Positions 1-48,427 of a stretch of DNA of 48,427 nt are shown in pieces. Source of the DNA: Deinococcales bacterium (GTDB taxonomy: Bacteria; Deinococcota; Deinococci; Deinococcales; JAAFIG01); the NCBI GenBank assembly GCA_013298595.1, contig JAAFIG010000035.1:1-48427 (forward strand), in the 5' to 3' direction. Numbering within the stretch: position 1 is the stretch's first letter; each line of letters opens with the position of its first letter. The notes beneath the pieces are model-generated. The model saw only the letters and a list, made by a program, of their open reading frames with translations. It did not search any database and was not told the origin of the DNA. A program made the translations under genes and the position numbers.

Positions 1-146
1 CATTGGCATTATTAATTCTCGAGCCAAAAGCCAACCGCGAACGAGCCAAAAAATTGCTCGAAACCGCCTTAAAACTCGAGCCATTAGATGCCGCCGAACG
101 CAAACAACTCGAGCGAGCTAAACGCGAACTTGCCGAATTGAAATAG
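1..146 (+). CDS. C-terminal end of a helical, TPR-like protein (partial)
   Basis: An open frame enters from the left edge, with codons starting at position 3, and stops with TAG at 144-146. It gives 47 residues. The segment is strongly helical and charged, with an ALKLEP motif of the kind that ends a tetratricopeptide helix, followed by a Lys/Arg/Glu-rich tail. Three of its Leu-Glu pairs are encoded by CTCGAG. The rest of the protein lies outside the window, so its function cannot be named. A TPR protein is the best guess, but any helical tail would look similar. Confidence 0.5.
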   Translation, partial: LALLILEPKANRERAKKLLETALKLEPLDAAERKQLERAKRELAELK

Positions 147-260
147 CTTTTAAGTACTCTGTACTCAGTAAATTGAATACGTTTTAAAAGTAATGCCAAA
201 AAGAAACAAGTGTGAGTCGGATGGTCAACATGACTCGAGCAAAATCACACGCAAGACTGC

Positions 261-266
261 TACAAT
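261..266 (+). promoter_or_regulatory. -10 element (TACAAT) of a leaderless promoter
   Basis: TACAAT lies 7 nt before the ATG at 274, so transcription would begin at or next to the start codon. There is no room for a ribosome binding site. Confidence 0.6.
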
Positions 267-273
267 ACAAACC

Positions 274-459
274 ATGAAGGCATATCGCGGAGTGGTTAAA
301 GATGGCGTGATCGTGCTCGAGGGTAGCAAACTCCCAGAAGGTACAGTTGTGACTGTGACAGTCAGCAATGGTGAATTGGTACGAGCCACCATCACCAGTG
401 CTTTTGCACCACGGCGAAAAACCCAAAAAATTCGTTTACGACCAACCCCAACCACATGA
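274..459 (+). CDS. Small DUF104/AF2212-type antitoxin-like protein, coupled to rsmI
   Basis: This 61-residue protein begins MKAYRGVVKDGVIVLEG, the pattern of the DUF104/AF2212 family: a short beta-rich domain with a following LPEGT turn. Archaeal members have been described as possible antitoxins of VapC-like toxins. The start at 274 is chosen over an upstream ATG at 193 because the family motif begins there and a -10 box sits just before it. The C-terminus is a basic extension (RRKTQKIRLR) not typical of the domain. The stop overlaps the rsmI start (ATGA, 456-459), so the two are probably translationally coupled. No toxin gene is adjacent, so an antitoxin role is unproven. Confidence 0.7.
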   Translation: MKAYRGVVKDGVIVLEGSKLPEGTVVTVTVSNGELVRATITSAFAPRRKTQKIRLRPTPTT

Positions 460-1295
460 GTGAAATCAAACTCGAGGGTCGGATTGTGCATTTGGTGCCT
501 ACACCCATTGGTAACCTTGGCGATATGACTTTGCGCGGCTTAGAAGTATTACGGAATGCTGATTGTGTCGCTTGTGAAGACACGCGGCACTCTGGGCGTT
601 TATTGCAACACTTTGCGATTCATAAACCACTCGAGCGTCTGGATGCCCACACCATCCATGAACGTGCTCGCGGCATCCTCGAGAAATACCCCAGAGTTGC
701 CTTTGTTTCAGATGCAGGTAGCCCAGGATTATCTGACCCAGGCGCAGAATTGGTTGCCATTGCCCTCGAGATGGGCATTCGTATTGAGGCGTTACCCGGT
801 GCAAATGCGCTGATTCCTGCCATCACACTTGCTAACTTACCCAATGGCAGATTTACCTTTCATGGTTTCTTGCCACGTTCAGGACGCGAACGCCGCGAAC
901 GCCTCGAGGAAATCAGCAGTGCCAACTTGACATCGGTACTCTATGAAAGCCCGCACCGCTTAGTAGATACTCTGGGGGAATTACAAACACTATGTGGCAC
1001 AGAACGGTTGTGTGCTGTAGCTCGAGAACTATCTAAACTCCACGAAGAAGTATTTCGTGGCACGCTGGGCATGGCAATCCAGCATTTTCAAGGTGAAGTA
1101 CGTGGCGAAATCGTCTTGGTTATTGCTCCAAACACTGCCACCCTCGAGCCAAGCATAGATTACGTTGCCAAAGCCCTCGAGTTTGCCAAAGCAGGATTAC
1201 GCGCCAAAGAAATCCGCGCCAAATTACAACAACTTGGACTCGAGCGTAACGCCGCTTACGACCTTGCACTCAGTGCAATTGGTCAAACCACTTAA
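456..1295 (+). CDS. rsmI: 16S rRNA (cytidine-1402-2'-O)-methyltransferase RsmI
   Basis: RsmI uses S-adenosylmethionine to 2'-O-methylate C1402 in the decoding centre of 16S rRNA. At 279 residues it is the usual length. Tetrapyrrole-methylase-type motifs appear in order: [14 protein letters not shown] near residue 14, [10 protein letters not shown] near 41, [12 protein letters not shown] near 85, [11 protein letters not shown] near 113, YESPHR near 163 and [10 protein letters not shown] near 189, ending with GEIVLVI. The start overlaps the preceding small gene by 4 nt. Eight of its nine Leu-Glu dipeptides are encoded by CTCGAG, a clear case of the palindrome shaping coding sequence. Confidence 0.96.
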
Positions 1296-1357
1296 CGATC
1301 ATTTGTACAAACCATAAAAATTCATGTCAGAATACCCAAAGTTTTTTTGGGGGCACT

Positions 1358-2323
1358 ATGAAACGAATTGGCGTATTAACAAGTGGAGGTGACGCACCAG
1401 GCATGAATGCTGCTGTGCGCGCCGTTGTCCGAACAGCTACTGCTCGAGGTATCGAAGTCATGGGTGTCAAACGTGGCTATGCAGGCATGATAGATGGTGA
1501 TTTTGTCAAACTCGGCGCTCGAGATGTGGCAAACACCATTCAACGCGGTGGCACTATTCTTTTAACTGCCCGTTGCAAACCATTTATGACACTCGAGGGA
1601 CGTGAACGAGCAGCGAAGCAATTGCGTTCGGTTGGCATTGAAGGTTTAGTCGTTATTGGCGGAGATGGCAGTTTTCATGGAGCACATTTTCTATCGGTGG
1701 AACATGGTTTCCCTGTGGTTGGCGTACCGGGTACCATAGACAATGATTTATTTGGCACTGATTACACTATCGGTTACGATACCGCTGTCAACACCGCACT
1801 GCAAGCCATAGACCGCATTCGTGATACCGCTGCCAGCCACGAACGACTCTTTATCATCGAAGTGATGGGCAGGCACGCAGGTTTTATTGCCCTTGATGTT
1901 GGCATTGCAGGCGGTGCAGAAGATGTCCTCATTCCAGAGCGCCCCGAAACCCTCGACGAAGTTGTCGAAATTGTCCGAGCCAGCGCCGCTAAAGGTAAAA
2001 CCTCGAGTATCATCATTGTTGCCGAAGGCTACGAAGGTGGCGGCATCAAAGTCATGGAAGCCATCTCCAAAGCCACTGGGTTAGATGCTAGGGTTAGTAT
2101 CCTAGGGCATGTGCAACGTGGAGGCAGCCCTAGTGCTCGAGACAGAATCCTCGCATCACAAATGGGTTACGGAGCAGTCGAAGCGCTTCTTAAAGGTATC
2201 TCAGATGTGATGATTGGAGTGGTTCACGACAAAACAGTGCATGTTCCACTCGAGGAAACGTGGACAAAACGTAAAGATGTGTCCCTCGAGTTACGGGAAC
2301 TCGCTAAAACACTAGCACTCTAA
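1358..2323 (+). CDS. pfkA: ATP-dependent 6-phosphofructokinase
   Basis: PfkA phosphorylates fructose 6-phosphate to fructose 1,6-bisphosphate, the committed step of glycolysis. The 321-residue protein is a standard bacterial PFK. It starts [17 protein letters not shown] (ATP site) and has GGDGS near residue 101. GTIDND near 125 holds the catalytic aspartate, followed by [10 protein letters not shown] and [14 protein letters not shown]. The glycine in GGDGS is usual for ATP rather than pyrophosphate enzymes. A GGGGG run about 7 nt before the ATG can act as the ribosome binding site. It stands alone on the plus strand after rsmI and is followed by a hairpin. Confidence 0.97.
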
Positions 2324-2325
2324 CT

Positions 2326-2353
2326 GTAAGGGCAAGGCACGCCTCGCCCTTAC
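2326..2353. repeat. Small intergenic palindrome after pfkA
   Basis: GTAAGGGC (2326-2333) pairs with GCCCTTAC (2346-2353), and the interior AAGGC/GCCTC adds imperfect pairing. No T-tract follows, so it is not a textbook terminator. It resembles the palindromes at 19986-20052 and 31232-31256 in its GGGC stem and purine/pyrimidine interior. Confidence 0.65.
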
Positions 2354-2373
2354 GAAAATTTTCGAGGTGCCTC

Positions 2374-2703
2374 ATGGATTTTACCGAATATCAACGTGAA
2401 TCTCGTAAAACGGCTCAGGTTGTCAATACAACGCATAACATCACGTATCCAACTTTGGGTTTGGTCAATGAAGCTGGGGAATTTGCGGGAAAAATCAAGA
2501 AAATTTTTCGAGACAAAAACGGAGTTATTTCCGAAACAGACCGCCAAGCACTGAAAGGCGAATTAGGGGATGTGCTTTGGTACTTAACACAACTTTGTAC
2601 CGAGTTAAATTTAACCCTCGAGGAAGTGGCAGCTCACAACATTGAAAAGCTATTTTCTCGGCTCGAGCGTGGCAAAATTGGTGGGGATGGCGACCATCGC
2701 TAA
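2374..2703 (+). CDS. MazG-like nucleoside triphosphate pyrophosphohydrolase
   Basis: This 109-residue protein belongs to the all-alpha NTP pyrophosphatase (MazG-like) superfamily, which hydrolyses (d)NTPs to monophosphates and helps clean nucleotide pools. The Mg-binding pattern is visible as NEAGEF with following lysines near residues 32-41 and ELGDVLWYL near 65-73, which give the EXXE...EXXD signature. The C-terminal GGDGDHR motif is usual in this subfamily. It is a single-domain form, about half the length of full MazG. The substrate cannot be told from sequence. Confidence 0.87.
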   Translation: MDFTEYQRESRKTAQVVNTTHNITYPTLGLVNEAGEFAGKIKKIFRDKNGVISETDRQALKGELGDVLWYLTQLCTELNLTLEEVAAHNIEKLFSRLERGKIGGDGDHR

Positions 2704-2723
2704 AGTATTCTGTAGCCTTGTGT

Positions 2724-2729
2724 TAAACT
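2724..2729 (+). promoter_or_regulatory. -10 element (TAAACT) of a leaderless promoter
   Basis: TAAACT ends 7 nt before the ATG of the ThuA-like gene at 2737. The intervening bases are GC-rich and hold no ribosome binding site. Confidence 0.6.
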
Positions 2730-2736
2730 GCCGCCC

Positions 2737-3459
2737 ATGATTCGCGTCACTGTTTGGAACGAAAATCGTCATGAAAAAAAGAATCCTCGAGTTGCCGAGA
2801 TCTATCCTGATGGTATTCACGGGGCAATTGCATCGGTGTTTGCTGGTCAAGAATTTATGGTGCAAATAGCTACGCTTGATGAACCCGAACACGGTTTAAC
2901 CGAAGCGGTGCTCGAGACTACCGATGTCCTGTTTTGGTGGGGACATTTAGCGCACGGCGACGTATCAGACACAATTGTTGAACGTGTCAAAGCTCGAGTT
3001 TTAGCGGGTATGGGTTTGGTGGTGCTGCACTCTGGGCATTTTAGTAAAATTTTTAAAGTGCTCATGGGTACAACCTGCGACCTCAAATGGCGTGAAGCCA
3101 ACGACCGAGAACGAATTTGGACAGTTGCACCAGGGCATCCAATCGCCGAGGGCATACCAGAGAATATTTTACTTGAAGCTGAAGAAATGTATGGCGAGCA
3201 CTTTGATATCCCTGCACCAGAAGAATTGGTCTTTGTTTCATGGTTCTCGGGCGGTGAGGTGTTCCGCAGTGGTTGCACGTACCGCCGTGGGGCTGGCAAC
3301 ATATTCTACTTTCGACCCGGGCACGAAACATACCCAACCTACCACCATCAAGATATTCGTCAAGTGTTGTTAAACGCAGCACGTTGGGCTGCTAATATCA
3401 ACCCAATAACCACACCTGTTTATGGCAATGCCAAGCCACTCGAGCCATTACCATCATGA
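2737..3459 (+). CDS. ThuA-like (trehalose-utilisation family) protein
   Basis: This 240-residue protein has the ThuA fold related to class I glutamine amidotransferases. It begins [13 protein letters not shown] and has [12 protein letters not shown] near residue 66, [14 protein letters not shown] near 95, GHPIAEGIP near 129 and [11 protein letters not shown] near 197. ThuA proteins take part in sugar oxidation and trehalose or sucrose catabolism in rhizobia, but most members have no assigned reaction. No sugar genes are adjacent, so its substrate is unknown. The stop overlaps the next gene by 4 nt (ATGA). Confidence 0.85.
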
Positions 3460-3710
3460 CCGAGGATACCGTAACGTTAGGTGGCAATACGTGGTGTTTG
3501 CTCGAGACCCAAACGCGAGTCATCGCTGAATCTTTTCGGCGTTTACTGGATTCCGAAGGCATTCCCAGTGTGTTACGCACCCCGTTTGGTTGGGTTATGG
3601 GAACCAATGTCATTGAAGTTGAAACTGGTAATTACCAAGGTGATGTGACGATTTTTGTACCAGAAGTTTTTCTCGAGGACGCAAAAGAATTATTGGGTGA
3701 ACCTGAGTAA
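3456..3710 (+). CDS. DUF2007-type small protein
   Basis: This 84-residue protein has the features of DUF2007 (putative signal-transducing protein). It has an N-terminal helix in which a residue is chosen to face a ligand ([14 protein letters not shown]), a central beta hairpin (GDVTIFVPE) and a final EDAKELLGE helix. The family resembles small regulatory domains of the ACT/PII type, but its role is not known. It is translationally coupled to the ThuA-like gene and faces the convergent CAP-domain gene 13 nt away. Confidence 0.7.
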
Positions 3711-3723
3711 AAATGCGTTATTT

Positions 3724-4224
3724 TCATGGTCTTGGTTTGGCTAATACCATTGTCCAGAAAATGCCTTTATTAGAATTTGAATTGGTTTGTGCCAAGCCAA
3801 CTTCGGTGTAACTAGCTCCCATAATGTTTTTGCAGTGCCCAGGGCTTTTTAACCAGCCTGTCATGACAGCTTCAAGTGTTGGGTAGCCATATGCAATGTT
3901 TTCACCAATAATGGAGTATACATAACCAGCACTGGTCGCTCGAGTCGCGGGTGTTGAACCTGTTGGGCTGGTGTGGTCAAAGTAATTGTTGCTTATCATA
4001 TCTTGATTATGGGTTTTTCCTGCCGTCTCGAGTTTGGCATTCCAAGCTAAAGCAAGTACAGCTGGGTAATTAACCCCGCCGCATTGTCTGCTTAAAGCTC
4101 GAGCTGTGTTGATACTCGAGAGCATAAGATTTTCGATAGATGGATTTGGATTAGGTGCAATGGGTGTATTGGTGGTTGTGTTGCAACCCATCAATAACAC
4201 TGCAAGTATCAAAAAATAACGCAT
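3724..4224 (-). CDS. CAP/SCP-domain lipoprotein
   Basis: This 166-residue secreted protein has an N-terminal signal MRYFLILAVLLMGC with a lipobox ending in Cys13, then a Thr/Asn/Pro-rich linker. The CAP (SCP/PR1) domain follows, with AWNAKLETAGKTHNQDM near 62, FDHTSPTGSTPATRA near 85, IGENIAYGY near 108, WLKSPGHCKNIM near 128 and FWTMVLAKP at the end. CAP proteins are extracellular with a conserved His/Glu cavity. In bacteria their roles are mostly undefined. It is anchored to a membrane by the lipid. Confidence 0.9.
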   Translation of the reverse strand: MRYFLILAVLLMGCNTTTNTPIAPNPNPSIENLMLSSINTARALSRQCGGVNYPAVLALAWNAKLETAGKTHNQDMISNNYFDHTSPTGSTPATRATSAGYVYSIIGENIAYGYPTLEAVMTGWLKSPGHCKNIMGASYTEVGLAQTNSNSNKGIFWTMVLAKPRP

Positions 4225-4229
4225 AGTCT

Positions 4230-4235
4230 AGTGTA
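4230..4235 (-). promoter_or_regulatory. -10 element (TACACT) of the CAP lipoprotein gene
   Basis: On the minus strand TACACT ends 5 nt before the ATG at 4224, another leaderless arrangement. It sits in the 23-nt gap after the upstream membrane gene. Confidence 0.5.
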
Positions 4236-4247
4236 GCATCTGTTTTT

Positions 4248-4613
4248 TTATTGCTCTGTGCGTTTCCTCTCTCCGAGGATATGGCTGACAATTGAACTTG
4301 TGACAGATAATAAAAGTGATGCAATTAAAGCTGCAAAGAAACCACCTGTCTCGAGATTAGTCCAAGCAGCTACAATCAAAAGCACAACAGCGTTAATAAC
4401 AAAAGCAAATAAGCCAAAACTAATCAGTGTGGCTGGTAGAGTAAGCAGTAAAAGTATTGGTCGAATAACAGCATTTGCTAAACCTAAAACCAGACCAGCA
4501 ACTAAGTACGAAGCTGCTCCGCCTGTTTCAAACCAAATCAAACCAGGAAAAATTGCACTGACAATCCATAACGCAAGGGTATTAATCACAACCCGCATGA
4601 CAAAGTTTCTCAT
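4248..4613 (-). CDS. YvlD/phage-holin-4-superfamily membrane protein
   Basis: This 121-residue protein has four hydrophobic segments: INTLALWIVSAIFPG, SYLVAGLVLGLANAV, LISFGLFAFVINAVVLLIVA and FFAALIASLLLSVTSSIV. The motif NAVIRPILLLLTLPAT between the second and third is diagnostic of the PF04020 family (YvlD). The start at 4613 is chosen because its ATG overlaps the stop of the PspC gene (ATGA). YvlD and PspC proteins are co-encoded in Bacillus in an envelope-stress-responsive group, which suggests a membrane stress role here. The 'phage holin' name of the family does not imply a phage. Confidence 0.85.
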   Translation of the reverse strand: MRNFVMRVVINTLALWIVSAIFPGLIWFETGGAASYLVAGLVLGLANAVIRPILLLLTLPATLISFGLFAFVINAVVLLIVAAWTNLETGGFFAALIASLLLSVTSSIVSHILGERKRTEQ

Positions 4614-5044
4614 GGCTCGAGTTTTTCCTTGCCAACACTTGGCATCATCAGCCACGCAATAGCATATGAAATAATACCAATACCGCCAAAAATTGAAAGC
4701 AAAACTGTGGCAATACGAACCAAATTGACATCTAATTTGTAATACTTGGCCAGTCCTGCACAGACACCTGCCAGCATTCGTTCTTTATTAGGACGTACCA
4801 AGCCATTCACCAACGGCAACACTTCTGGCTCGAGATGGGTTGGTACTTCTGGGAGCATAAAAATAGCCAGAAAATAGCTGATGGCAATTACACCAAAGAG
4901 TGGCGGCAGGATTGCTCCGCTGAAAAAAAAGACGAGAACCCCGCCGCGTAACCATAGTGGATGAATTCCGCTATACCAAGATAAACCACTGAGCACCCCA
5001 GCGATAACTCGGTCACGCTTAAATTTATACCAACGCTTTTCCAT
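4610..5044 (-). CDS. Protein with two tandem PspC domains
   Basis: This 144-residue membrane protein has two PspC units. The first begins FKRDRVIAGVLSGLSWYSGI near residue 8, and the second begins NKERMLAGVCAGLAKYY near 85. Each is followed by a hydrophobic hairpin ending in a MLPE or MMPS motif. PspC domains sense or relay envelope stress. Single-domain forms are commoner, so a duplication is a mild oddity. It is translationally coupled to the YvlD-like gene downstream. Confidence 0.88.
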   Translation of the reverse strand: MEKRWYKFKRDRVIAGVLSGLSWYSGIHPLWLRGGVLVFFFSGAILPPLFGVIAISYFLAIFMLPEVPTHLEPEVLPLVNGLVRPNKERMLAGVCAGLAKYYKLDVNLVRIATVLLSIFGGIGIISYAIAWLMMPSVGKEKLEP

Positions 5045-5049
5045 GGTTT

Positions 5050-5055
5050 ATTGTA
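5050..5055 (-). promoter_or_regulatory. -10 element (TACAAT) of the PspC-YvlD pair
   Basis: On the minus strand TACAAT ends 5 nt before the ATG at 5044, so the message should be leaderless. Confidence 0.55.
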
Positions 5056-5103
5056 CGAGGTTTGCAGCTCAGAAGTTCCCACACAAGGGGGCGAACACAG
5101 ATG

Positions 5104-6345
5104 TTATTGCTCAGCTAAGGTCAGCATGGTTCTCGCCAGTACTTCAACACCTCGAGCAATATCTTGAGGTGCAGCAAATTCGTCTGGACGATGTGAAATA
5201 CCACCACGACAAGGAATAAAGATCATTGCCATTGGGCAAACTCGAGCCATAAAAAGCGAATCGTGATACGCCCGAGAAACCATCTCTAAACTCGAGATTT
5301 GCATGGTTGCGATACTGCTCCGAATTGCCTCAAGAATGCGTGGATCGGATTGTGCGGGAGGGTCGGCGTTAATCAGTTCGATGCTTGCTTGAACGTTGCG
5401 TTTTGCTGCAACTTTTTTGATCGTCTCGAGCACTTGATTAACTGCTTGATCCCGACGTGAACCATCAATATCCCGAATATCAATACCCATTTTGGCTTTA
5501 CTAGGAATGCTGTTAATGGCTGCTGGGTGAATCTCGAGTAAGCCTGTTGTGCCAACTGTATCTATGGCATCTGTTGCTAAGGCAGCGGTTTCGACAGCTA
5601 AGGCAATCTCGGCTGCTGCCAGTAGGGCATCGCGTCTGCCTGGCATCAGTCTTGCACCAGCATGCCCGCCTTCGCCCTCGAGATGCACAAAGAAACTGGC
5701 TGGAGCGGCAATCGCATTGACCACACCAATTTGCAACTTTTCTTGCTCGAGTAATGGTGCTTGTTCGATATGTAATTCGACAAAAGCCGCGTAGTAATTC
5801 TTAGGTAACAAAACAGTCTCGAGCGGTGCGGTGTAACCAACTTTACCTCGAGCGGTTTCAACATCTATGCCATCAGAATCTTTTAAGGCTCGAATTTTCT
5901 CGAGTTCAATCGCACCAGCCAGTACCCGCGAGCCTAAACAACCAAGCCCAAACCGAGTCGGTTCTTCGGCAGTGAACATCAGCACCTCGAGACTGCGCTT
6001 GGCTTTGACACCACTGCGCTTAATGGCGCGGAGTGCCTCGAGTCCACCAAGCACACCAACGGTGCCATCGTACATCCCAGAAAAAGGAATCGCATCGGTA
6101 TGCGAACCAGTGCCGATGGCGGGCAAATCGGGTTGCGAACCTTTGAGGCGAATAAAAGTATTACCAAGTGCGTCCTCGCGGTAATGTAGTCCAGCCTCGA
6201 GCGCTAAGCCTTTCAGCCATGCTCGAGCTTTCATATCTTGCTCTGTCCAGAGTATCCGAGTAACAGCAGGGGAGGGCGCATCGGAAAACGTGGACAGATG
6301 CTTGAGTTCAGCCATAAGTTTTGAAGAATCAATTTGTAAATTCAT
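5104..6345 (-). CDS. allC: Allantoate amidohydrolase-type M20 hydrolase
   Basis: This is a zinc amidohydrolase of the M20 family in the allantoate amidohydrolase/N-carbamoyl amino acid hydrolase group. Metal-site motifs are GTGSHTDAIPFSGMYDGTVG, FTAEEPTRFGLGCLGS, FVELHIEQAPLLE and a terminal GGISHRPDEFA. I start it at the ATG at 6345, which has a GGGG stretch 6-7 nt upstream. A GTG at 6366, overlapping the allE stop, would add 7 residues. Its partner allE directly upstream supports an allantoate role: release of ammonia and ureidoglycine from allantoate in purine nitrogen recovery. A related ureidoglycolate or carbamoyl-amino-acid hydrolase cannot be excluded from sequence alone. Confidence 0.85.
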   Translation of the reverse strand: MNLQIDSSKLMAELKHLSTFSDAPSPAVTRILWTEQDMKARAWLKGLALEAGLHYREDALGNTFIRLKGSQPDLPAIGTGSHTDAIPFSGMYDGTVGVLGGLEALRAIKRSGVKAKRSLEVLMFTAEEPTRFGLGCLGSRVLAGAIELEKIRALKDSDGIDVETARGKVGYTAPLETVLLPKNYYAAFVELHIEQAPLLEQEKLQIGVVNAIAAPASFFVHLEGEGGHAGARLMPGRRDALLAAAEIALAVETAALATDAIDTVGTTGLLEIHPAAINSIPSKAKMGIDIRDIDGSRRDQAVNQVLETIKKVAAKRNVQASIELINADPPAQSDPRILEAIRSSIATMQISSLEMVSRAYHDSLFMARVCPMAMIFIPCRGGISHRPDEFAAPQDIARGVEVLARTMLTLAEQ

Positions 6346-6362
6346 ATTAGCCCCGTTTTTGC

Positions 6363-7103
6363 TCACTCGAGCGAATGCCGATTCCAGTCTTTGTAAATCA
6401 AGTAACTCGAGGGCGTGCTACCCAGTGCACCGAACCATTGCGGGCAGTATGGAGCCATATAAATTACGTCACCAGTTTCGACTGGATACCACGCGTCGCC
6501 AAGGCGATAAATGCCACCGCCAGTAAGCATCATTAACCCATGTTCCATGACATGTGTCTCGACTAAGCTAAGGTGCGATCCCGGCTCAAAATTCATGATG
6601 TTAACCGCAAAATCAAATTGTATTTCGTCAGGCAAAAGCATTTGTACCAAAACTCGAGAATCGTTCATGACACGGGTTTTAGGCAGTGTTTTACTATTAC
6701 CAATAATTGTTTCTGGAAGTTTTGTGCCAGCCACAGCAATATACGGTTTTTCAAAAACCACTGCTCGCCCACCACTTTTGCTAGTTAAGGAATAATCTTC
6801 GGTCAGTGGTAAAAATGCGTAACTCGAGGTTTTTAAGACATGGGTTTTCTTGCCAACTTTTAAACTAAATTCACCTTCCAACACAAAAATTAAACTCGAG
6901 CAACCATCTAAAGCTGCCGCAAAACTGGCATTTTTTTGTGCCTCGAGTGTAAACATGGTAAATCCAGCACCGATAGCAGGGTTGATATGCACCACTCGAG
7001 TCCCGTTTTTATCGCTCGGAAACGGAGCGCGAATAAACGAATCTGAGGTCAAAAGCGAATGGTCGCGTTGCACACTGGTGCGCGTAAAACCAAATCTTTG
7101 CAT
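6363..7103 (-). CDS. allE: (S)-ureidoglycine aminohydrolase
   Basis: AllE is a manganese bicupin that converts (S)-ureidoglycine to (S)-ureidoglycolate and ammonia. The 246-residue protein shows two cupin halves. The C-terminal one carries the metal site: VETHVMEHG (Glu, His, His) and a later CPQWF (Gln), matching the family's E-H-H-Q ligands. The N-terminal half has a GCSSLIFVLEGEF cupin strand. It is the first gene of a two-gene unit with the allantoate amidohydrolase, giving two consecutive steps of ureide breakdown. No allantoinase or transporter is in the window. Confidence 0.9.
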   Translation of the reverse strand: MQRFGFTRTSVQRDHSLLTSDSFIRAPFPSDKNGTRVVHINPAIGAGFTMFTLEAQKNASFAAALDGCSSLIFVLEGEFSLKVGKKTHVLKTSSYAFLPLTEDYSLTSKSGGRAVVFEKPYIAVAGTKLPETIIGNSKTLPKTRVMNDSRVLVQMLLPDEIQFDFAVNIMNFEPGSHLSLVETHVMEHGLMMLTGGGIYRLGDAWYPVETGDVIYMAPYCPQWFGALGSTPSSYLIYKDWNRHSLE

Positions 7104-7109
7104 GCTCGC

Positions 7110-7115
7110 ATTCTA
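7110..7115 (-). promoter_or_regulatory. -10 element (TAGAAT) of the allE-allC unit
   Basis: On the minus strand TAGAAT ends 6 nt before the allE ATG, with GCGAGC between them and no ribosome binding site. Confidence 0.6.
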
Positions 7116-7240
7116 CGGCACTCGAGACACGCTATGTGAATACGGTAAACTAAAACCAGTCGAAATTAAAGAGAGGTGAGACGGCATTATTGAGTTCTTG
7201 GCGATGTTCGTTTATTCCCATTTTCAAAGTAGGAGGAATT

Positions 7241-9040
7241 ATGAAACGATTTCTGTTCGCACTTGTAGTCTCGAGTTTACTTTCGGTTGTACAAGCCGCT
7301 GCGCCAGATATTTACGTGGCATACCCAGACAATAAAGCCAAAGTGCCATTTGACCATGTGTTACTCGAAGGTTCCGTCACGGCTGGTGCCGATCTAACCA
7401 TCAATGGTAAAGCCATAGATGTCGGCTTGGATGGATTATTTATCGAATGGTACCCGCTTGCCGAAGGCTTAAATAAACTCGAGATGAAAACCACAAAAGG
7501 AAGTGAAACAGGTTCATTAAGTTACGAAATTACGTCTAATCTGCCAAAGCCCCTCGCAGAAACGCCTACTGCCATAGATGTAGATTCCGTAGAACCATAC
7601 GCCAATCATGTCTGGTACACCCTCGAGAATGGTTTGCTAGAAGTGAAATTTCGTGGTTCGCCCAAAGGCACAGCCAGTTTTATGATCGGCGATAAAGGTC
7701 CATTCAAAATGCTCGAGCGAACCGCTGCCGATTTTATTGGGTATAACCCAGTCCAAGCTGCCCTCGAGCTACCCGGCATGTACGAAGGTTCGTATGTGTT
7801 ACAACCCAACGATTCCTTTGATGCAGCACCTGTCAAAGTCAGTCTCAAAGGCACCGATGGCAACACCGTAAACTTAACCACAGATGGCAAATTTACTTAC
7901 AAACCCTTATCTCAACCTCGAGTTGGCATTTATACCGCACAGCCCTTAGATGGTATCTCGAGCAGCACCCAAGTGGCACGCAATGGCTTTGGACGAGCTT
8001 ACATATTGTACCCTCGAGAAGGCTCAAAATTTGTTGTTGTTGGCGAAGAAGCCAGTGTTTATCGTTGCAAGATCGCGCCTGGGCAAATTGTTTATGTTCG
8101 CAAAGACCGTATGCGTTTACTGCCCGAAGGCGCACCTGTACCTAACCAATTTTTCACCACCATTCGCACCAAACGTCTCGAGAATCGCACGCAAGTCAAA
8201 TTCTTTTTATCAGACCGCGTACCACACTCAATAGACCACAGTGCCCAAACCAATAGTCTCGAGGTTAAATTGTTTTACACCAACTCCGACATTGATTACA
8301 TTGTTTCGGCAAATCCCGACCCACTGATCCGAGATTTGCGTTGGTCACAAACTGCCGATCCTGTTACCACCGTCAAAATAGATTTAAAACAAGCCCAACT
8401 CTGGGGTTATACCGTGTTTTACGAAGGCAACACCCTTGTCATCGAACTCCGAGACCCACCAAGTATTAGTAAATCCAGTCCACTGGCTGGACAAAAAATC
8501 ACCATAGATGCAGGACATGGTGGCGAAGACTCGGGAGCTGTTGGTGCTTTGCGTGTCAACGAAAAAGACATTGTCCTCGCCATCTCCAAGCAACTCAAAG
8601 CATCACTCGAGCGACGCGGCGCAATTGTCACCATGACCCGCGAAACCGATGTGGAAATTCCTCTTTTAGACCGCAGCATTATTGCCGATAAAGCTGGCTC
8701 GAGTGTCTTTGTTTCAATTCACTGCAATGCTCTACCAGATGGCGTAGACCCAAACAAAAACCGAGGTTTTGCGGCGTATTACTTTCAACCACAATCTCGA
8801 GCTTTAGCTCAGACCATTCAAGATGCTGTACGAACACTTGCACCAGAAATCGGCGATGATGGCACGCATTACCAGAACTTAGCAGTGACTCGCCCGACAC
8901 AAATGCTACAAACGCTGATAGAAACAGGATTTATGACTGATAAAAGCAACCTGCGCTTTTTGATGTCGCAAGCAGGACAATTCAAAATAGCTGATACCAT
9001 TGCTATTGGACTCGAGCGTTTCTACCGCAATCAGCGATAA
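7241..9040 (+). CDS. Secreted N-acetylmuramoyl-L-alanine amidase (Amidase_3)
   Basis: This 599-residue peptidoglycan hydrolase cleaves the bond between N-acetylmuramic acid and the stem peptide. The start at 7241 follows a strong AGGAGG site 4 nt upstream and is preferred over a longer frame from 7190. It has a signal peptide (MKRFLFALVVSSLLSVVQA), then about 390 residues of beta-rich, AMIN-like substrate- or wall-binding region. The catalytic domain runs from about 412 to the end. Zinc ligands sit in IDAGHGGEDSG (His), VNEKD (Glu) and SIHCNA (His), with a catalytic Glu in LIETGFM. It stands alone, with its own terminator. Confidence 0.92.
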   Translation: MKRFLFALVVSSLLSVVQAAAPDIYVAYPDNKAKVPFDHVLLEGSVTAGADLTINGKAIDVGLDGLFIEWYPLAEGLNKLEMKTTKGSETGSLSYEITSNLPKPLAETPTAIDVDSVEPYANHVWYTLENGLLEVKFRGSPKGTASFMIGDKGPFKMLERTAADFIGYNPVQAALELPGMYEGSYVLQPNDSFDAAPVKVSLKGTDGNTVNLTTDGKFTYKPLSQPRVGIYTAQPLDGISSSTQVARNGFGRAYILYPREGSKFVVVGEEASVYRCKIAPGQIVYVRKDRMRLLPEGAPVPNQFFTTIRTKRLENRTQVKFFLSDRVPHSIDHSAQTNSLEVKLFYTNSDIDYIVSANPDPLIRDLRWSQTADPVTTVKIDLKQAQLWGYTVFYEGNTLVIELRDPPSISKSSPLAGQKITIDAGHGGEDSGAVGALRVNEKDIVLAISKQLKASLERRGAIVTMTRETDVEIPLLDRSIIADKAGSSVFVSIHCNALPDGVDPNKNRGFAAYYFQPQSRALAQTIQDAVRTLAPEIGDDGTHYQNLAVTRPTQMLQTLIETGFMTDKSNLRFLMSQAGQFKIADTIAIGLERFYRNQR

Positions 9041-9055
9041 GTTATTTTGGCAGGT

Positions 9056-9083
9056 AAGGCGCAGTTCACTGCGCTTTATTTTT
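9056..9083 (+). terminator. Rho-independent terminator of the amidase gene
   Basis: A 9-bp stem (AAGGCGCAG with CTGCGCTTT, one G-T pair) closes a TTCA loop and is followed by ATTTTT. It lies 15 nt after the amidase stop, between convergent genes. Confidence 0.8.
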
Positions 9084-9093
9084 GTCTCGAGGA

Positions 9094-9390
9094 TCAGCGT
9101 TTTTTGGACTTTTTTGTGTACGCTTCGCCACGCTTCTCGATTTCAGTAACAACGATGACTCTATCCGTCAAACGAACATCAAAAAAGATTCTTAAATTAC
9201 CAACGCGCAATCGATAATCTCCTGCGTAACCGTTTCCTAAAAACACCACATCACCTTGTGCAGTCAAACACAGGCGTATCAGAGCGTCTTCAATGCGAAT
9301 GGCATTTTCAGTTGACAATTTTTCGAGTATTTTTCTAGCATTCCGAGTGACTTCCAACTGAAAAGGGGTTAATTCCTCTTTAATTGCCAC
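9094..9390 (-). CDS. RelE/ParE-family toxin
   Basis: This 98-residue protein has the RelE/ParE fold pattern: an N-terminal helix with RKILEKLS, then GDVVFLGNGYAGDYRLRVGNLRIFFDV and a terminal VVTEIEKRGEAY. The GDYRLRVGNLRIFFDV stretch is the core beta sheet of the family. RelE members cleave ribosome-bound mRNA and ParE members inhibit gyrase. The sequence does not decide which. It overlaps the upstream antitoxin-like gene by 11 nt and is translated after it, the normal order for these pairs. Confidence 0.85.
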   Translation of the reverse strand: MAIKEELTPFQLEVTRNARKILEKLSTENAIRIEDALIRLCLTAQGDVVFLGNGYAGDYRLRVGNLRIFFDVRLTDRVIVVTEIEKRGEAYTKKSKKR

Positions 9391-9679
9391 GCGAACCTCG
9401 ACGAATTCCTGTCATGACTTCGGCTAAAGAAAATGTCTCTAACGTTCCAGCTCGTTTTTCTTCATGGTATTTTTGCAAATTCTTACGAACTCGAGCAGGA
9501 ATTTTTTCGTTACTGGGGTTATCTCGAGCTTCACGCAATTTTTTATCTAACGGGTGCTCTTCGAGAATTGGCAATTCGGCAAGCATTGCTTCGACTGCTG
9601 CTTTTCTGGTGCGGATACCTCGAGTTTTGCGGTACAAATCTACTCGAGACAAGGCGTTTTTGCTAAGTTCGATGTTCAT
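9380..9679 (-). CDS. Probable antitoxin of the RelE-type toxin
   Basis: This 99-residue protein precedes the toxin. Its N-terminus, MNIELSKNALSRVDLYRK, followed by KAAVEAMLAEL, looks like a DNA-binding ribbon-helix-helix start. The C-terminal half is highly charged, rich in Arg and Lys. The start at 9679 is favoured because an upstream in-frame ATG lies inside the -10 box. It probably neutralises the toxin and represses the unit, but I cannot assign it to a named antitoxin family. Confidence 0.6.
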   Translation of the reverse strand: MNIELSKNALSRVDLYRKTRGIRTRKAAVEAMLAELPILEEHPLDKKLREARDNPSNEKIPARVRKNLQKYHEEKRAGTLETFSLAEVMTGIRRGSRGN

Positions 9680-9685
9680 GTTCTG

Positions 9686-9710
9686 ATTGTACAAGAATTC
9701 AGGTTATACT
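9686..9710. promoter_or_regulatory. Overlapping divergent promoters of the toxin-antitoxin pair and pcrA
   Basis: TACAAT on the minus strand (9686-9691) ends 6 nt before the antitoxin ATG. TATACT on the plus strand (9705-9710) ends 12 nt before the helicase ATG. The boxes are only 13 nt apart, so the polymerase footprints must overlap and the two promoters could compete. Confidence 0.6.
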
Positions 9711-9722
9711 GCATGGCTATTT

Positions 9723-11927
9723 ATGGCAGACTCGAGCTTGTTAGATTCCTTAAATCCTGCACAACGTGCCGCAGCCGAACACTTGCATGGTCCTGCTTTG
9801 GTGGTGGCTGGGGCTGGGGCTGGAAAAACGTCAACGGTGGTGCGCCGTATCGCTCACTTAATGGAGACACATGGTGTCTATCCAAATGAAATTTTAGCCG
9901 TGACATTTACCAATAAAGCCGCTGGCGAACTCAAGGAACGGGTTAATCATCTGATTGGTAAACATGCCGAACAGATTTGGGTGACAACTTTTCACAGTGC
10001 TGGTGTACGAATTCTGCGGGCATATGGTGAATTTGTTGGCTTAAAGACTGGTTTTGTTATTTACGATGATGGCGACCAAATGGATATCTTGAAAACCATT
10101 CTCGAGGGAATTTCTGGGGCGGGCGATTATCATCCGCGTTATTTGCGAGGCATTATTGATCGGGCAAAATCGAATTTGTGGACTCCTCAGGATTTGGCTT
10201 CGCAAGGCGAAGAATACATGTCTGGAATGCCAAAAGATGTGGCTGTTGAAGGCTATCGCCGTTACGAAAGTGCCATGCGGCGCAACAATGCCATAGACTT
10301 TGGTGACTTGTTGGTATTGACGGTGAAACTTTTCCACGAAAATCCTGATGTGCTCGAGAAAATTCAGAACCGAGCTGTTTTTGCACATGTGGACGAGTAT
10401 CAAGACACCAATAAAGTTCAGTACGAAATGACGCGCTTAATATCCGAGAAATACCGCAACCTGATTGTCATAGGCGATCCAGATCAAAGCATCTATAAAT
10501 TTCGTGGTGCTGATATCCAAAATATCTTAGATTTCCAACACGATTATCCAGATGCAGCTATTTATCGGCTCGAGGCAAATTATCGCAGTAATGCTCGGGT
10601 GCTGGAAATTGCTAATGCCTTAATTGCTCATAACAGCGAACGACTCGAGAAGAATTTGGTAGCGGTTAAACCTGCTGGAGATGCGGTGCGTTTTTACCGA
10701 GCGCCAGATCATCGTGCCGAAGCTGAATTTGTGGCAACGCGAATCGAAGCATTGCGTGGCAGCGGTGTGATGTACAACAAAATGGCGATTTTGTATCGAA
10801 CCAATTCACAAAGTCGTGTGCTCGAGGAACGATTTTTACGCGCAGGAATTCCCAGTAAAATTGTCGGTGGCATGTCGTTTTATGATCGCCAAGAGATCAA
10901 GGATTTACTGGCGTATGCTCGAGTGGCTGTCAATACCTTAGATGATTTAGCTTTGAAACGCGCTTTGAAACGCCCACGGCGTGGTGTGGGTGACACTAGC
11001 CTTGAGAAATTAGAATCCTATGCCAGTATTGCTGGTACCAGTTTACTTTCGGCATTTCTCAAAGCTGATGAAATCCTCGAACGTGGTGGCAGCAAAGCCG
11101 AAGAGTTCGCCAAACTTATTCTCGAGGTTGCCGAGTACGCTTCCGAGCACAGTGCTGAAGAATTTTTTCGCTTGTTGATCGATGTGACTGGGTATAAAAC
11201 CATGCTCGAGGCAGAACTCAAAACCAATAAATTTGAAACCGAAGCGCGGCTCGAGAACATCAACGAACTTGTCAATGCTGCTACCGAATGGGATGCTGAA
11301 AATCATGGCACCATCCTCGAGTTTTTAGATGATAGCGCCTTGCTTTCAAGTGTGGACGACATGCGAACCAAACGCGATAACAAAACCACGCCCGAAGATG
11401 CCGTCACGATGATGACCATGCACAATGCCAAAGGACTCGAGTTTGAAAATGTTTTTGTGGTTGGTTTAGAAGATGGTTTGTTGCCGCACCGCACCAGTAT
11501 TACTGAAGCTGGTGGAGTCGAAGAAGAACGTCGATTATTGTATGTAGCAATTACTCGAGCCATGGAACGTTTATGGATTACGATGGCAGAAAGTCGTCAA
11601 GTCTTTGGTAAAACATCACCATCTGAAGACTCGAGATTTATTAAAGATATTCCAGCCGATTTGATGGTGCAAGTCAATTTATTTAACGAACCTTACGGCA
11701 GCCGCATAGACCCGCAGCGAACCCCGCCAGCCTTGCAAGCCAAACTCGAGGCTGCAGGTGGTGCAGTGCTGGTTTTAAAAGGCGGTGAAAAAGTTAAGCA
11801 CCCGAAATTTGGTTCAGGCAAAGTGCTGGCAGTAACTGGCGCAGGCGATAGGCTCGAGGCAATGATTCAATTTGGTGAAGGTATGAAAAAACTCTTGGTT
11901 AAGTACGCCAATTTACTGCTCGAGTAA
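9723..11927 (+). CDS. pcrA: UvrD/PcrA-type 3'-5' DNA helicase
   Basis: This 734-residue superfamily 1A helicase acts in repair and replication-fork maintenance. Motifs in order: LNPAQRAAAEH (Q motif), AGAGAGKTST (Walker A, near 30-38), TFHSAGVRILR (Ia), HVDEYQDTNKVQ (Walker B), IGDPDQSIYKFRGA (III), LEANYRS (IV), MTMHNAKGLEFENVFVVGLE (V) and LLYVAITRAMERL (VI). A C-terminal Tudor-like segment (VKHPKFGSGKVLAV) is typical of PcrA/UvrD, where it can contact RNA polymerase. I use the ATG at 9723, as an upstream frame would include the promoter. Its 3' end overlaps the convergent peptidase gene by 15 nt. Confidence 0.95.
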   Translation: MADSSLLDSLNPAQRAAAEHLHGPALVVAGAGAGKTSTVVRRIAHLMETHGVYPNEILAVTFTNKAAGELKERVNHLIGKHAEQIWVTTFHSAGVRILRAYGEFVGLKTGFVIYDDGDQMDILKTILEGISGAGDYHPRYLRGIIDRAKSNLWTPQDLASQGEEYMSGMPKDVAVEGYRRYESAMRRNNAIDFGDLLVLTVKLFHENPDVLEKIQNRAVFAHVDEYQDTNKVQYEMTRLISEKYRNLIVIGDPDQSIYKFRGADIQNILDFQHDYPDAAIYRLEANYRSNARVLEIANALIAHNSERLEKNLVAVKPAGDAVRFYRAPDHRAEAEFVATRIEALRGSGVMYNKMAILYRTNSQSRVLEERFLRAGIPSKIVGGMSFYDRQEIKDLLAYARVAVNTLDDLALKRALKRPRRGVGDTSLEKLESYASIAGTSLLSAFLKADEILERGGSKAEEFAKLILEVAEYASEHSAEEFFRLLIDVTGYKTMLEAELKTNKFETEARLENINELVNAATEWDAENHGTILEFLDDSALLSSVDDMRTKRDNKTTPEDAVTMMTMHNAKGLEFENVFVVGLEDGLLPHRTSITEAGGVEEERRLLYVAITRAMERLWITMAESRQVFGKTSPSEDSRFIKDIPADLMVQVNLFNEPYGSRIDPQRTPPALQAKLEAAGGAVLVLKGGEKVKHPKFGSGKVLAVTGAGDRLEAMIQFGEGMKKLLVKYANLLLE

Positions 11928-13520
11928 ATCAATGCAAATACGGTATAGCAATTCTGGAAGTTGGGCAAAACAATACGGTGTATAAGCCCGTTCTAACCAT
12001 TGATGATAGTCACGACCCCAAGGTCCTAAATTCACCACAGGTAATTGTGCTGGCATGGTTTGGATTCGGGCTAATGGAGCTGCTGTATTGGCATTCACAA
12101 AAGCAATATCAGTTGCATTTCCATGCCCAAACCAACTCATATCACTGATGCCACGAAAAAAATGGCGTTCACAAACTTCAATTCCCAGTTCAGCTTGGCA
12201 CTTAGCTAAGGTCTGGCGAATGTTTTGTACAAACCAATGTTCAGCGGGTAAATGCGTACTGGGGTAATGAAGTGAACCAAAACCAAGAATCACCGCAGGA
12301 CCAAGTAAACCACTTTTATCCCATAACCAATTGATTACTTGTTGGTTCTGCGTGGGTAAATCCAAACGTGCATCTAAACTTGTTAGAAATTGCTCGAGTT
12401 CGACTTGGAAATCTACGCCATGTTGGGCAATGGTTTTTTCAAGGAGTTCGGCATAGGTCAGTACCAAAGCCGAGGCTCCATGTGCCGCTGAGTTAAAAAC
12501 ACCCAGTGTTTCAGCTCGAGAACGTAAGGTTTTGAGGGCTTGGTCAATACTTGTTTTGGCTGTGGCAGTAAACTCAGATAACACCTCAGAAGCTGTTTTG
12601 CTATGGGTGAGCACATTCATACATAACCAACCTCGAGCGGGTGTGGTGACATCATAGTGTTGTTTAAGGTCCACTTGCTTTAACGAAGTTGGCGGTGTTC
12701 CAATTTCATTTAAGCCCGTGTCTGTCAGAGTTGGATTACATTCAAAGGCACTTGATAAAGTGCTGATTAGGAAGTTCACATTGATACCATCAAAAGCATA
12801 ACCAGCATGGGTATCCACCCCAACTGCAAAAGCCGAAAGCAGTAATTTACCAACACTGCCTAAATACAATGCCTGCCCTGCGCGACCATCGCCTGTATCA
12901 GATGTAGCATCTAGGTTTATTACACCAAGGATATCCAAGTCGAGTTGCGTTAAGATCTCTGTGGCAACTCGAGCACCATGAGAGCGATCCTCTTCATCTG
13001 CAACAGCTAAAAATAAGATGTTGCCAATAGGAGACTCGAGGTTGGCAAATCGAAATAAGGCACTTAAACCTGCTGCTAAACCAGATTTCATATCGAGCAT
13101 ACCGCGCCCTGGCAAATACAAACCACTTTCTAAATCGGCTAAGGCTCGGTGTTCTGCATCACTGCGTGCGTTGATTCGCAAATCCTCAATCAGTTTAGGT
13201 AGCAGTAACTCAGGTGAGAAAGCCCAAGGTTGCAAAGGACCAAAGTTTTCAGTGTTGACCACATCATAGTGCCCAGTTAAAACCACAGTTTTTTTCCCAG
13301 AACCGCGTACCAATGCACAAACATTGCGCCGTTGTTGTGGGTCATGGGGAATGATTGGTGCCCAAAGAAGTTCTGGGTAGTTCTGAAAATACTGTTCACG
13401 ATTTATTAAACCCATGAGTACATCGGCAAAGTCGCGTTCACCTTGGGTATTGGTGACACTAGCCGCTTCAACCAATGCAATGGCTAAAGCTCGAGTCTGA
13501 ATAGCAACATGGTTGGACAT
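11913..13520 (-). CDS. RocB-like M20 family peptidase
   Basis: This 535-residue protein is a zinc M20 hydrolase of the long RocB-type subgroup. Metal motifs are TGHYDVVNTE (His), GRGMLDMKSGLAAGL (bridging Asp), VADEEDRSHGA (catalytic Glu pair) and NLDATSD. A long C-terminal part has no close match I can name. RocB is associated with arginine degradation in Bacillus, but its reaction is not well defined, so I do not name a substrate. CTCGAG is sparser here, about 6 copies in 1.6 kb, than in its neighbours. Confidence 0.85.
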   Translation of the reverse strand: MSNHVAIQTRALAIALVEAASVTNTQGERDFADVLMGLINREQYFQNYPELLWAPIIPHDPQQRRNVCALVRGSGKKTVVLTGHYDVVNTENFGPLQPWAFSPELLLPKLIEDLRINARSDAEHRALADLESGLYLPGRGMLDMKSGLAAGLSALFRFANLESPIGNILFLAVADEEDRSHGARVATEILTQLDLDILGVINLDATSDTGDGRAGQALYLGSVGKLLLSAFAVGVDTHAGYAFDGINVNFLISTLSSAFECNPTLTDTGLNEIGTPPTSLKQVDLKQHYDVTTPARGWLCMNVLTHSKTASEVLSEFTATAKTSIDQALKTLRSRAETLGVFNSAAHGASALVLTYAELLEKTIAQHGVDFQVELEQFLTSLDARLDLPTQNQQVINWLWDKSGLLGPAVILGFGSLHYPSTHLPAEHWFVQNIRQTLAKCQAELGIEVCERHFFRGISDMSWFGHGNATDIAFVNANTAAPLARIQTMPAQLPVVNLGPWGRDYHQWLERAYTPYCFAQLPELLYRICIDLLEQ

Positions 13521-13526
13521 TTTTTG

Positions 13527-13532
13527 AGCATA
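13527..13532 (-). promoter_or_regulatory. -10 element (TATGCT) of the RocB-like gene
   Basis: On the minus strand TATGCT ends 6 nt before the ATG at 13520, with CAAAAA between them. Confidence 0.5.
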
Positions 13533-13838
13533 CTTGTTGCAAAATGATGTTTCAAATGGAGTACAAATGAAACTCGAGGCAGCACGTGGTTTTAAAGAGC
13601 AACGAGAAAAAATAGGTCTGGCTCGAGCAAAGTTTTAGCCGTTATAGGCGTAGAAAATAGATTCAAGATAGTGATTCAATTTGAGTCAAACCCAATTGCA
13701 CCAATACCGGTGTTGCCAATTTTTTTATTGCACAAAATGCTACGAGCAATTTGTGCAATGATTACAAAAAGCATATTGCCGAAGTAACAACTCGAGAAAA
13801 CGTGACTCGAGTCCCGCGTGTTTCTGCAAGTTACGCGA
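13533..13838. other. Intergenic region between two divergent genes
   Basis: This is about 300 nt without a convincing gene. It holds three or four CTCGAG copies and a 23-codon plus-strand frame (13567-13638, MKLEAARGFKEQ...) with no recognisable match or clear promoter. That frame could be a decayed gene start. Nothing else is evident. Confidence 0.4.
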
Positions 13839-13844
13839 TATTCT
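13839..13844 (+). promoter_or_regulatory. -10 element (TATTCT) of mrp
   Basis: TATTCT ends 6 nt before the ATG at 13851 and fixes that start over an upstream ATG at 13818, which lies before the box. Confidence 0.55.
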
Positions 13845-13850
13845 CGAAGT

Positions 13851-14906
13851 ATGATTTCGGAAACTGCTGTGATGAATGCGCTGAGAACTGTTAACGATCC
13901 TGAGTTGCATAAGGATTTGGTTTCGCTGGGTATGATCGAAAAAATGAGTGTCGAAGGTAATATTGTCCATGTCAAAGTTGAACTGACGACACCTGCGTGT
14001 CCACTCAAGGGCAAAATTGAATCGGATGTTGTGGCAGCTGTACTGAAAGTCCCCGAAGTGAAACACGTCAATGTTTCGTTTGGTGCACAGGTGCGACCAC
14101 CCACAGAGAACCCGATTCCGGGTGTTAAACACGTGATTGTGGTTGGCAGCGGTAAAGGTGGCGTTGGAAAAAGCACTGTAGCTGCCAATATCGCTTGTTC
14201 GCTTGCACAAGACGGTGCTAAAGTTGGGTTACTCGATTCCGATGTGTACGGACCAAGTATTGCTCATATGTTTGGCATGACCGATGAACGCATGTTTGCC
14301 GATGAAAACAAGAAAATGCTGCCGCTCGAGAAACACGGCTTAAAATTTATCAGTATGGGCAATCTGGTAGCTCCAGGTCAAGCCACTGTTTGGCGTGGTC
14401 CGATGTTGCACAGTTTTGTGCGCCAAACCCTGCACGATGCTGCGTGGGGCGAACTGGATTACTTGGTGATTGATTTGCCACCGGGTACTGGTGATGTGCA
14501 ATTGTCACTGACCCAAAGCGTGACCATCACAGGAGCGGTGATTGTTTCTACCCCTCAAGATGTTGCTTGGATAGATGCGACAAGGGCTGTGGATATGTTT
14601 CGCAAAGCCAATGTGCCAATTCTTGGCATCGTCGAAAATATGAGTTACTTTATCGCGCCAGATACGGGTACTCGTTACGATATTTTTGGACATGGTGGTG
14701 CAAAAAAACAAGCTGATAAACTGGGTATTCCAGTCCTTGGCGAAATCCCGATTGGACTCGAGGTACGAGCTGCTGGTGACAATGGTGCACCAGTTGTCAT
14801 TTCAAACCCTGAAACCAAAGAAGCCACTGCACTGCAAGAGGTAGCTCGGGCGATTGCTGGGCGGATCTCGGTGCAGAGTTTGCAGATTATGCTGCCAATG
14901 GCTTAG
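13851..14906 (+). CDS. mrp: Mrp/ApbC-type iron-sulfur cluster carrier ATPase
   Basis: This 351-residue protein has a small N-terminal MIP18/DUF59 domain (LRTVNDPELHKDLVSLGMIE, TTPACPLKGKIE) and a deviant Walker A P-loop, VVGSGKGGVGKSTVAANIA, near residue 100. VDLPPGTGD-like IDLPPGTGDVQLSLTQ follows at Walker B. The family carries Fe-S clusters to apoproteins. The position where many homologues have CxxC reads ENMSYFIAPDTGTRYDIFG, with no cysteine, so it cannot bridge a cluster by that motif. The DUF59 cysteine (TPACPLK) is kept. The family assignment is firm; the cluster-carrying role is less so. Confidence 0.92.
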   Translation: MISETAVMNALRTVNDPELHKDLVSLGMIEKMSVEGNIVHVKVELTTPACPLKGKIESDVVAAVLKVPEVKHVNVSFGAQVRPPTENPIPGVKHVIVVGSGKGGVGKSTVAANIACSLAQDGAKVGLLDSDVYGPSIAHMFGMTDERMFADENKKMLPLEKHGLKFISMGNLVAPGQATVWRGPMLHSFVRQTLHDAAWGELDYLVIDLPPGTGDVQLSLTQSVTITGAVIVSTPQDVAWIDATRAVDMFRKANVPILGIVENMSYFIAPDTGTRYDIFGHGGAKKQADKLGIPVLGEIPIGLEVRAAGDNGAPVVISNPETKEATALQEVARAIAGRISVQSLQIMLPMA

Positions 14907-14966
14907 TGCGATTCTGTGCTGCTGTAAAACGAGCGTTTGTTGCTTGCACTAAATTTCACATGATAC

Positions 14967-14972
14967 TATATT
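14967..14972 (+). promoter_or_regulatory. -10 element (TATATT) of ndh
   Basis: TATATT ends 6 nt before the ATG at 14979, with TTAGCT between them. Confidence 0.55.
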
Positions 14973-14978
14973 TTAGCT

Positions 14979-16133
14979 ATGAGGCTTCTACAAAACCATA
15001 CAAAATCCGAAGCAAAAATCTTGATCCTTGGGGCAGGATACGCAGGTCTCAGTGCATTACATAAACTCAAACATCTCAAACGTGCAAGCATTACCCTAGT
15101 AGATCGCCACCCTTACCACACCATTGTCACTGAACTTCACGAAGCCGCTGCACACAATGCTGATGTGACCTTGAAACTCGAGCCAATGCTTACAGGGGTA
15201 CAGTTTTTCCCAGCCAATATCCAACAAGTCAATCTCGATCAAAAACAAGTGCAGACCAACCAAGGTACACTCGAGTACGATTACTTAATCATTGCATTAG
15301 GCAGCAGCACCAATTTTTTTCGTATTCCTGGGCTTGCTGAGCATGCACTTGAACTAAAAAGTACTGAGGATGCTCAAAGCATTTACAACCGCTTTACAGC
15401 GCTGCATCACACAAGCCAACGACCACAGCAAATTATCATTGGTGGAGCGGGCTTAACGGGTGTTGAACTCGCCACTGAACTTGCTATCCGCAGTCAAGAA
15501 CTGACTCGAGAGCATCATGCAAAAGTGTCAATCCATTTGGTCGAAGCAGGTCAACACATACTGCCAACTATCGAAGCGATATTGCGCCAACATGCCACAG
15601 AAACTTTAGCGGCTCGAGGGGTCAGAGTTCACCTTGGACAGAGAATCATTGAAGCCACAACAAACACAGTCAAACTCGAAGATGGCACAGTGCTTGAGAG
15701 TGCCTTAACCATTTGGACAGGCGGCGTTCGGGCTGATGATGTGGTCAGTGGGCAGTACTTCGAGCGGGGTATTGGCAACCGATTAAAAGTTAATCAACTA
15801 TTAGCCCTCGAGCATTACCCCAATGTGTTTGTTGCAGGTGATATGGCATTGGCGTTAGACAAAACTGGTCAACCCGTACCACCAACAGCTCAACACGCCG
15901 GACATCAAGGTGCCATCGCAGCGCACAACCTCAAAGCATTATGTGCAGGGCAATCGTCTCGAGCTTACACACCAAGCACCTTAGGCGAACTGGTGAGTCT
16001 AGGTGGTTGGCTTGGTGTGGGCTGGATGCGCTTACCATTTGCGAAACGCATCCGACTGATCGGGATTTTTGCCAGTTTGGTCAAACGGGCTAGTGTTTGG
16101 AAGCACACCATCCGTGCTCGAGGTTGGATGTGA
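14979..16133 (+). CDS. ndh: Type II NADH dehydrogenase (NDH-2) family flavoprotein
   Basis: NDH-2 oxidises NADH and reduces quinone without pumping protons. The 384-residue protein has an FAD dinucleotide-binding fold at ILILGAGYAGLSALHKL near residue 14, and DYLIIALGSSTNFF near 98. The NAD-binding fold is at IIIGGAGLTGVELATELA near 151. FVAGDMA near 286 is the FAD-binding aspartate motif, followed by PPTAQHAGHQG. The C-terminus is basic and aromatic (MRLPFAKRIRL, ending ARGWM), suited to membrane attachment. A sulfide:quinone oxidoreductase is less likely because the redox cysteines are missing. Confidence 0.88.
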   Translation: MRLLQNHTKSEAKILILGAGYAGLSALHKLKHLKRASITLVDRHPYHTIVTELHEAAAHNADVTLKLEPMLTGVQFFPANIQQVNLDQKQVQTNQGTLEYDYLIIALGSSTNFFRIPGLAEHALELKSTEDAQSIYNRFTALHHTSQRPQQIIIGGAGLTGVELATELAIRSQELTREHHAKVSIHLVEAGQHILPTIEAILRQHATETLAARGVRVHLGQRIIEATTNTVKLEDGTVLESALTIWTGGVRADDVVSGQYFERGIGNRLKVNQLLALEHYPNVFVAGDMALALDKTGQPVPPTAQHAGHQGAIAAHNLKALCAGQSSRAYTPSTLGELVSLGGWLGVGWMRLPFAKRIRLIGIFASLVKRASVWKHTIRARGWM

Positions 16134-16204
16134 ATCAATAAAGGCAGTTCAAATTAGCTAAATATCAGTGCAGCTAAAAAACGCGTTTGATCTGCTGACT
16201 CGAG

Positions 16205-16705
16205 TTAAACTGTAATTTCGCAACCACACTCGAGTTGCAAAGTTATTGGCGAGACATACTGGTTTGGTTTCTCGAGATCACGGCGATAATGCAACACAGA
16301 ATCATCGGCTGGATTAAAAATCAGGATATCCAAAACACCAACCTCGAGATAAAAAGGTGGAGCGAGTACTAAATCTTTGTACTCGTAATTTTTAGAAACT
16401 ATTTCAACCACTGCAGTTGGTACCATCTCTAGAGCGGAATCCTGAGCTTCGAGTTCAGGCAAAGTACACAAAATTGCTATATCTGGGCGTTTTTGCGAAC
16501 CATCCACAAACTTAAACAACGTGTCAGGAATTGAATAACAACCACAGACTTGATTGATTTTTTTTAGGGATGCCCGAATGCGATCTGTGTGCCATTGATG
16601 TTTGAAAACAGGACTGGCTTCCCAAACCGTTACACCTTTAATCACCTCAAGCTTCACATTGATGCTCTCGGCTTCACGTACTAAGTCTGCAAAGGGGATG
16701 GACAT
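16205..16705 (-). CDS. Uma2-family (DUF820) putative endonuclease
   Basis: This 166-residue protein has the Uma2/DUF820 pattern of the PD-(D/E)XK nuclease superfamily. It shows RPDIAILC near residue 91, AVVEIVSKNYEYKDL near 117 (the E-x-K-like core), FYLEVGVLDILIFNP near 138 and a terminal VLHYRRD region. The family is abundant in Cyanobacteria and Chloroflexota and its role is unproven. The start at 16705 is used because the upstream in-frame ATG lies inside the -10 box. Confidence 0.85.
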   Translation of the reverse strand: MSIPFADLVREAESINVKLEVIKGVTVWEASPVFKHQWHTDRIRASLKKINQVCGCYSIPDTLFKFVDGSQKRPDIAILCTLPELEAQDSALEMVPTAVVEIVSKNYEYKDLVLAPPFYLEVGVLDILIFNPADDSVLHYRRDLEKPNQYVSPITLQLECGCEITV

Positions 16706-16711
16706 GCCCAG

Positions 16712-16717
16712 ATTGTA
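16712..16717 (-). promoter_or_regulatory. -10 element (TACAAT) of the Uma2-like gene
   Basis: On the minus strand TACAAT ends 6 nt before the ATG at 16705. It lies immediately after the gcv terminator. Confidence 0.55.
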
Positions 16718-16729
16718 CAACTCGAGTCT

Positions 16730-16762
16730 GAAAAGAAAAACTGGCAGAGAAATTCTGCCAGT
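16730..16762 (-). terminator. Rho-independent terminator of the gcv operon
   Basis: On the minus strand a perfect 9-bp stem (ACTGGCAGA with TCTGCCAGT) around a 5-nt loop is followed by TTTTTCTTTTC. It begins 14 nt after the gcvPB stop. Confidence 0.92.
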
Positions 16763-16775
16763 AGCAAATGCAAAC

Positions 16776-18257
16776 TTAGTTCCTTGAGAGTTTCTGAAAC
16801 GTTAGCATCGGCTTTTTTGCCGCTGCTACTTCGTCTAAACGCCGCACAACAGTGTTGTATGGTGCGTGCTCGAGCCAACTCGGGTTGGCTTTGGCTTTTA
16901 GAAGAATTTCTTGCATGACATCGGCAAATCTATCCATCGTCTCGAGGCTTTCTGTTTCAGTGGGTTCAACCATCATACTTTCAGAAACCACCAGTGGAAA
17001 ATACACGGTCATCGGGTGGATGCCATAATCCAAGAGGGCTTTGGCAAAGTCCAGTGTTTTCATGCCTTTGGGTGGGACAGCCACAAATTCGTGCATATTG
17101 ACTCGGTTATATGCGGTCTCAAAACCGATTTTCTGGAATTTCACGCGTAAATAATTGGCGTTCAAAACAGCCATGCTCGAGGCATCATGTAATCCTTCTG
17201 CGCCAAGACTGCGAATATACGTGTAAGCCCGTACCAGATTACCGAAATTACCGTAGAAACTACGAACCCGCCCGATGCTTTGCGGTCGGTCAAACTCGAG
17301 CTTAAAGCTGTTGTCTGATCGTGCAATGATTGGTGTTGGCAAAAAAGGCTCGAGGTGAGCTTTCACACCCACAGGACCCGTACCCGGACCTCCACCACCA
17401 TGAGGAACAGTAAAAGTTTTGTGCAAATTCAGGTGAATCACATCAAAGCCCATGTCGCCCGGTCGGGCGCGTCCAACAATCGCATTGGTATTGGCACCAT
17501 CGTAATACAATTGAATTCCAAGCGCTTTGGCTTTAGCACTTATCTCGAGAATACGGGTTTCAAAAATACCTAGTGTATTTGGGTTGGTTAGCATGATTGC
17601 GGCAACACTAGGATTTAATGCCGCCTCGAGTGCCGCAAAATCCACTTCACCACGTTCATTACCCGGAATTTCAACCACATCAAACCCAGCCATAGCCGCA
17701 GTTGCGGGGTTGGTTCCGTGGGCAGCATCTGGGCAAATAACAACACGACGTTGCTCGAGTTCACCTCGTGATTCAAAGTACTTGCGAATCATCAGAATGC
17801 CAGTAAACTCACCGTGTGCTCCAGCGGCTGGTTGCAATGTCACTGCATCCATGCCCGTAATTTGTCCAAGGTCTTTAGCAAGGTTAAATAACAACTCGAG
17901 TGCTCCCTGAGCAGTGTTTGGGTCTTGGTAAGGATGTAAACTGGTGAACCAACCTGCGGCTACCTCATTGACCTTGGGGTTGTATTTCATCGTGCAGCTA
18001 CCTAACGGATAGAAATTGGCATCCACACTCATTTGCCGATTCGCTAAACCTGTGTAATGTCGCACCAAATCAAGTTCAGATACCTCTGGCAGTGGCAAAC
18101 TCGAGGTTCGCAAATTATCTGCGCCAAGTAAATCCTCGAGGTTCACACCTTTAGCTTTGGCTGCTTGCGGTGGAATCACACCACGTCGACCCGTTTTAGA
18201 GCGCTCAAAAATCAGTGGAAAGTCGTTTATTGCTTGTTTCTCGAGAACAGCATTCAT
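16776..18257 (-). CDS. gcvPB: Glycine dehydrogenase (decarboxylating) subunit 2
   Basis: This 493-residue PLP enzyme is the second half of the split P-protein, which decarboxylates glycine and loads the aminomethyl group onto GcvH. It has VDANFYPLGSCTMKYNP near residue 77, ANTNAI near 250 and LHKTFTVPHGGGGPG near 275-290, whose lysine binds PLP. The start at 18257 follows AGAGGTG 6 nt upstream; a GTG 9 nt further up would add three residues. It is the last gene of gcvT-gcvH-gcvPA-orf-gcvPB. Split P-protein occurs in Thermus, Bacillus and others. Confidence 0.95.
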   Translation of the reverse strand: MNAVLEKQAINDFPLIFERSKTGRRGVIPPQAAKAKGVNLEDLLGADNLRTSSLPLPEVSELDLVRHYTGLANRQMSVDANFYPLGSCTMKYNPKVNEVAAGWFTSLHPYQDPNTAQGALELLFNLAKDLGQITGMDAVTLQPAAGAHGEFTGILMIRKYFESRGELEQRRVVICPDAAHGTNPATAAMAGFDVVEIPGNERGEVDFAALEAALNPSVAAIMLTNPNTLGIFETRILEISAKAKALGIQLYYDGANTNAIVGRARPGDMGFDVIHLNLHKTFTVPHGGGGPGTGPVGVKAHLEPFLPTPIIARSDNSFKLEFDRPQSIGRVRSFYGNFGNLVRAYTYIRSLGAEGLHDASSMAVLNANYLRVKFQKIGFETAYNRVNMHEFVAVPPKGMKTLDFAKALLDYGIHPMTVYFPLVVSESMMVEPTETESLETMDRFADVMQEILLKAKANPSWLEHAPYNTVVRRLDEVAAAKKPMLTFQKLSRN

Positions 18258-18309
18258 GTTTAACACCTCTACGTATCTGGACGAATTTAGTATTTATCCA
18301 GTGAAAAAA

Positions 18310-18630
18310 TTAAAATCCTTCGCGCCAGAGCTTCCATTTGCGTTCCGACCAACCCTCGAGTTCGGCTTTGCGTTTTACTTGCAAGTACTGCAAACCATAT
18401 GTAACTGCCATGCCAATCGAAAGAAAAGTTAAAACTGTAATCATTGGAAAAGCTGTTGGTGCAAGTTGTTTATTGTCCATAGCCAGCAAAGCAATATTGG
18501 CTAAGGCAAAAATTCCTATTGCAAAAAATAAACCATTGCGTCGCCAAAAAGACTTCGCACTCGAGGCAGCCGTAGTGGGTGGCATTGGCTCGAGAATCGG
18601 TTTTGATGGAGTCTTTGATTTTTTGCTCAT
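18310..18630 (-). CDS. Unidentified small membrane protein inside the gcv operon
   Basis: This 106-residue protein has a Lys/Pro-rich N-terminal tail and a hydrophobic segment GLFFAIGIFALANIALLAM near residue 33. A second, PTAFPMITVLTFLSIGMAVT, lies near 58. A charged tail rich in Lys, Arg and Trp follows (SERKWKLWREGF). Two membrane spans with both ends on the cytoplasmic side fit the charges. It lies 20 nt after gcvPA and 52 nt before gcvPB, so it is almost certainly cotranscribed. I recognise no family. An unrelated passenger gene or a membrane tether for the glycine cleavage proteins are both possible. Confidence 0.7.
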   Translation of the reverse strand: MSKKSKTPSKPILEPMPPTTAASSAKSFWRRNGLFFAIGIFALANIALLAMDNKQLAPTAFPMITVLTFLSIGMAVTYGLQYLQVKRKAELEGWSERKWKLWREGF

Positions 18631-18650
18631 AAGATTTTTGTTTCAATCAA

Positions 18651-19970
18651 TCACAAGATGTTTTTTAGGGCAGCTTCAAGTTTTGCAATATCACTCGAGG
18701 TCGTTAACTCGGTAGCAGCGAACAATCCTGCATTGCCAAAGCCATACTCGAGAGGAACGGGCACACAACCGTGCACACCTTTTTTTGACAATGCTTGGCG
18801 TATTTCCTCGGCAGGTTTAGGGAGTTTAACCACGAATTCGTTGAAGTACTTACCTGTTGTTAACGTCTTCAGCCCAACACGATTCAAGGTACTCTCGAGT
18901 TCTCGAGCCATAACTGCGCTGACTGTTGCGACTTCACGCAAGCCATTGGGTCCAAGTGCCGAGAGATAAATAGCACTTTGTAATGCCATCAGCGCGTGAT
19001 TGCTACAAATATTTGATTTGGCTTTGGCTCGCCGAATATGCTGTTCTCGAGCTTGCAATGTTAAAACAAAACCGCGTTTACCGTCCACGTCTTTGGTCGC
19101 GCCGACAATACGCCCAGGCAATTGACGCATGAGTGCTTCTTTGACAGCAATAAAACCATAGGCTGGACCACCAAAATTTGCAGCATTACCAACCACTTGA
19201 CCGTCGCCTACGGCAATATCGGCGCTATACTCTGATGGGGCTTGAACGACTGCTAAACTCAGTGGATCCACAACGGCAATGAATAGTGCCCCAGCTTCAT
19301 GTGCTCGAGCTGCTAATACTTTCATATCCTCGAGTGAACCAAGAAAATTGGGGTTTTGCACAATTACGGCGGCGATATCAGGTTCGACTGCTTGTGAAAT
19401 GGTAATGGTTCCCTCGAGTTCCAGATTGACCAATTTTGCACCGACACACTCGAGAAACGTGGTTAGTGTTTCGCGGTACTCGGGGTGCACGCCTCGGCTG
19501 ACTAAAACGGTACTGCGGTTGGTTTGGCGCATGGCAAGCAGCGCAGCTTCTGCCACAGCGGTTGCACCATCGTACAAACTCGAGTTAGAAATATCTAAAC
19601 CCGTGAGCGCCGCAATCATGCTTTGATACTCGAACATGGCTTGTAATTCGCCCTGAGAAACTTCTGGTTGATATGGTGTGTAAGCCGTTACAAACGAACT
19701 CTGAAAGGTTAGGGCATTGACTGCACTTGGTTGAAAATGATGCCGCATGCCACCACCAAGAAAAGATGGTGCAGCCTCGAGACTGAGGTTCTTTGCCGCT
19801 AAACCTTTCATATGTTCGAGCACGCCGTGTTCGTCCAAACCAGCAGGAATATCAATTTTGGGATTACGAATAGCTTCGGGAAGATCATCGAATAACGCAT
19901 CAACCGAGGCAACACCTATTGTCTCGAGAATGTGTTTAACGTCTTCTGGGGTATGCGGAGTATATTTCAT
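18651..19970 (-). CDS. gcvPA: Glycine dehydrogenase (decarboxylating) subunit 1
   Basis: This 439-residue protein is the first half of the split P-protein and forms a heterodimer with GcvPB. It begins MKYTPHTPEDVKHILETIG, the usual opening, and has SFLGGGMRHHFQP near residue 68 and TAYTPYQPEVSQGELQAMFE near 94. SSLYDGATAVAEAALLA and GFVLTLQAREQHIRR follow further on. It is preceded by a pair of intergenic palindromes between it and gcvH, and by a weak AAGGAAA ribosome site. Confidence 0.95.
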   Translation of the reverse strand: MKYTPHTPEDVKHILETIGVASVDALFDDLPEAIRNPKIDIPAGLDEHGVLEHMKGLAAKNLSLEAAPSFLGGGMRHHFQPSAVNALTFQSSFVTAYTPYQPEVSQGELQAMFEYQSMIAALTGLDISNSSLYDGATAVAEAALLAMRQTNRSTVLVSRGVHPEYRETLTTFLECVGAKLVNLELEGTITISQAVEPDIAAVIVQNPNFLGSLEDMKVLAARAHEAGALFIAVVDPLSLAVVQAPSEYSADIAVGDGQVVGNAANFGGPAYGFIAVKEALMRQLPGRIVGATKDVDGKRGFVLTLQAREQHIRRAKAKSNICSNHALMALQSAIYLSALGPNGLREVATVSAVMARELESTLNRVGLKTLTTGKYFNEFVVKLPKPAEEIRQALSKKGVHGCVPVPLEYGFGNAGLFAATELTTSSDIAKLEAALKNIL

Positions 19971-19985
19971 GGTTTCCTTAGGGCT

Positions 19986-20052
19986 GGGCGACCACGAGGG
20001 TCGCCCCTACAAAAAACAAATTTTTTCGTAGGGGCAGGTCTTGTGCCTGCCC
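19986..20052. repeat. Head-to-head pair of palindromic repeats between gcvH and gcvPA
   Basis: The first palindrome pairs GGGCGACC (19986-19993) with GGTCGCCC (19999-20006). The second pairs GGGCAGG (20032-20038) with CCTGCCC (20046-20052). Between them, CCCCTAC (20004-20010) also matches GTAGGGG (20028-20034) as an inverted repeat around an A-run/T-run spacer. The ends CCCCTAC and GTAGGGG resemble a repeat type common in Cyanobacteria and Chloroflexota. Confidence 0.75.
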
Positions 20053-20061
20053 TGACTAGCT

Positions 20062-20442
20062 TTAAGCCTCGGATTCGGCAACTTCGCGGTACGCGGCAGC
20101 GTTGAGCAATTCGCTCGAGGTATCAGTAACTCGCACTTTGAATAAAAATCCATTGCCATAAGGTTCAGCATTGATATTCTCGGGTTCGTCAGTCAGGCTC
20201 GAATTGACTTCGATGACTTCACCAGAAACAGGGCTGTAAATGTCCGAAGCGGTTTTGACGCTTTCGACCACGGCAACAGCTTCGCCGCTCGAGACGATGC
20301 GACCCACTTCGGGCAGTTCGACGTAGACAACATCGCCGAGTTGGTCTTGGGCGAAATCGGTGATGCCAATGGTGGCAATGTCGCCCTCGAGACGAAGGTA
20401 TTCGTGAGATTTGAGGTATTGCAGGTCGGATGGGATATTCAT
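20062..20442 (-). CDS. gcvH: Glycine cleavage system H protein
   Basis: This 126-residue lipoyl protein shuttles the aminomethyl group between the P, T and L proteins. The lipoylation lysine lies in [18 protein letters not shown]. The C-terminal GNGFLFKV region is normal. The start at 20442 follows AAGGAG 7 nt upstream; the longer reading frame runs into the leader. It lies 94 nt after gcvT. Confidence 0.95.
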
Positions 20443-20536
20443 GGTTTTCTCCTTTATGTAGGTTATTAGTGAAGATTCGTTGTGGATTTTGACTTGATTG
20501 AACCTCTTTTGAGGATTTCTTGTTCGATTCGCATTG

Positions 20537-21616
20537 CTATTGTCCTGGACTACTTCTCGAGATAAAGACCGGTTCGCAAACTTCGGCTTCGACATCTGTC
20601 CCACGTATCTCGAGGTGGACTCGAGTGCCTAGTTCAATTTCTTTTTCGAGGTATGCCAGAGCAATACCTTGTTTAAGACTTGGGCTTTGTGTGCCACTGG
20701 TTGTTTCGCCTATTGTTTGCCCCTCGAGTTTGACGGTCATGTGTTCTCGAGGAATGCCGCGTCCAATCATGCGGATGCCGCGTAGCATTTTGGTTTTGGG
20801 TTTTGCTAACATTGCGTCGCGTCCAATAAAGTCTTTGTATTCTTTGCTCACCCAAGTAAATGGTGTCTCGAGGATGTTACTTTCATCGTTCCATTCGTGT
20901 CCGTAAAGCGGAAATCCTGCCTCGAGTCTGAGCGTGTCTCGAGCGCCTAAGCCGCACATGGCAAAACCGAGTTTGTGCAGTTCTTTCCAAAGTCCTGCCG
21001 CTTCTCGAGGGGCGCAGAATATCTCAAAGCCATCTTCGCCTGTGTAACCTGTTCGTGCCATCAGGACATCGATGCCGCAGAGTTTACTGGGGAAGACACT
21101 GTTTTTACGGTAACTTTGTAGATCGGCACTGGTCACTGGCTCGAGGAGTTCGGCTGTTTTTGGTCCTTGGGCAGCTATCAGGGCGTTATCGTCTGAGCGA
21201 TTCTCGAGGGTGACATCATATTTTGTAGCGATTTCTGATAGGTGCATCCAGTCTTTTTCGATGTTGCTGGCATTGACCACAATCATGTAAGCGTTTAACT
21301 CGAGGCGATACACGTAAATATCATCTACTATGCCACCGTGTTGGTTCAGCAAAATACTGTAATGGGCTTTACCTGTTTTGAGTTTCGCGGCATCGTTGGC
21401 ACAAGCGTATTGTAAAAACTCGAGGGCTTGTTTGCCCGACACAATAAATTCGCCCATATGTGAAACATCAAAAATCCCTGCTCGAGTGCGAACAGCTAAG
21501 TGTTCGGCAATGATGCCTGCGTATTGCACAGGCATATCCCAACCACCAAATTCGACCATACGAGCGTTATACTCGAGGTGCGTGCCATGCAGCGCTGTCT
21601 GCTTGAGAGTTGTCAT
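20537..21616 (-). CDS. gcvT: Aminomethyltransferase (glycine cleavage T protein)
   Basis: GcvT transfers the methylene carbon from aminomethyl-GcvH to tetrahydrofolate, releasing ammonia. The 359-residue protein is standard length. It begins with [20 protein letters not shown] and contains FDVSHMGEF near 49, DDIYVYR near 97 and [11 protein letters not shown] near 191. [15 protein letters not shown] near 224 is the folate-site region. It heads the glycine cleavage operon and has a leaderless promoter, so a glycine riboswitch in its own leader is excluded. Confidence 0.96.
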
Positions 21617-21623
21617 TGCTTGT

Positions 21624-21629
21624 ATTGTA
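21624..21629 (-). promoter_or_regulatory. -10 element (TACAAT) of the gcv operon
   Basis: On the minus strand TACAAT ends 7 nt before the gcvT ATG. It is immediately downstream of a 14-bp inverted repeat. Confidence 0.65.
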
Positions 21630-21630
21630 G

Positions 21631-21673
21631 CAATACTCGAGGCTTGATGATTGCGTTGCAGCCTCGAGTATTG
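21631..21673. promoter_or_regulatory. 14-bp perfect inverted repeat just upstream of the gcv -10 box
   Basis: CAATACTCGAGGCT (21631-21644) is repeated in inverted form as AGCCTCGAGTATTG (21660-21673), with a 15-nt spacer. Both arms contain CTCGAG. On the minus strand it covers the -35 region and upstream DNA of the gcv promoter. It could be an operator or, less likely as no T-run follows, a terminator for the cupredoxin gene. Confidence 0.7.
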
Positions 21674-21719
21674 GGTTGTTAAGCAACGGTGTTGCCATAA
21701 CTAAGTGGTTTATACTTTT

Positions 21720-22052
21720 TTATTGCGCGGGTTCAACAATAATTTTACCAGTCATGCTGGAATGGATATTGCAACTGAAATTATAGGTACCTGGGGTTGC
21801 AAACGAGATCGGTTCGGTCGTGGTGCTGGTTGTTCGACCGTCAACATTGAGCGGATGTGAACTGTTTGCAACAATTGTTATTGTAGCGCCGACTTTTAAT
21901 TTGCATTCAGTCACGCTGTAACTGCTCGAGCCATTATTGGTAATGTTCGCAGGACAAGCAGCAATGACGGGTGGTGGTGGATCAACAACGGGTTTATTAT
22001 TGCAGCCAATTAAGGCTGTTGCGCCAATGATAATGCCAAGAATTCGTTTCAT
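21720..22052 (-). CDS. Cupredoxin-like copper lipoprotein
   Basis: This 110-residue exported protein has the signal MKRILGIIIGATALIGC with Cys17 as the lipobox cysteine, then a proline-rich linker (PPPP). The cupredoxin domain has type-1 copper ligands: His in SSHPLNV, then Cys-x-x-His-x-x-x-Met in CNIHSSM, near residues 94-100. It is probably a membrane-anchored electron carrier. GGAGG 7 nt before the ATG is a clear ribosome site, unlike most neighbours. No redox partner is adjacent. Confidence 0.85.
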   Translation of the reverse strand: MKRILGIIIGATALIGCNNKPVVDPPPPVIAACPANITNNGSSSYSVTECKLKVGATITIVANSSHPLNVDGRTTSTTTEPISFATPGTYNFSCNIHSSMTGKIIVEPAQ

Positions 22053-22119
22053 GATGTGCCTCCGTGTTTACTATAAGCTCGAGTTGGGTTTTTAATCTTG
22101 CGATTTCATACGTTTTTGT

Positions 22120-22125
22120 TAAGCT
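22120..22125 (+). promoter_or_regulatory. -10 element (TAAGCT) of the Lrp/AsnC gene
   Basis: TAAGCT ends 5 nt before the ATG at 22131, which supports that start over the longer frame from 22098. Confidence 0.5.
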
Positions 22126-22130
22126 GGCGC

Positions 22131-22589
22131 ATGCTCGATGCGATTGATAAACATATTCTTGAGGTTTTGCAACGCAATGCTCGTATTGCCAATACCGAAC
22201 TGGCGGATGAAGTTGGTTTAACGCCAGCGCCGTGTTTACGGCGGGTGCGTCGGCTCGAGGAAGAGGGTTTTATCGCTGGTTACACGGCGTTACTCGATGC
22301 CAAAAAAGTCGGTGTTGGTTTAACTGTTTTTGTGATGGTGACTTTGGATCGGCAAACCAAAGGAACGTATGATGATTTTGCCACGAAAATGCGTGCTCGA
22401 GCCGAGGTGCTTGAGTGTTACTTGATTCTTGGGGATCGAGATTTTTTGTTAAAAATTTGTGTTGCGGATTTGGATGCGTATCAAAAGTTTTATCTCGAGC
22501 ATTTAACCCGAATTGCGGGTGTGCGTAACATTAACAGCATTATTGCGGTTTCTGAGGAGAAGCGCTCAACCATACTGCCTTTGTTATGA
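22131..22589 (+). CDS. Lrp/AsnC-family transcriptional regulator
   Basis: This 152-residue protein has an N-terminal winged helix-turn-helix: DAIDKHILEVLQRNARIANT and ELADEVGLTPAPCLRRVRRL. The RAM ligand-binding domain follows (TVFVMVTLD, VLECYLILGDRDFLLKI, FYLEHLTRIAGV). These factors sense amino acids. It lies divergent to and one gene away from the glycine cleavage operon, so control of that operon is plausible but not shown. Confidence 0.93.
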   Translation: MLDAIDKHILEVLQRNARIANTELADEVGLTPAPCLRRVRRLEEEGFIAGYTALLDAKKVGVGLTVFVMVTLDRQTKGTYDDFATKMRARAEVLECYLILGDRDFLLKICVADLDAYQKFYLEHLTRIAGVRNINSIIAVSEEKRSTILPLL

Positions 22590-22613
22590 GGCGACTCTCA
22601 TAAGTTTGGCTGG

Positions 22614-22619
22614 TAGACT
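22614..22619 (+). promoter_or_regulatory. -10 element (TAGACT) of the FUN14 gene
   Basis: TAGACT ends 6 nt before the ATG at 22626. Confidence 0.55.
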
Positions 22620-22625
22620 TGGGTT

Positions 22626-22976
22626 ATGCAAAGTCAGACTCCTCAAGTTGGTACTCAAATTCTCGATGCGGCAGCGCCTTACCTTGGGCAGCTTTCGTTT
22701 GGTGGTTTAACAGGTTTTGCCACGGGCTTTGCCATGAAAAAAATTGGCAAAATTGCTTTATTTATTTTTGGCATTATTTTTATCATGTTGCAAGTGCTGG
22801 CATACACTGGAGTGATAGAAATTAATTGGTTGCGAATTCAGCAATTTGCCGAACCAGCTTTGCAACGCCCAGCGCTCGAGAATGCCTTAAACGGGATCAT
22901 GGGAGTGTTGACCAATAACTTGCCATTTGCGGGTTCGTTTATTCCTGGGTTTTTACTTGGCTTAAAATTTGGTTAA
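22626..22976 (+). CDS. FUN14-family membrane protein
   Basis: This 116-residue protein has the FUN14 pattern: a Gly-rich opening LGQLSFGGLTGFATGFAMKKIGK (residues 20-42), a hydrophobic span LFIFGIIFIMLQVLAYTG and a C-terminal FIPGFLLGLKFG. FUN14 proteins are small membrane proteins. The eukaryotic member FUNDC1 is a mitophagy receptor and the bacterial role is unknown. It converges on the RluA-type gene, overlapping it by 4 nt. Confidence 0.85.
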   Translation: MQSQTPQVGTQILDAAAPYLGQLSFGGLTGFATGFAMKKIGKIALFIFGIIFIMLQVLAYTGVIEINWLRIQQFAEPALQRPALENALNGIMGVLTNNLPFAGSFIPGFLLGLKFG

Positions 22977-23677
22977 AATGTAAATTCTGCGGGCAGAGGA
23001 GATGAGGCGTAAAACTCGAGCCTTTGCCCTTTCCACTCGAGGTTAACAAAGACTTCGAGGGCGTGCAAAAAAAGCCGTTTTTGCTTAGTGAGTCTGGCAA
23101 AAGCACGATTCCAAGCAAATTCACCATAAGTGGCATCGCCAATAATAGGGATACCTCTTGTGGCACATTGCACCCGTAACTGATGGGTTTTGCCTGTTTT
23201 TGGTTTTAACTCGAGTTGAGAAAAAATGCCATCCTCGAGTCGGGTGGTTTGTAGCAATCGCATTTCGGTAACGGCATTGGCTTGTCCTCGCACATGGATG
23301 CTATTTGCTCCGCTTTTTTCGAGCCGATCTTGCCATGTTTCTTTTTTGCTGGGTGGGCTGCCAAAGACCAAAGCCCGATAGGTTTTTTGAATCTGGTTAT
23401 TGACAAAGGCTGCTTTCACTGCTCTTGCCAAAGCAAAATCAGTGCAGCCTAGGATCACACCACTGGTTGGGCTGTCTAAGCGATGCAATAAGAAAAACTC
23501 GCCACCATGCCAGTAATACCGTTCATGCTCGAGATCGTATGCACAAGTTAAGAGTGCTTTTGGGTTGGCTCGAGTGTCGTTTGGATGCGACATAATGCCA
23601 TCAGGTTTGTGCAGTGCAATTAAACCTGTTTCATGTGTTTGCAGTACACTAACGCTTTGTCCGAGTGGTAAATTCAT
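22973..23677 (-). CDS. RluA-family RNA pseudouridine synthase
   Basis: This 234-residue protein is the catalytic core of the RluA family, which isomerises uridine in rRNA or tRNA. HRLDSPTSGVILG near residue 65 holds the catalytic aspartate. KTYRALVFG near 98, KTGKTHQLRVQCATRG near 162 and IIGDATYG follow. It lacks the N-terminal S4 domain. The start codon overlaps the stop of the broken hicA gene (ATGA). Confidence 0.9.
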   Translation of the reverse strand: MNLPLGQSVSVLQTHETGLIALHKPDGIMSHPNDTRANPKALLTCAYDLEHERYYWHGGEFFLLHRLDSPTSGVILGCTDFALARAVKAAFVNNQIQKTYRALVFGSPPSKKETWQDRLEKSGANSIHVRGQANAVTEMRLLQTTRLEDGIFSQLELKPKTGKTHQLRVQCATRGIPIIGDATYGEFAWNRAFARLTKQKRLFLHALEVFVNLEWKGQRLEFYASSPLPAEFTF

Positions 23678-23878
23678 AAGAGATCGCAGAATTGCTCGAG
23701 CGTTAGTCCTGCATCTATAACAATATCCGCCATTGTCAACGCGTTTATCGGGTTGCCTCGCGGTATTGTGATGGTTCTAAATCCGTTGGTCATAATAATG
23801 TGTTTCTTTGCCGCTTGACAATAAAACCAATTCGCTCGAAAGCTCGTATTGCTAATGAATGCCTTGAAGTTTAGGCAC
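23674..23878 (-). pseudogene. hicA: hicA toxin gene broken by frameshifts
   Basis: HicA toxins are small double-stranded-RNA-binding-fold RNases paired with HicB. The reading starts at a GTG at 23878 that overlaps the hicB stop. It begins MPKLQGIH and stops at once. A second frame then carries AIRAFERIGFIVKRQRNT, and a third frame runs from HIIMTNGFRTITIPRGNP to TLEQFCDLL and a TGA that overlaps the next ATG. Together these give a complete HicA-like sequence, including the catalytic-histidine region near HIIM, but only by crossing two frameshifts. Toxin loss with antitoxin retained is likely. Sequencing error at two sites is the alternative. Confidence 0.7.
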
Positions 23879-24077
23879 GAATTTCGACCTCACGGACAAA
23901 AATATTGGCGAACTCTTGATTGATTTCTGTTGTTACCGCAAGATAGCCTTCTATTGCGTCTTGGATATTCTCGAGAGCTTCAGCTTCAGTTTCTCCCTGC
24001 GAATGGCAGCCAGGTAAACTTGGTACACTGATAGCAAACCCTTCTTCGGATTGTTTCAAAATCACACTGTATTTCAT
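23871..24077 (-). CDS. hicB: HicB-family antitoxin (short form)
   Basis: This 68-residue protein has the HicB core: MKYSVILKQSEEGFAISVP, GCHSQGETEAEALENIQDAI. There is no C-terminal DNA-binding domain, as in the short HicB forms. It precedes hicA, an order found in many hicBA loci. Since hicA is disrupted, it may be a leftover antitoxin. Confidence 0.9.
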   Translation of the reverse strand: MKYSVILKQSEEGFAISVPSLPGCHSQGETEAEALENIQDAIEGYLAVTTEINQEFANIFVREVEIRA

Positions 24078-24083
24078 AGTGAT

Positions 24084-24089
24084 ATTTTA
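24084..24089 (-). promoter_or_regulatory. -10 element (TAAAAT) of hicB
   Basis: On the minus strand TAAAAT ends 6 nt before the hicB ATG at 24077. Confidence 0.45.
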
Positions 24090-24111
24090 GCGCTTATTTG
24101 CGGGAGCGCAA

Positions 24112-25344
24112 CTATACGAGAGTTGCTTTATTTCCGTAGCGATTCTCAACGTATTCAGCCACCATACTCATAAATTCTTCAGCGATGCTCGAGCCTTTTA
24201 GAGTTGTCACCAGCGCGCCATCGCGGTAGACAGGTGCTCGAGGTTCTTCGCCTGTACCGGGTAAACTAATGCCGATGTTGGCGTGTTTAGATTCGCCCGG
24301 TCCGTTGACCACGCAGCCCATGACCGCAACGGTCATGTTTTCAACTCCGGGATGGGTTTTTTTCCATGTTGCCATGCTCGAGTCTAAGCTGGCTTGGATG
24401 TCTCTGGCGAGTTCTTGGAATAAGGTGCTGGTGGTGCGTCCACAACCTGGGCAAGCAGTGACTTGTGGGCTGAAATTGCGTGCTCCAACGGCTTGTAATA
24501 TTTGTTTAGCAACTTCAACCTCGAGTTTACGTGATGCCCTCGGTTCTGGGGTTAATGATACGCGAATCGTGTCTCCAATGCCTTGGGCTAACAATGGGGC
24601 AAGGGCGGCGCTCGAGGCGGCAATACCTTTGGTGCCCATGCCAGCTTCGGTCAATCCCAAATGCAAAGCATAATCACACATCGTAGACAATCTTTGGTAA
24701 ACATTCCAGAGCATTGGGGCGTTAGAAATTTTGGTACTGATAATGATTTTGTCTTTGCCCAGCCCATAATCTTGAGCCATTTGTGCACTCGAGATGGCAC
24801 TCTCGAGCATGGCGTTAATCATGATTTGTTCGGCAGTTAAAATGCCACCATTGCGGGTGTTGTCGTCCATCATACGAATGACCATGGCTTGATCTAAGCT
24901 ACCCCAATTGACTCCAATTCGTACTGGGCGGTCAAATTCTTTGGCAACATCTATCATTGTGCGAAAATTATCATCGTGTTTTTTGCCAACACCCACATTG
25001 CCTGGGTTAATACGGTATTTGGCTAATGCCTTAGCTGTTTCTGGGTATTCGCGCAATAAAATGTGTCCGTTGTAATGAAAATCGCCTACCAACGGAACTG
25101 GGTAGCCCGCATCTTCGATGCGTTGCTTAATTTCGGGCACTTTTTCGGCAGCTTCTTTGTTATTGACAGTAATTCTGACAATTTCTGAGCCTGCGGCAGC
25201 GAGTTCAATCACTTGTGATGCTGTTTTGATTGCATCTGCCGTGTCGGTATTGGTCATGCTTTGCACAACAATTGGGTAATCGCTGCCCATCATCACTCCG
25301 CCAATGTTGACGGCAACGGTTTTACGGCGCTGAATCTCAAACAT
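24112..25344 (-). CDS. ispG: 4-hydroxy-3-methylbut-2-en-1-yl diphosphate synthase
   Basis: IspG (GcpE) is a [4Fe-4S] reductase in the penultimate step of the MEP isoprenoid pathway. The 410-residue protein opens with [20 protein letters not shown] and [12 protein letters not shown]. It has YRINPGNVG near 111 and VNWGSLD near 146. The C-terminal ferredoxin-like half has the cluster cysteines [12 protein letters not shown] near 299 and GCVVNGPGE near 344. It has no other MEP gene beside it. Confidence 0.97.
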
Positions 25345-25350
25345 GATATT

Positions 25351-25356
25351 AGTTTA
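25351..25356 (-). promoter_or_regulatory. -10 element (TAAACT) of ispG
   Basis: On the minus strand TAAACT ends 6 nt before the ispG ATG and is preceded by a CTCGAG. Confidence 0.6.
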
Positions 25357-25409
25357 CTCGAGAGCTTACGGGTTGTGTGTCATCACAAGATTTGTATAGA
25401 TTTAAGGAG

Positions 25410-25415
25410 TAAACT
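25410..25415 (+). promoter_or_regulatory. -10 element (TAAACT) of the small membrane protein gene
   Basis: TAAACT ends 6 nt before the ATG at 25422. An AAGGAG also occurs upstream, but inside or before the box and therefore unlikely to be transcribed. Confidence 0.55.
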
Positions 25416-25421
25416 GGTTTT

Positions 25422-25634
25422 ATGAAGGATAACTTACCGCAGGGTGTGTATCGTAATGATTCGCCAATTACCGAAACCGCTGATGATACTCCGCCGTTAA
25501 AAGCTGATGCTAAGGATTTTTTAGCATTAACCTTAGCTGCCTATAGCATTATTTTGCCGCATGTTTTAATGGTTATTGGTGGTATTGTGTTGGTGTTTTT
25601 GTTACTCAATGTGTTTTTTGTTTCTAAAGGTTGA
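25422..25634 (+). CDS. Small single-span membrane protein, unidentified
   Basis: This 70-residue protein has a polar acidic first half (ITETADDTPPLKAD) and a long hydrophobic stretch, IILPHVLMVIGGIVLVFLLL, in the second half. The preceding LALTLAAYS may add part of a second span. The promoter and divergent position opposite ispG support a real gene. I recognise no family. Confidence 0.65.
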   Translation: MKDNLPQGVYRNDSPITETADDTPPLKADAKDFLALTLAAYSIILPHVLMVIGGIVLVFLLLNVFFVSKG

Positions 25635-25672
25635 ACTTTCAGGGTGTTGCAGTTTATGTAGGTGATAGACGG

Positions 25673-25678
25673 TAAGCT
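25673..25678 (+). promoter_or_regulatory. -10 element (TAAGCT) of the PepF-like gene
   Basis: TAAGCT ends 6 nt before the ATG at 25685. Confidence 0.5.
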
Positions 25679-25684
25679 GCTCTG

Positions 25685-27457
25685 ATGAGTTCATCTGAAA
25701 ATTGGAATTTAGCTTTGTTATACAGTGGTTTAACCGATGCGCGTTTGCATTTGCATCTCGAGGAAGCGCAGACTCGAGCTGATGTTTTTGCTCGGGCATA
25801 TTCGGGTCGGGTGGCAAGTCTCGAGCCAAGTGCGGCTTTAGCAATGCTCAACGAGTTATATGCAATTTCTATTTTGGCAAATCGCCCTGTTTGGTTTGCA
25901 CGACTGAGTTTTGATTTGGATACTGGTAATGCGGATACCAAAGCGTTGCTGAGCAAATTACAAGGTTTGCAGGCGAAAGTGCAAAATACGCAAACCTTTG
26001 CTTGGCTCGAATTAGCTGCTTTGCCTGATAATGTGTTTGCGGTTTGGTCGGCAGAGGAGGTATTGCAAGAATATTGGCAATCGCTTGCCGAGGCACGTAA
26101 GTATTTGCCATATCAGCGTTCTGAACTCGAGGAACAAGTTTTGCGACAAAAGAATTTAACTGGTGTGCAAGCTTGGACACAGCTATATGGCGAGATCACC
26201 AGTGGTATTAAGATTCCATTTGTATTGGATGGCGCAGAGCAATTACTGACAGTAGATCAGGTGCGGGCATTGCGAACTCGAGCTGATCGTAGCATTCGAC
26301 AAGCAGCAACAGTGGCGTTGTTTGCTGCTTTCGAGCAGCATGAACATGTTTTAACCTACATTTTTAATACGGTTTACCAAGATTTTAAACTCGAGATTCT
26401 CGAGTTGCGTGGTTTCCCTAGCCCAATCGAACGCACTGTGATGAATGATGGTATTACCGCTGCTGATGTACAAATGCTGTTTGCAGCAACCCAGAATCAT
26501 GTCGGTGTTTTACAGGAATTTTTTCGGGTTAAAGCCAAAGTATTAGGGGTTGAGGATTTCTCGAGTTTTGATATTGTTGCACCACTTGAAGCTGTAGATG
26601 AAGCCATAGATTTCACCACAGGTAAAGCCTTGGTTTTGGATGCGTTTGGGCGTTTTGATACAGAAGTACAAGCTTTAGCAGCCGATTTTTTTCAAGGACG
26701 TATAGATGTCGCACCCCGAGTTGGTAAACGTGGGGGTGCTTATTGTTGGGGAACAAGCCCAGAAGATCCCGCTTTTATTTTACTGAATTACAATCAGCGT
26801 TTAGATGATGTTTTTACACTGGCACACGAGCTAGGACACGGCGTGCATCACGAATTATCTCGAGTGCAAATTGCTGCTAATGCTGGGCATACCACTTCGC
26901 TTGCCGAAACTGCCAGTATTTTTGCTGAAATGCTGCTGGCAGATGTGCTGCTCGAGACTGCAACACCTGTGCAAAAACGCGAATTGCTGGCAGGTTTACT
27001 CGAGAAAGCTGCTGGTACGTTATTTCGCCAAGTGCAAATTACGCGTTGGGAGTTGTTAGCCCATGCGGAACGAGGTCAAGGTGTTGTCTCGAGTCAACGT
27101 TATTGCGAGTTGTGGTTGCAGACTTTACAAGAAACTTATGGCAATGCAGTACAATTTACCGAGGGTGACAAATGGGGTTGGATTTCTGTGCCACATGTGA
27201 TTAATTATCGTTTTTATTGTTATTCTTATGCGTTTGGAATGTTACTTGTGTTGGCTTTGTATCGGCAGTACAAAACCATTGGTGCAACAGCGTTTGCCCC
27301 AGCCTTTAAACAGTTTTTAGCCAGTGGTAACAAAGCCTCACCTCAACAATTGCTCGCGGCGATGGGTGTTAACACCCAAGACCCAGCTTTTTGGAATAGT
27401 GGTTTTGCTGTGATTCAAGGTTGGCTCGAGCAGTTCAAAGCAACTTTGGTTGAATAA
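25685..27457 (+). CDS. pepF: M3-family oligoendopeptidase (PepF-like)
   Basis: This 590-residue zinc metallopeptidase of the M3B family degrades short cytosolic peptides. The zinc motif HELGHGVHH lies in TLAHELGHGVHHEL near residue 379. SLAETASIFAEML about 25 residues later provides the third ligand (Glu). PFVLDGAEQLLTVDQVR near 178 and RFYCYSYAFGMLLVLALY near 516 are other family landmarks. No signal peptide is present. Its symbol is by family resemblance. Confidence 0.9.
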   Translation: MSSSENWNLALLYSGLTDARLHLHLEEAQTRADVFARAYSGRVASLEPSAALAMLNELYAISILANRPVWFARLSFDLDTGNADTKALLSKLQGLQAKVQNTQTFAWLELAALPDNVFAVWSAEEVLQEYWQSLAEARKYLPYQRSELEEQVLRQKNLTGVQAWTQLYGEITSGIKIPFVLDGAEQLLTVDQVRALRTRADRSIRQAATVALFAAFEQHEHVLTYIFNTVYQDFKLEILELRGFPSPIERTVMNDGITAADVQMLFAATQNHVGVLQEFFRVKAKVLGVEDFSSFDIVAPLEAVDEAIDFTTGKALVLDAFGRFDTEVQALAADFFQGRIDVAPRVGKRGGAYCWGTSPEDPAFILLNYNQRLDDVFTLAHELGHGVHHELSRVQIAANAGHTTSLAETASIFAEMLLADVLLETATPVQKRELLAGLLEKAAGTLFRQVQITRWELLAHAERGQGVVSSQRYCELWLQTLQETYGNAVQFTEGDKWGWISVPHVINYRFYCYSYAFGMLLVLALYRQYKTIGATAFAPAFKQFLASGNKASPQQLLAAMGVNTQDPAFWNSGFAVIQGWLEQFKATLVE

Positions 27458-27547
27458 TCTGTTTATATCGTCAATTGTGATATAAAACATCAATTTCCCT
27501 AAACTTTGGGCTTGTGCGAATTGATTGTCTTTCTAGTATTTTGATAT

Positions 27548-28171
27548 ATGCACCGCTTTGATGATCGTGTTCGTACTGTGCTGCGTCTAGCTCAGCAAGA
27601 AGCTTTGTTATTGCAACAGCATCAGATAGCGCCTGTGCATTTGATGCTGGGCTTACTGCGTGAAGATGAAATGGGTACACAATTTTTAGTACAACTGGGT
27701 TTGCATTTTGCGGCTGCAAAGCGTTTATTGCCTGCACCACAAGATGCCACCATTGCGGATTCCACCGATTCTGCCCAACAACCAGATTTGCAAGAAACAA
27801 CCAGAGCAATACTCGAGGTGGCTGCCAGTGAAGCTCGGCGATTACAGTCCGAGCAAGTCAGCACAGGGCATATTGTTTTGGCTTTAGCTAAACGAGCCGA
27901 ACAAGAAGCGTTAACAGATACTCCTTCGCTCTTAGCCCAAATTTTTGTACAAGCCGAAGTCAGTACACGGGCAATCATGCGCCGAGTGCTCGAGTCTTTG
28001 CAAGCTAAAACCAAGCATTCGGCTACAGTTGTTACAGTCAGTTTGCAAATTCCAGCAGACCAATTTGATGTGTTTTCCAGCAAAGCTCGAGAGCAGAATC
28101 TAGCAACACCTGATTTTTTACTAAAAATCTTGCAAGAACACTTAGAAAATGAGCTTTACGGCAAGGTTTGA
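27548..28171 (+). CDS. Clp N-terminal-domain protein without an ATPase
   Basis: This 207-residue protein has two Clp-N-type repeats. The first contains DRVRTVLRLAQQEALLLQ and APVHLMLGLLRED, and the second contains EVAASEARRLQSEQVSTGHIVLALAKR. Clp-N domains recruit substrates or adaptors to ClpA/ClpC. There is no AAA+ module. The last 50 residues form a distinct unit (VTVSLQIPADQFDVFSSK), possibly ribbon-helix-helix. A -10-like box lies just upstream, TAGTAT at 27534 or TATTTT at 27537. It is followed 45 nt later by a larger protein with the same kind of N-terminus. Confidence 0.82.
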   Translation: MHRFDDRVRTVLRLAQQEALLLQQHQIAPVHLMLGLLREDEMGTQFLVQLGLHFAAAKRLLPAPQDATIADSTDSAQQPDLQETTRAILEVAASEARRLQSEQVSTGHIVLALAKRAEQEALTDTPSLLAQIFVQAEVSTRAIMRRVLESLQAKTKHSATVVTVSLQIPADQFDVFSSKAREQNLATPDFLLKILQEHLENELYGKV

Positions 28172-28203
28172 CGGGTTTCGTTCATTTTCTCTTCAGAATC
28201 GCG

Positions 28204-28209
28204 TAAACT
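28204..28209 (+). promoter_or_regulatory. -10 element (TAAACT) of the Clp-N/S51 fusion gene
   Basis: TAAACT ends 7 nt before the ATG at 28217. Confidence 0.55.
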
Positions 28210-28216
28210 ATGGATA

Positions 28217-31168
28217 ATGAACCGATTAGATGCAAGAGCGCGTTTGGTATTTCATTATGCTCGGGAAGAAGCGGATCGCTTAGGGCATACTGTCATTGAA
28301 TCTGAGCATTTATTGCTTGGTTTGCTCCGTGAAGGTGGGTTGGCTTCGCAAGTGTTGCTCCAGTCTGGTTTAACACTCGAGGCAGCTCGTCAACGGGTAG
28401 TAGAAATTGTTGGACGTTTTGAACGTTCCAGAGACGCACCGCCGCCAACCATTACTAGTGCGGCTCGTCGGGTCATGGATTTGGCTGGGGTAGAGGCTTC
28501 GGCGTATCAATCTACAGTCATTACCACGGGGCATGTTTTGCTTGGCATGATTCAAGCCCATGATGGTATTGCTATGATGTTATTAAATCAGCTTGGTGGT
28601 GGGGCAAAATTGGTTCGTAAAGCTACGCTCGAGGCGTTGCAATTACCAGCTGATGTTGAAAAAGAATCGGTCAGTGCAGGCTCGAATTTATCAGGTATTG
28701 TGGCTGTGCCTGCTGATTCTGTGTTGGCACGGCTTTTGGGTGGTTCGCAACCAGAAACTCGAGCTATCCCTAAAATGCCTCCAGCGGGTATGGACTCGAG
28801 TCCAGTTGTTACTGAGATTGCGTCTAAAACTGTGGTTGTACCTGAATCTGAACCAGTGGCAGCTGACCTCGAGCCAATGGCTTCAAGTGCATCGGAAGCG
28901 TTGGTTGAAACAAATACCACGGCAGAAGCTGTTGTGGAGGTAATGGTTGATGACAAGTTAGATGTGGTTTCTGATTCTATGGAAGCTATTGAAGAAACAG
29001 AAATTCCTGATTCGATTGAAGAAACAAAAATTCCTGATTCGATTGAAGAAACAAAAATTCCTGATTCGATTGAAGAAACAGAAATTCCTGATTCAATTTT
29101 GATGGATGTCAAATTTGAAGAAGTTATCGAAGCACCACTGTTTTCAATGCAATCCAGTTCAGCCATGGATAACGAAATCATGATGGAACTCGAGCAATCA
29201 AGGGGTATGCCATTACCAGAAGTGAATTTAGATGATGAATTTGAATCTGTCATTATGCCTGTAGATGCTTTAGCCGACGAATCAGAATCGGATGCTTTAG
29301 GTATTCCTGTGCTCGAGTCTGAACAAGCCTTGCTAAGCGAAATGGCGGTTTCTGAATTGCGTAGCGTTGTGCCACAAGAAGAACCCTTGGTGGAGTCAAA
29401 TAAACAAGCGGCAATGGCATTGGCTGCGACATTGCGTTCTAAAGCCGAGCAAGAGTCTTTACGCCAAGCCCAAATTGTGATTCCAGATCCGTTCCCTCGG
29501 ACATTATCAGAATTCGAGCAACAAGTTTCGGCTGAGGAGTTCCGTAAGGCAAAATCAACGTTAGAATTGGATACCCCTGCTGCTATTCCAGAACCATTAC
29601 CACCAGAACTTGCGCCGCACGCGTCTGTGCCAGAAGATGATATTGAAGTGCTGATTGAAACAGACACTGATGGCGATGCAAGCAATGAAATCAAGGCTAT
29701 TACAGCAATGCCTTTAACACCAGAAGCGGTTGCACCAGAGGAGGTTGTCTCTTTAGCCCCAGAAAGCTTGAGTCAACCAGAAGTTCTGAATACCCGTTCC
29801 TCGAGTGATGATCTCGAGTCTGATAGTTGGGATTCAGCTGGTTCAACACCCGCACAGGTTGTTGAAATGGGTATACCAGCATTGGATTTATCTGATGTTG
29901 CTGAACCTGCATTTATTGTACCCAAAGTTGAACTCGAGGATTTTGAGACACGACCTGTGTATATCAGCCAAACCGAAATGACTGTGGATGCTCCAATGGT
30001 TCAAAAATTAACAGTCACCTCAACTCCGATGGCTGCGAACTTGGCTGCTTCATCGGAACTCGATACGTCAAATCTTGATGAAGAATTTACCAACATGCCC
30101 GAATTCCCAGAATCACCAGATATAAGCAAAATGGCACTGATGGCAGTCCCAGATTCTGAGGTAGGTATTCGTCAACCTGAAGCTGACCTCGAGTTAAATG
30201 CCGACGAATCTGATTTTGAAATGCACTTGCCACACGATCAACTCGAGGATGCGATACCACTGGAGGTTTTGATGCCCACTGAAGCCCAAACTGCAAATCA
30301 CTTGTTATCTACCGAAACAAACCATGTACCTGAAACAGAAATCCCAGTTATTGAGCAACCAGAAGAACCAGATTTCCCAGAACTCGAGTTGGTATCGCAT
30401 CCTTCATCATGGGATATGGTGACAGCTTCTAGTATGATGAAACGCCAAATCATTGCTTTTGGTGGTGGCGGATTTTCACAAGAACCCGATAATTTATTGC
30501 TTGACCACTATGTGCTCGAAACAGCTCGTATGGCTCGAGAAGTCAGTCGTCCTCGGGTTTGTTTTATCCCAACAGCTGCTGGTGACAGCCCGCAATACAT
30601 TGAACGTTTCTACACTGCCTTTAAACCACTCGAGTGCGAACCAATGCACTTACCACTGTTTCATACCGAAGATTGGACAGACGAACTCGAGGACACCATT
30701 CTCAGTGCTGATGTGCTGTATTTCTCGGGCGGCAGCACCAAGAATGCTTTGGCGTTGTGGAAAGCTTGGGAACTCGAGCCAATTTTCCAAAAAGCTTATG
30801 AAGGTGGCACGGTTTTTGCGGGGTTATCGGCAGGGGCTATTTGTTGGTTTGAGCAATTTACGACTGATTCGGCAGGGCGCTCTTTAGGTGTTATGGAAGG
30901 CTTAGGCTGGTTACCCGGTTCGTTCACACCTCATTACGATGCCGAACGATACCGCCGCTTTGCACTAGAAAAATTCTTACGCGCTCATAAAATTGCACCA
31001 GGATTTGCAGCCGATGACGGCGCAGCCTTGCATTTTGTCAATGGTGAGTACAAAGCAGCCATTTCCTCGAGAGCCAGTGCCAAGGCATACCATGTCACAT
31101 TAGGGCGTAATCGCTTAGTTGAATCACCACTCGAGACACGGTTTTTAGGTGAATCATCAGACGAGTAA
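28217..31168 (+). CDS. Fusion of a Clp N-terminal domain and a peptidase S51 (PepE-like) domain
   Basis: This 983-residue protein has three parts. Residues 1-155 are two Clp-N repeats (ARLVFHYAREEADRLGHTVI, ESEHLLLGLLREGG, TGHVLLGMIQAHDG). Residues about 156-739 are a low-complexity acidic linker rich in Glu, Pro, Ser and Asp, with a 9-residue repeat. Residues 740-983 are a peptidase-E-like S51 domain. It has IIAFGGGGFSQEPDN, FIPTAAGDSPQYIERF, LYFSGGST and GLSAGAICWFE with the nucleophile serine, then FTPHYDAERYR with a likely catalytic histidine. S51 enzymes normally stand alone and cleave Asp-containing dipeptides or cyanophycin. The coding frame is uninterrupted. A separate start at 30434 is possible but has no leaderless promoter. 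Confidence 0.88.
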   Translation: MNRLDARARLVFHYAREEADRLGHTVIESEHLLLGLLREGGLASQVLLQSGLTLEAARQRVVEIVGRFERSRDAPPPTITSAARRVMDLAGVEASAYQSTVITTGHVLLGMIQAHDGIAMMLLNQLGGGAKLVRKATLEALQLPADVEKESVSAGSNLSGIVAVPADSVLARLLGGSQPETRAIPKMPPAGMDSSPVVTEIASKTVVVPESEPVAADLEPMASSASEALVETNTTAEAVVEVMVDDKLDVVSDSMEAIEETEIPDSIEETKIPDSIEETKIPDSIEETEIPDSILMDVKFEEVIEAPLFSMQSSSAMDNEIMMELEQSRGMPLPEVNLDDEFESVIMPVDALADESESDALGIPVLESEQALLSEMAVSELRSVVPQEEPLVESNKQAAMALAATLRSKAEQESLRQAQIVIPDPFPRTLSEFEQQVSAEEFRKAKSTLELDTPAAIPEPLPPELAPHASVPEDDIEVLIETDTDGDASNEIKAITAMPLTPEAVAPEEVVSLAPESLSQPEVLNTRSSSDDLESDSWDSAGSTPAQVVEMGIPALDLSDVAEPAFIVPKVELEDFETRPVYISQTEMTVDAPMVQKLTVTSTPMAANLAASSELDTSNLDEEFTNMPEFPESPDISKMALMAVPDSEVGIRQPEADLELNADESDFEMHLPHDQLEDAIPLEVLMPTEAQTANHLLSTETNHVPETEIPVIEQPEEPDFPELELVSHPSSWDMVTASSMMKRQIIAFGGGGFSQEPDNLLLDHYVLETARMAREVSRPRVCFIPTAAGDSPQYIERFYTAFKPLECEPMHLPLFHTEDWTDELEDTILSADVLYFSGGSTKNALALWKAWELEPIFQKAYEGGTVFAGLSAGAICWFEQFTTDSAGRSLGVMEGLGWLPGSFTPHYDAERYRRFALEKFLRAHKIAPGFAADDGAALHFVNGEYKAAISSRASAKAYHVTLGRNRLVESPLETRFLGESSDE
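28991..29098 (+). repeat. Four tandem 27-bp in-frame repeats in the fusion linker
   Basis: Four units of 27 bp begin at 28991, 29018, 29045 and 29072 and encode the 9-residue unit EETEIPDSI or EETKIPDSI. They differ only at a G/A position and, in the last unit, one further base. They extend the acidic linker at residues 259-294 and look like recent slippage or duplication. Confidence 0.95.
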
Positions 31169-31231
31169 CGTTTTCCAGAGCGATGAAATCATTGATTTGG
31201 AATGTTTTTGATGTGAATATTTGGATTTTTG

Positions 31232-31256
31232 GAGGGCGAACCTCGTGTTCGCCCTC
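31232..31256. repeat. Intergenic palindrome downstream of the fusion gene
   Basis: GAGGGCGAA (31232-31240) pairs exactly with TTCGCCCTC (31248-31256) around CCTCGTG. It can act as a hairpin after the fusion gene, although only a short T-run is near. It resembles the palindromes at 19986 and 2326. Confidence 0.7.
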
Positions 31257-31313
31257 TTGACCATAAACGCTACTAAAATTTACTTATGCCCGAAGCTTGT
31301 TTGCTAAGTATCT

Positions 31314-31518
31314 ACCGCTTTTCTTAACCCTAAGACGCACCTCACGGGCAGGGTCGCTCATTTTAGAATTTTCAGAAAACGGCAATTCTGTTCTTGCTTC
31401 GCAAGATGCTCGTAAAATAGCACCTTGCGGGCTACTCGCGCTCATTACAGCGTGAGATACATTGCTCTTACTCCTTTTCTTGACCCCAAAGCGCCACCTG
31501 ACGGGGCTGGGTTGCTTA
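31314..31518. repeat. Cluster of degenerate intergenic repeats, copies A, B and D
   Basis: Three related segments lie in this gene-free DNA. Copy B (31314-31360) and copy A (31467-31518) share TT(A/G)ACCC(T/C), CACCT(C/G)ACGGG and GGGT(C/T)GCT in that order. Copy D (31393-31442) shares CACCTTGCGGGCTACTCGCG with the cluster at 33855-34012. Copy A ends GCTTAGTCGG, as does one copy in the other cluster. I see no reading frame or CTCGAG here. Confidence 0.6.
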
Positions 31519-31522
31519 GTCG

Positions 31523-31555
31523 GAAATGTTTTAGCAAAAAACTCTAAAACATTTC
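31523..31555. terminator. 12-bp inverted repeat between convergent genes
   Basis: GAAATGTTTTAG (31523-31534) pairs exactly with CTAAAACATTTC (31544-31555) around a 9-nt A-rich loop. It lies 24 nt after the gmk stop and is AT-rich in the stem. It is probably a terminator for gmk, perhaps bidirectional. Confidence 0.5.
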
Positions 31556-31579
31556 AGGGATGTACTTATTTCGGGTAAG

Positions 31580-32248
31580 TTAATGTCCACTTTCGCGGAT
31601 GCGCTGCTCAAGGGCATCAAGTTCAATTTCGAGTTGTGTATCTTGGCTCGAGTGAATAGCAAAGTCGGTGTTGTCAATTCGAGTTGTGCGGAGTCTTTCG
31701 GCACGCAAAACACTCTCGAGGTCGTCTACGGCTGTGGCAAGGTCGTCGTTGACGATCACGTAATCAAATTTTTTGTAATATGCCATGTCTTCTTTGGCAC
31801 GCTCGAGTCGTTTGCCAATCACATCGAGGGCATCCGTACCACGTTTAAGTAAGCGTTGGCGCAGTTTTGAAAGATTTGGTGGTACAAGTTGCACCAAAAC
31901 GGCTTCAGGCATTAATTCTTTGACCTGAAATGCACCGATTCGTTCAACATCAAGAATCACGTCGTTGCCTGCGGCTAATTGTTCTTCGACAGCGCTGCGT
32001 GGTGTGCCGTAGTAATTGCCAACAAATTCGGCATGTTCAAGAAAGCCCGTGGTCTCGAGTTCGTTGATAAATTCTTCTCGAGTTTTGAAATAATAATCTT
32101 TGCTGTTGATCTCGCCTTTGCGTTGATTACGGGTTGTCCAAGAGACACTAAAGTATAAATTATCGTCTTGAGATAGTACATAGGAGAGCACTGTGCCTTT
32201 GCCAACTCCGCTGGCTCCTGATAAAACAAATAGAATTCCACGTCGCAT
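31580..32248 (-). CDS. gmk: Guanylate kinase
   Basis: Gmk phosphorylates GMP to GDP with ATP. The 222-residue protein has the P-loop GASGVGKGT near residue 11, the GMP-binding SVSWTTRNQRKGE near 35 and YYFKTREEF. A GDVILDVE-like NDVILDVERIGAFQV follows near 95. The usual Ala-Thr-Thr-Arg is Trp-Thr-Thr-Arg here, a mild variation. The C-terminus carries about 25 extra residues (TDFAIHSSQDTQLEIE) beyond the usual core. Confidence 0.96.
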   Translation of the reverse strand: MRRGILFVLSGASGVGKGTVLSYVLSQDDNLYFSVSWTTRNQRKGEINSKDYYFKTREEFINELETTGFLEHAEFVGNYYGTPRSAVEEQLAAGNDVILDVERIGAFQVKELMPEAVLVQLVPPNLSKLRQRLLKRGTDALDVIGKRLERAKEDMAYYKKFDYVIVNDDLATAVDDLESVLRAERLRTTRIDNTDFAIHSSQDTQLEIELDALEQRIRESGH

Positions 32249-32256
32249 TGTGCTCT

Positions 32257-32262
32257 AGCCTA
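32257..32262 (-). promoter_or_regulatory. -10-like element (TAGGCT) of gmk
   Basis: On the minus strand TAGGCT ends 8 nt before the gmk ATG at 32248. Confidence 0.4.
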
Positions 32263-32313
32263 ACAGGAATGGCTTAGTGACAATTAAGACGTTTGCCTAA
32301 CCCAAAAAATTGG

Positions 32314-32319
32314 TAGAAT
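32314..32319 (+). promoter_or_regulatory. -10 element (TAGAAT) of the Crp/Fnr gene
   Basis: TAGAAT ends 7 nt before the ATG at 32327. The in-frame ATG at 32318 overlaps the box, so it cannot be the real start. Confidence 0.55.
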
Positions 32320-32326
32320 GGGTGCT

Positions 32327-33013
32327 ATGCCGGTCATTGCCCAAAACCATCAACTGATGCAGTACTTAACAATCGAAGATAAAACGATGCTTGAACGTAT
32401 GTGTCCGCCTCGTAAATTTAAGAAAGGACAAGCGATTTATCGGTATCAAGATCGTGCCGATGATTTGTTTATTGTCCATACAGGTAAGGTGAAAATCACC
32501 GCACCCACAGCTGATGGGGGCGAAAGAATTTTATCAGTTTTAGGTCCTGGTGATTTTTTTGGTGAAAGTTTCCTCAGTGGTTTAGAACGCCATACCACTG
32601 ATGCCGTTGCTTTAACCGAACCAGTTATTGCCAGCCCAGTGTGTATTGATAAAATCCTTGAATTAACGGCTAAGCAACCAACCATTGCCATTGCCTTAGC
32701 TCGAGTTTTAGCCCAGAGAGTTCAGGAACTCGAGGCGCAACTCGAAGCTACAACAGCCCCTGTGACAGCTCGGGTTGGTGGAGCTTTAATGGCATTTGCG
32801 GATCGTTTTGGTTTAAAAGTTGCTGATAAAACCAATTTAAAACTTGATTTAACCCATGAAGAACTAGCAGCTTTTGTTGGTAGTACTCGAGTTACAGTGA
32901 CCAACGCTCTTGGCGAGTTGCGCGATCTCGGTTTAGTGGTTGGTACTAGAGGCGAATACGAAATTGATTTGCCAGCTTTACGTGAATTTGTTGAAACAGC
33001 AAGTTTTGTTTAG
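32327..33013 (+). CDS. Crp/Fnr-family transcriptional regulator
   Basis: This 228-residue protein has an N-terminal cyclic-nucleotide-binding-type beta barrel (GQAIYRYQDRADDLFIVHTGKVKI, GPGDFFGESFLSG) and the long dimer helix. The C-terminal winged helix-turn-helix contains LTHEELAAFVGSTRVTVTNALGELRDLG. No Fnr-type N-terminal cysteine cluster for iron-sulfur is present. The ligand and targets are unknown. It is divergent to gmk with 78 nt between the starts. Confidence 0.93.
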   Translation: MPVIAQNHQLMQYLTIEDKTMLERMCPPRKFKKGQAIYRYQDRADDLFIVHTGKVKITAPTADGGERILSVLGPGDFFGESFLSGLERHTTDAVALTEPVIASPVCIDKILELTAKQPTIAIALARVLAQRVQELEAQLEATTAPVTARVGGALMAFADRFGLKVADKTNLKLDLTHEELAAFVGSTRVTVTNALGELRDLGLVVGTRGEYEIDLPALREFVETASFV

Positions 33014-33044
33014 GTTCGTTTAACAATTATGGGTTGTAAAGCCT

Positions 33045-33050
33045 TAAACT
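33045..33050 (+). promoter_or_regulatory. -10 element (TAAACT) of the glutamine cyclotransferase gene
   Basis: TAAACT ends 6 nt before the ATG at 33057. Confidence 0.55.
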
Positions 33051-33056
33051 AATGCC

Positions 33057-33812
33057 ATGAAATTATTTGTGGCATTTTTTGTTGCTTTGTTTGGATCTGG
33101 TTCCATTGCCCAAGCACCTCGAGCAACCATGCAAAGTTACACAGTTGTTGCAAAATTCCCACATGATCCAAAATCGTATACCCAAGGCTTGTTATGGAAT
33201 GGCAAAACCCTGAACGAAAGCTCTGGGCAGTATGGCTCGAGTTTTGTACGAGAAACCACTTTAGAAGGCAAAGTATTACAACAAACCGATATTAACGATA
33301 AAAAAGTGTTTGCCGAAGGCTTAGCTTTACTAAACGGCAAACTCTATCAACTGACTTGGCAAGAACATATCGCTTTTGTTTACGATGCTAAAACCCTGAA
33401 ACTCGAGGGGAAACGTACATATGCCACAGATGGCTGGGGTCTTACCACGGATGGTAAAAACCTCATTATGTCCGATGGGACAAGCACAATTTATTATCTC
33501 GAGCCAAGCACTTTTAAGGTCTTACGAAAAATTACAGTCAGAAATGGTAGTTCAGAAGTCTCTAATGTCAATGAACTCGAGCTGATTAATGGTGAAATAT
33601 GGGCAAATATTTGGAATACCGATTTAATTGCTCGTATTAACCCGCAAAATGGTCAGGTCAATGCTTTTGTGAATATGGTGGGTTTACGTCCTGATAAAAA
33701 CCTCGAGAATTCAGATGCAGTGCTCAATGGCATTGCATACGATGCCAAGAATAATCGTATTTTTGTGACTGGAAAATACTGGGATACCTTGTATCAAATT
33801 AAAGTCAAGTAA
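33057..33812 (+). CDS. Glutaminyl-peptide (glutamine) cyclotransferase, plant/bacterial beta-propeller type
   Basis: This 251-residue exported enzyme makes N-terminal pyroglutamate. It has a signal peptide (MKLFVAFFVALFGSGSIAQ) and a five-bladed beta-propeller with YTQGLLWNG near residue 42, ESSGQYGSSF near 53 and AEGLALLNGKLYQLTW near 86. DGWGLTTDG, NELELINGEIWANIW near 177 and NGIAYDAKNNRIFVTGKYW follow, all family landmarks. It probably acts in the periplasm or outside the cell. Confidence 0.92.
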   Translation: MKLFVAFFVALFGSGSIAQAPRATMQSYTVVAKFPHDPKSYTQGLLWNGKTLNESSGQYGSSFVRETTLEGKVLQQTDINDKKVFAEGLALLNGKLYQLTWQEHIAFVYDAKTLKLEGKRTYATDGWGLTTDGKNLIMSDGTSTIYYLEPSTFKVLRKITVRNGSSEVSNVNELELINGEIWANIWNTDLIARINPQNGQVNAFVNMVGLRPDKNLENSDAVLNGIAYDAKNNRIFVTGKYWDTLYQIKVK

Positions 33813-33854
33813 TTATACAGAATTGTGTTAATCAGTCGTGTATTTTGAGGCGAT

Positions 33855-34012
33855 TTACCGACTAAGCGCGAACAGCCCGCTTCGCTCCTGTGTGCCACCA
33901 GTCCAGCCATGGACGCGATGGTGCTGTCTTGTGAGCAAGAACGACAGTTTGACCGCTTTTTGCGACCCAAGCGCGAGTAGCCCGTGAGGTGCTGCTTTCA
34001 GGGTCAAGATGG
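33855..34012. repeat. Second cluster of degenerate intergenic repeats, copies C and E
   Basis: Copy C (33970-34012) reads AGCGCGAGTAGCCCGTGAGG followed by TGCTGC and AGGGTCAAGA, the reverse complement of the family at 31314-31518. Copy E (33855-33955) carries AGCGCGAACAGCCCGC in the same orientation. Its reverse complement also has GTTCTTGCT and CGCTTAGTCGG, which are shared with copies D and A. The two copies lie next to each other between glutamine cyclotransferase and the TPR-GH26 gene. No CTCGAG occurs here. Confidence 0.6.
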
Positions 34013-34042
34013 TCAAACGAGAGTGATTAAGTTAATTCCGTA

Positions 34043-35593
34043 TCACTCGGCTGTAAAAAATTGTTTTCTCGAGAGGAGCAATTTATTTTTGGCATCAAAA
34101 ACGTGTACTTCGATGGTGTGTTTACCTGTGCTGAGGGCAGGTAACTGTGCGTTATAAGGAATGGTTTGGCTTTCGGCAACCACTTTGCCATCGAGTAAAT
34201 ACTGTACTTTTTTGGGTAACGGATCAAAGGTTTTGACCCATGCTGTCACATCAAAAGGCACAGTGGCATTGATTCGACTTGGAAAACGACTCGGCATCAC
34301 AGTGGGTTCACGAAAATCTCGAATAAAAATTGGATTGGTCAACAACGTCTTGAACACTTCGAGTTTCGCTCCAACCAATTGGTAATTGTTGCGTCTTTCG
34401 GCAGCTCGAGATGGTGTGACAAATTTGCTACGAATCATGTCTATATCTAACCAATTGATATTTTTGACTCGAGGGTAACGCTGTGCCACTCCCCAGTACA
34501 GCATCTGCATTTTTTGGGTAGCAAAATCGGTGTAATCAATATTTGGTGTGGCAAGGGTTTCGTGACTGGCAGCATATTCGGATATTTGAATGGGGTGCCG
34601 ACTGGCGTATTTAGCGTAAATGCCACGCAATTGGTCGCTTGGCGAAACCCGCAGATTACTTTGATTGATGTCACCATTGGAAAAAGGTGTGCTGTACATG
34701 GAAACCCCAACCCAATCCACATATTCTTCGCCAGGGTAGTACTGATCGAGCACCTCGAGTCGACTTGCCATTGGCATCCAGACAATGGCTGTATTTTTGG
34801 CAATACGATGAAATATTTTAGCAACTAAACGAAATTTTTCGATGTACAAACGCGGATTTTTGCTCCATTCATTGCTGGGGTCGTTGAATTCACCTGCAAA
34901 ACGAAAAAACGTTTTTACCCCCGAATCTCGGACAGCTTCGGCAAAAGGAATTAACATGCTTTCTGTGACTTGGGCTAATGGCACACCTGGTTCGATTGCC
35001 AGATGCACAATGCCATCTGCCTTTTTGACGGCCCGAAAGAAACGAGTTGGAAAAAATGGACGATTTACAGTACTCTGGCTAGGAAAAATCAGTTTGTGAT
35101 AACGAAAATACACAGCCACTTCCGAACCTAAACGCGAACTTAGACGCAAATGATCTTGGTTGTCTATGCCTGTTTCATCGACATACATGCCAAGCATCAC
35201 CCCGTTATTTGGCTCGAGTTTGGCTCGTTTTTTGCGCGGTTGGCTGGCTTGCCATAAGTACACTTCACCTTGTTGCCGATATGGATTTGTTCGATTCTCG
35301 AGAGCTTGAGCTGTGACTTTATCGTTTTTAGCACGGTATTTTTGAATAGCCATATCAAAAGCAGCAGTGGCTTGATCGTATTTCTCGAGTTTGACGTATG
35401 CTTCGCCTAACCAACGATAATTGGCAGCCGAAGGATTGCCTTTAACAGCATTTTGAAAGGCTGCAATTGCACTCGAGTAATCACCACTTTTTAAGGCGTT
35501 TTGCCCAGTTGCATACCATTGATCGGCGTTGCGTTGCGATACTGCGATACCTGAAAGAAATAAAACACCAAGAAGCCAATGCCAAGATTTCAT
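34043..35593 (-). CDS. Exported TPR protein with a GH26-like glycoside hydrolase domain
   Basis: This 516-residue protein has a signal peptide (MKSWHWLLGVLFLSGIAVS), two or three TPR repeats (ADQWYATGQNALKSGDYSSA, AANYRWLGEAYVKLEKYDQA) and then a TIM-barrel-like domain. FFRFAGEFND near residue 230 matches the GH26 acid/base Glu. PIQISEYAASH near 338 matches the nucleophile Glu. A final beta domain (VQYLLDGKVVAES) looks Ig-like. GH26 enzymes act on mannans, so polysaccharide hydrolysis is likely, though the substrate is open. Confidence 0.75.
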   Translation of the reverse strand: MKSWHWLLGVLFLSGIAVSQRNADQWYATGQNALKSGDYSSAIAAFQNAVKGNPSAANYRWLGEAYVKLEKYDQATAAFDMAIQKYRAKNDKVTAQALENRTNPYRQQGEVYLWQASQPRKKRAKLEPNNGVMLGMYVDETGIDNQDHLRLSSRLGSEVAVYFRYHKLIFPSQSTVNRPFFPTRFFRAVKKADGIVHLAIEPGVPLAQVTESMLIPFAEAVRDSGVKTFFRFAGEFNDPSNEWSKNPRLYIEKFRLVAKIFHRIAKNTAIVWMPMASRLEVLDQYYPGEEYVDWVGVSMYSTPFSNGDINQSNLRVSPSDQLRGIYAKYASRHPIQISEYAASHETLATPNIDYTDFATQKMQMLYWGVAQRYPRVKNINWLDIDMIRSKFVTPSRAAERRNNYQLVGAKLEVFKTLLTNPIFIRDFREPTVMPSRFPSRINATVPFDVTAWVKTFDPLPKKVQYLLDGKVVAESQTIPYNAQLPALSTGKHTIEVHVFDAKNKLLLSRKQFFTAE

Positions 35594-35599
35594 AGGTTT

Positions 35600-35605
35600 A
35601 TTGTA
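35600..35605 (-). promoter_or_regulatory. -10 element (TACAAT) of the TPR-GH26 gene
   Basis: On the minus strand TACAAT ends 6 nt before the ATG at 35593. Confidence 0.55.
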
Positions 35606-35675
35606 CTGAAATTACAATAACAGCTCGAGAAATAGGTTGGTTAGCTTGTTCTGGACAGATGATTCGATCTACAAA

Positions 35676-37457
35676 TTAAAACCAGTTTTCTTGCATCTCG
35701 AGGGTGGTGGTGTCAAAACTGGTTAATAAATTGCTCCAGACTGCTACTTTGGGCAATTCGTATTTAAAAAAGTATTTGCAGGTCTGCATTTTGCCATTGT
35801 AAAATTCTTGTTCTGAAGCACTGAGTTTTTGTTGTAAAGCTGTTTGGGCAACACTCGCTTGTATTAACCATTGCCATGCCACAACAATGTGTCCTAGCAT
35901 CTCGAGATAATGCCAGCTATTAGCAAGGCGTAATTCTGGACTGGCTTGGGCACTCATCAGTGTCATCGTGGTTTCTTGGGCAGCATCTAAGGCATGGTCT
36001 AAAGATTCTGCTAATGCAAATAAGTTGTTTTCTCTGGCATTTTTGGTACTGGCACGGATTCGGCTCGAGAGCAATTGAAAACCTAAGCCATTTTGCATCG
36101 GGATTTTTCTGCCTAATAAATCAATGCCTTGGATACCATTGGTGCCTTCGTGAATTGGGTTAAGACGGTTATCTCGGTAAATTTGTTCAACAGGGTATTC
36201 TCGAGTATAGCCGTATCCGCCCAGTATCTGAATGGCATGATAATTGGCTTCTAAACCATAATGGGTACTCCAAGCTTTGACGATGGGTGTTAACAATTCA
36301 AGCAGTACGTTGGCTTCATGTCTCGAGGTTGCATCTTCATGGGTTTGGTGGTCGTCTACTAATCTCGAGGCGTATAAGCACAGGGCTAATGCACCTTCGG
36401 ATAGGGCTTTTTGTGCCATTAACATGCGTTTGACATCGGTGTGTTCGATGATACGAATTTGGTTTGTTAATGGGTCTTTGTTGCTCAGTGCTCTCCCTTG
36501 GCGGCGCTCGAGGGCGTAACTTAGGCTGTATTCGTAACCTGCACAGGCAAGGGCTGCGCCACCTAGCCCAACACCGATTCGTGCTTCGTTCATCATTTGG
36601 AACATGTATGCCAAGCCTTGGTGTGGTTCGCCGACCAATTCGGCTATGCAGTTATCTTGTTCACCCAGTGCTAATAGCGCATTGGTTGTGCCTCGGTAAC
36701 CCATTTTATGATTTAAACCTGCTAAGTTGACATCGTTAGCAACTAACGCGCCATTCTCGAGCCGATACTTTGGCACAATAAATAAACTAATGCCTTTGAC
36801 ACCAGCAGGGGCATTTGGTAATTTTGCCAGCACTAAGTGTACGATATTCTCGGCTAAATTATGATCGCCAGCCGAAATCCACATTTTGCTGCCTTTGATG
36901 TTGTACTGACCATCTGCTCGAGGGGTGGCTTTGCTGAGGATATCGGTCAGGCTACTGCCTGCATGTGGTTCGGACAGGCACATGGTGCCAAACCATTCTC
37001 CTGCCAGCATTTTTTTCCAATACATGTCTTTTTGGGCTGTTGTGCCAAAACTCGAGATCAGATTACCTGCCCCGATGGTTAAGAAAGCATAGGCGGTTGT
37101 ACCGCAATTGGCTGCTAAAAATAAGGCTTGGCAGGCATTCCAGATGACATTGGGTAATTGCATCCCACCATCGGCAAAACTGGCAGCGGCAGCAAAAAAA
37201 CCAGCTTCGCGTAATTTGTCTAAGGCTTGTTTGGTTTCTGGGATAATCTGAAATTCGCCGTTTACGACATGTGGTTCTTCGAGATCACTTTTACGATAGT
37301 GAGGTGCGAATTCTTTTTTGGCAAGCTCGGCAGCCATTTTTAAGACATCATCAAACATGCTTTTATCATGTTCAGCAAAGTGTTCACGGCTGAGGAGTTG
37401 TTCGGACTGCAAGCATTCGTATAATACAAATGTCAAATCACGCTGACTAAGGGACAT
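35676..37457 (-). CDS. Acyl-CoA dehydrogenase (long form with extra C-terminal domain)
   Basis: This 593-residue flavoprotein oxidises an acyl-CoA to the enoyl-CoA. It has MCLSEPHAGSSLTDI near residue 155 and GSKMWISAGDH near 190 (FAD site). NHKMGYRGTTNALL near 243 and MMNEARIGVGLGG near 283 follow. HEGTNGIQGIDLLGRK near 442 sits where the catalytic base lies in this subgroup. The size and C-terminal domain match the AcdA/DmdC-like group. Substrates could include methylmercaptopropionyl-CoA. The start at 37457 is set by the -10 box; an upstream ATG lies in the spacer. Confidence 0.9.
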   Translation of the reverse strand: MSLSQRDLTFVLYECLQSEQLLSREHFAEHDKSMFDDVLKMAAELAKKEFAPHYRKSDLEEPHVVNGEFQIIPETKQALDKLREAGFFAAAASFADGGMQLPNVIWNACQALFLAANCGTTAYAFLTIGAGNLISSFGTTAQKDMYWKKMLAGEWFGTMCLSEPHAGSSLTDILSKATPRADGQYNIKGSKMWISAGDHNLAENIVHLVLAKLPNAPAGVKGISLFIVPKYRLENGALVANDVNLAGLNHKMGYRGTTNALLALGEQDNCIAELVGEPHQGLAYMFQMMNEARIGVGLGGAALACAGYEYSLSYALERRQGRALSNKDPLTNQIRIIEHTDVKRMLMAQKALSEGALALCLYASRLVDDHQTHEDATSRHEANVLLELLTPIVKAWSTHYGLEANYHAIQILGGYGYTREYPVEQIYRDNRLNPIHEGTNGIQGIDLLGRKIPMQNGLGFQLLSSRIRASTKNARENNLFALAESLDHALDAAQETTMTLMSAQASPELRLANSWHYLEMLGHIVVAWQWLIQASVAQTALQQKLSASEQEFYNGKMQTCKYFFKYELPKVAVWSNLLTSFDTTTLEMQENWF

Positions 37458-37464
37458 GCTCAGC

Positions 37465-37500
37465 ATTCTACGTCAAGAGAGAACATAACAACTGTATACT
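37465..37500. promoter_or_regulatory. Divergent leaderless promoters of the acyl-CoA dehydrogenase and lipid kinase genes
   Basis: TAGAAT on the minus strand (37465-37470) ends 7 nt before the dehydrogenase ATG. TATACT on the plus strand (37495-37500) ends 6 nt before the kinase ATG at 37507. The two share 49 nt between the start codons. Confidence 0.65.
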
Positions 37501-37506
37501 CGAGAC

Positions 37507-38391
37507 ATGCTTCATCTTGTGATTAACCCTAGCGCGGGCGGCGGACGCGCAGCTCGTGCTATTCCTGCCTTACAAAACTTAGTGGCTGCTCGTAAACTCG
37601 AGACAACGTTGCATTTAACCCAAGCAGCTGGTGATGCCTTGCTACTCGCTCAACAATTACCGATGCTTGAGCCAATTATTGTGGTTGGTGGTGATGGCAC
37701 ACTGCATGAAGTTATTCGTGGTGCACTGGATGGTCAGGATCGTACTGAACGAGTGATCGGTGTGATTCCGCTAGGTACTGGTGATGATTTTGCTCGGGGT
37801 ACAGGGATTCCGTTGCAGAATCTGGATGCTGCTTTAAATATCATTGAGCGAGGTAGAACAAAGTGGTTTGATGCAGCCCGAATTGGTGATCGGAGTTTCC
37901 TCAATGGTTTTGGTGCGGGTTTTGACGCACAAGTGGCGCGTACTGTCAAAAATACCCCAAAGGCTTTACCAGGAAGTTTGCGTTATTTGTTGGCAATTTT
38001 TCAAGAACTCAGCGCCCTTGAGCCTCGACAAGCCAAAATTTTTGCCGATGGACAGTTGGTTTACGAAAATGCTGCTTTGCTCGTCGCTATTATGAATTTA
38101 AAAGGTTATGGTGGTGGTTTACAAATGAACCCCAATTTTAATGGTTTAGATGGTTTACTCGAGATTATTATTGCGGGGCAATTTTCTAAGCTTGGCACAT
38201 TAGGTATTTTGCCAAAACTTGCCCAAGGTAAACATCTTGGGCATCCGCAAGTTCAAGTGGTACAAGCTAAACATATTCGCCTCGAGTGGGCAGATGTTAT
38301 GCCAGCTCATGTGGATGGCGAAATGCTCGAGCCTAATCGGGTTTTTGAAGTGCAAGTGCTGCCACAAGCGATATCTATTTTTGTGCCGTAA
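37507..38391 (+). CDS. Diacylglycerol kinase-family lipid kinase
   Basis: This 294-residue protein has the DAGK/YegS-type catalytic domain: INPSAGGGRAARAIP near the start, VVGGDGTLHEVIRGALDG near residue 60 (nucleotide site), GVIPLGTGDDFARGTGIP near 84 and LNGFGAGFDAQVA near 129. AHVDGEMLE near 271 is the C-terminal family motif. It phosphorylates a diacylglycerol or related lipid. The lipid is not determined by sequence. Confidence 0.9.
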   Translation: MLHLVINPSAGGGRAARAIPALQNLVAARKLETTLHLTQAAGDALLLAQQLPMLEPIIVVGGDGTLHEVIRGALDGQDRTERVIGVIPLGTGDDFARGTGIPLQNLDAALNIIERGRTKWFDAARIGDRSFLNGFGAGFDAQVARTVKNTPKALPGSLRYLLAIFQELSALEPRQAKIFADGQLVYENAALLVAIMNLKGYGGGLQMNPNFNGLDGLLEIIIAGQFSKLGTLGILPKLAQGKHLGHPQVQVVQAKHIRLEWADVMPAHVDGEMLEPNRVFEVQVLPQAISIFVP

Positions 38392-38575
38392 TGGGTTTCT
38401 GCACATCTGAAGGTTTGATTGCTTTGGATGGGTTTTGTGCTAGATAACTGATTGCTTTTGAGCGATTACTATGTTATGTTGATTGAAATAAACGTATTTA
38501 TTGTTACTACTGATTGCAATTTGGTGGTTCAGATATTTTATTTTTCATCACTTGGTCTTCAATGCTTGGAGAAAA

Positions 38576-39373
38576 ATGCTCGAGCAACGCTTGCAAAAAA
38601 TTCAACAATACCTTTACCAACATGGTCACTCGAGTGTCCAGACGTTGGTTGAATACACCGATTCGTCGCTAGCAACAGTGCGCCGAGACCTCGAGAAACT
38701 CGAAGCCGAAGGTGTAGTGATTCGTACCCACGGTGGAGCAAAACTTGCCGAGACCAGCAATGCCGAAATTGGTTTTCGGCAACGTGAACACCGCGAAGTC
38801 AAATATAAACGTGCTATTGCCGAAACAGCTTACGCTCACTTAAAACCAGATAGCAGTATCTTTTTAGACTCGAGTACCACAGCTTTGCAATTGGCTAAAC
38901 GCTTACGTTTACATCCAATGCGCTTACATTTAACAACCAATAGTTTTGCAGCTGCCCAAGAACTTTTTGGTGTTCCAGAGATTAGTTTGCTCTTTGTGGG
39001 TGGGCATATTCGTAGCGAAAACCTTGCTACTATTGGTATGTACGCTGAAGAAACCTTAGACCGCTTATGGTTTGACCAATTATTCATGAGTGCAAATGCT
39101 ATTCATGCCGAACATGGTTTCACCACCTTTGATACCTCAGAAGCAGCCATGAACCGCAAAATGCTCTCTCGAGCCGCTGAACGTTACATGCTTTGTGATG
39201 CCACAAAATTTGGCAAAATTGCCCCACATCATGTAGCAGCATTACAAGTTGCCCAACACATCATCACCGATCAACGCATACCAGATCATTGGAAACAACA
39301 CCTTGCCAATGTCGGTGTGCAACTCGAGCAAGTCAGCACCACCCATATTATTAGCCACAACGAGGCAAGTTAA
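38576..39373 (+). CDS. DeoR-family transcriptional regulator
   Basis: This 265-residue regulator has a DeoR helix-turn-helix (LQKIQQYLYQHGHSSVQTLV, DSSLATVRRDLEKLEAEGV, IRTHGGA) and a DeoRC sugar-phosphate sensor domain (SIFLDSSTTALQLAKRL, LFVGGHIRSEN, FMSANAIHAEHGFTT, CDATKFGK). The start at 38576 follows GGAG, 4-5 nt upstream. It precedes a sugar ABC transporter and a sugar-phosphate enzyme, 25 nt before the binding-protein gene. The whole set is likely one unit that it controls. Confidence 0.93.
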   Translation: MLEQRLQKIQQYLYQHGHSSVQTLVEYTDSSLATVRRDLEKLEAEGVVIRTHGGAKLAETSNAEIGFRQREHREVKYKRAIAETAYAHLKPDSSIFLDSSTTALQLAKRLRLHPMRLHLTTNSFAAAQELFGVPEISLLFVGGHIRSENLATIGMYAEETLDRLWFDQLFMSANAIHAEHGFTTFDTSEAAMNRKMLSRAAERYMLCDATKFGKIAPHHVAALQVAQHIITDQRIPDHWKQHLANVGVQLEQVSTTHIISHNEAS

Positions 39374-39398
39374 TTGTCTCGAGGTAGCAGGAGGATTT

Positions 39399-40652
39399 AT
39401 GAAGAAACGCTGGTTGTTATTAGCAAGTGCTTTTGGTGCCTTAGGGTTGACTGCTTTAGCACAGAGTAAAGTCGAAATCGAATTTTGGTCTTGGTATTTA
39501 TCACCGAAATTTGATCCGTACTTAAAAGGTGTGATTAGTCAATTTGAAGCAGCCAATCCGACAATTTCGGTAAAACTGGTAGACAAACAAGACACCATGG
39601 AACGTGATTTACAAGCAGCCATCGCGCTCGGGAAATCACCAGATGTTGTTAACCTCTGGAGCGATGCAACTGCCGCTGCTGCCCAAAACGGTTTGCTTAC
39701 CCCAGTCACAGACCTGACCAGTATTGCCGATTTACGTGCTCAGTTTTGGGATAACACCCTGGCTATGTTTATCGTGGACGGCAAAAACTATGGCTACCCG
39801 TGGTACGGTTGGACAGACCAAGGCGTTATGGCATATAACTCGGAAATCCTTAAAAAAGCAGGAGTCACTCGAGTACCAAAAACCATTTCTGAACTGTTAA
39901 CAGCTTCAAAACTGATTAAGCAACGCACAGGTTCATATGGTTGGTTACCACCTGTCAAAGACCCAAATGGTGCTAGTTTCCTTGGACAATTTTACCTCGA
40001 GGGATTGCCATTGTTTGCGGGTGGCAAAGCGGCTTTTAACAGCCCAAAGCACATTACGTTGCTGCAAAAATTTATTGAATTGATGAAAGGTGATTTTATT
40101 CCGCAAGATTTATTGCGTAAAGAAGCTTTCCAACTTAATAACGAATACTACAGCCAAGGTAAGAGTGCGTTTATTGTTGGTGGTGCACAAGCTTTGGTTC
40201 GTGTGAAAGATGCAAACAAAGATATTTATAGCAAAACCAAAGTCGTCCCAGCACCACTTGGCGCAGGTGGTGTGCAAACAGGTGGTTCAATGAGTCTTGT
40301 GGTGCCAAAAGCCAGTAAATTCCAAAAAGAAGCAGGCTTGTTTGCCATGTTTATGTCGAATAACAAAGCCCAAGTCCAATTCTCCAAGTTGGCTGGTATT
40401 GTCCCCACCACAAAAGGCGCAGAAAACGACCCTGAACTCAAAGCTGCCAATCCAAACGATGCTCTTGATGTAGCAACATCATTGGTCAGTGGTACGGGTC
40501 GGTTTATTACCCCAGGCTGGAACCCACCAAAAAATACCGATAATGTCTACAAGAACTTTAATGACAATATCGAAGCCGCTTTCCTTGGTTCAAAATCAGC
40601 CCGTCAAGCACTTAATGACGCTGTTGCTTTCTGGAATGCAAACGCAAAATAA
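39399..40652 (+). CDS. ABC sugar transporter substrate-binding protein
   Basis: This 417-residue protein has a signal peptide (MKKRWLLLASAFGALGLTALA) and a family 1 solute-binding fold: EIEFWSWYLSPKFDPYLKG, DVVNLWSDATAAAAQNGLL, GYPWYGWTDQGVMAYN. The ATG at 39399 follows AGGAGG 4 nt upstream, a strong ribosome site. It probably captures an oligosaccharide or amino sugar, inferred from the SIS enzyme downstream. It is the first transport gene after the regulator. Confidence 0.94.
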   Translation: MKKRWLLLASAFGALGLTALAQSKVEIEFWSWYLSPKFDPYLKGVISQFEAANPTISVKLVDKQDTMERDLQAAIALGKSPDVVNLWSDATAAAAQNGLLTPVTDLTSIADLRAQFWDNTLAMFIVDGKNYGYPWYGWTDQGVMAYNSEILKKAGVTRVPKTISELLTASKLIKQRTGSYGWLPPVKDPNGASFLGQFYLEGLPLFAGGKAAFNSPKHITLLQKFIELMKGDFIPQDLLRKEAFQLNNEYYSQGKSAFIVGGAQALVRVKDANKDIYSKTKVVPAPLGAGGVQTGGSMSLVVPKASKFQKEAGLFAMFMSNNKAQVQFSKLAGIVPTTKGAENDPELKAANPNDALDVATSLVSGTGRFITPGWNPPKNTDNVYKNFNDNIEAAFLGSKSARQALNDAVAFWNANAK

Positions 40653-40684
40653 TTCCTAATAATTCTAAGGTTTGAAAAACCGTT

Positions 40685-40718
40685 GAGGTAGGGTAAGCGC
40701 ATGGTCTTACCCTACCTC
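40685..40718 (+). terminator. Hairpin between binding-protein and permease genes
   Basis: GAGGTAGGGTAAG (40685-40697) pairs exactly with CTTACCCTACCTC (40706-40718), a perfect 13-bp stem with an 8-nt loop. It is followed by TCGAG and an A-run, not a T-run. It probably protects the upstream message or lowers readthrough, giving more binding protein than permease. Confidence 0.7.
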
Positions 40719-40769
40719 TCGAGAAAAAATTGCAAAACACAAAATTGCTAGATCATAAAAGAGTGAAGA

Positions 40770-41678
40770 ATGCGAAAATCAAGTTTAACCATTACCGCTT
40801 ATATGCTTTTGCTACCAGCACTTTTGCTGATGGCAGTATTTACGTTTTATCCAGTTTTGTACGGCTCTTATTTGGGTTTTACCAAATACACAGCCGCTAA
40901 TTTAGGCTCTAATACACCACCAAGTTGGATAGGACTCGAGAATTTCCGCACTGTGCTTTCGGATGAACTCTTTCGGATTGGTTTAATCAACTCACTGAAA
41001 TACCTGATTATTGTGCCAATTCTGCAATTAGCCAGTCTTGGAGTAGCTGTTCTAGTAAACCGACAAATACCTGGTATTGCTATTTTTCGAGCTGCTTATT
41101 ATATCCCAGTCATTACTTCGATTACCCTAGCTTCGGTGATGTGGGAATGGGTTTTTACGCGAGATGGTTTACTCAATTGGGTGCTCGAAGTTTTTAGAAT
41201 TATCGATCCCAAAAGTAGTTTTGGCTGGTTACTGAACCCAAATACTGCCTTGTGGGCAATCATGTTGGTCACTTTTTGGCGTGGCTTTGGGTATTACATG
41301 GTGCTATACCTTGGTGGTTTACAAAGTATTCCATCGGAACTCGAGGAAGCCGCGTTACTTGATGGTGCTAGTACATGGCAGCGCTTCTGGAAAATTACAG
41401 TGCCACTGATGCGCCCCACCATTTTACTATGCAGTTTGCTCTCGAGTTTAGCTGCCATTCGGGTGCTTGAAGAAATCATTGTTTTCACTAATGGTGGTCC
41501 GCTCAACAGCACCTATACAGTACTGATGTATGTCTATCAAAAATCGTTTGGTTTAGATTTTGACTATGGCGTTGCTAGTGCAGCAGGTTTATTGTTGGCA
41601 ATTGTTGGATTTATTTTGTCCTATATCAATTTTCGGGTGACAAGGGAAGATGCTCCAACTCGAGGAGCTAAAGTATGA
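40770..41678 (+). CDS. ABC sugar transporter permease (UgpA/MalF type)
   Basis: This 302-residue inner-membrane protein has six likely spans, with ITAYMLLLPALLLMAVFTF at the N-terminus. The EAA loop that contacts the ATPase is EEAALLDGASTWQRFWKITVP near residue 191. It pairs with the next permease. No ATPase gene lies in the locus. A shared MsmK/UgpC-type ATPase encoded elsewhere is likely. Confidence 0.95.
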   Translation: MRKSSLTITAYMLLLPALLLMAVFTFYPVLYGSYLGFTKYTAANLGSNTPPSWIGLENFRTVLSDELFRIGLINSLKYLIIVPILQLASLGVAVLVNRQIPGIAIFRAAYYIPVITSITLASVMWEWVFTRDGLLNWVLEVFRIIDPKSSFGWLLNPNTALWAIMLVTFWRGFGYYMVLYLGGLQSIPSELEEAALLDGASTWQRFWKITVPLMRPTILLCSLLSSLAAIRVLEEIIVFTNGGPLNSTYTVLMYVYQKSFGLDFDYGVASAAGLLLAIVGFILSYINFRVTREDAPTRGAKV

Positions 41679-42523
41679 CCCGTTTCAGCCCACGAAAATC
41701 CATGAACTTGCTGCTAAGTTACGTTGCATTGAGTTTGATTGGTCTGTTTGCGGTATTCCCGTTCTTATGGACTTTTGCCATCAGCATTACCGATAAAACT
41801 GTTGCGAGTGGTGTTTCAATTTTTGATTTTCCCGCATCACTGTTTCCTAAAGCTATTACGTTTAACAACTTTATTGAAGTGTATACGGTGTTTAATCTGC
41901 AAAAATACTTAATTAACTCGTTGATTATTACCAGTTTAACGGTGGTTGGCACATTAATCGTTTCGGCAATGGCAGCTTACCCACTGGCAAAACTCGAGTT
42001 TCCAGGTCGAGATATTATTTTTGGTGCGATGTTAGCGACCTTGGTTTTACCCAGTGAAACCAATTTTATTGTCAATGTTTTAACGCTGAACAAGATTGGT
42101 TTACTTGGTACGTATTGGGGTGTGGTGATCCCCACGATTGCCACAGCGTTTGGTATTTTTGTCATGCGTCAAGCGTATATCAGCATTCCCAGCAGTTTAC
42201 TCGAGGCTGCTCGAATAGATGGAGCAACCGAATTACAAATTATTTGGCGTATTATGATTCCTTTAGCACGACCTGCATTGACTGCATTGGGTATTTTTAC
42301 CTTGGTCAACACGTGGAATTCATATTTCTGGGCGAGTGTGGCTTTGCTAGGTGCGGATGATTTGCAACCACTTTCGGTGGCAATGCTAAAACTTAAAGGG
42401 CAATTTAATCATGATTCGTTTAATGTTGCTGCAGGCGCAATGATTATGATGATTCCGGTGCTGATTGTTTTTGTGGCAGCCCAAAAATTATTTATGCGTG
42501 GACTTGAAGGAGCTGTTAAATAA
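41675..42523 (+). CDS. ABC sugar transporter permease (MalG/UgpE type)
   Basis: This 282-residue permease is the second subunit. Spans include LSYVALSLIGLFAVFPFLW at the start. The EAA loop EAARIDGATELQIIWRIMIP near residue 178 identifies it as a MalG-type protein. Its start overlaps the previous gene by 4 nt (ATGA), so the two are coupled, as is normal for these heterodimers. Confidence 0.95.
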   Translation: MTRFSPRKSMNLLLSYVALSLIGLFAVFPFLWTFAISITDKTVASGVSIFDFPASLFPKAITFNNFIEVYTVFNLQKYLINSLIITSLTVVGTLIVSAMAAYPLAKLEFPGRDIIFGAMLATLVLPSETNFIVNVLTLNKIGLLGTYWGVVIPTIATAFGIFVMRQAYISIPSSLLEAARIDGATELQIIWRIMIPLARPALTALGIFTLVNTWNSYFWASVALLGADDLQPLSVAMLKLKGQFNHDSFNVAAGAMIMMIPVLIVFVAAQKLFMRGLEGAVK

Positions 42524-42525
42524 AC

Positions 42526-43566
42526 ATGACTAATCCAATGATGCTCCAAGAAATTCGTCAAGTTCCCAGTGTCCTTGCAACCCAACTCGAGCAAAATACG
42601 TCTCGAGTGATTGCGCTTGCCAAAGCCATTTCCGAGCGCCAACCGCGTTTTGCCATGACCATTGCCAGGGGTACATCAGACCATGCTGCCAATTATTTGC
42701 AATATGCCCTCGAGTCGCAATTGGGATTAGTGACTGCCTCGGCTGCCCCCAGTGTGATTACAGCCTATAACGCCAAACTAAAACTCGAAGGTGCATTGGT
42801 GATTGCTATTTCTCAATCTGGACAATCACCCGATGTGGTCAATTCTTTAACCGCTGCTCGTGCACAAGGTGCATTAACTGTTGCCATTGTCAACGCAGCA
42901 AATACACCACTTGAAGCTGTGGCGGAATTTACTTTACCAATGTGGGCGGGTGAAGAAAAAGCAGTGGCAGCCACCAAAAGTTTTGCTACTAGTTTAACTT
43001 CTATGCTTTCGGTAATTGCTATTTTAAACAACGACTCGAGTTTGCAAAATGCAATAGTGCAATTACCAAAAAATACGCAACAAGCCCTCGAAACAGAAAA
43101 TATTGCTCATGACCGAGCAGAACGTTACCGTTATGTTGAAGCTATGGTGACCCTCGGGCGCGGATTGCATTATCCTTTGGCTCGAGAAACTGCTTTAAAG
43201 CTTAAAGAAACCAGTGTGGTTAGTGCTGAAGCGTTTAGCACCGCAGAATTCGCGCATGGTCCGATTATTTTGATTGAATCAGGATTTCCGGTGATTGCTT
43301 TCCAAGCCCGTGATGCAACCGCAACTGGTTCCTTAGAACGTTACACAGATTTACTGTCTCGAGGTGCAGAACTGATTTTAATTGGCGCAGATGAACCAAG
43401 TTTAGCCGCTACAATTCGTTTAACTACCCCTGCAACAGGGCACGATTTAACCGATCCAATTCCTGCTATCTTAGCGGCTTATTTATTTGCAGGACACCTC
43501 AGTTTAGCTCGAGGCTTAAATCCTGATTCTCCTAGAACCTTATCAAAAGTCACAAAAACCCTGTAA
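42526..43566 (+). CDS. Double-SIS-domain sugar-phosphate deaminase/isomerase (GlmS-C/NagB-II like)
   Basis: This 346-residue protein has two SIS domains like the isomerase half of GlmS without the glutaminase. ARGTSDHAANYLQYALES near residue 46 and AISQSGQSPDVVNSL near 103 hold the phosphate-binding serines. ALKLKETSVVSAEAFSTAEF near 223 is the second domain's signature. The end SPRTLSKVTKTL matches the GlmS-like tail. NagB-II enzymes deaminate glucosamine 6-phosphate, and AgaS-type relatives act on other amino sugars. With the DeoR regulator and ABC genes this points to amino-sugar use. Confidence 0.88.
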   Translation: MTNPMMLQEIRQVPSVLATQLEQNTSRVIALAKAISERQPRFAMTIARGTSDHAANYLQYALESQLGLVTASAAPSVITAYNAKLKLEGALVIAISQSGQSPDVVNSLTAARAQGALTVAIVNAANTPLEAVAEFTLPMWAGEEKAVAATKSFATSLTSMLSVIAILNNDSSLQNAIVQLPKNTQQALETENIAHDRAERYRYVEAMVTLGRGLHYPLARETALKLKETSVVSAEAFSTAEFAHGPIILIESGFPVIAFQARDATATGSLERYTDLLSRGAELILIGADEPSLAATIRLTTPATGHDLTDPIPAILAAYLFAGHLSLARGLNPDSPRTLSKVTKTL

Positions 43567-43629
43567 CCCACTTGACTTGTCGTAGCGCAATGTCGCAGAC
43601 TAACGCATTCTAAGCTCGAGGGGTGTTTT

Positions 43630-44673
43630 ATGAAAAAAATGGTTGGAGTTGCAATAAGTGGTGTTATATCTGCCTTGTTGGTTGCTCAGGGTTCAGCACA
43701 AACTCGGACTTTGAATTTGTATAACTGGTCTGAGTACATGGATCCCGCTATTCTCAAAGTTTTTGAGAAAAAGTGCAATTGCAAAGTGAATGTTTCTTTG
43801 TACGAATCCAACGAAGATTTAATTGCTAAACTCAAAGCCAATGGTGGTTCGCAGTACGATGTGGTTGTGCCTGGGCAATATGCTGTGCCACTTTTGTATC
43901 GTTCAAATTTGCTACTTAAATTTGATAAAACAAAAATTCCAAACTTAAAAAACCTTTCTAAAAAATTTGTCAACCCAAGTTACGACCCCAACAACACCTA
44001 TAGTGCAGCCTATCAATGGGGAACAGTGGGAGTTGTTTACCGCAAAGACAAAATTAAAAATCTCGAGCAAAGTTGGTCATTGTTTTTTGATAAAGCCAAA
44101 CAGCAAGGTCCATTTTTGATGATGGATTCAACTCGAGAAATGCTAGGACCAGTGCTGAAATACCTTGGTAAAAGCTTAAATACAATAAAACCAGATGATA
44201 TCCGAGCCGCGATTGATGTTATGGCAGATGCAAAAACTCGTAGTCTTGGCTTAGATGGCGGCGTGGCTAACCGCAACAAAGTTTCGGCTGGGCAAGCCAA
44301 TTATGGTGTTGCTTACAACGGTGATGTTGTAAAAATCCAAGCGGAAGACAAAAATATTGGTTTTTTTGTACCAAAAGAAGGCAGTGTCATTTTTACCGAT
44401 AATATGGCAATTCCAGTCAAAGCCCCAAATGCCGATTTAGCCCATCAATTTATAAACTTTATCCTCGACCCAAAAATTGGTGCACAACTCAGTAACTACA
44501 ATCAATATGCTACGCCAAACGAAGCGGCTAAGCCATTTATTAACAAAACAGATTTGCAAAATCCTGCTGTTTACCCACCAGCCAACGTCATGGCAAACCT
44601 CGAGTTTATCCTTGACTTAGGTAAGGATAATGTTTTGTACGATAGCGCTTGGACGAAAGTTAAAGCCCGCTAA
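43630..44673 (+). CDS. potD: Spermidine/putrescine-type (PotD) solute-binding protein
   Basis: This 347-residue protein has a signal peptide (MKKMVGVAISGVISALLVAQGSAQ) and the PotD fold. It begins LNLYNWSEYMDPAILKVFEK, with ESNEDLIAKLKA, DVVVPGQYAV and YQWGTVGVVYRK after that and IFTDNMAIPVKAPNADLAHQF near residue 255. GAGGGGTG, 4 nt before the ATG, is a fair ribosome site. No permease or ATPase of the potABC type is adjacent, so it is an orphan here. Polyamine specificity is by family only. Confidence 0.88.
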   Translation: MKKMVGVAISGVISALLVAQGSAQTRTLNLYNWSEYMDPAILKVFEKKCNCKVNVSLYESNEDLIAKLKANGGSQYDVVVPGQYAVPLLYRSNLLLKFDKTKIPNLKNLSKKFVNPSYDPNNTYSAAYQWGTVGVVYRKDKIKNLEQSWSLFFDKAKQQGPFLMMDSTREMLGPVLKYLGKSLNTIKPDDIRAAIDVMADAKTRSLGLDGGVANRNKVSAGQANYGVAYNGDVVKIQAEDKNIGFFVPKEGSVIFTDNMAIPVKAPNADLAHQFINFILDPKIGAQLSNYNQYATPNEAAKPFINKTDLQNPAVYPPANVMANLEFILDLGKDNVLYDSAWTKVKAR

Positions 44674-44686
44674 TACTTTAATATTA

Positions 44687-44720
44687 GAATGGACTCGAGC
44701 CAACTGGTTCGAGTCCATTC
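44687..44720 (+). terminator. Terminator hairpin after potD with CTCGAG in its stem
   Basis: A 15-bp stem with one G-T pair (44687-44701 with 44706-44720) closes an AACT loop. The left arm contains CTCGAG. No strong T-run follows, so it may need other factors or serve as a 3' stabiliser. Confidence 0.7.
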
Positions 44721-44786
44721 TCAATTTGCTATACCATCTTGTGTAGCAAGCAGGAACCCAAGAAAATATTTAACGAGGAATTTACA

Positions 44787-45512
44787 GTGATTGAAGTTCA
44801 GAATATAACCAAACGTTACACTGCTAAAGTCGTGGCAGTCGAGAACTTATCTTTCCAAGCCAAAGCAGGGGAGATCTACGGTTTACTTGGACCTAATGGC
44901 GCAGGTAAAACGACTACATTGCGAATGTTGGCTACTTTGCTCGAGCCAACCAGTGGTACATTGACCGTGGCTGGTTTTGATACCAAACGCCAACCCGAAG
45001 ATGTCCGCCGTACCATTGGCGTAGTTAATGGTGGCATGGGATTATACGACCGTTTAACGGGCAAAGAAATTCTCGAGTACTTTGCTGGGTTTTACAATAT
45101 GGGTAAGCAAGACACCCAAAAGCGCATTGCCGAATTATCCGATGCGCTCGAGATGAATGAATTACTCAACCGCCGAGCCTCTGAGTATAGCACTGGTATG
45201 AAACAAAAAATTGTTATTGCCAGAGCCGTGATTCATAACCCAAGTGTCCTCATTCTCGACGAAGCTACAAATGGTTTAGATGTGGTGGCGCGTCGTGCTG
45301 TGCTCGAGTTTGCCAGAGGTTACAAAAACTCGAGCCGAGTTGTCTTGTACAGCACCCATATTATGGCAGAAGCCGAAGAACTCTGCGAACGGGCTGCCAT
45401 TATCGATCATGGCAAATTGATTGCCCAAGACACGATTAGTAATTTAAAACAAAAAGCCAACACCAATAATCTCGAGGAAGCATTTTTTAGATTAACCAAA
45501 GGGGTAGCGTAA
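44787..45512 (+). CDS. natA: ABC transporter ATPase (NatA-like)
   Basis: This 241-residue ATPase has Walker A GPNGAGKTTTLRML near residue 37, the signature YSTGMKQKIVIARAV near 134 and Walker B LILDEATNGLD near 158. The final Asp/Glu-rich stretch LEEAFFRLTKG is typical of DRA-type exporters. I start it at the GTG at 44787, 8 nt after GAGG. The longer frame from 44739 has no supporting ribosome site. It overlaps the permease gene by 1 nt. Confidence 0.92.
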   Translation: MIEVQNITKRYTAKVVAVENLSFQAKAGEIYGLLGPNGAGKTTTLRMLATLLEPTSGTLTVAGFDTKRQPEDVRRTIGVVNGGMGLYDRLTGKEILEYFAGFYNMGKQDTQKRIAELSDALEMNELLNRRASEYSTGMKQKIVIARAVIHNPSVLILDEATNGLDVVARRAVLEFARGYKNSSRVVLYSTHIMAEAEELCERAAIIDHGKLIAQDTISNLKQKANTNNLEEAFFRLTKGVA

Positions 45513-46753
45513 TGCGTTGGAATTTTATTTGGCAAGTCATTTATAAAGAACTGATTTCGACAGTGCGCGATACCAAAGCCTTTCGTACCAGTGTTTTAAT
45601 GCCGTTTATCATGACACCACTTTTTATCATTGGGTTTCCGTTACTTTTTGGGAATTTATTTGGTGGCGAAGTACAAAAAAAGCAAGTTGTTGGTGTGGTA
45701 AACCTCGTCCAAATGCCAGCAGCTCTAAAAACCATTCTCGAGTCCAACACAGCATCAGGTGTTGGCGTTGAGCTAAAACCTGTTACAGACCCAATTAAAG
45801 CGGTGCAAGATGGCGATGTTGAAGCTGCAATGCAAATTCCAGCCACAGGTATGCCAACCAGTGCAGGTGGTGCAACTGTTGCTGTGCAAATTTATACCAA
45901 AGCAAGCAGCCAAAAATCTTCTGTAGTCGAAAGAAAACTCAGCAATGCAGTCGAAGCGTACAGTCGCTCATTGGTGGTTCAAAAACTCAAATCGGTGGGC
46001 TTATCAGAACAAACCCTCGAGCCTGTCAAAGCAGAATCCATCAATGCCGAAAACGAAGCTGAAAAAGCTGGTGGTATTTTTGCTTTTATCTTCCCAATGC
46101 TGTTGTTTATGGCAATTCTTGGTGGCGCAAGTACTGTGGCTGTGGACAGTACTGCTGGTGAAAAAGAACGTGGCAGTCTCGAGATTTTGCTGGTTTCTCC
46201 GATTAAACGCATCGAAGTGGTGATTGGTAAATTGCTGGCAGTCACGCTGTTTGCATTGTTTGGTGTATTGGTACAAATCACTGCTTTTGTCGTTACCAGT
46301 TTAGTCAGCCCATTTGTTCTCGAGCGATTTGGTGGCAAAGGCATGAGCCAAATGACGGATGTCCTCGGTGGCAATTTGAACTTGGGTGTTGGTGGTTTCT
46401 TCTCGATGCTGGCAATTGGTGTGACATTGGCATTGATGCTTTCGGGAATATTGGTGGCGGTTTGCATTTATGCCCGTAGTTTTAAGGAAGCCTCGAATTA
46501 TTTGGTGCCATTGCAATTGATGGGGACATTCACATCTATTGGGGTGCAATTTGGTGATTTTATTTCACGTAGTACAACCATCTATGCTACGCCAATCATT
46601 GGCAGTGTTTTGGGTATTCTCGATGTGGTCAAAGGTAAGGCTACCCCAGAAATTATTGCCACTATCGTTATTGGTAATCTTGTTTTTGCAGCGATTACTG
46701 CCTTCTTTGCCTTACGAAACTTTAGTCAAGAACAAGTTCTTTTCCGTAACTAA
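45512..46753 (+). CDS. natB: ABC-2 type permease (NatB-like)
   Basis: This 413-residue membrane protein has the ABC-2 layout: an N-terminal span (MPFIMTPLFIIGFPLLF), a large external loop of about 140 residues and five or six spans at the C-terminus. The motif DSTAGEKERGSLEILLVSPI near residue 210 is diagnostic of NatB and its relatives. NatAB pumps Na+ in Bacillus, but related exporters carry other substrates, so transport of sodium is not established here. Confidence 0.88.
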   Translation: MRWNFIWQVIYKELISTVRDTKAFRTSVLMPFIMTPLFIIGFPLLFGNLFGGEVQKKQVVGVVNLVQMPAALKTILESNTASGVGVELKPVTDPIKAVQDGDVEAAMQIPATGMPTSAGGATVAVQIYTKASSQKSSVVERKLSNAVEAYSRSLVVQKLKSVGLSEQTLEPVKAESINAENEAEKAGGIFAFIFPMLLFMAILGGASTVAVDSTAGEKERGSLEILLVSPIKRIEVVIGKLLAVTLFALFGVLVQITAFVVTSLVSPFVLERFGGKGMSQMTDVLGGNLNLGVGGFFSMLAIGVTLALMLSGILVAVCIYARSFKEASNYLVPLQLMGTFTSIGVQFGDFISRSTTIYATPIIGSVLGILDVVKGKATPEIIATIVIGNLVFAAITAFFALRNFSQEQVLFRN

Positions 46754-46769
46754 AATCCATAAATCAAAG

Positions 46770-46797
46770 GAAACTCGAGCCAATTTGCTCGAGTTTC
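46770..46797 (+). terminator. Terminator hairpin after natB, CTCGAG in both arms
   Basis: GAAACTCGAGC (46770-46780) pairs exactly with GCTCGAGTTTC (46787-46797) around a CAATTT loop, an 11-bp stem. It is followed by TGTG rather than a T-run. It lies 16 nt after the natB stop. Confidence 0.7.
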
Positions 46798-46816
46798 TGT
46801 GTAGCCCTAGCCGTGG

Positions 46817-46833
46817 CTCTCAGAACGTGAGAG
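46817..46833 (+). promoter_or_regulatory. Small hairpin in the pnp leader
   Basis: CTCTCA and TGAGAG form a 6-bp stem with a GAACG loop, 54 nt before the pnp start. The pnp leader of E. coli folds for RNase III-dependent autoregulation. A similar role here is only a possibility. Confidence 0.3.
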
Positions 46834-46887
46834 AATGCAGGCGGTAAAAATTAAAACGACATTGAAGTCGAAAGAAAAGAGGAAGAC

Positions 46888-48427
46888 ATGGAAGCAAAGA
46901 TTTTTAAGACCACACTTGGTGGTCGGGAGCTTATGCTCGAGACGGGCAAAGTTGCCAAATTGGTCAGTGGTAGTGTGGTTTTGCGGTATGGCGATGTAAT
47001 GATTTTGGCAACAGTGCAGGCTTCGGATAAGCCAAGCACCTTGGATTTCTTGCCATTAACTGTTGAGTTCGAGGAACGCCACTACGCAGTTGGTAAGATT
47101 CCTGGTTCGTTTATGCGCCGCGAAGGTCGCCCTGGCGAGAAAGCCATTCTCAGTGCGCGTTTAACGGATCGTCAGGCTCGCCCATTGTTTCCTAAGGGTT
47201 ACCGTTTTGAAACTCAGATTATTATTACGGTGGTCAGTGCCGATCAGGAAAATACACCAGATGTGCTTGGTGCAATTGCTGCCAGTGCTGCACTTGCCAT
47301 TTCGGATATTCCTTGGGATGGTCCAACCGCTTGTGTTCGGGTTGGTTACTTGGATGGTCAGTATGTACTCAACCCAACCTTACAGCAAATCGAAACCTCG
47401 AGTCTCGAGTTGGTTGTGGCTGGAACCAAGGATGCTGTGCTGATGGTTGAAGCTGGTTCGAGTGGACAATCCGAGGATGTGATGGTTGGAGCAATTGAAT
47501 TTGCTCACAAAGAAATGCAATCTGTGATTGACTTAATTGTGCAAATGAAAGCCGATTGTGGTCATGAACCATTTGCATGGCAACCAAAAGTTGATGAAGC
47601 CAAAGAAGCCCAAAAAGCGGTGGATGTTGCTGCTGTGACCGAAAAAGCGGCTGCTGCTAACCTCAAAGCTGCTATTTTAACAGCTGGTAAAAAAGCTAAA
47701 GGTGCAGCAATCAAAGCTGTGCGTGATGGTATTATTGCCGAGTTAAACCCAGTACCAACCAGCACAGACCCCGATGATCTCGAGGTGCACGCGACTCGAG
47801 TGACTGCCTTAAAAAATGTGTTTGATAAAGTGCAACAAAATGTTTTGCGAAAAATGGTACTCGAGGAACGCATTCGAGCTGATGGACGTGACCCGAAAAC
47901 CGTGCGTCCGATTACTATTGAAACAGGTTACTTACCACGCACTCACGGCTCGAGCTTATTTACTCGTGGTGAAACCCAAGTGCTGGGTACCGCGACCCTT
48001 GGTACAGGGCGCGATGAGCAAATCATCGACGACTTGGGTTTAGATGATAACGATAAGTTTTTGCTGCATTACAATTTCCCGCCATACAGCACGGGTGAAG
48101 TCAAACGCGTTGGTGGGCAATCCCGCCGCGAAATTGGGCATGGCAACCTTGCAAAACGTGCCATTAAAGCTGTCATGCCTGCGTATAACGATTTCCCCTA
48201 CGTGGTTCGTGTGGTTGGCGATGTGCTCGAGAGCAACGGTAGCTCGAGTATGGCAACCACGTGTGCTGCAAGTCTTGCACTTTTGGATGCTGGTGTGCCA
48301 CTGAAAGCGCCTGTGGCTGGTGTGGCGATGGGCTTAGTCAAAGAAGGCGACCAATACGCAATCCTGACCGATATTCTGGGTATGGAAGATGCTCTTGGCG
48401 ATATGGATTTCAAAGTTTGCGGAACTC
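46888..48427 (+). CDS. pnp: Polyribonucleotide nucleotidyltransferase (partial, 3' end missing)
   Basis: PNPase degrades RNA phosphorolytically from the 3' end. The window holds 513 codons of the frame with no stop. The first RNase PH domain starts [20 protein letters not shown] and includes [20 protein letters not shown] and [20 protein letters not shown]. An alpha-helical linker of Ala and Lys follows (residues about 230-330). The second RNase PH domain contains [47 protein letters not shown] and the [13 protein letters not shown] motif. GAGGAAG, 3-5 nt before the ATG, is the ribosome site. KH and S1 domains lie beyond the edge. Confidence 0.97.

Follow-up and report, generated by a model that had tools for sequence, protein, structure and literature searches.

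CTCGAG is a HIP1-like highly iterated palindrome in a lineage of Deinococcota

Introduction

The XhoI and PaeR7I restriction-modification systems recognise CTCGAG. For HIP1, the described system closest to the one studied here, we know of no explanation that has so far been agreed upon. HIP1 (GCGATCGC) and the alternate HIPs are highly iterated palindromes of cyanobacteria; HIP1 reaches 300–2,700 copies per Mb and most alternate HIPs about 500–2,500 (Elhai, 2015, PMC4390886). Each high-frequency HIP in cyanobacteria has a putative cognate methyltransferase, and in Elhai's model the number of HIPs saturates near one per kb (PMC4390886). Uptake of DNA by Campylobacter jejuni requires a methylated hexamer, RAATTY (CtsM) (PMC10046745). 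In the honey bee, CTCGAG itself has been reported as overrepresented in unmethylated intergenic DNA (PMC3903499).

Here we describe an excess of CTCGAG in a 48,427-bp stretch of Deinococcota DNA (hereafter the window), which is contig 29 of a draft genome of 4.58 Mb in 68 contigs (G000), and in its relatives. Like HIP1 and the alternate HIPs, CTCGAG is a G+C-rich, lineage-specific palindrome in excess across the whole genome, and sporadic replacement by other palindromes is a further trait that these words share. It differs from them in phylum, in sequence and in density (5,900–7,700 per Mb, or 6 per kb, with no sign of the saturation near one per kb that Elhai's model predicts), in having no cognate methyltransferase among the families searched, and in measurably reshaping dipeptides. 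The earlier note on this DNA, which was made from its letters, had compared the motif to HIP1 and knew of no CTCGAG version; our literature search likewise turned up no report of a CTCGAG highly iterated palindrome, although absence from the papers searched does not prove that none exists. With RAATTY, CTCGAG shares the form of a short palindromic hexamer spread genome-wide; RAATTY serves as a self mark, whereas the neighbour-independent excess of CTCGAG misfits a once-per-fragment signal. The honey bee case involves the same hexamer in an animal genome and an intergenic CpG context, with no apparent relation to ours.

Results

CTCGAG is in excess throughout the window and its genome

The window (45.3% G+C) contains 309 copies of CTCGAG at a mean spacing of 157 bp, where base composition predicts 9.6, a dinucleotide model 5.2 and a trinucleotide model 22.5. 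The earlier note had put the excess at about forty-fold over an expected one copy per 5 kb; the excess is real and the expected rate correct, but by base composition the excess is 32-fold. Its count of some 36 copies in the first 4,850 bp came to exactly 36 when repeated. As it had also stated, copies lie in all three codon phases (163/65/41) and in noncoding DNA (42 in 6.9 kb), so that CTCGAG behaves as HIP1 does. The following features of the window illustrate this distribution:

1–48427, no strand: the whole window, with 309 sites and a longest site-to-site gap of 722 bp (39996–40718)
1–4850, no strand: the stretch first counted by the earlier reader, with 36 CTCGAG
18–321, no strand: noncoding, with five CTCGAG (18, 75, 108, 234 and 316)
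9687–11927, + strand: UvrD/PcrA helicase gene, with 17 CTCGAG
20537–21616, - strand: GCV_T (glycine cleavage T-protein) gene, with 15 CTCGAG, one per 72 bp
28217–31168, + strand: gene for a 983-aa Clp_N and peptidase S51 protein, with 19 CTCGAG
38579–38695, no strand: noncoding, with three CTCGAG (38579, 38629 and 38690)

The five copies at 18–321 indicate that the excess is not bound to codons, and in GCV_T the motif saturates an otherwise ordinary housekeeping gene. The excess is maintained in the rest of the genome, which carries 27,159 copies in 4,582,226 bp (5,927 per Mb, one per 169 bp), some 50 times more than their surroundings predict, both within and between genes. CTCGAG is its own reverse complement, and both strands give equal counts. 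The reversed word, GAGCTC, has only 15 copies in the 4.58 Mb, and is similarly scarce in G001, G002, G003, G012 and G016.

A uniform bias of about 50-fold acts on coding and noncoding DNA

Our comparison set comprised 111 genomes of the phylum, with G000, G001, G002, G003 and G012 (plus G016) as motif-rich samples. The assemblies are drafts, 91–94% complete (58% for G016), and genes were called as the longest open frames. The neutral expectation within genes was derived from codons occurring in other contexts than the motif, and for noncoding stretches we used a trinucleotide model after masking the motif.

In the five motif-rich samples, CTC GAG made up 65–77% of all Leu-Glu pairs, against a neutral 1.8–9%, and 32–62% and 35–47% of the opportunities in phases 1 and 2 were filled. 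In noncoding DNA the odds multiplier was 51 in G000, 52 in G001, 47 in G002, 58 in G003 and 45 in G012, genomes whose G+C content spans 45–60%; it was only 9–14 in G008, G015 and G052. In G002, at 60% G+C, both the neutral expectation and the observed density in noncoding DNA were doubled. The force is thus constant while density tracks composition: a uniform, per-site bias at the DNA level, about 50-fold in odds, holds whether or not the DNA is coding and whatever its base composition, and is inherited across two families.

This bias extends to the proteome. The Leu-Glu dipeptide was enriched 2.17–2.46x in the five motif-rich genomes, 1.84x in G008, 1.46x in G015 and 1.67x in G052, compared with 1.04x in 80 diverse bacteria. 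Glu-Leu stayed near 1.0 (0.86–1.04) where Leu-Glu was enriched, indicating that the pressure alters amino acids and not just synonymous codons. The earlier note had argued that neither codon bias nor a shared protein motif could produce the excess, and this held: CTC GAG accounts for 161 of the 221 Leu-Glu pairs in the window, and under a codon-aware model the excess stays, with 1,269 of 1,936 Leu-Glu pairs in a sample of the genome against 1.8% expected. We rejected codon bias and a Leu-Glu protein motif as sources, noncoding DNA having the same 50-fold multiplier and Leu-Glu being enriched in motif-rich genomes only.

CTCGAG density forms a gradient across Deinococcota

All four genomes of the window's family (f1) have extreme densities (5,900–6,500 per Mb; 20–30x by base composition), as do both genomes of genus g11 in a second family, f2 (6,250 and 7,700 per Mb). 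Elsewhere in f2, G008 (genus g8) has 3,566 per Mb, and G004 has 297 per Mb, below GAGCTC. Densities are about 1,400–3,400 per Mb in genera g13, g20 and g21, which resemble Meiothermus and allied genera, and about 600–1,100 in genus g7, which is Thermus-like and in which CTCGAG overall does not exceed GAGCTC; the likenesses of g7 to Thermus and of g13 to Meiothermus are indirect. Each of the eight genomes from which 49–448 kb was sampled had CTCGAG as its most overrepresented palindromic hexamer. Viral contigs dense in CTCGAG were noted as well.

Plasmid stretches of named species gave CTCGAG ratios of 0.6x in Deinococcus radiodurans and D. peraridilitoris, 2.5x in Thermus thermophilus (GAGCTC, 2.9x), 3.7x in Allomeiothermus silvanus and 7.9x in Oceanithermus (GAGCTC, 4.7x). 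An excess specific to CTCGAG was seen neither in the Thermus-like genera nor in the two Deinococcus plasmids. Relatives were placed using the UvrD/PcrA helicase protein; for the acyl-CoA dehydrogenase of the window, most of the best tblastn matches were to Deinococcus plasmids, and the assignment to Deinococcota comes from this search together with indirect fits.

Known CTCGAG enzymes do not track the motif

The XhoI-family nuclease (PF04555) was found in none of the six motif-rich genomes. It is present in G018, G041 and G042, and in G009 its frame contains two stop codons; the genes in these four Deinococcota genomes are L447 (G009, from about 7596), L448, L449 and L450. Three g10 genomes with XhoI had 695–974 CTCGAG per Mb, compared with 1,655–1,966 in three congeners without it, which is ordinary avoidance and the opposite of the excess. 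We therefore rejected XhoI restriction-modification as the cause: its nuclease is missing where the motif is rich, and the motif is rarer where the nuclease occurs. XhoI is partnered by two unrelated types of methyltransferase, of the gamma class in G009 and the beta class in g10.

The methyltransferase adjoining XhoI in G009 matches the model PDLC03313, which we read from this pairing as PaeR7I-like. This enzyme occurs in some Meiothermus-like genomes, some of them without XhoI, but a search for it found nothing in G000, G001, G003, G008, G012 and G016 and, in G002, a distant relative at most. Among g13 genomes, motif density did not follow possession of the enzyme (2,314 per Mb compared with 2,059; p=0.08). 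Searches with PF01555, PF00145, PF07669, PF02384 and PF02086 returned varied enzymes, whose specificity is unreadable from sequence, and no ortholog that the motif-rich genomes all share; a conserved orphan methyltransferase of these families was accordingly discarded as a candidate. The earlier note had proposed a solitary methyltransferase among possible causes, and as far as this was tested, the absence of the PaeR7I/XhoI-type family from G000, G001, G003, G012 and G008 and the lack of a shared ortholog in the five families leave the proposal unsupported. The two other causes it had named, a repair or recombination bias and a protein that binds the site, are weighed in the Discussion.

Sites exclude each other at close range and are otherwise independent

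At Leu-Glu pairs shared by orthologs, the counterpart of a motif was again a motif in 77% of cases, and the counterpart of a non-motif pair was a motif in 57% (odds ratio 2.5), indicating that sites turn over yet form again. Within genes, motif pairs nearer than 21 bp were scarce (309 seen vs 867 expected at 6–20 bp), and in noncoding DNA the scarcity was limited to pairs closer than 12 bp (36 vs 77 expected). A 21-bp footprint was rejected because exclusion at 12–20 bp is confined to genes and reaches only 11 bp in noncoding DNA. Hairpin avoidance was rejected as well, since 6-bp inverted repeats in general are not avoided at distances of at least 9 bp. In samples of G001 and G002, CTCGAGNCTCGAG (distance 7) was less rare than pairs at distances 8–13, mainly in G002 and with C as the central base.

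Apart from this close-range exclusion, occupancy of Leu-Glu sites was independent of other copies beyond about 20 bp, and did not rise with isolation when sites whose nearest copy lay 50 to 400 bp away were compared with closer ones. No density target is therefore visible, which argues against needs of the one-per-kb kind, such as those of mismatch repair or uptake signals.

CTCGAG itself was at 52x its neutral count in noncoding DNA, the transition variants CCCGAG, CTTGAG and TTCGAG were at 1.5–2.2x, and transversion variants at 0.7–1.05x. An apparent depletion of all one-base variants was the product of an unmasked model and was gone once the motif was masked. Flanks were nearly random, with G at -1 at 1.45x and G at -3 at 0.58x; the slight preference for G before the motif is mirrored by C after it, and no extended consensus was found beyond these weak flanks.

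Long motif-free gaps in G000 are mainly A+T-rich, with polysaccharide-synthesis and prepilin genes among them, as would fit DNA that was acquired lately, or is exchanged fast, and has yet to gain the motif. Two such regions of polysaccharide and prepilin genes, nearly without CTCGAG for 2–4 kb, are G000:C34:70631-83407 (L336, L337) and G000:C1:224656-227010 (L329).

Discussion

Our tentative reading, to which we give a probability of roughly 0.45, is that this lineage has CTCGAG as its highly iterated palindrome, used genome-wide as the site of a putative abundant DNA-binding or DNA-modifying protein. Such a sequence-specific protein would use CTCGAG along the entire chromosome, each non-overlapping site adding a small independent benefit with a population-scaled advantage of about ln 50, near 4, and sites would be gained and retained wherever protein sequence permits. 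Selection for a protein site would explain several observations together: the independence of occupancy from distance beyond about 20 bp, which makes the benefit look additive per site; the scarcity of pairs closer than 12 bp in noncoding DNA, which sterically exclusive binding would give; and the 1.5–2.2x level of transition variants, as it should be if near-cognate sites remain partly functional. What counts against a bound protein is that no candidate was found in the searches made, that the noncoding exclusion is short (at most 11 bp) and rests on 36 pairs, that there is no extended consensus past the weak flanks, and that the multiplier is constant in five species, which selection, depending as it does on population size, would produce less easily than an enzymatic bias. 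The 12–20 bp exclusion in genes may act at the mRNA level, and decay, rather than residual function, could lie behind the surplus of transition variants. The bolder form of this reading, a chromosome-wide, nucleoid-like putative DNA-binding system with a strict six-base palindrome about every 170 bp that rewrites synonymous codons and proteome dipeptides, we regard as doubtful.

The strongest competitor is a biased repair or gene-conversion drive, in which an enzyme system settles mismatches towards the CTCGAG-making strand and safeguards the copies already there, and the motif thereby spreads with no advantage to its host. This is a real but lesser possibility. It accounts more readily than selection for the constant multiplier, a nearly equal value (45–58) in five genomes from two families of differing G+C resembling the property of an enzyme, and the multiplier is blind to gene boundaries and protein sequence. 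However, transition near-misses are not depleted, transversion variants are at neutral levels, and strict drive alone does not predict the exclusion of close sites in noncoding DNA. T:G-type (VSP-like) drive at one position should leave variants at other positions well above neutral, and VSP-like conversion of near-misses is unsupported by the noncoding variant counts. We also set aside a Chi-like recombination site, words of the Chi type being strand-oriented and non-palindromic, whereas CTCGAG is palindromic. Of the two main candidate causes, we place the bound or modifying protein slightly ahead of biased repair.

The remaining alternatives are much less probable. Under a methylation-based HIP, a solitary CTCGAG methyltransferase would steer mismatch repair and sites would accumulate until it is served (Elhai, 2015), a view that draws on the putative cognate methyltransferase of every high-frequency cyanobacterial HIP (PMC4390886), on the PaeR7I-type enzyme found without XhoI in some Meiothermus-like genomes and on the slight flanking bias (1.45x) towards a preceding G and a following C. 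We consider it unlikely given the distribution of that enzyme described above, its failure to predict density in g13, the five Pfam families without a shared ortholog, and a density of 6 per kb that is far over the model's saturation, with occupancy independent of local density. An uptake signal marking self DNA for transformation and spreading through uptake, like RAATTY in Campylobacter, is if anything less likely still. CTCGAG is an overrepresented word, as such a signal would be, G000 has prepilin-like genes, and Thermus and other known members of the phylum are competent; yet at 6 sites per kb nearly all fragments carry several copies and an extra one gains little, and the diminishing return expected at fragment scale is missing, occupancy being indifferent to neighbours beyond about 20 bp. 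Known DNA-uptake signals are also longer and rarer than CTCGAG is here. The notion that C. jejuni offers a precedent rests on its need for a methylated hexamer (PMC10046745). Readings of the excess as a side effect of an XhoI-type restriction-modification system, codon bias, a repeated element or an assembly artefact are in the main refuted, and we give them hardly any weight. A shared recognition sequence, and nothing more, speaks for the XhoI version, while the nuclease is absent from motif-rich genomes and its g10 carriers have fewer copies; the excess survives codon-aware and noncoding tests, its flanks are nearly random, and independent assemblies agree.

CTCGAG is thus a HIP1-like highly iterated palindrome in a new phylum, and provides a second, denser case outside cyanobacteria. 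Its gradient, from no specific excess in Thermus-like genomes through intermediate levels in Meiothermus-like ones, which include cultured relatives, to the extreme, makes methylation, binding and repair drive testable by comparison. That pressure on a DNA word can shift protein dipeptide content genome-wide bears on codon-usage and compositional models, and the abundance of the motif matters in practice when XhoI is picked for cloning in these organisms.

Other palindromes are affected in the opposite direction. In the five motif-rich genomes, 27–40 of the 64 palindromic hexamers fell below 20% of expectation, a general avoidance that suggests many restriction systems, and GGCC was at 1–2% of expectation in G000, G001 and G003. 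A C5 cytosine methyltransferase that PADLOC matches best to a model for orphan methyltransferases is present in G000 (L023), G001 (L025) and G012 (L024), the three proteins being 59–74% identical; it might relate to GGCC avoidance, yet G003 avoids GGCC with no ortholog found. In the window itself, the product of 28217–31168 (+) joins an N-terminal Clp_N to a C-terminal peptidase S51, an unusual pairing.

Follow-up and report, generated by a model that had tools for sequence, protein, structure and literature searches.

A Deinococcales gene encoding a ClpC-type N-terminal domain and a peptidase S51 domain joined by a long acidic linker

An open reading frame in a Deinococcales genome places a Clp_N domain ahead of a peptidase S51 domain, with an acidic stretch of several hundred residues between them. 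This arrangement raises two questions: whether the frame is translated as a single protein, and what a domain taken from a Clp unfoldase could do when it is joined to a peptidase. We analysed the gene within the window, that is, the whole 48,427-nucleotide stretch of DNA under study, and compared it with related genomes.

The reading frame and its orthologue

The frame starts with an ATG, runs through 983 codons and meets its first stop, a TAA, at 31166-31168 of the plus strand. A Pfam search with the 983-residue protein gave matches to Clp_N (two repeats, 7e-19) and, further along the same frame, to Peptidase_S51 (residues 745-945, 4e-43). The initial annotation, made from the sequence alone, had described a frame open across all 983 residues that carries two domains from unrelated systems. 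The ORF search and translation bore out the frame at exactly the same coordinates, and Pfam and a second species bore out the pair of domains. The linker, which had been given as acidic and 580 residues long, is indeed acidic, but its length is about 595. Both domains are present as described; the Clp-N part is a complete two-repeat ClpC-type N-domain, and the S51 part begins exactly where stand-alone peptidase E genes begin. The features are collected in Table 1.

Table 1. Features of the fusion gene and its surroundings in the window
Feature	Coordinates	Strand	Basis
Fusion gene, 983 aa, Clp_N(x2) - acidic linker - peptidase S51	28217..31168	+	ORF and Pfam; orthologue in L031
ClpC-type double Clp_N domain, residues 1-144	28217..28648	+	Pfam; ClpC identity; orthologue 81%
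Long acidic linker, presumably disordered, residues 145-739	28649..30433	+	Composition; coding test
Conserved linker motif 1, NLSGIVAxPADSVLAxLLG, residues 157-175	28685..28741	+	17/19 residues kept; adjoining linker ~27%
27-bp tandem repeat, 4.1 copies, IEETxIPDS nonapeptide	28988..29098	+	Repeat search
Conserved linker motif 2, EExxIPDSxLxDVxFxEV, residues 286-303	29072..29125	+	71% identical within ~28% linker
Conserved junction WDxVTASS, residues 732-739, directly before S51	30410..30433	+	7/8 residues kept
S51 domain (residues 740-983) of the Bacillus-type peptidase E subgroup	30434..31165	+	Pfam 4e-43; identities
Nucleophile Ser871 (GLSAGA)	30827..30829	+	Alignment
Asp884, matching by its spacing an essential residue, Asp147, in Streptomyces dipeptidase E Orf2	30866..30868	+	Alignment; PMC11078827
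Catalytic His906 (TPHY)	30932..30934	+	Alignment
Third triad residue Asp934 (AADDGAA)	31016..31018	+	Alignment; H+28 spacing as Orf2 H170-D198
-10-like box TAAACT, 7 nt before ATG, leaderless-type promoter	28204..28209	+	TANNNT count; orthologue box
Separate lone-Clp_N protein, 207 aa, directly upstream, no part of the fusion	27548..28171	+	Pfam 2.6e-9
M3 oligopeptidase of the oligopeptidase F type; its pairing with the lone Clp_N gene is conserved	25685..27457	+	Pfam 7.7e-37

A search of 60 related genomes for the same domain order, the check that had been proposed, found it in one, G001, which is a second species of the same genus as the genome holding the window (G000). The orthologue is one ORF of 780 residues (L031 5001-7343) with an identical order of domains, and contig JAAFJQ010000007.1 ('MAG: Deinococcales bacterium') carries a gene identical to it. 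Between the two species the Clp_N domains are 81% and the S51 domains 78% identical, and the alignable linker is about 27-28% identical. The dN was 0.163 for each domain and the dS 1.44 (Clp_N) and 1.75 (S51), giving dN/dS values of about 0.11 and 0.09, which indicate that purifying selection acts on both domains; dS was saturated in the linker. The surroundings of the gene differ. The order in the window is M3 oligopeptidase, lone Clp_N, fusion and guanylate kinase, and in G001 the fusion lies between thioredoxin-like and nucleotidyltransferase-like genes (names by reading of the sequences).

In the linker, 22% of the residues are Asp or Glu and 4.4% are Lys or Arg, and the net charge is -105 (about 14.6% Glu, 7.6% Asp and 9.5% Pro, computed on residues 145-735). 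Frame-0 codon usage across it scored 0.36 bits per codon (0.40, 0.36 and 0.31 in successive thirds), like that of the neighbouring genes (0.34-0.43), whereas the five other frames gave negative scores and contained 5-58 stops, indicating that the linker is real coding sequence. The alignment with G001 has many in-frame gaps. Because the repeat arrays differ between the species and all their periods are multiples of three (27 and 15 bp in the window; 27, 24, 102 and 129 bp in G001), we conclude that the linker has been lengthened in frame in each. Motif 1 was looked for elsewhere in four genomes of the family (G000-G003) and, at the sensitivity used, was found only in the G001 orthologue.

A frameshift or assembly error is an unlikely source of the fusion, since it is contradicted by the presence of the gene in two species, by the coding-like linker and by the in-frame repeats; the combination of separate genes in relatives with a frameshift here, which would have undone the initial annotation, was looked for and does not apply. 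A chance open frame was ruled out by the coding-like codon usage across the linker.

The two domains

The Clp_N domain shows about 50-56% identity to the N-domain of ClpC in most Deinococcales genomes, and it matched ClpC2 more weakly than ClpC (E 1e-5 versus about 1e-18). A tree of N-domains gave it no clear branching position relative to ClpC. Pfam found no AAA domain in the 983 residues, and hence neither of the two AAA+ modules of a ClpC unfoldase; the protein has the lone-Clp_N (ClpC2-like) composition, Clp_N without AAA+. Without the D1/D2 ATPase, it is no unfoldase subunit. With respect to the phosphoarginine pockets (B. subtilis numbering), E32 is kept as E30, but E106 is replaced by Gly105 in both fusions, so that only one of the two pocket glutamates is present and the classical way of binding phosphoarginine is at most half retained. 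In both species the lone Clp_N protein likewise has no E106 equivalent. A search of the genome for McsB gave no match, and a control search was equally silent.

A close known parallel for such a detached domain is mycobacterial ClpC2, which also has Clp_N without an AAA+ module, a full ClpC in the same genome and a leaderless-type promoter; it differs in having neither a peptidase nor such a linker and in being an autorepressor. Lone ClpC2 sequesters cyclomarin and may serve as a holdase (PMC10030653). In the initial annotation, Clp-N was said to recruit proteins to unfoldases. This does not fit the published role of the domain, which is the unfoldase's own receptor for substrates, adaptors, cyclic peptides and peptide antibiotics (PMC12583610, PMC10149685). 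Because the domain is a receptor on the unfoldase, the simplest expectation for a copy without the ATPase is that it binds the ligands of ClpC, not ClpC itself.

The S51 domain scored 148 bits against PF03575 (gathering score 23.9) over profile positions 1-203 of 206, which places it in the family. It is 60% identical to a stand-alone S51 protein of G003 (a third genus of the same family of Deinococcales), 48-49% to the peptidase E of Priestia and Cytobacillus, and 18% to E. coli PepE, with which it has the serine, histidine and acidic residue of the triad in common. The triad Ser871, His906 and Asp934, together with Asp884, is kept in nearly all aligned relatives, and the spacing of the four agrees to within one residue with that seen in the Streptomyces dipeptidase E Orf2 (S134, D147, H170 and D198), whose activity was abolished by mutation of any one of these residues (PMC11078827). 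Thus the GxSAG nucleophile, the His, the Asp and the extra essential Asp of the Bacillus-type enzymes are all present. Two differences from these enzymes were seen: the relatives that were found stand alone and have about 230-250 residues, whereas 739 residues precede the domain here, and the two fused copies have a 4-residue insertion in common (AREV region). AlphaFold2 models built from two-sequence alignments had a pLDDT of 32.5 for the full protein and 45.8 for the S51 domain, values too low for the models to be of use.

Cyanophycin had also been named as a possible substrate. The cyanophycinase model TIGR02069 gave 23-27 bits, far below its equivalog cut-off of 126.6, on which ground a cyanophycinase identity was rejected and this substrate is unlikely; what the domain shares with cyanophycinase and with Salmonella/E. 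coli PepE is the S51 family. The score against the PepE equivalog model was also far below cut-off. B. subtilis PepE, which cleaves Asp-pNA, and MccG, which cleaves processed microcin C, fall in one S51 clade, clade V (PMC9239234). Judged by its similarity to the Bacillaceae enzymes, the fused domain may belong to this clade as well, and it is predicted to be an enzyme of the peptidase E kind that is active on Asp-Xaa di- and tripeptides.

Start site, origin and genomic setting

If the gene is read from its first ATG only, the product would be a single protein of about 105 kDa made from a leaderless mRNA. The box upstream of that ATG has a counterpart in G001 (TAAAAT, likewise 7 nt upstream). 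Over the 48.4-kb window, TANNNT lies 5-9 nt before 12 of 24 gene starts and before 11 of 198 internal ATGs; that half of the gene starts tested have a -10-like box suggests that leaderless transcripts are frequent.

Alternatively, one frame might yield two products, a lone Clp_N protein and an S51 peptidase, by an internal start at Met740/741 or by proteolysis in the linker, for which a long acidic stretch would be an easy target. The S51 part in the window indeed keeps the ancestral peptidase E start, Met-Met (MMKRQIIAFGGGGF), exactly at the junction, with a GGTGA about 11 nt upstream. However, the internal ATGs at codons 734, 740 and 741 have neither a -10 box nor a canonical Shine-Dalgarno sequence, and G001 reads VTASSVTKRHI at the junction, with Val-Thr (GTC) and no Met. 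There the start Met of the stand-alone S51 genes has been lost, and the only candidate is a GTG a few residues upstream, which has no recognisable ribosome site. Conservation of the junction residues WDxVTASS would also be unexpected for untranslated-leader DNA. We consider two products rather unlikely. A single product is favoured, short of proof, because -10 boxes stand at the starts of both fusions and not at the internal ATGs, and because the sister species has no Met at the junction.

Among 111 Deinococcota genomes, only 3, all of one family, have a close S51 relative; two of these are fused and one, that of G003, is separate. Since this third genus has S51 alone, the fusion probably arose within the genus, from the S51 gene of the family and a ClpC-type N-domain. 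Searches for the fusion gave no match in phages and none in viral contigs, and the plasmid matches were partial, the coverage of the query not exceeding about 27% in those listed; a phage or plasmid origin was rejected on these grounds. The contig scan relied mostly on linker patterns, and distant fusions in other phyla may escape it.

The M3 oligopeptidase and lone Clp_N genes form a pair that is conserved in both species (25685-28171 in the window; L068 4392-6816 in G001, where the lone Clp_N protein has 216 residues, L068 4392-5042). In G001 the fusion does not adjoin this pair, which is followed by a shikimate dehydrogenase-like gene (name by reading). The window genome holds ClpP, ClpC, ClpA with ClpS, and ClpB. 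In its ClpC (L071 1738-3948) the DEAG motif is separated from the second Walker A by 97 residues, versus 149 in a Phycisphaerales ClpC; the protein thus seems to lack the M-domain, with about 50 residues missing between D1 and D2. At the position expected for the ClpP-docking xGF tripeptide it has VRF; the ClpA beside ClpS has IGF there, and the Phycisphaerales ClpC has xGF. Other lone Clp_N proteins, of about 263-289 residues and with unrelated C-terminal extensions, were seen in another family of the order (L074 of G009 and L075 of G047).

Two further observations were made. PADLOC gave no match, and a defence system was rejected as a candidate. The palindrome CTCGAG occurs 309 times in the 48.4-kb window, versus 9.6 expected from base composition, and 434 times in 62 kb of loci of the family, versus 15.4 expected (L002, L003, L031, L042-L044, L068-L073 and L076). 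Of its 225 coding copies, 137 lie in frame 0 (Leu-Glu). The excess, which resembles that of the HIP1 palindrome of cyanobacteria, is much weaker in other Deinococcales families, and a literature search found no paper on over-representation of CTCGAG.

Possible function of the fusion

We tentatively favour a dipeptidase that carries a ClpC-type receptor domain and binds ligands or adaptors of ClpC rather than ClpC, as one 105-kDa protein with a variable tether. We lean to it because it is with its N-terminal domain that ClpC binds substrates, adaptors and cyclic peptides (PMC12583610, PMC10149685). The gene would be translated from a leaderless mRNA as one protein of about 105 kDa. Its Clp_N domain, free of an ATPase, would bind ClpC ligands (substrates, adaptors or ClpC-directed peptides) through its groove, with a contribution from the single remaining phosphoarginine-type pocket, and its S51 part would act as an Asp-Xaa di/tripeptidase of the peptidase E kind. 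Binding would then either concentrate the peptidase at ClpC ligands or sequester these ligands, as mycobacterial ClpC2 does. The linker would space the domains flexibly, its length being of little importance, and its conserved motifs would be docking sites. Because S51 enzymes act on di- and tripeptides, the benefit of tethering one to protein-sized ligands is not obvious.

The same parts could instead serve resistance, the Clp_N domain soaking up ClpC-targeting peptides and the S51 domain destroying aspartyl-nucleotide toxins. Each part has a precedent, ClpC2 with cyclomarin (PMC10030653) and MccG with processed microcin C (PMC9239234), and the S51 domain most resembles peptidase E of the Bacillus type, B. 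subtilis PepE sharing clade V with MccG (PMC9239234). However, clade membership here is drawn from similarity to Bacillaceae proteins rather than from a tree that includes MccG, no gene for a toxin or for RiPP biosynthesis was identified beside the fusion in either species, and no structural requirement links the two activities. We regard this reading as quite unlikely.

It is improbable that the gene is a recent accident, a duplicate of a ClpC N-domain joined to an S51 gene, in which the peptidase alone matters. Such an event would suit a fusion that was seen only in one genus, in the two species of it that were sampled, while S51 occurs alone in a related genus, but Clp_N is as constrained as S51 (the dN values are equal) and short linker motifs are conserved. 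More generally, domain accretion with little function for one half is possible because the fusion is found in two species only; selection on both halves argues against it.

Most improbable is the model of the initial annotation, in which Clp_N docks the dipeptidase to ClpC/ClpA assemblies or to adaptors, and the Asp-Xaa peptides that ClpP releases are removed on the spot. It would suit the company that both Clp_N proteins of the genus keep, one being fused to S51 and the other, the lone Clp_N, adjoining M3 in both species. Against it, N-terminal domains are receptors and not ClpC-binding modules, and dipeptides diffuse, so that tethering would gain little. The contacts that these domains do make inside ClpC assemblies are through the M-domain and AAA1 (PMC12583610), and the shortness of the host ClpC between D1 and D2, where the M-domain is expected, and its VRF in place of xGF weaken the model further. 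Both the resistance reading and this one are weaker than the receptor-plus-peptidase reading.

Literature searches found no description of a Clp_N-S51 protein, in agreement with the initial annotation, which knew of no example; both domains are familiar, and their combination is, so far as our tests reach, new. A broader claim, which we hold to be somewhat unlikely, is that the protein is a Clp-coupled peptidase of a new kind. Here an ATPase-free, detached ClpC receptor head on a 400-600-residue tether would deliver a hydrolase of small peptides to clients of Clp, to adaptors or to antibiotics that target Clp, and the protein would be one of several genus-specific lone-Clp_N proteins that sit with M3 and S51 oligopeptidases.

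It is the Clp N-domains that determine what the ClpCP protease recognises, and several antitubercular peptides are directed at them. N-domains that occur detached in nature have been little studied, mycobacterial ClpC2 being the best-known case that we found. A detached N-domain joined to an apparently active small-peptide hydrolase, in two species, would represent a natural re-use of Clp recognition outside the unfoldase, and the fusion protein offers a simple test of what a detached Clp_N domain binds alone.
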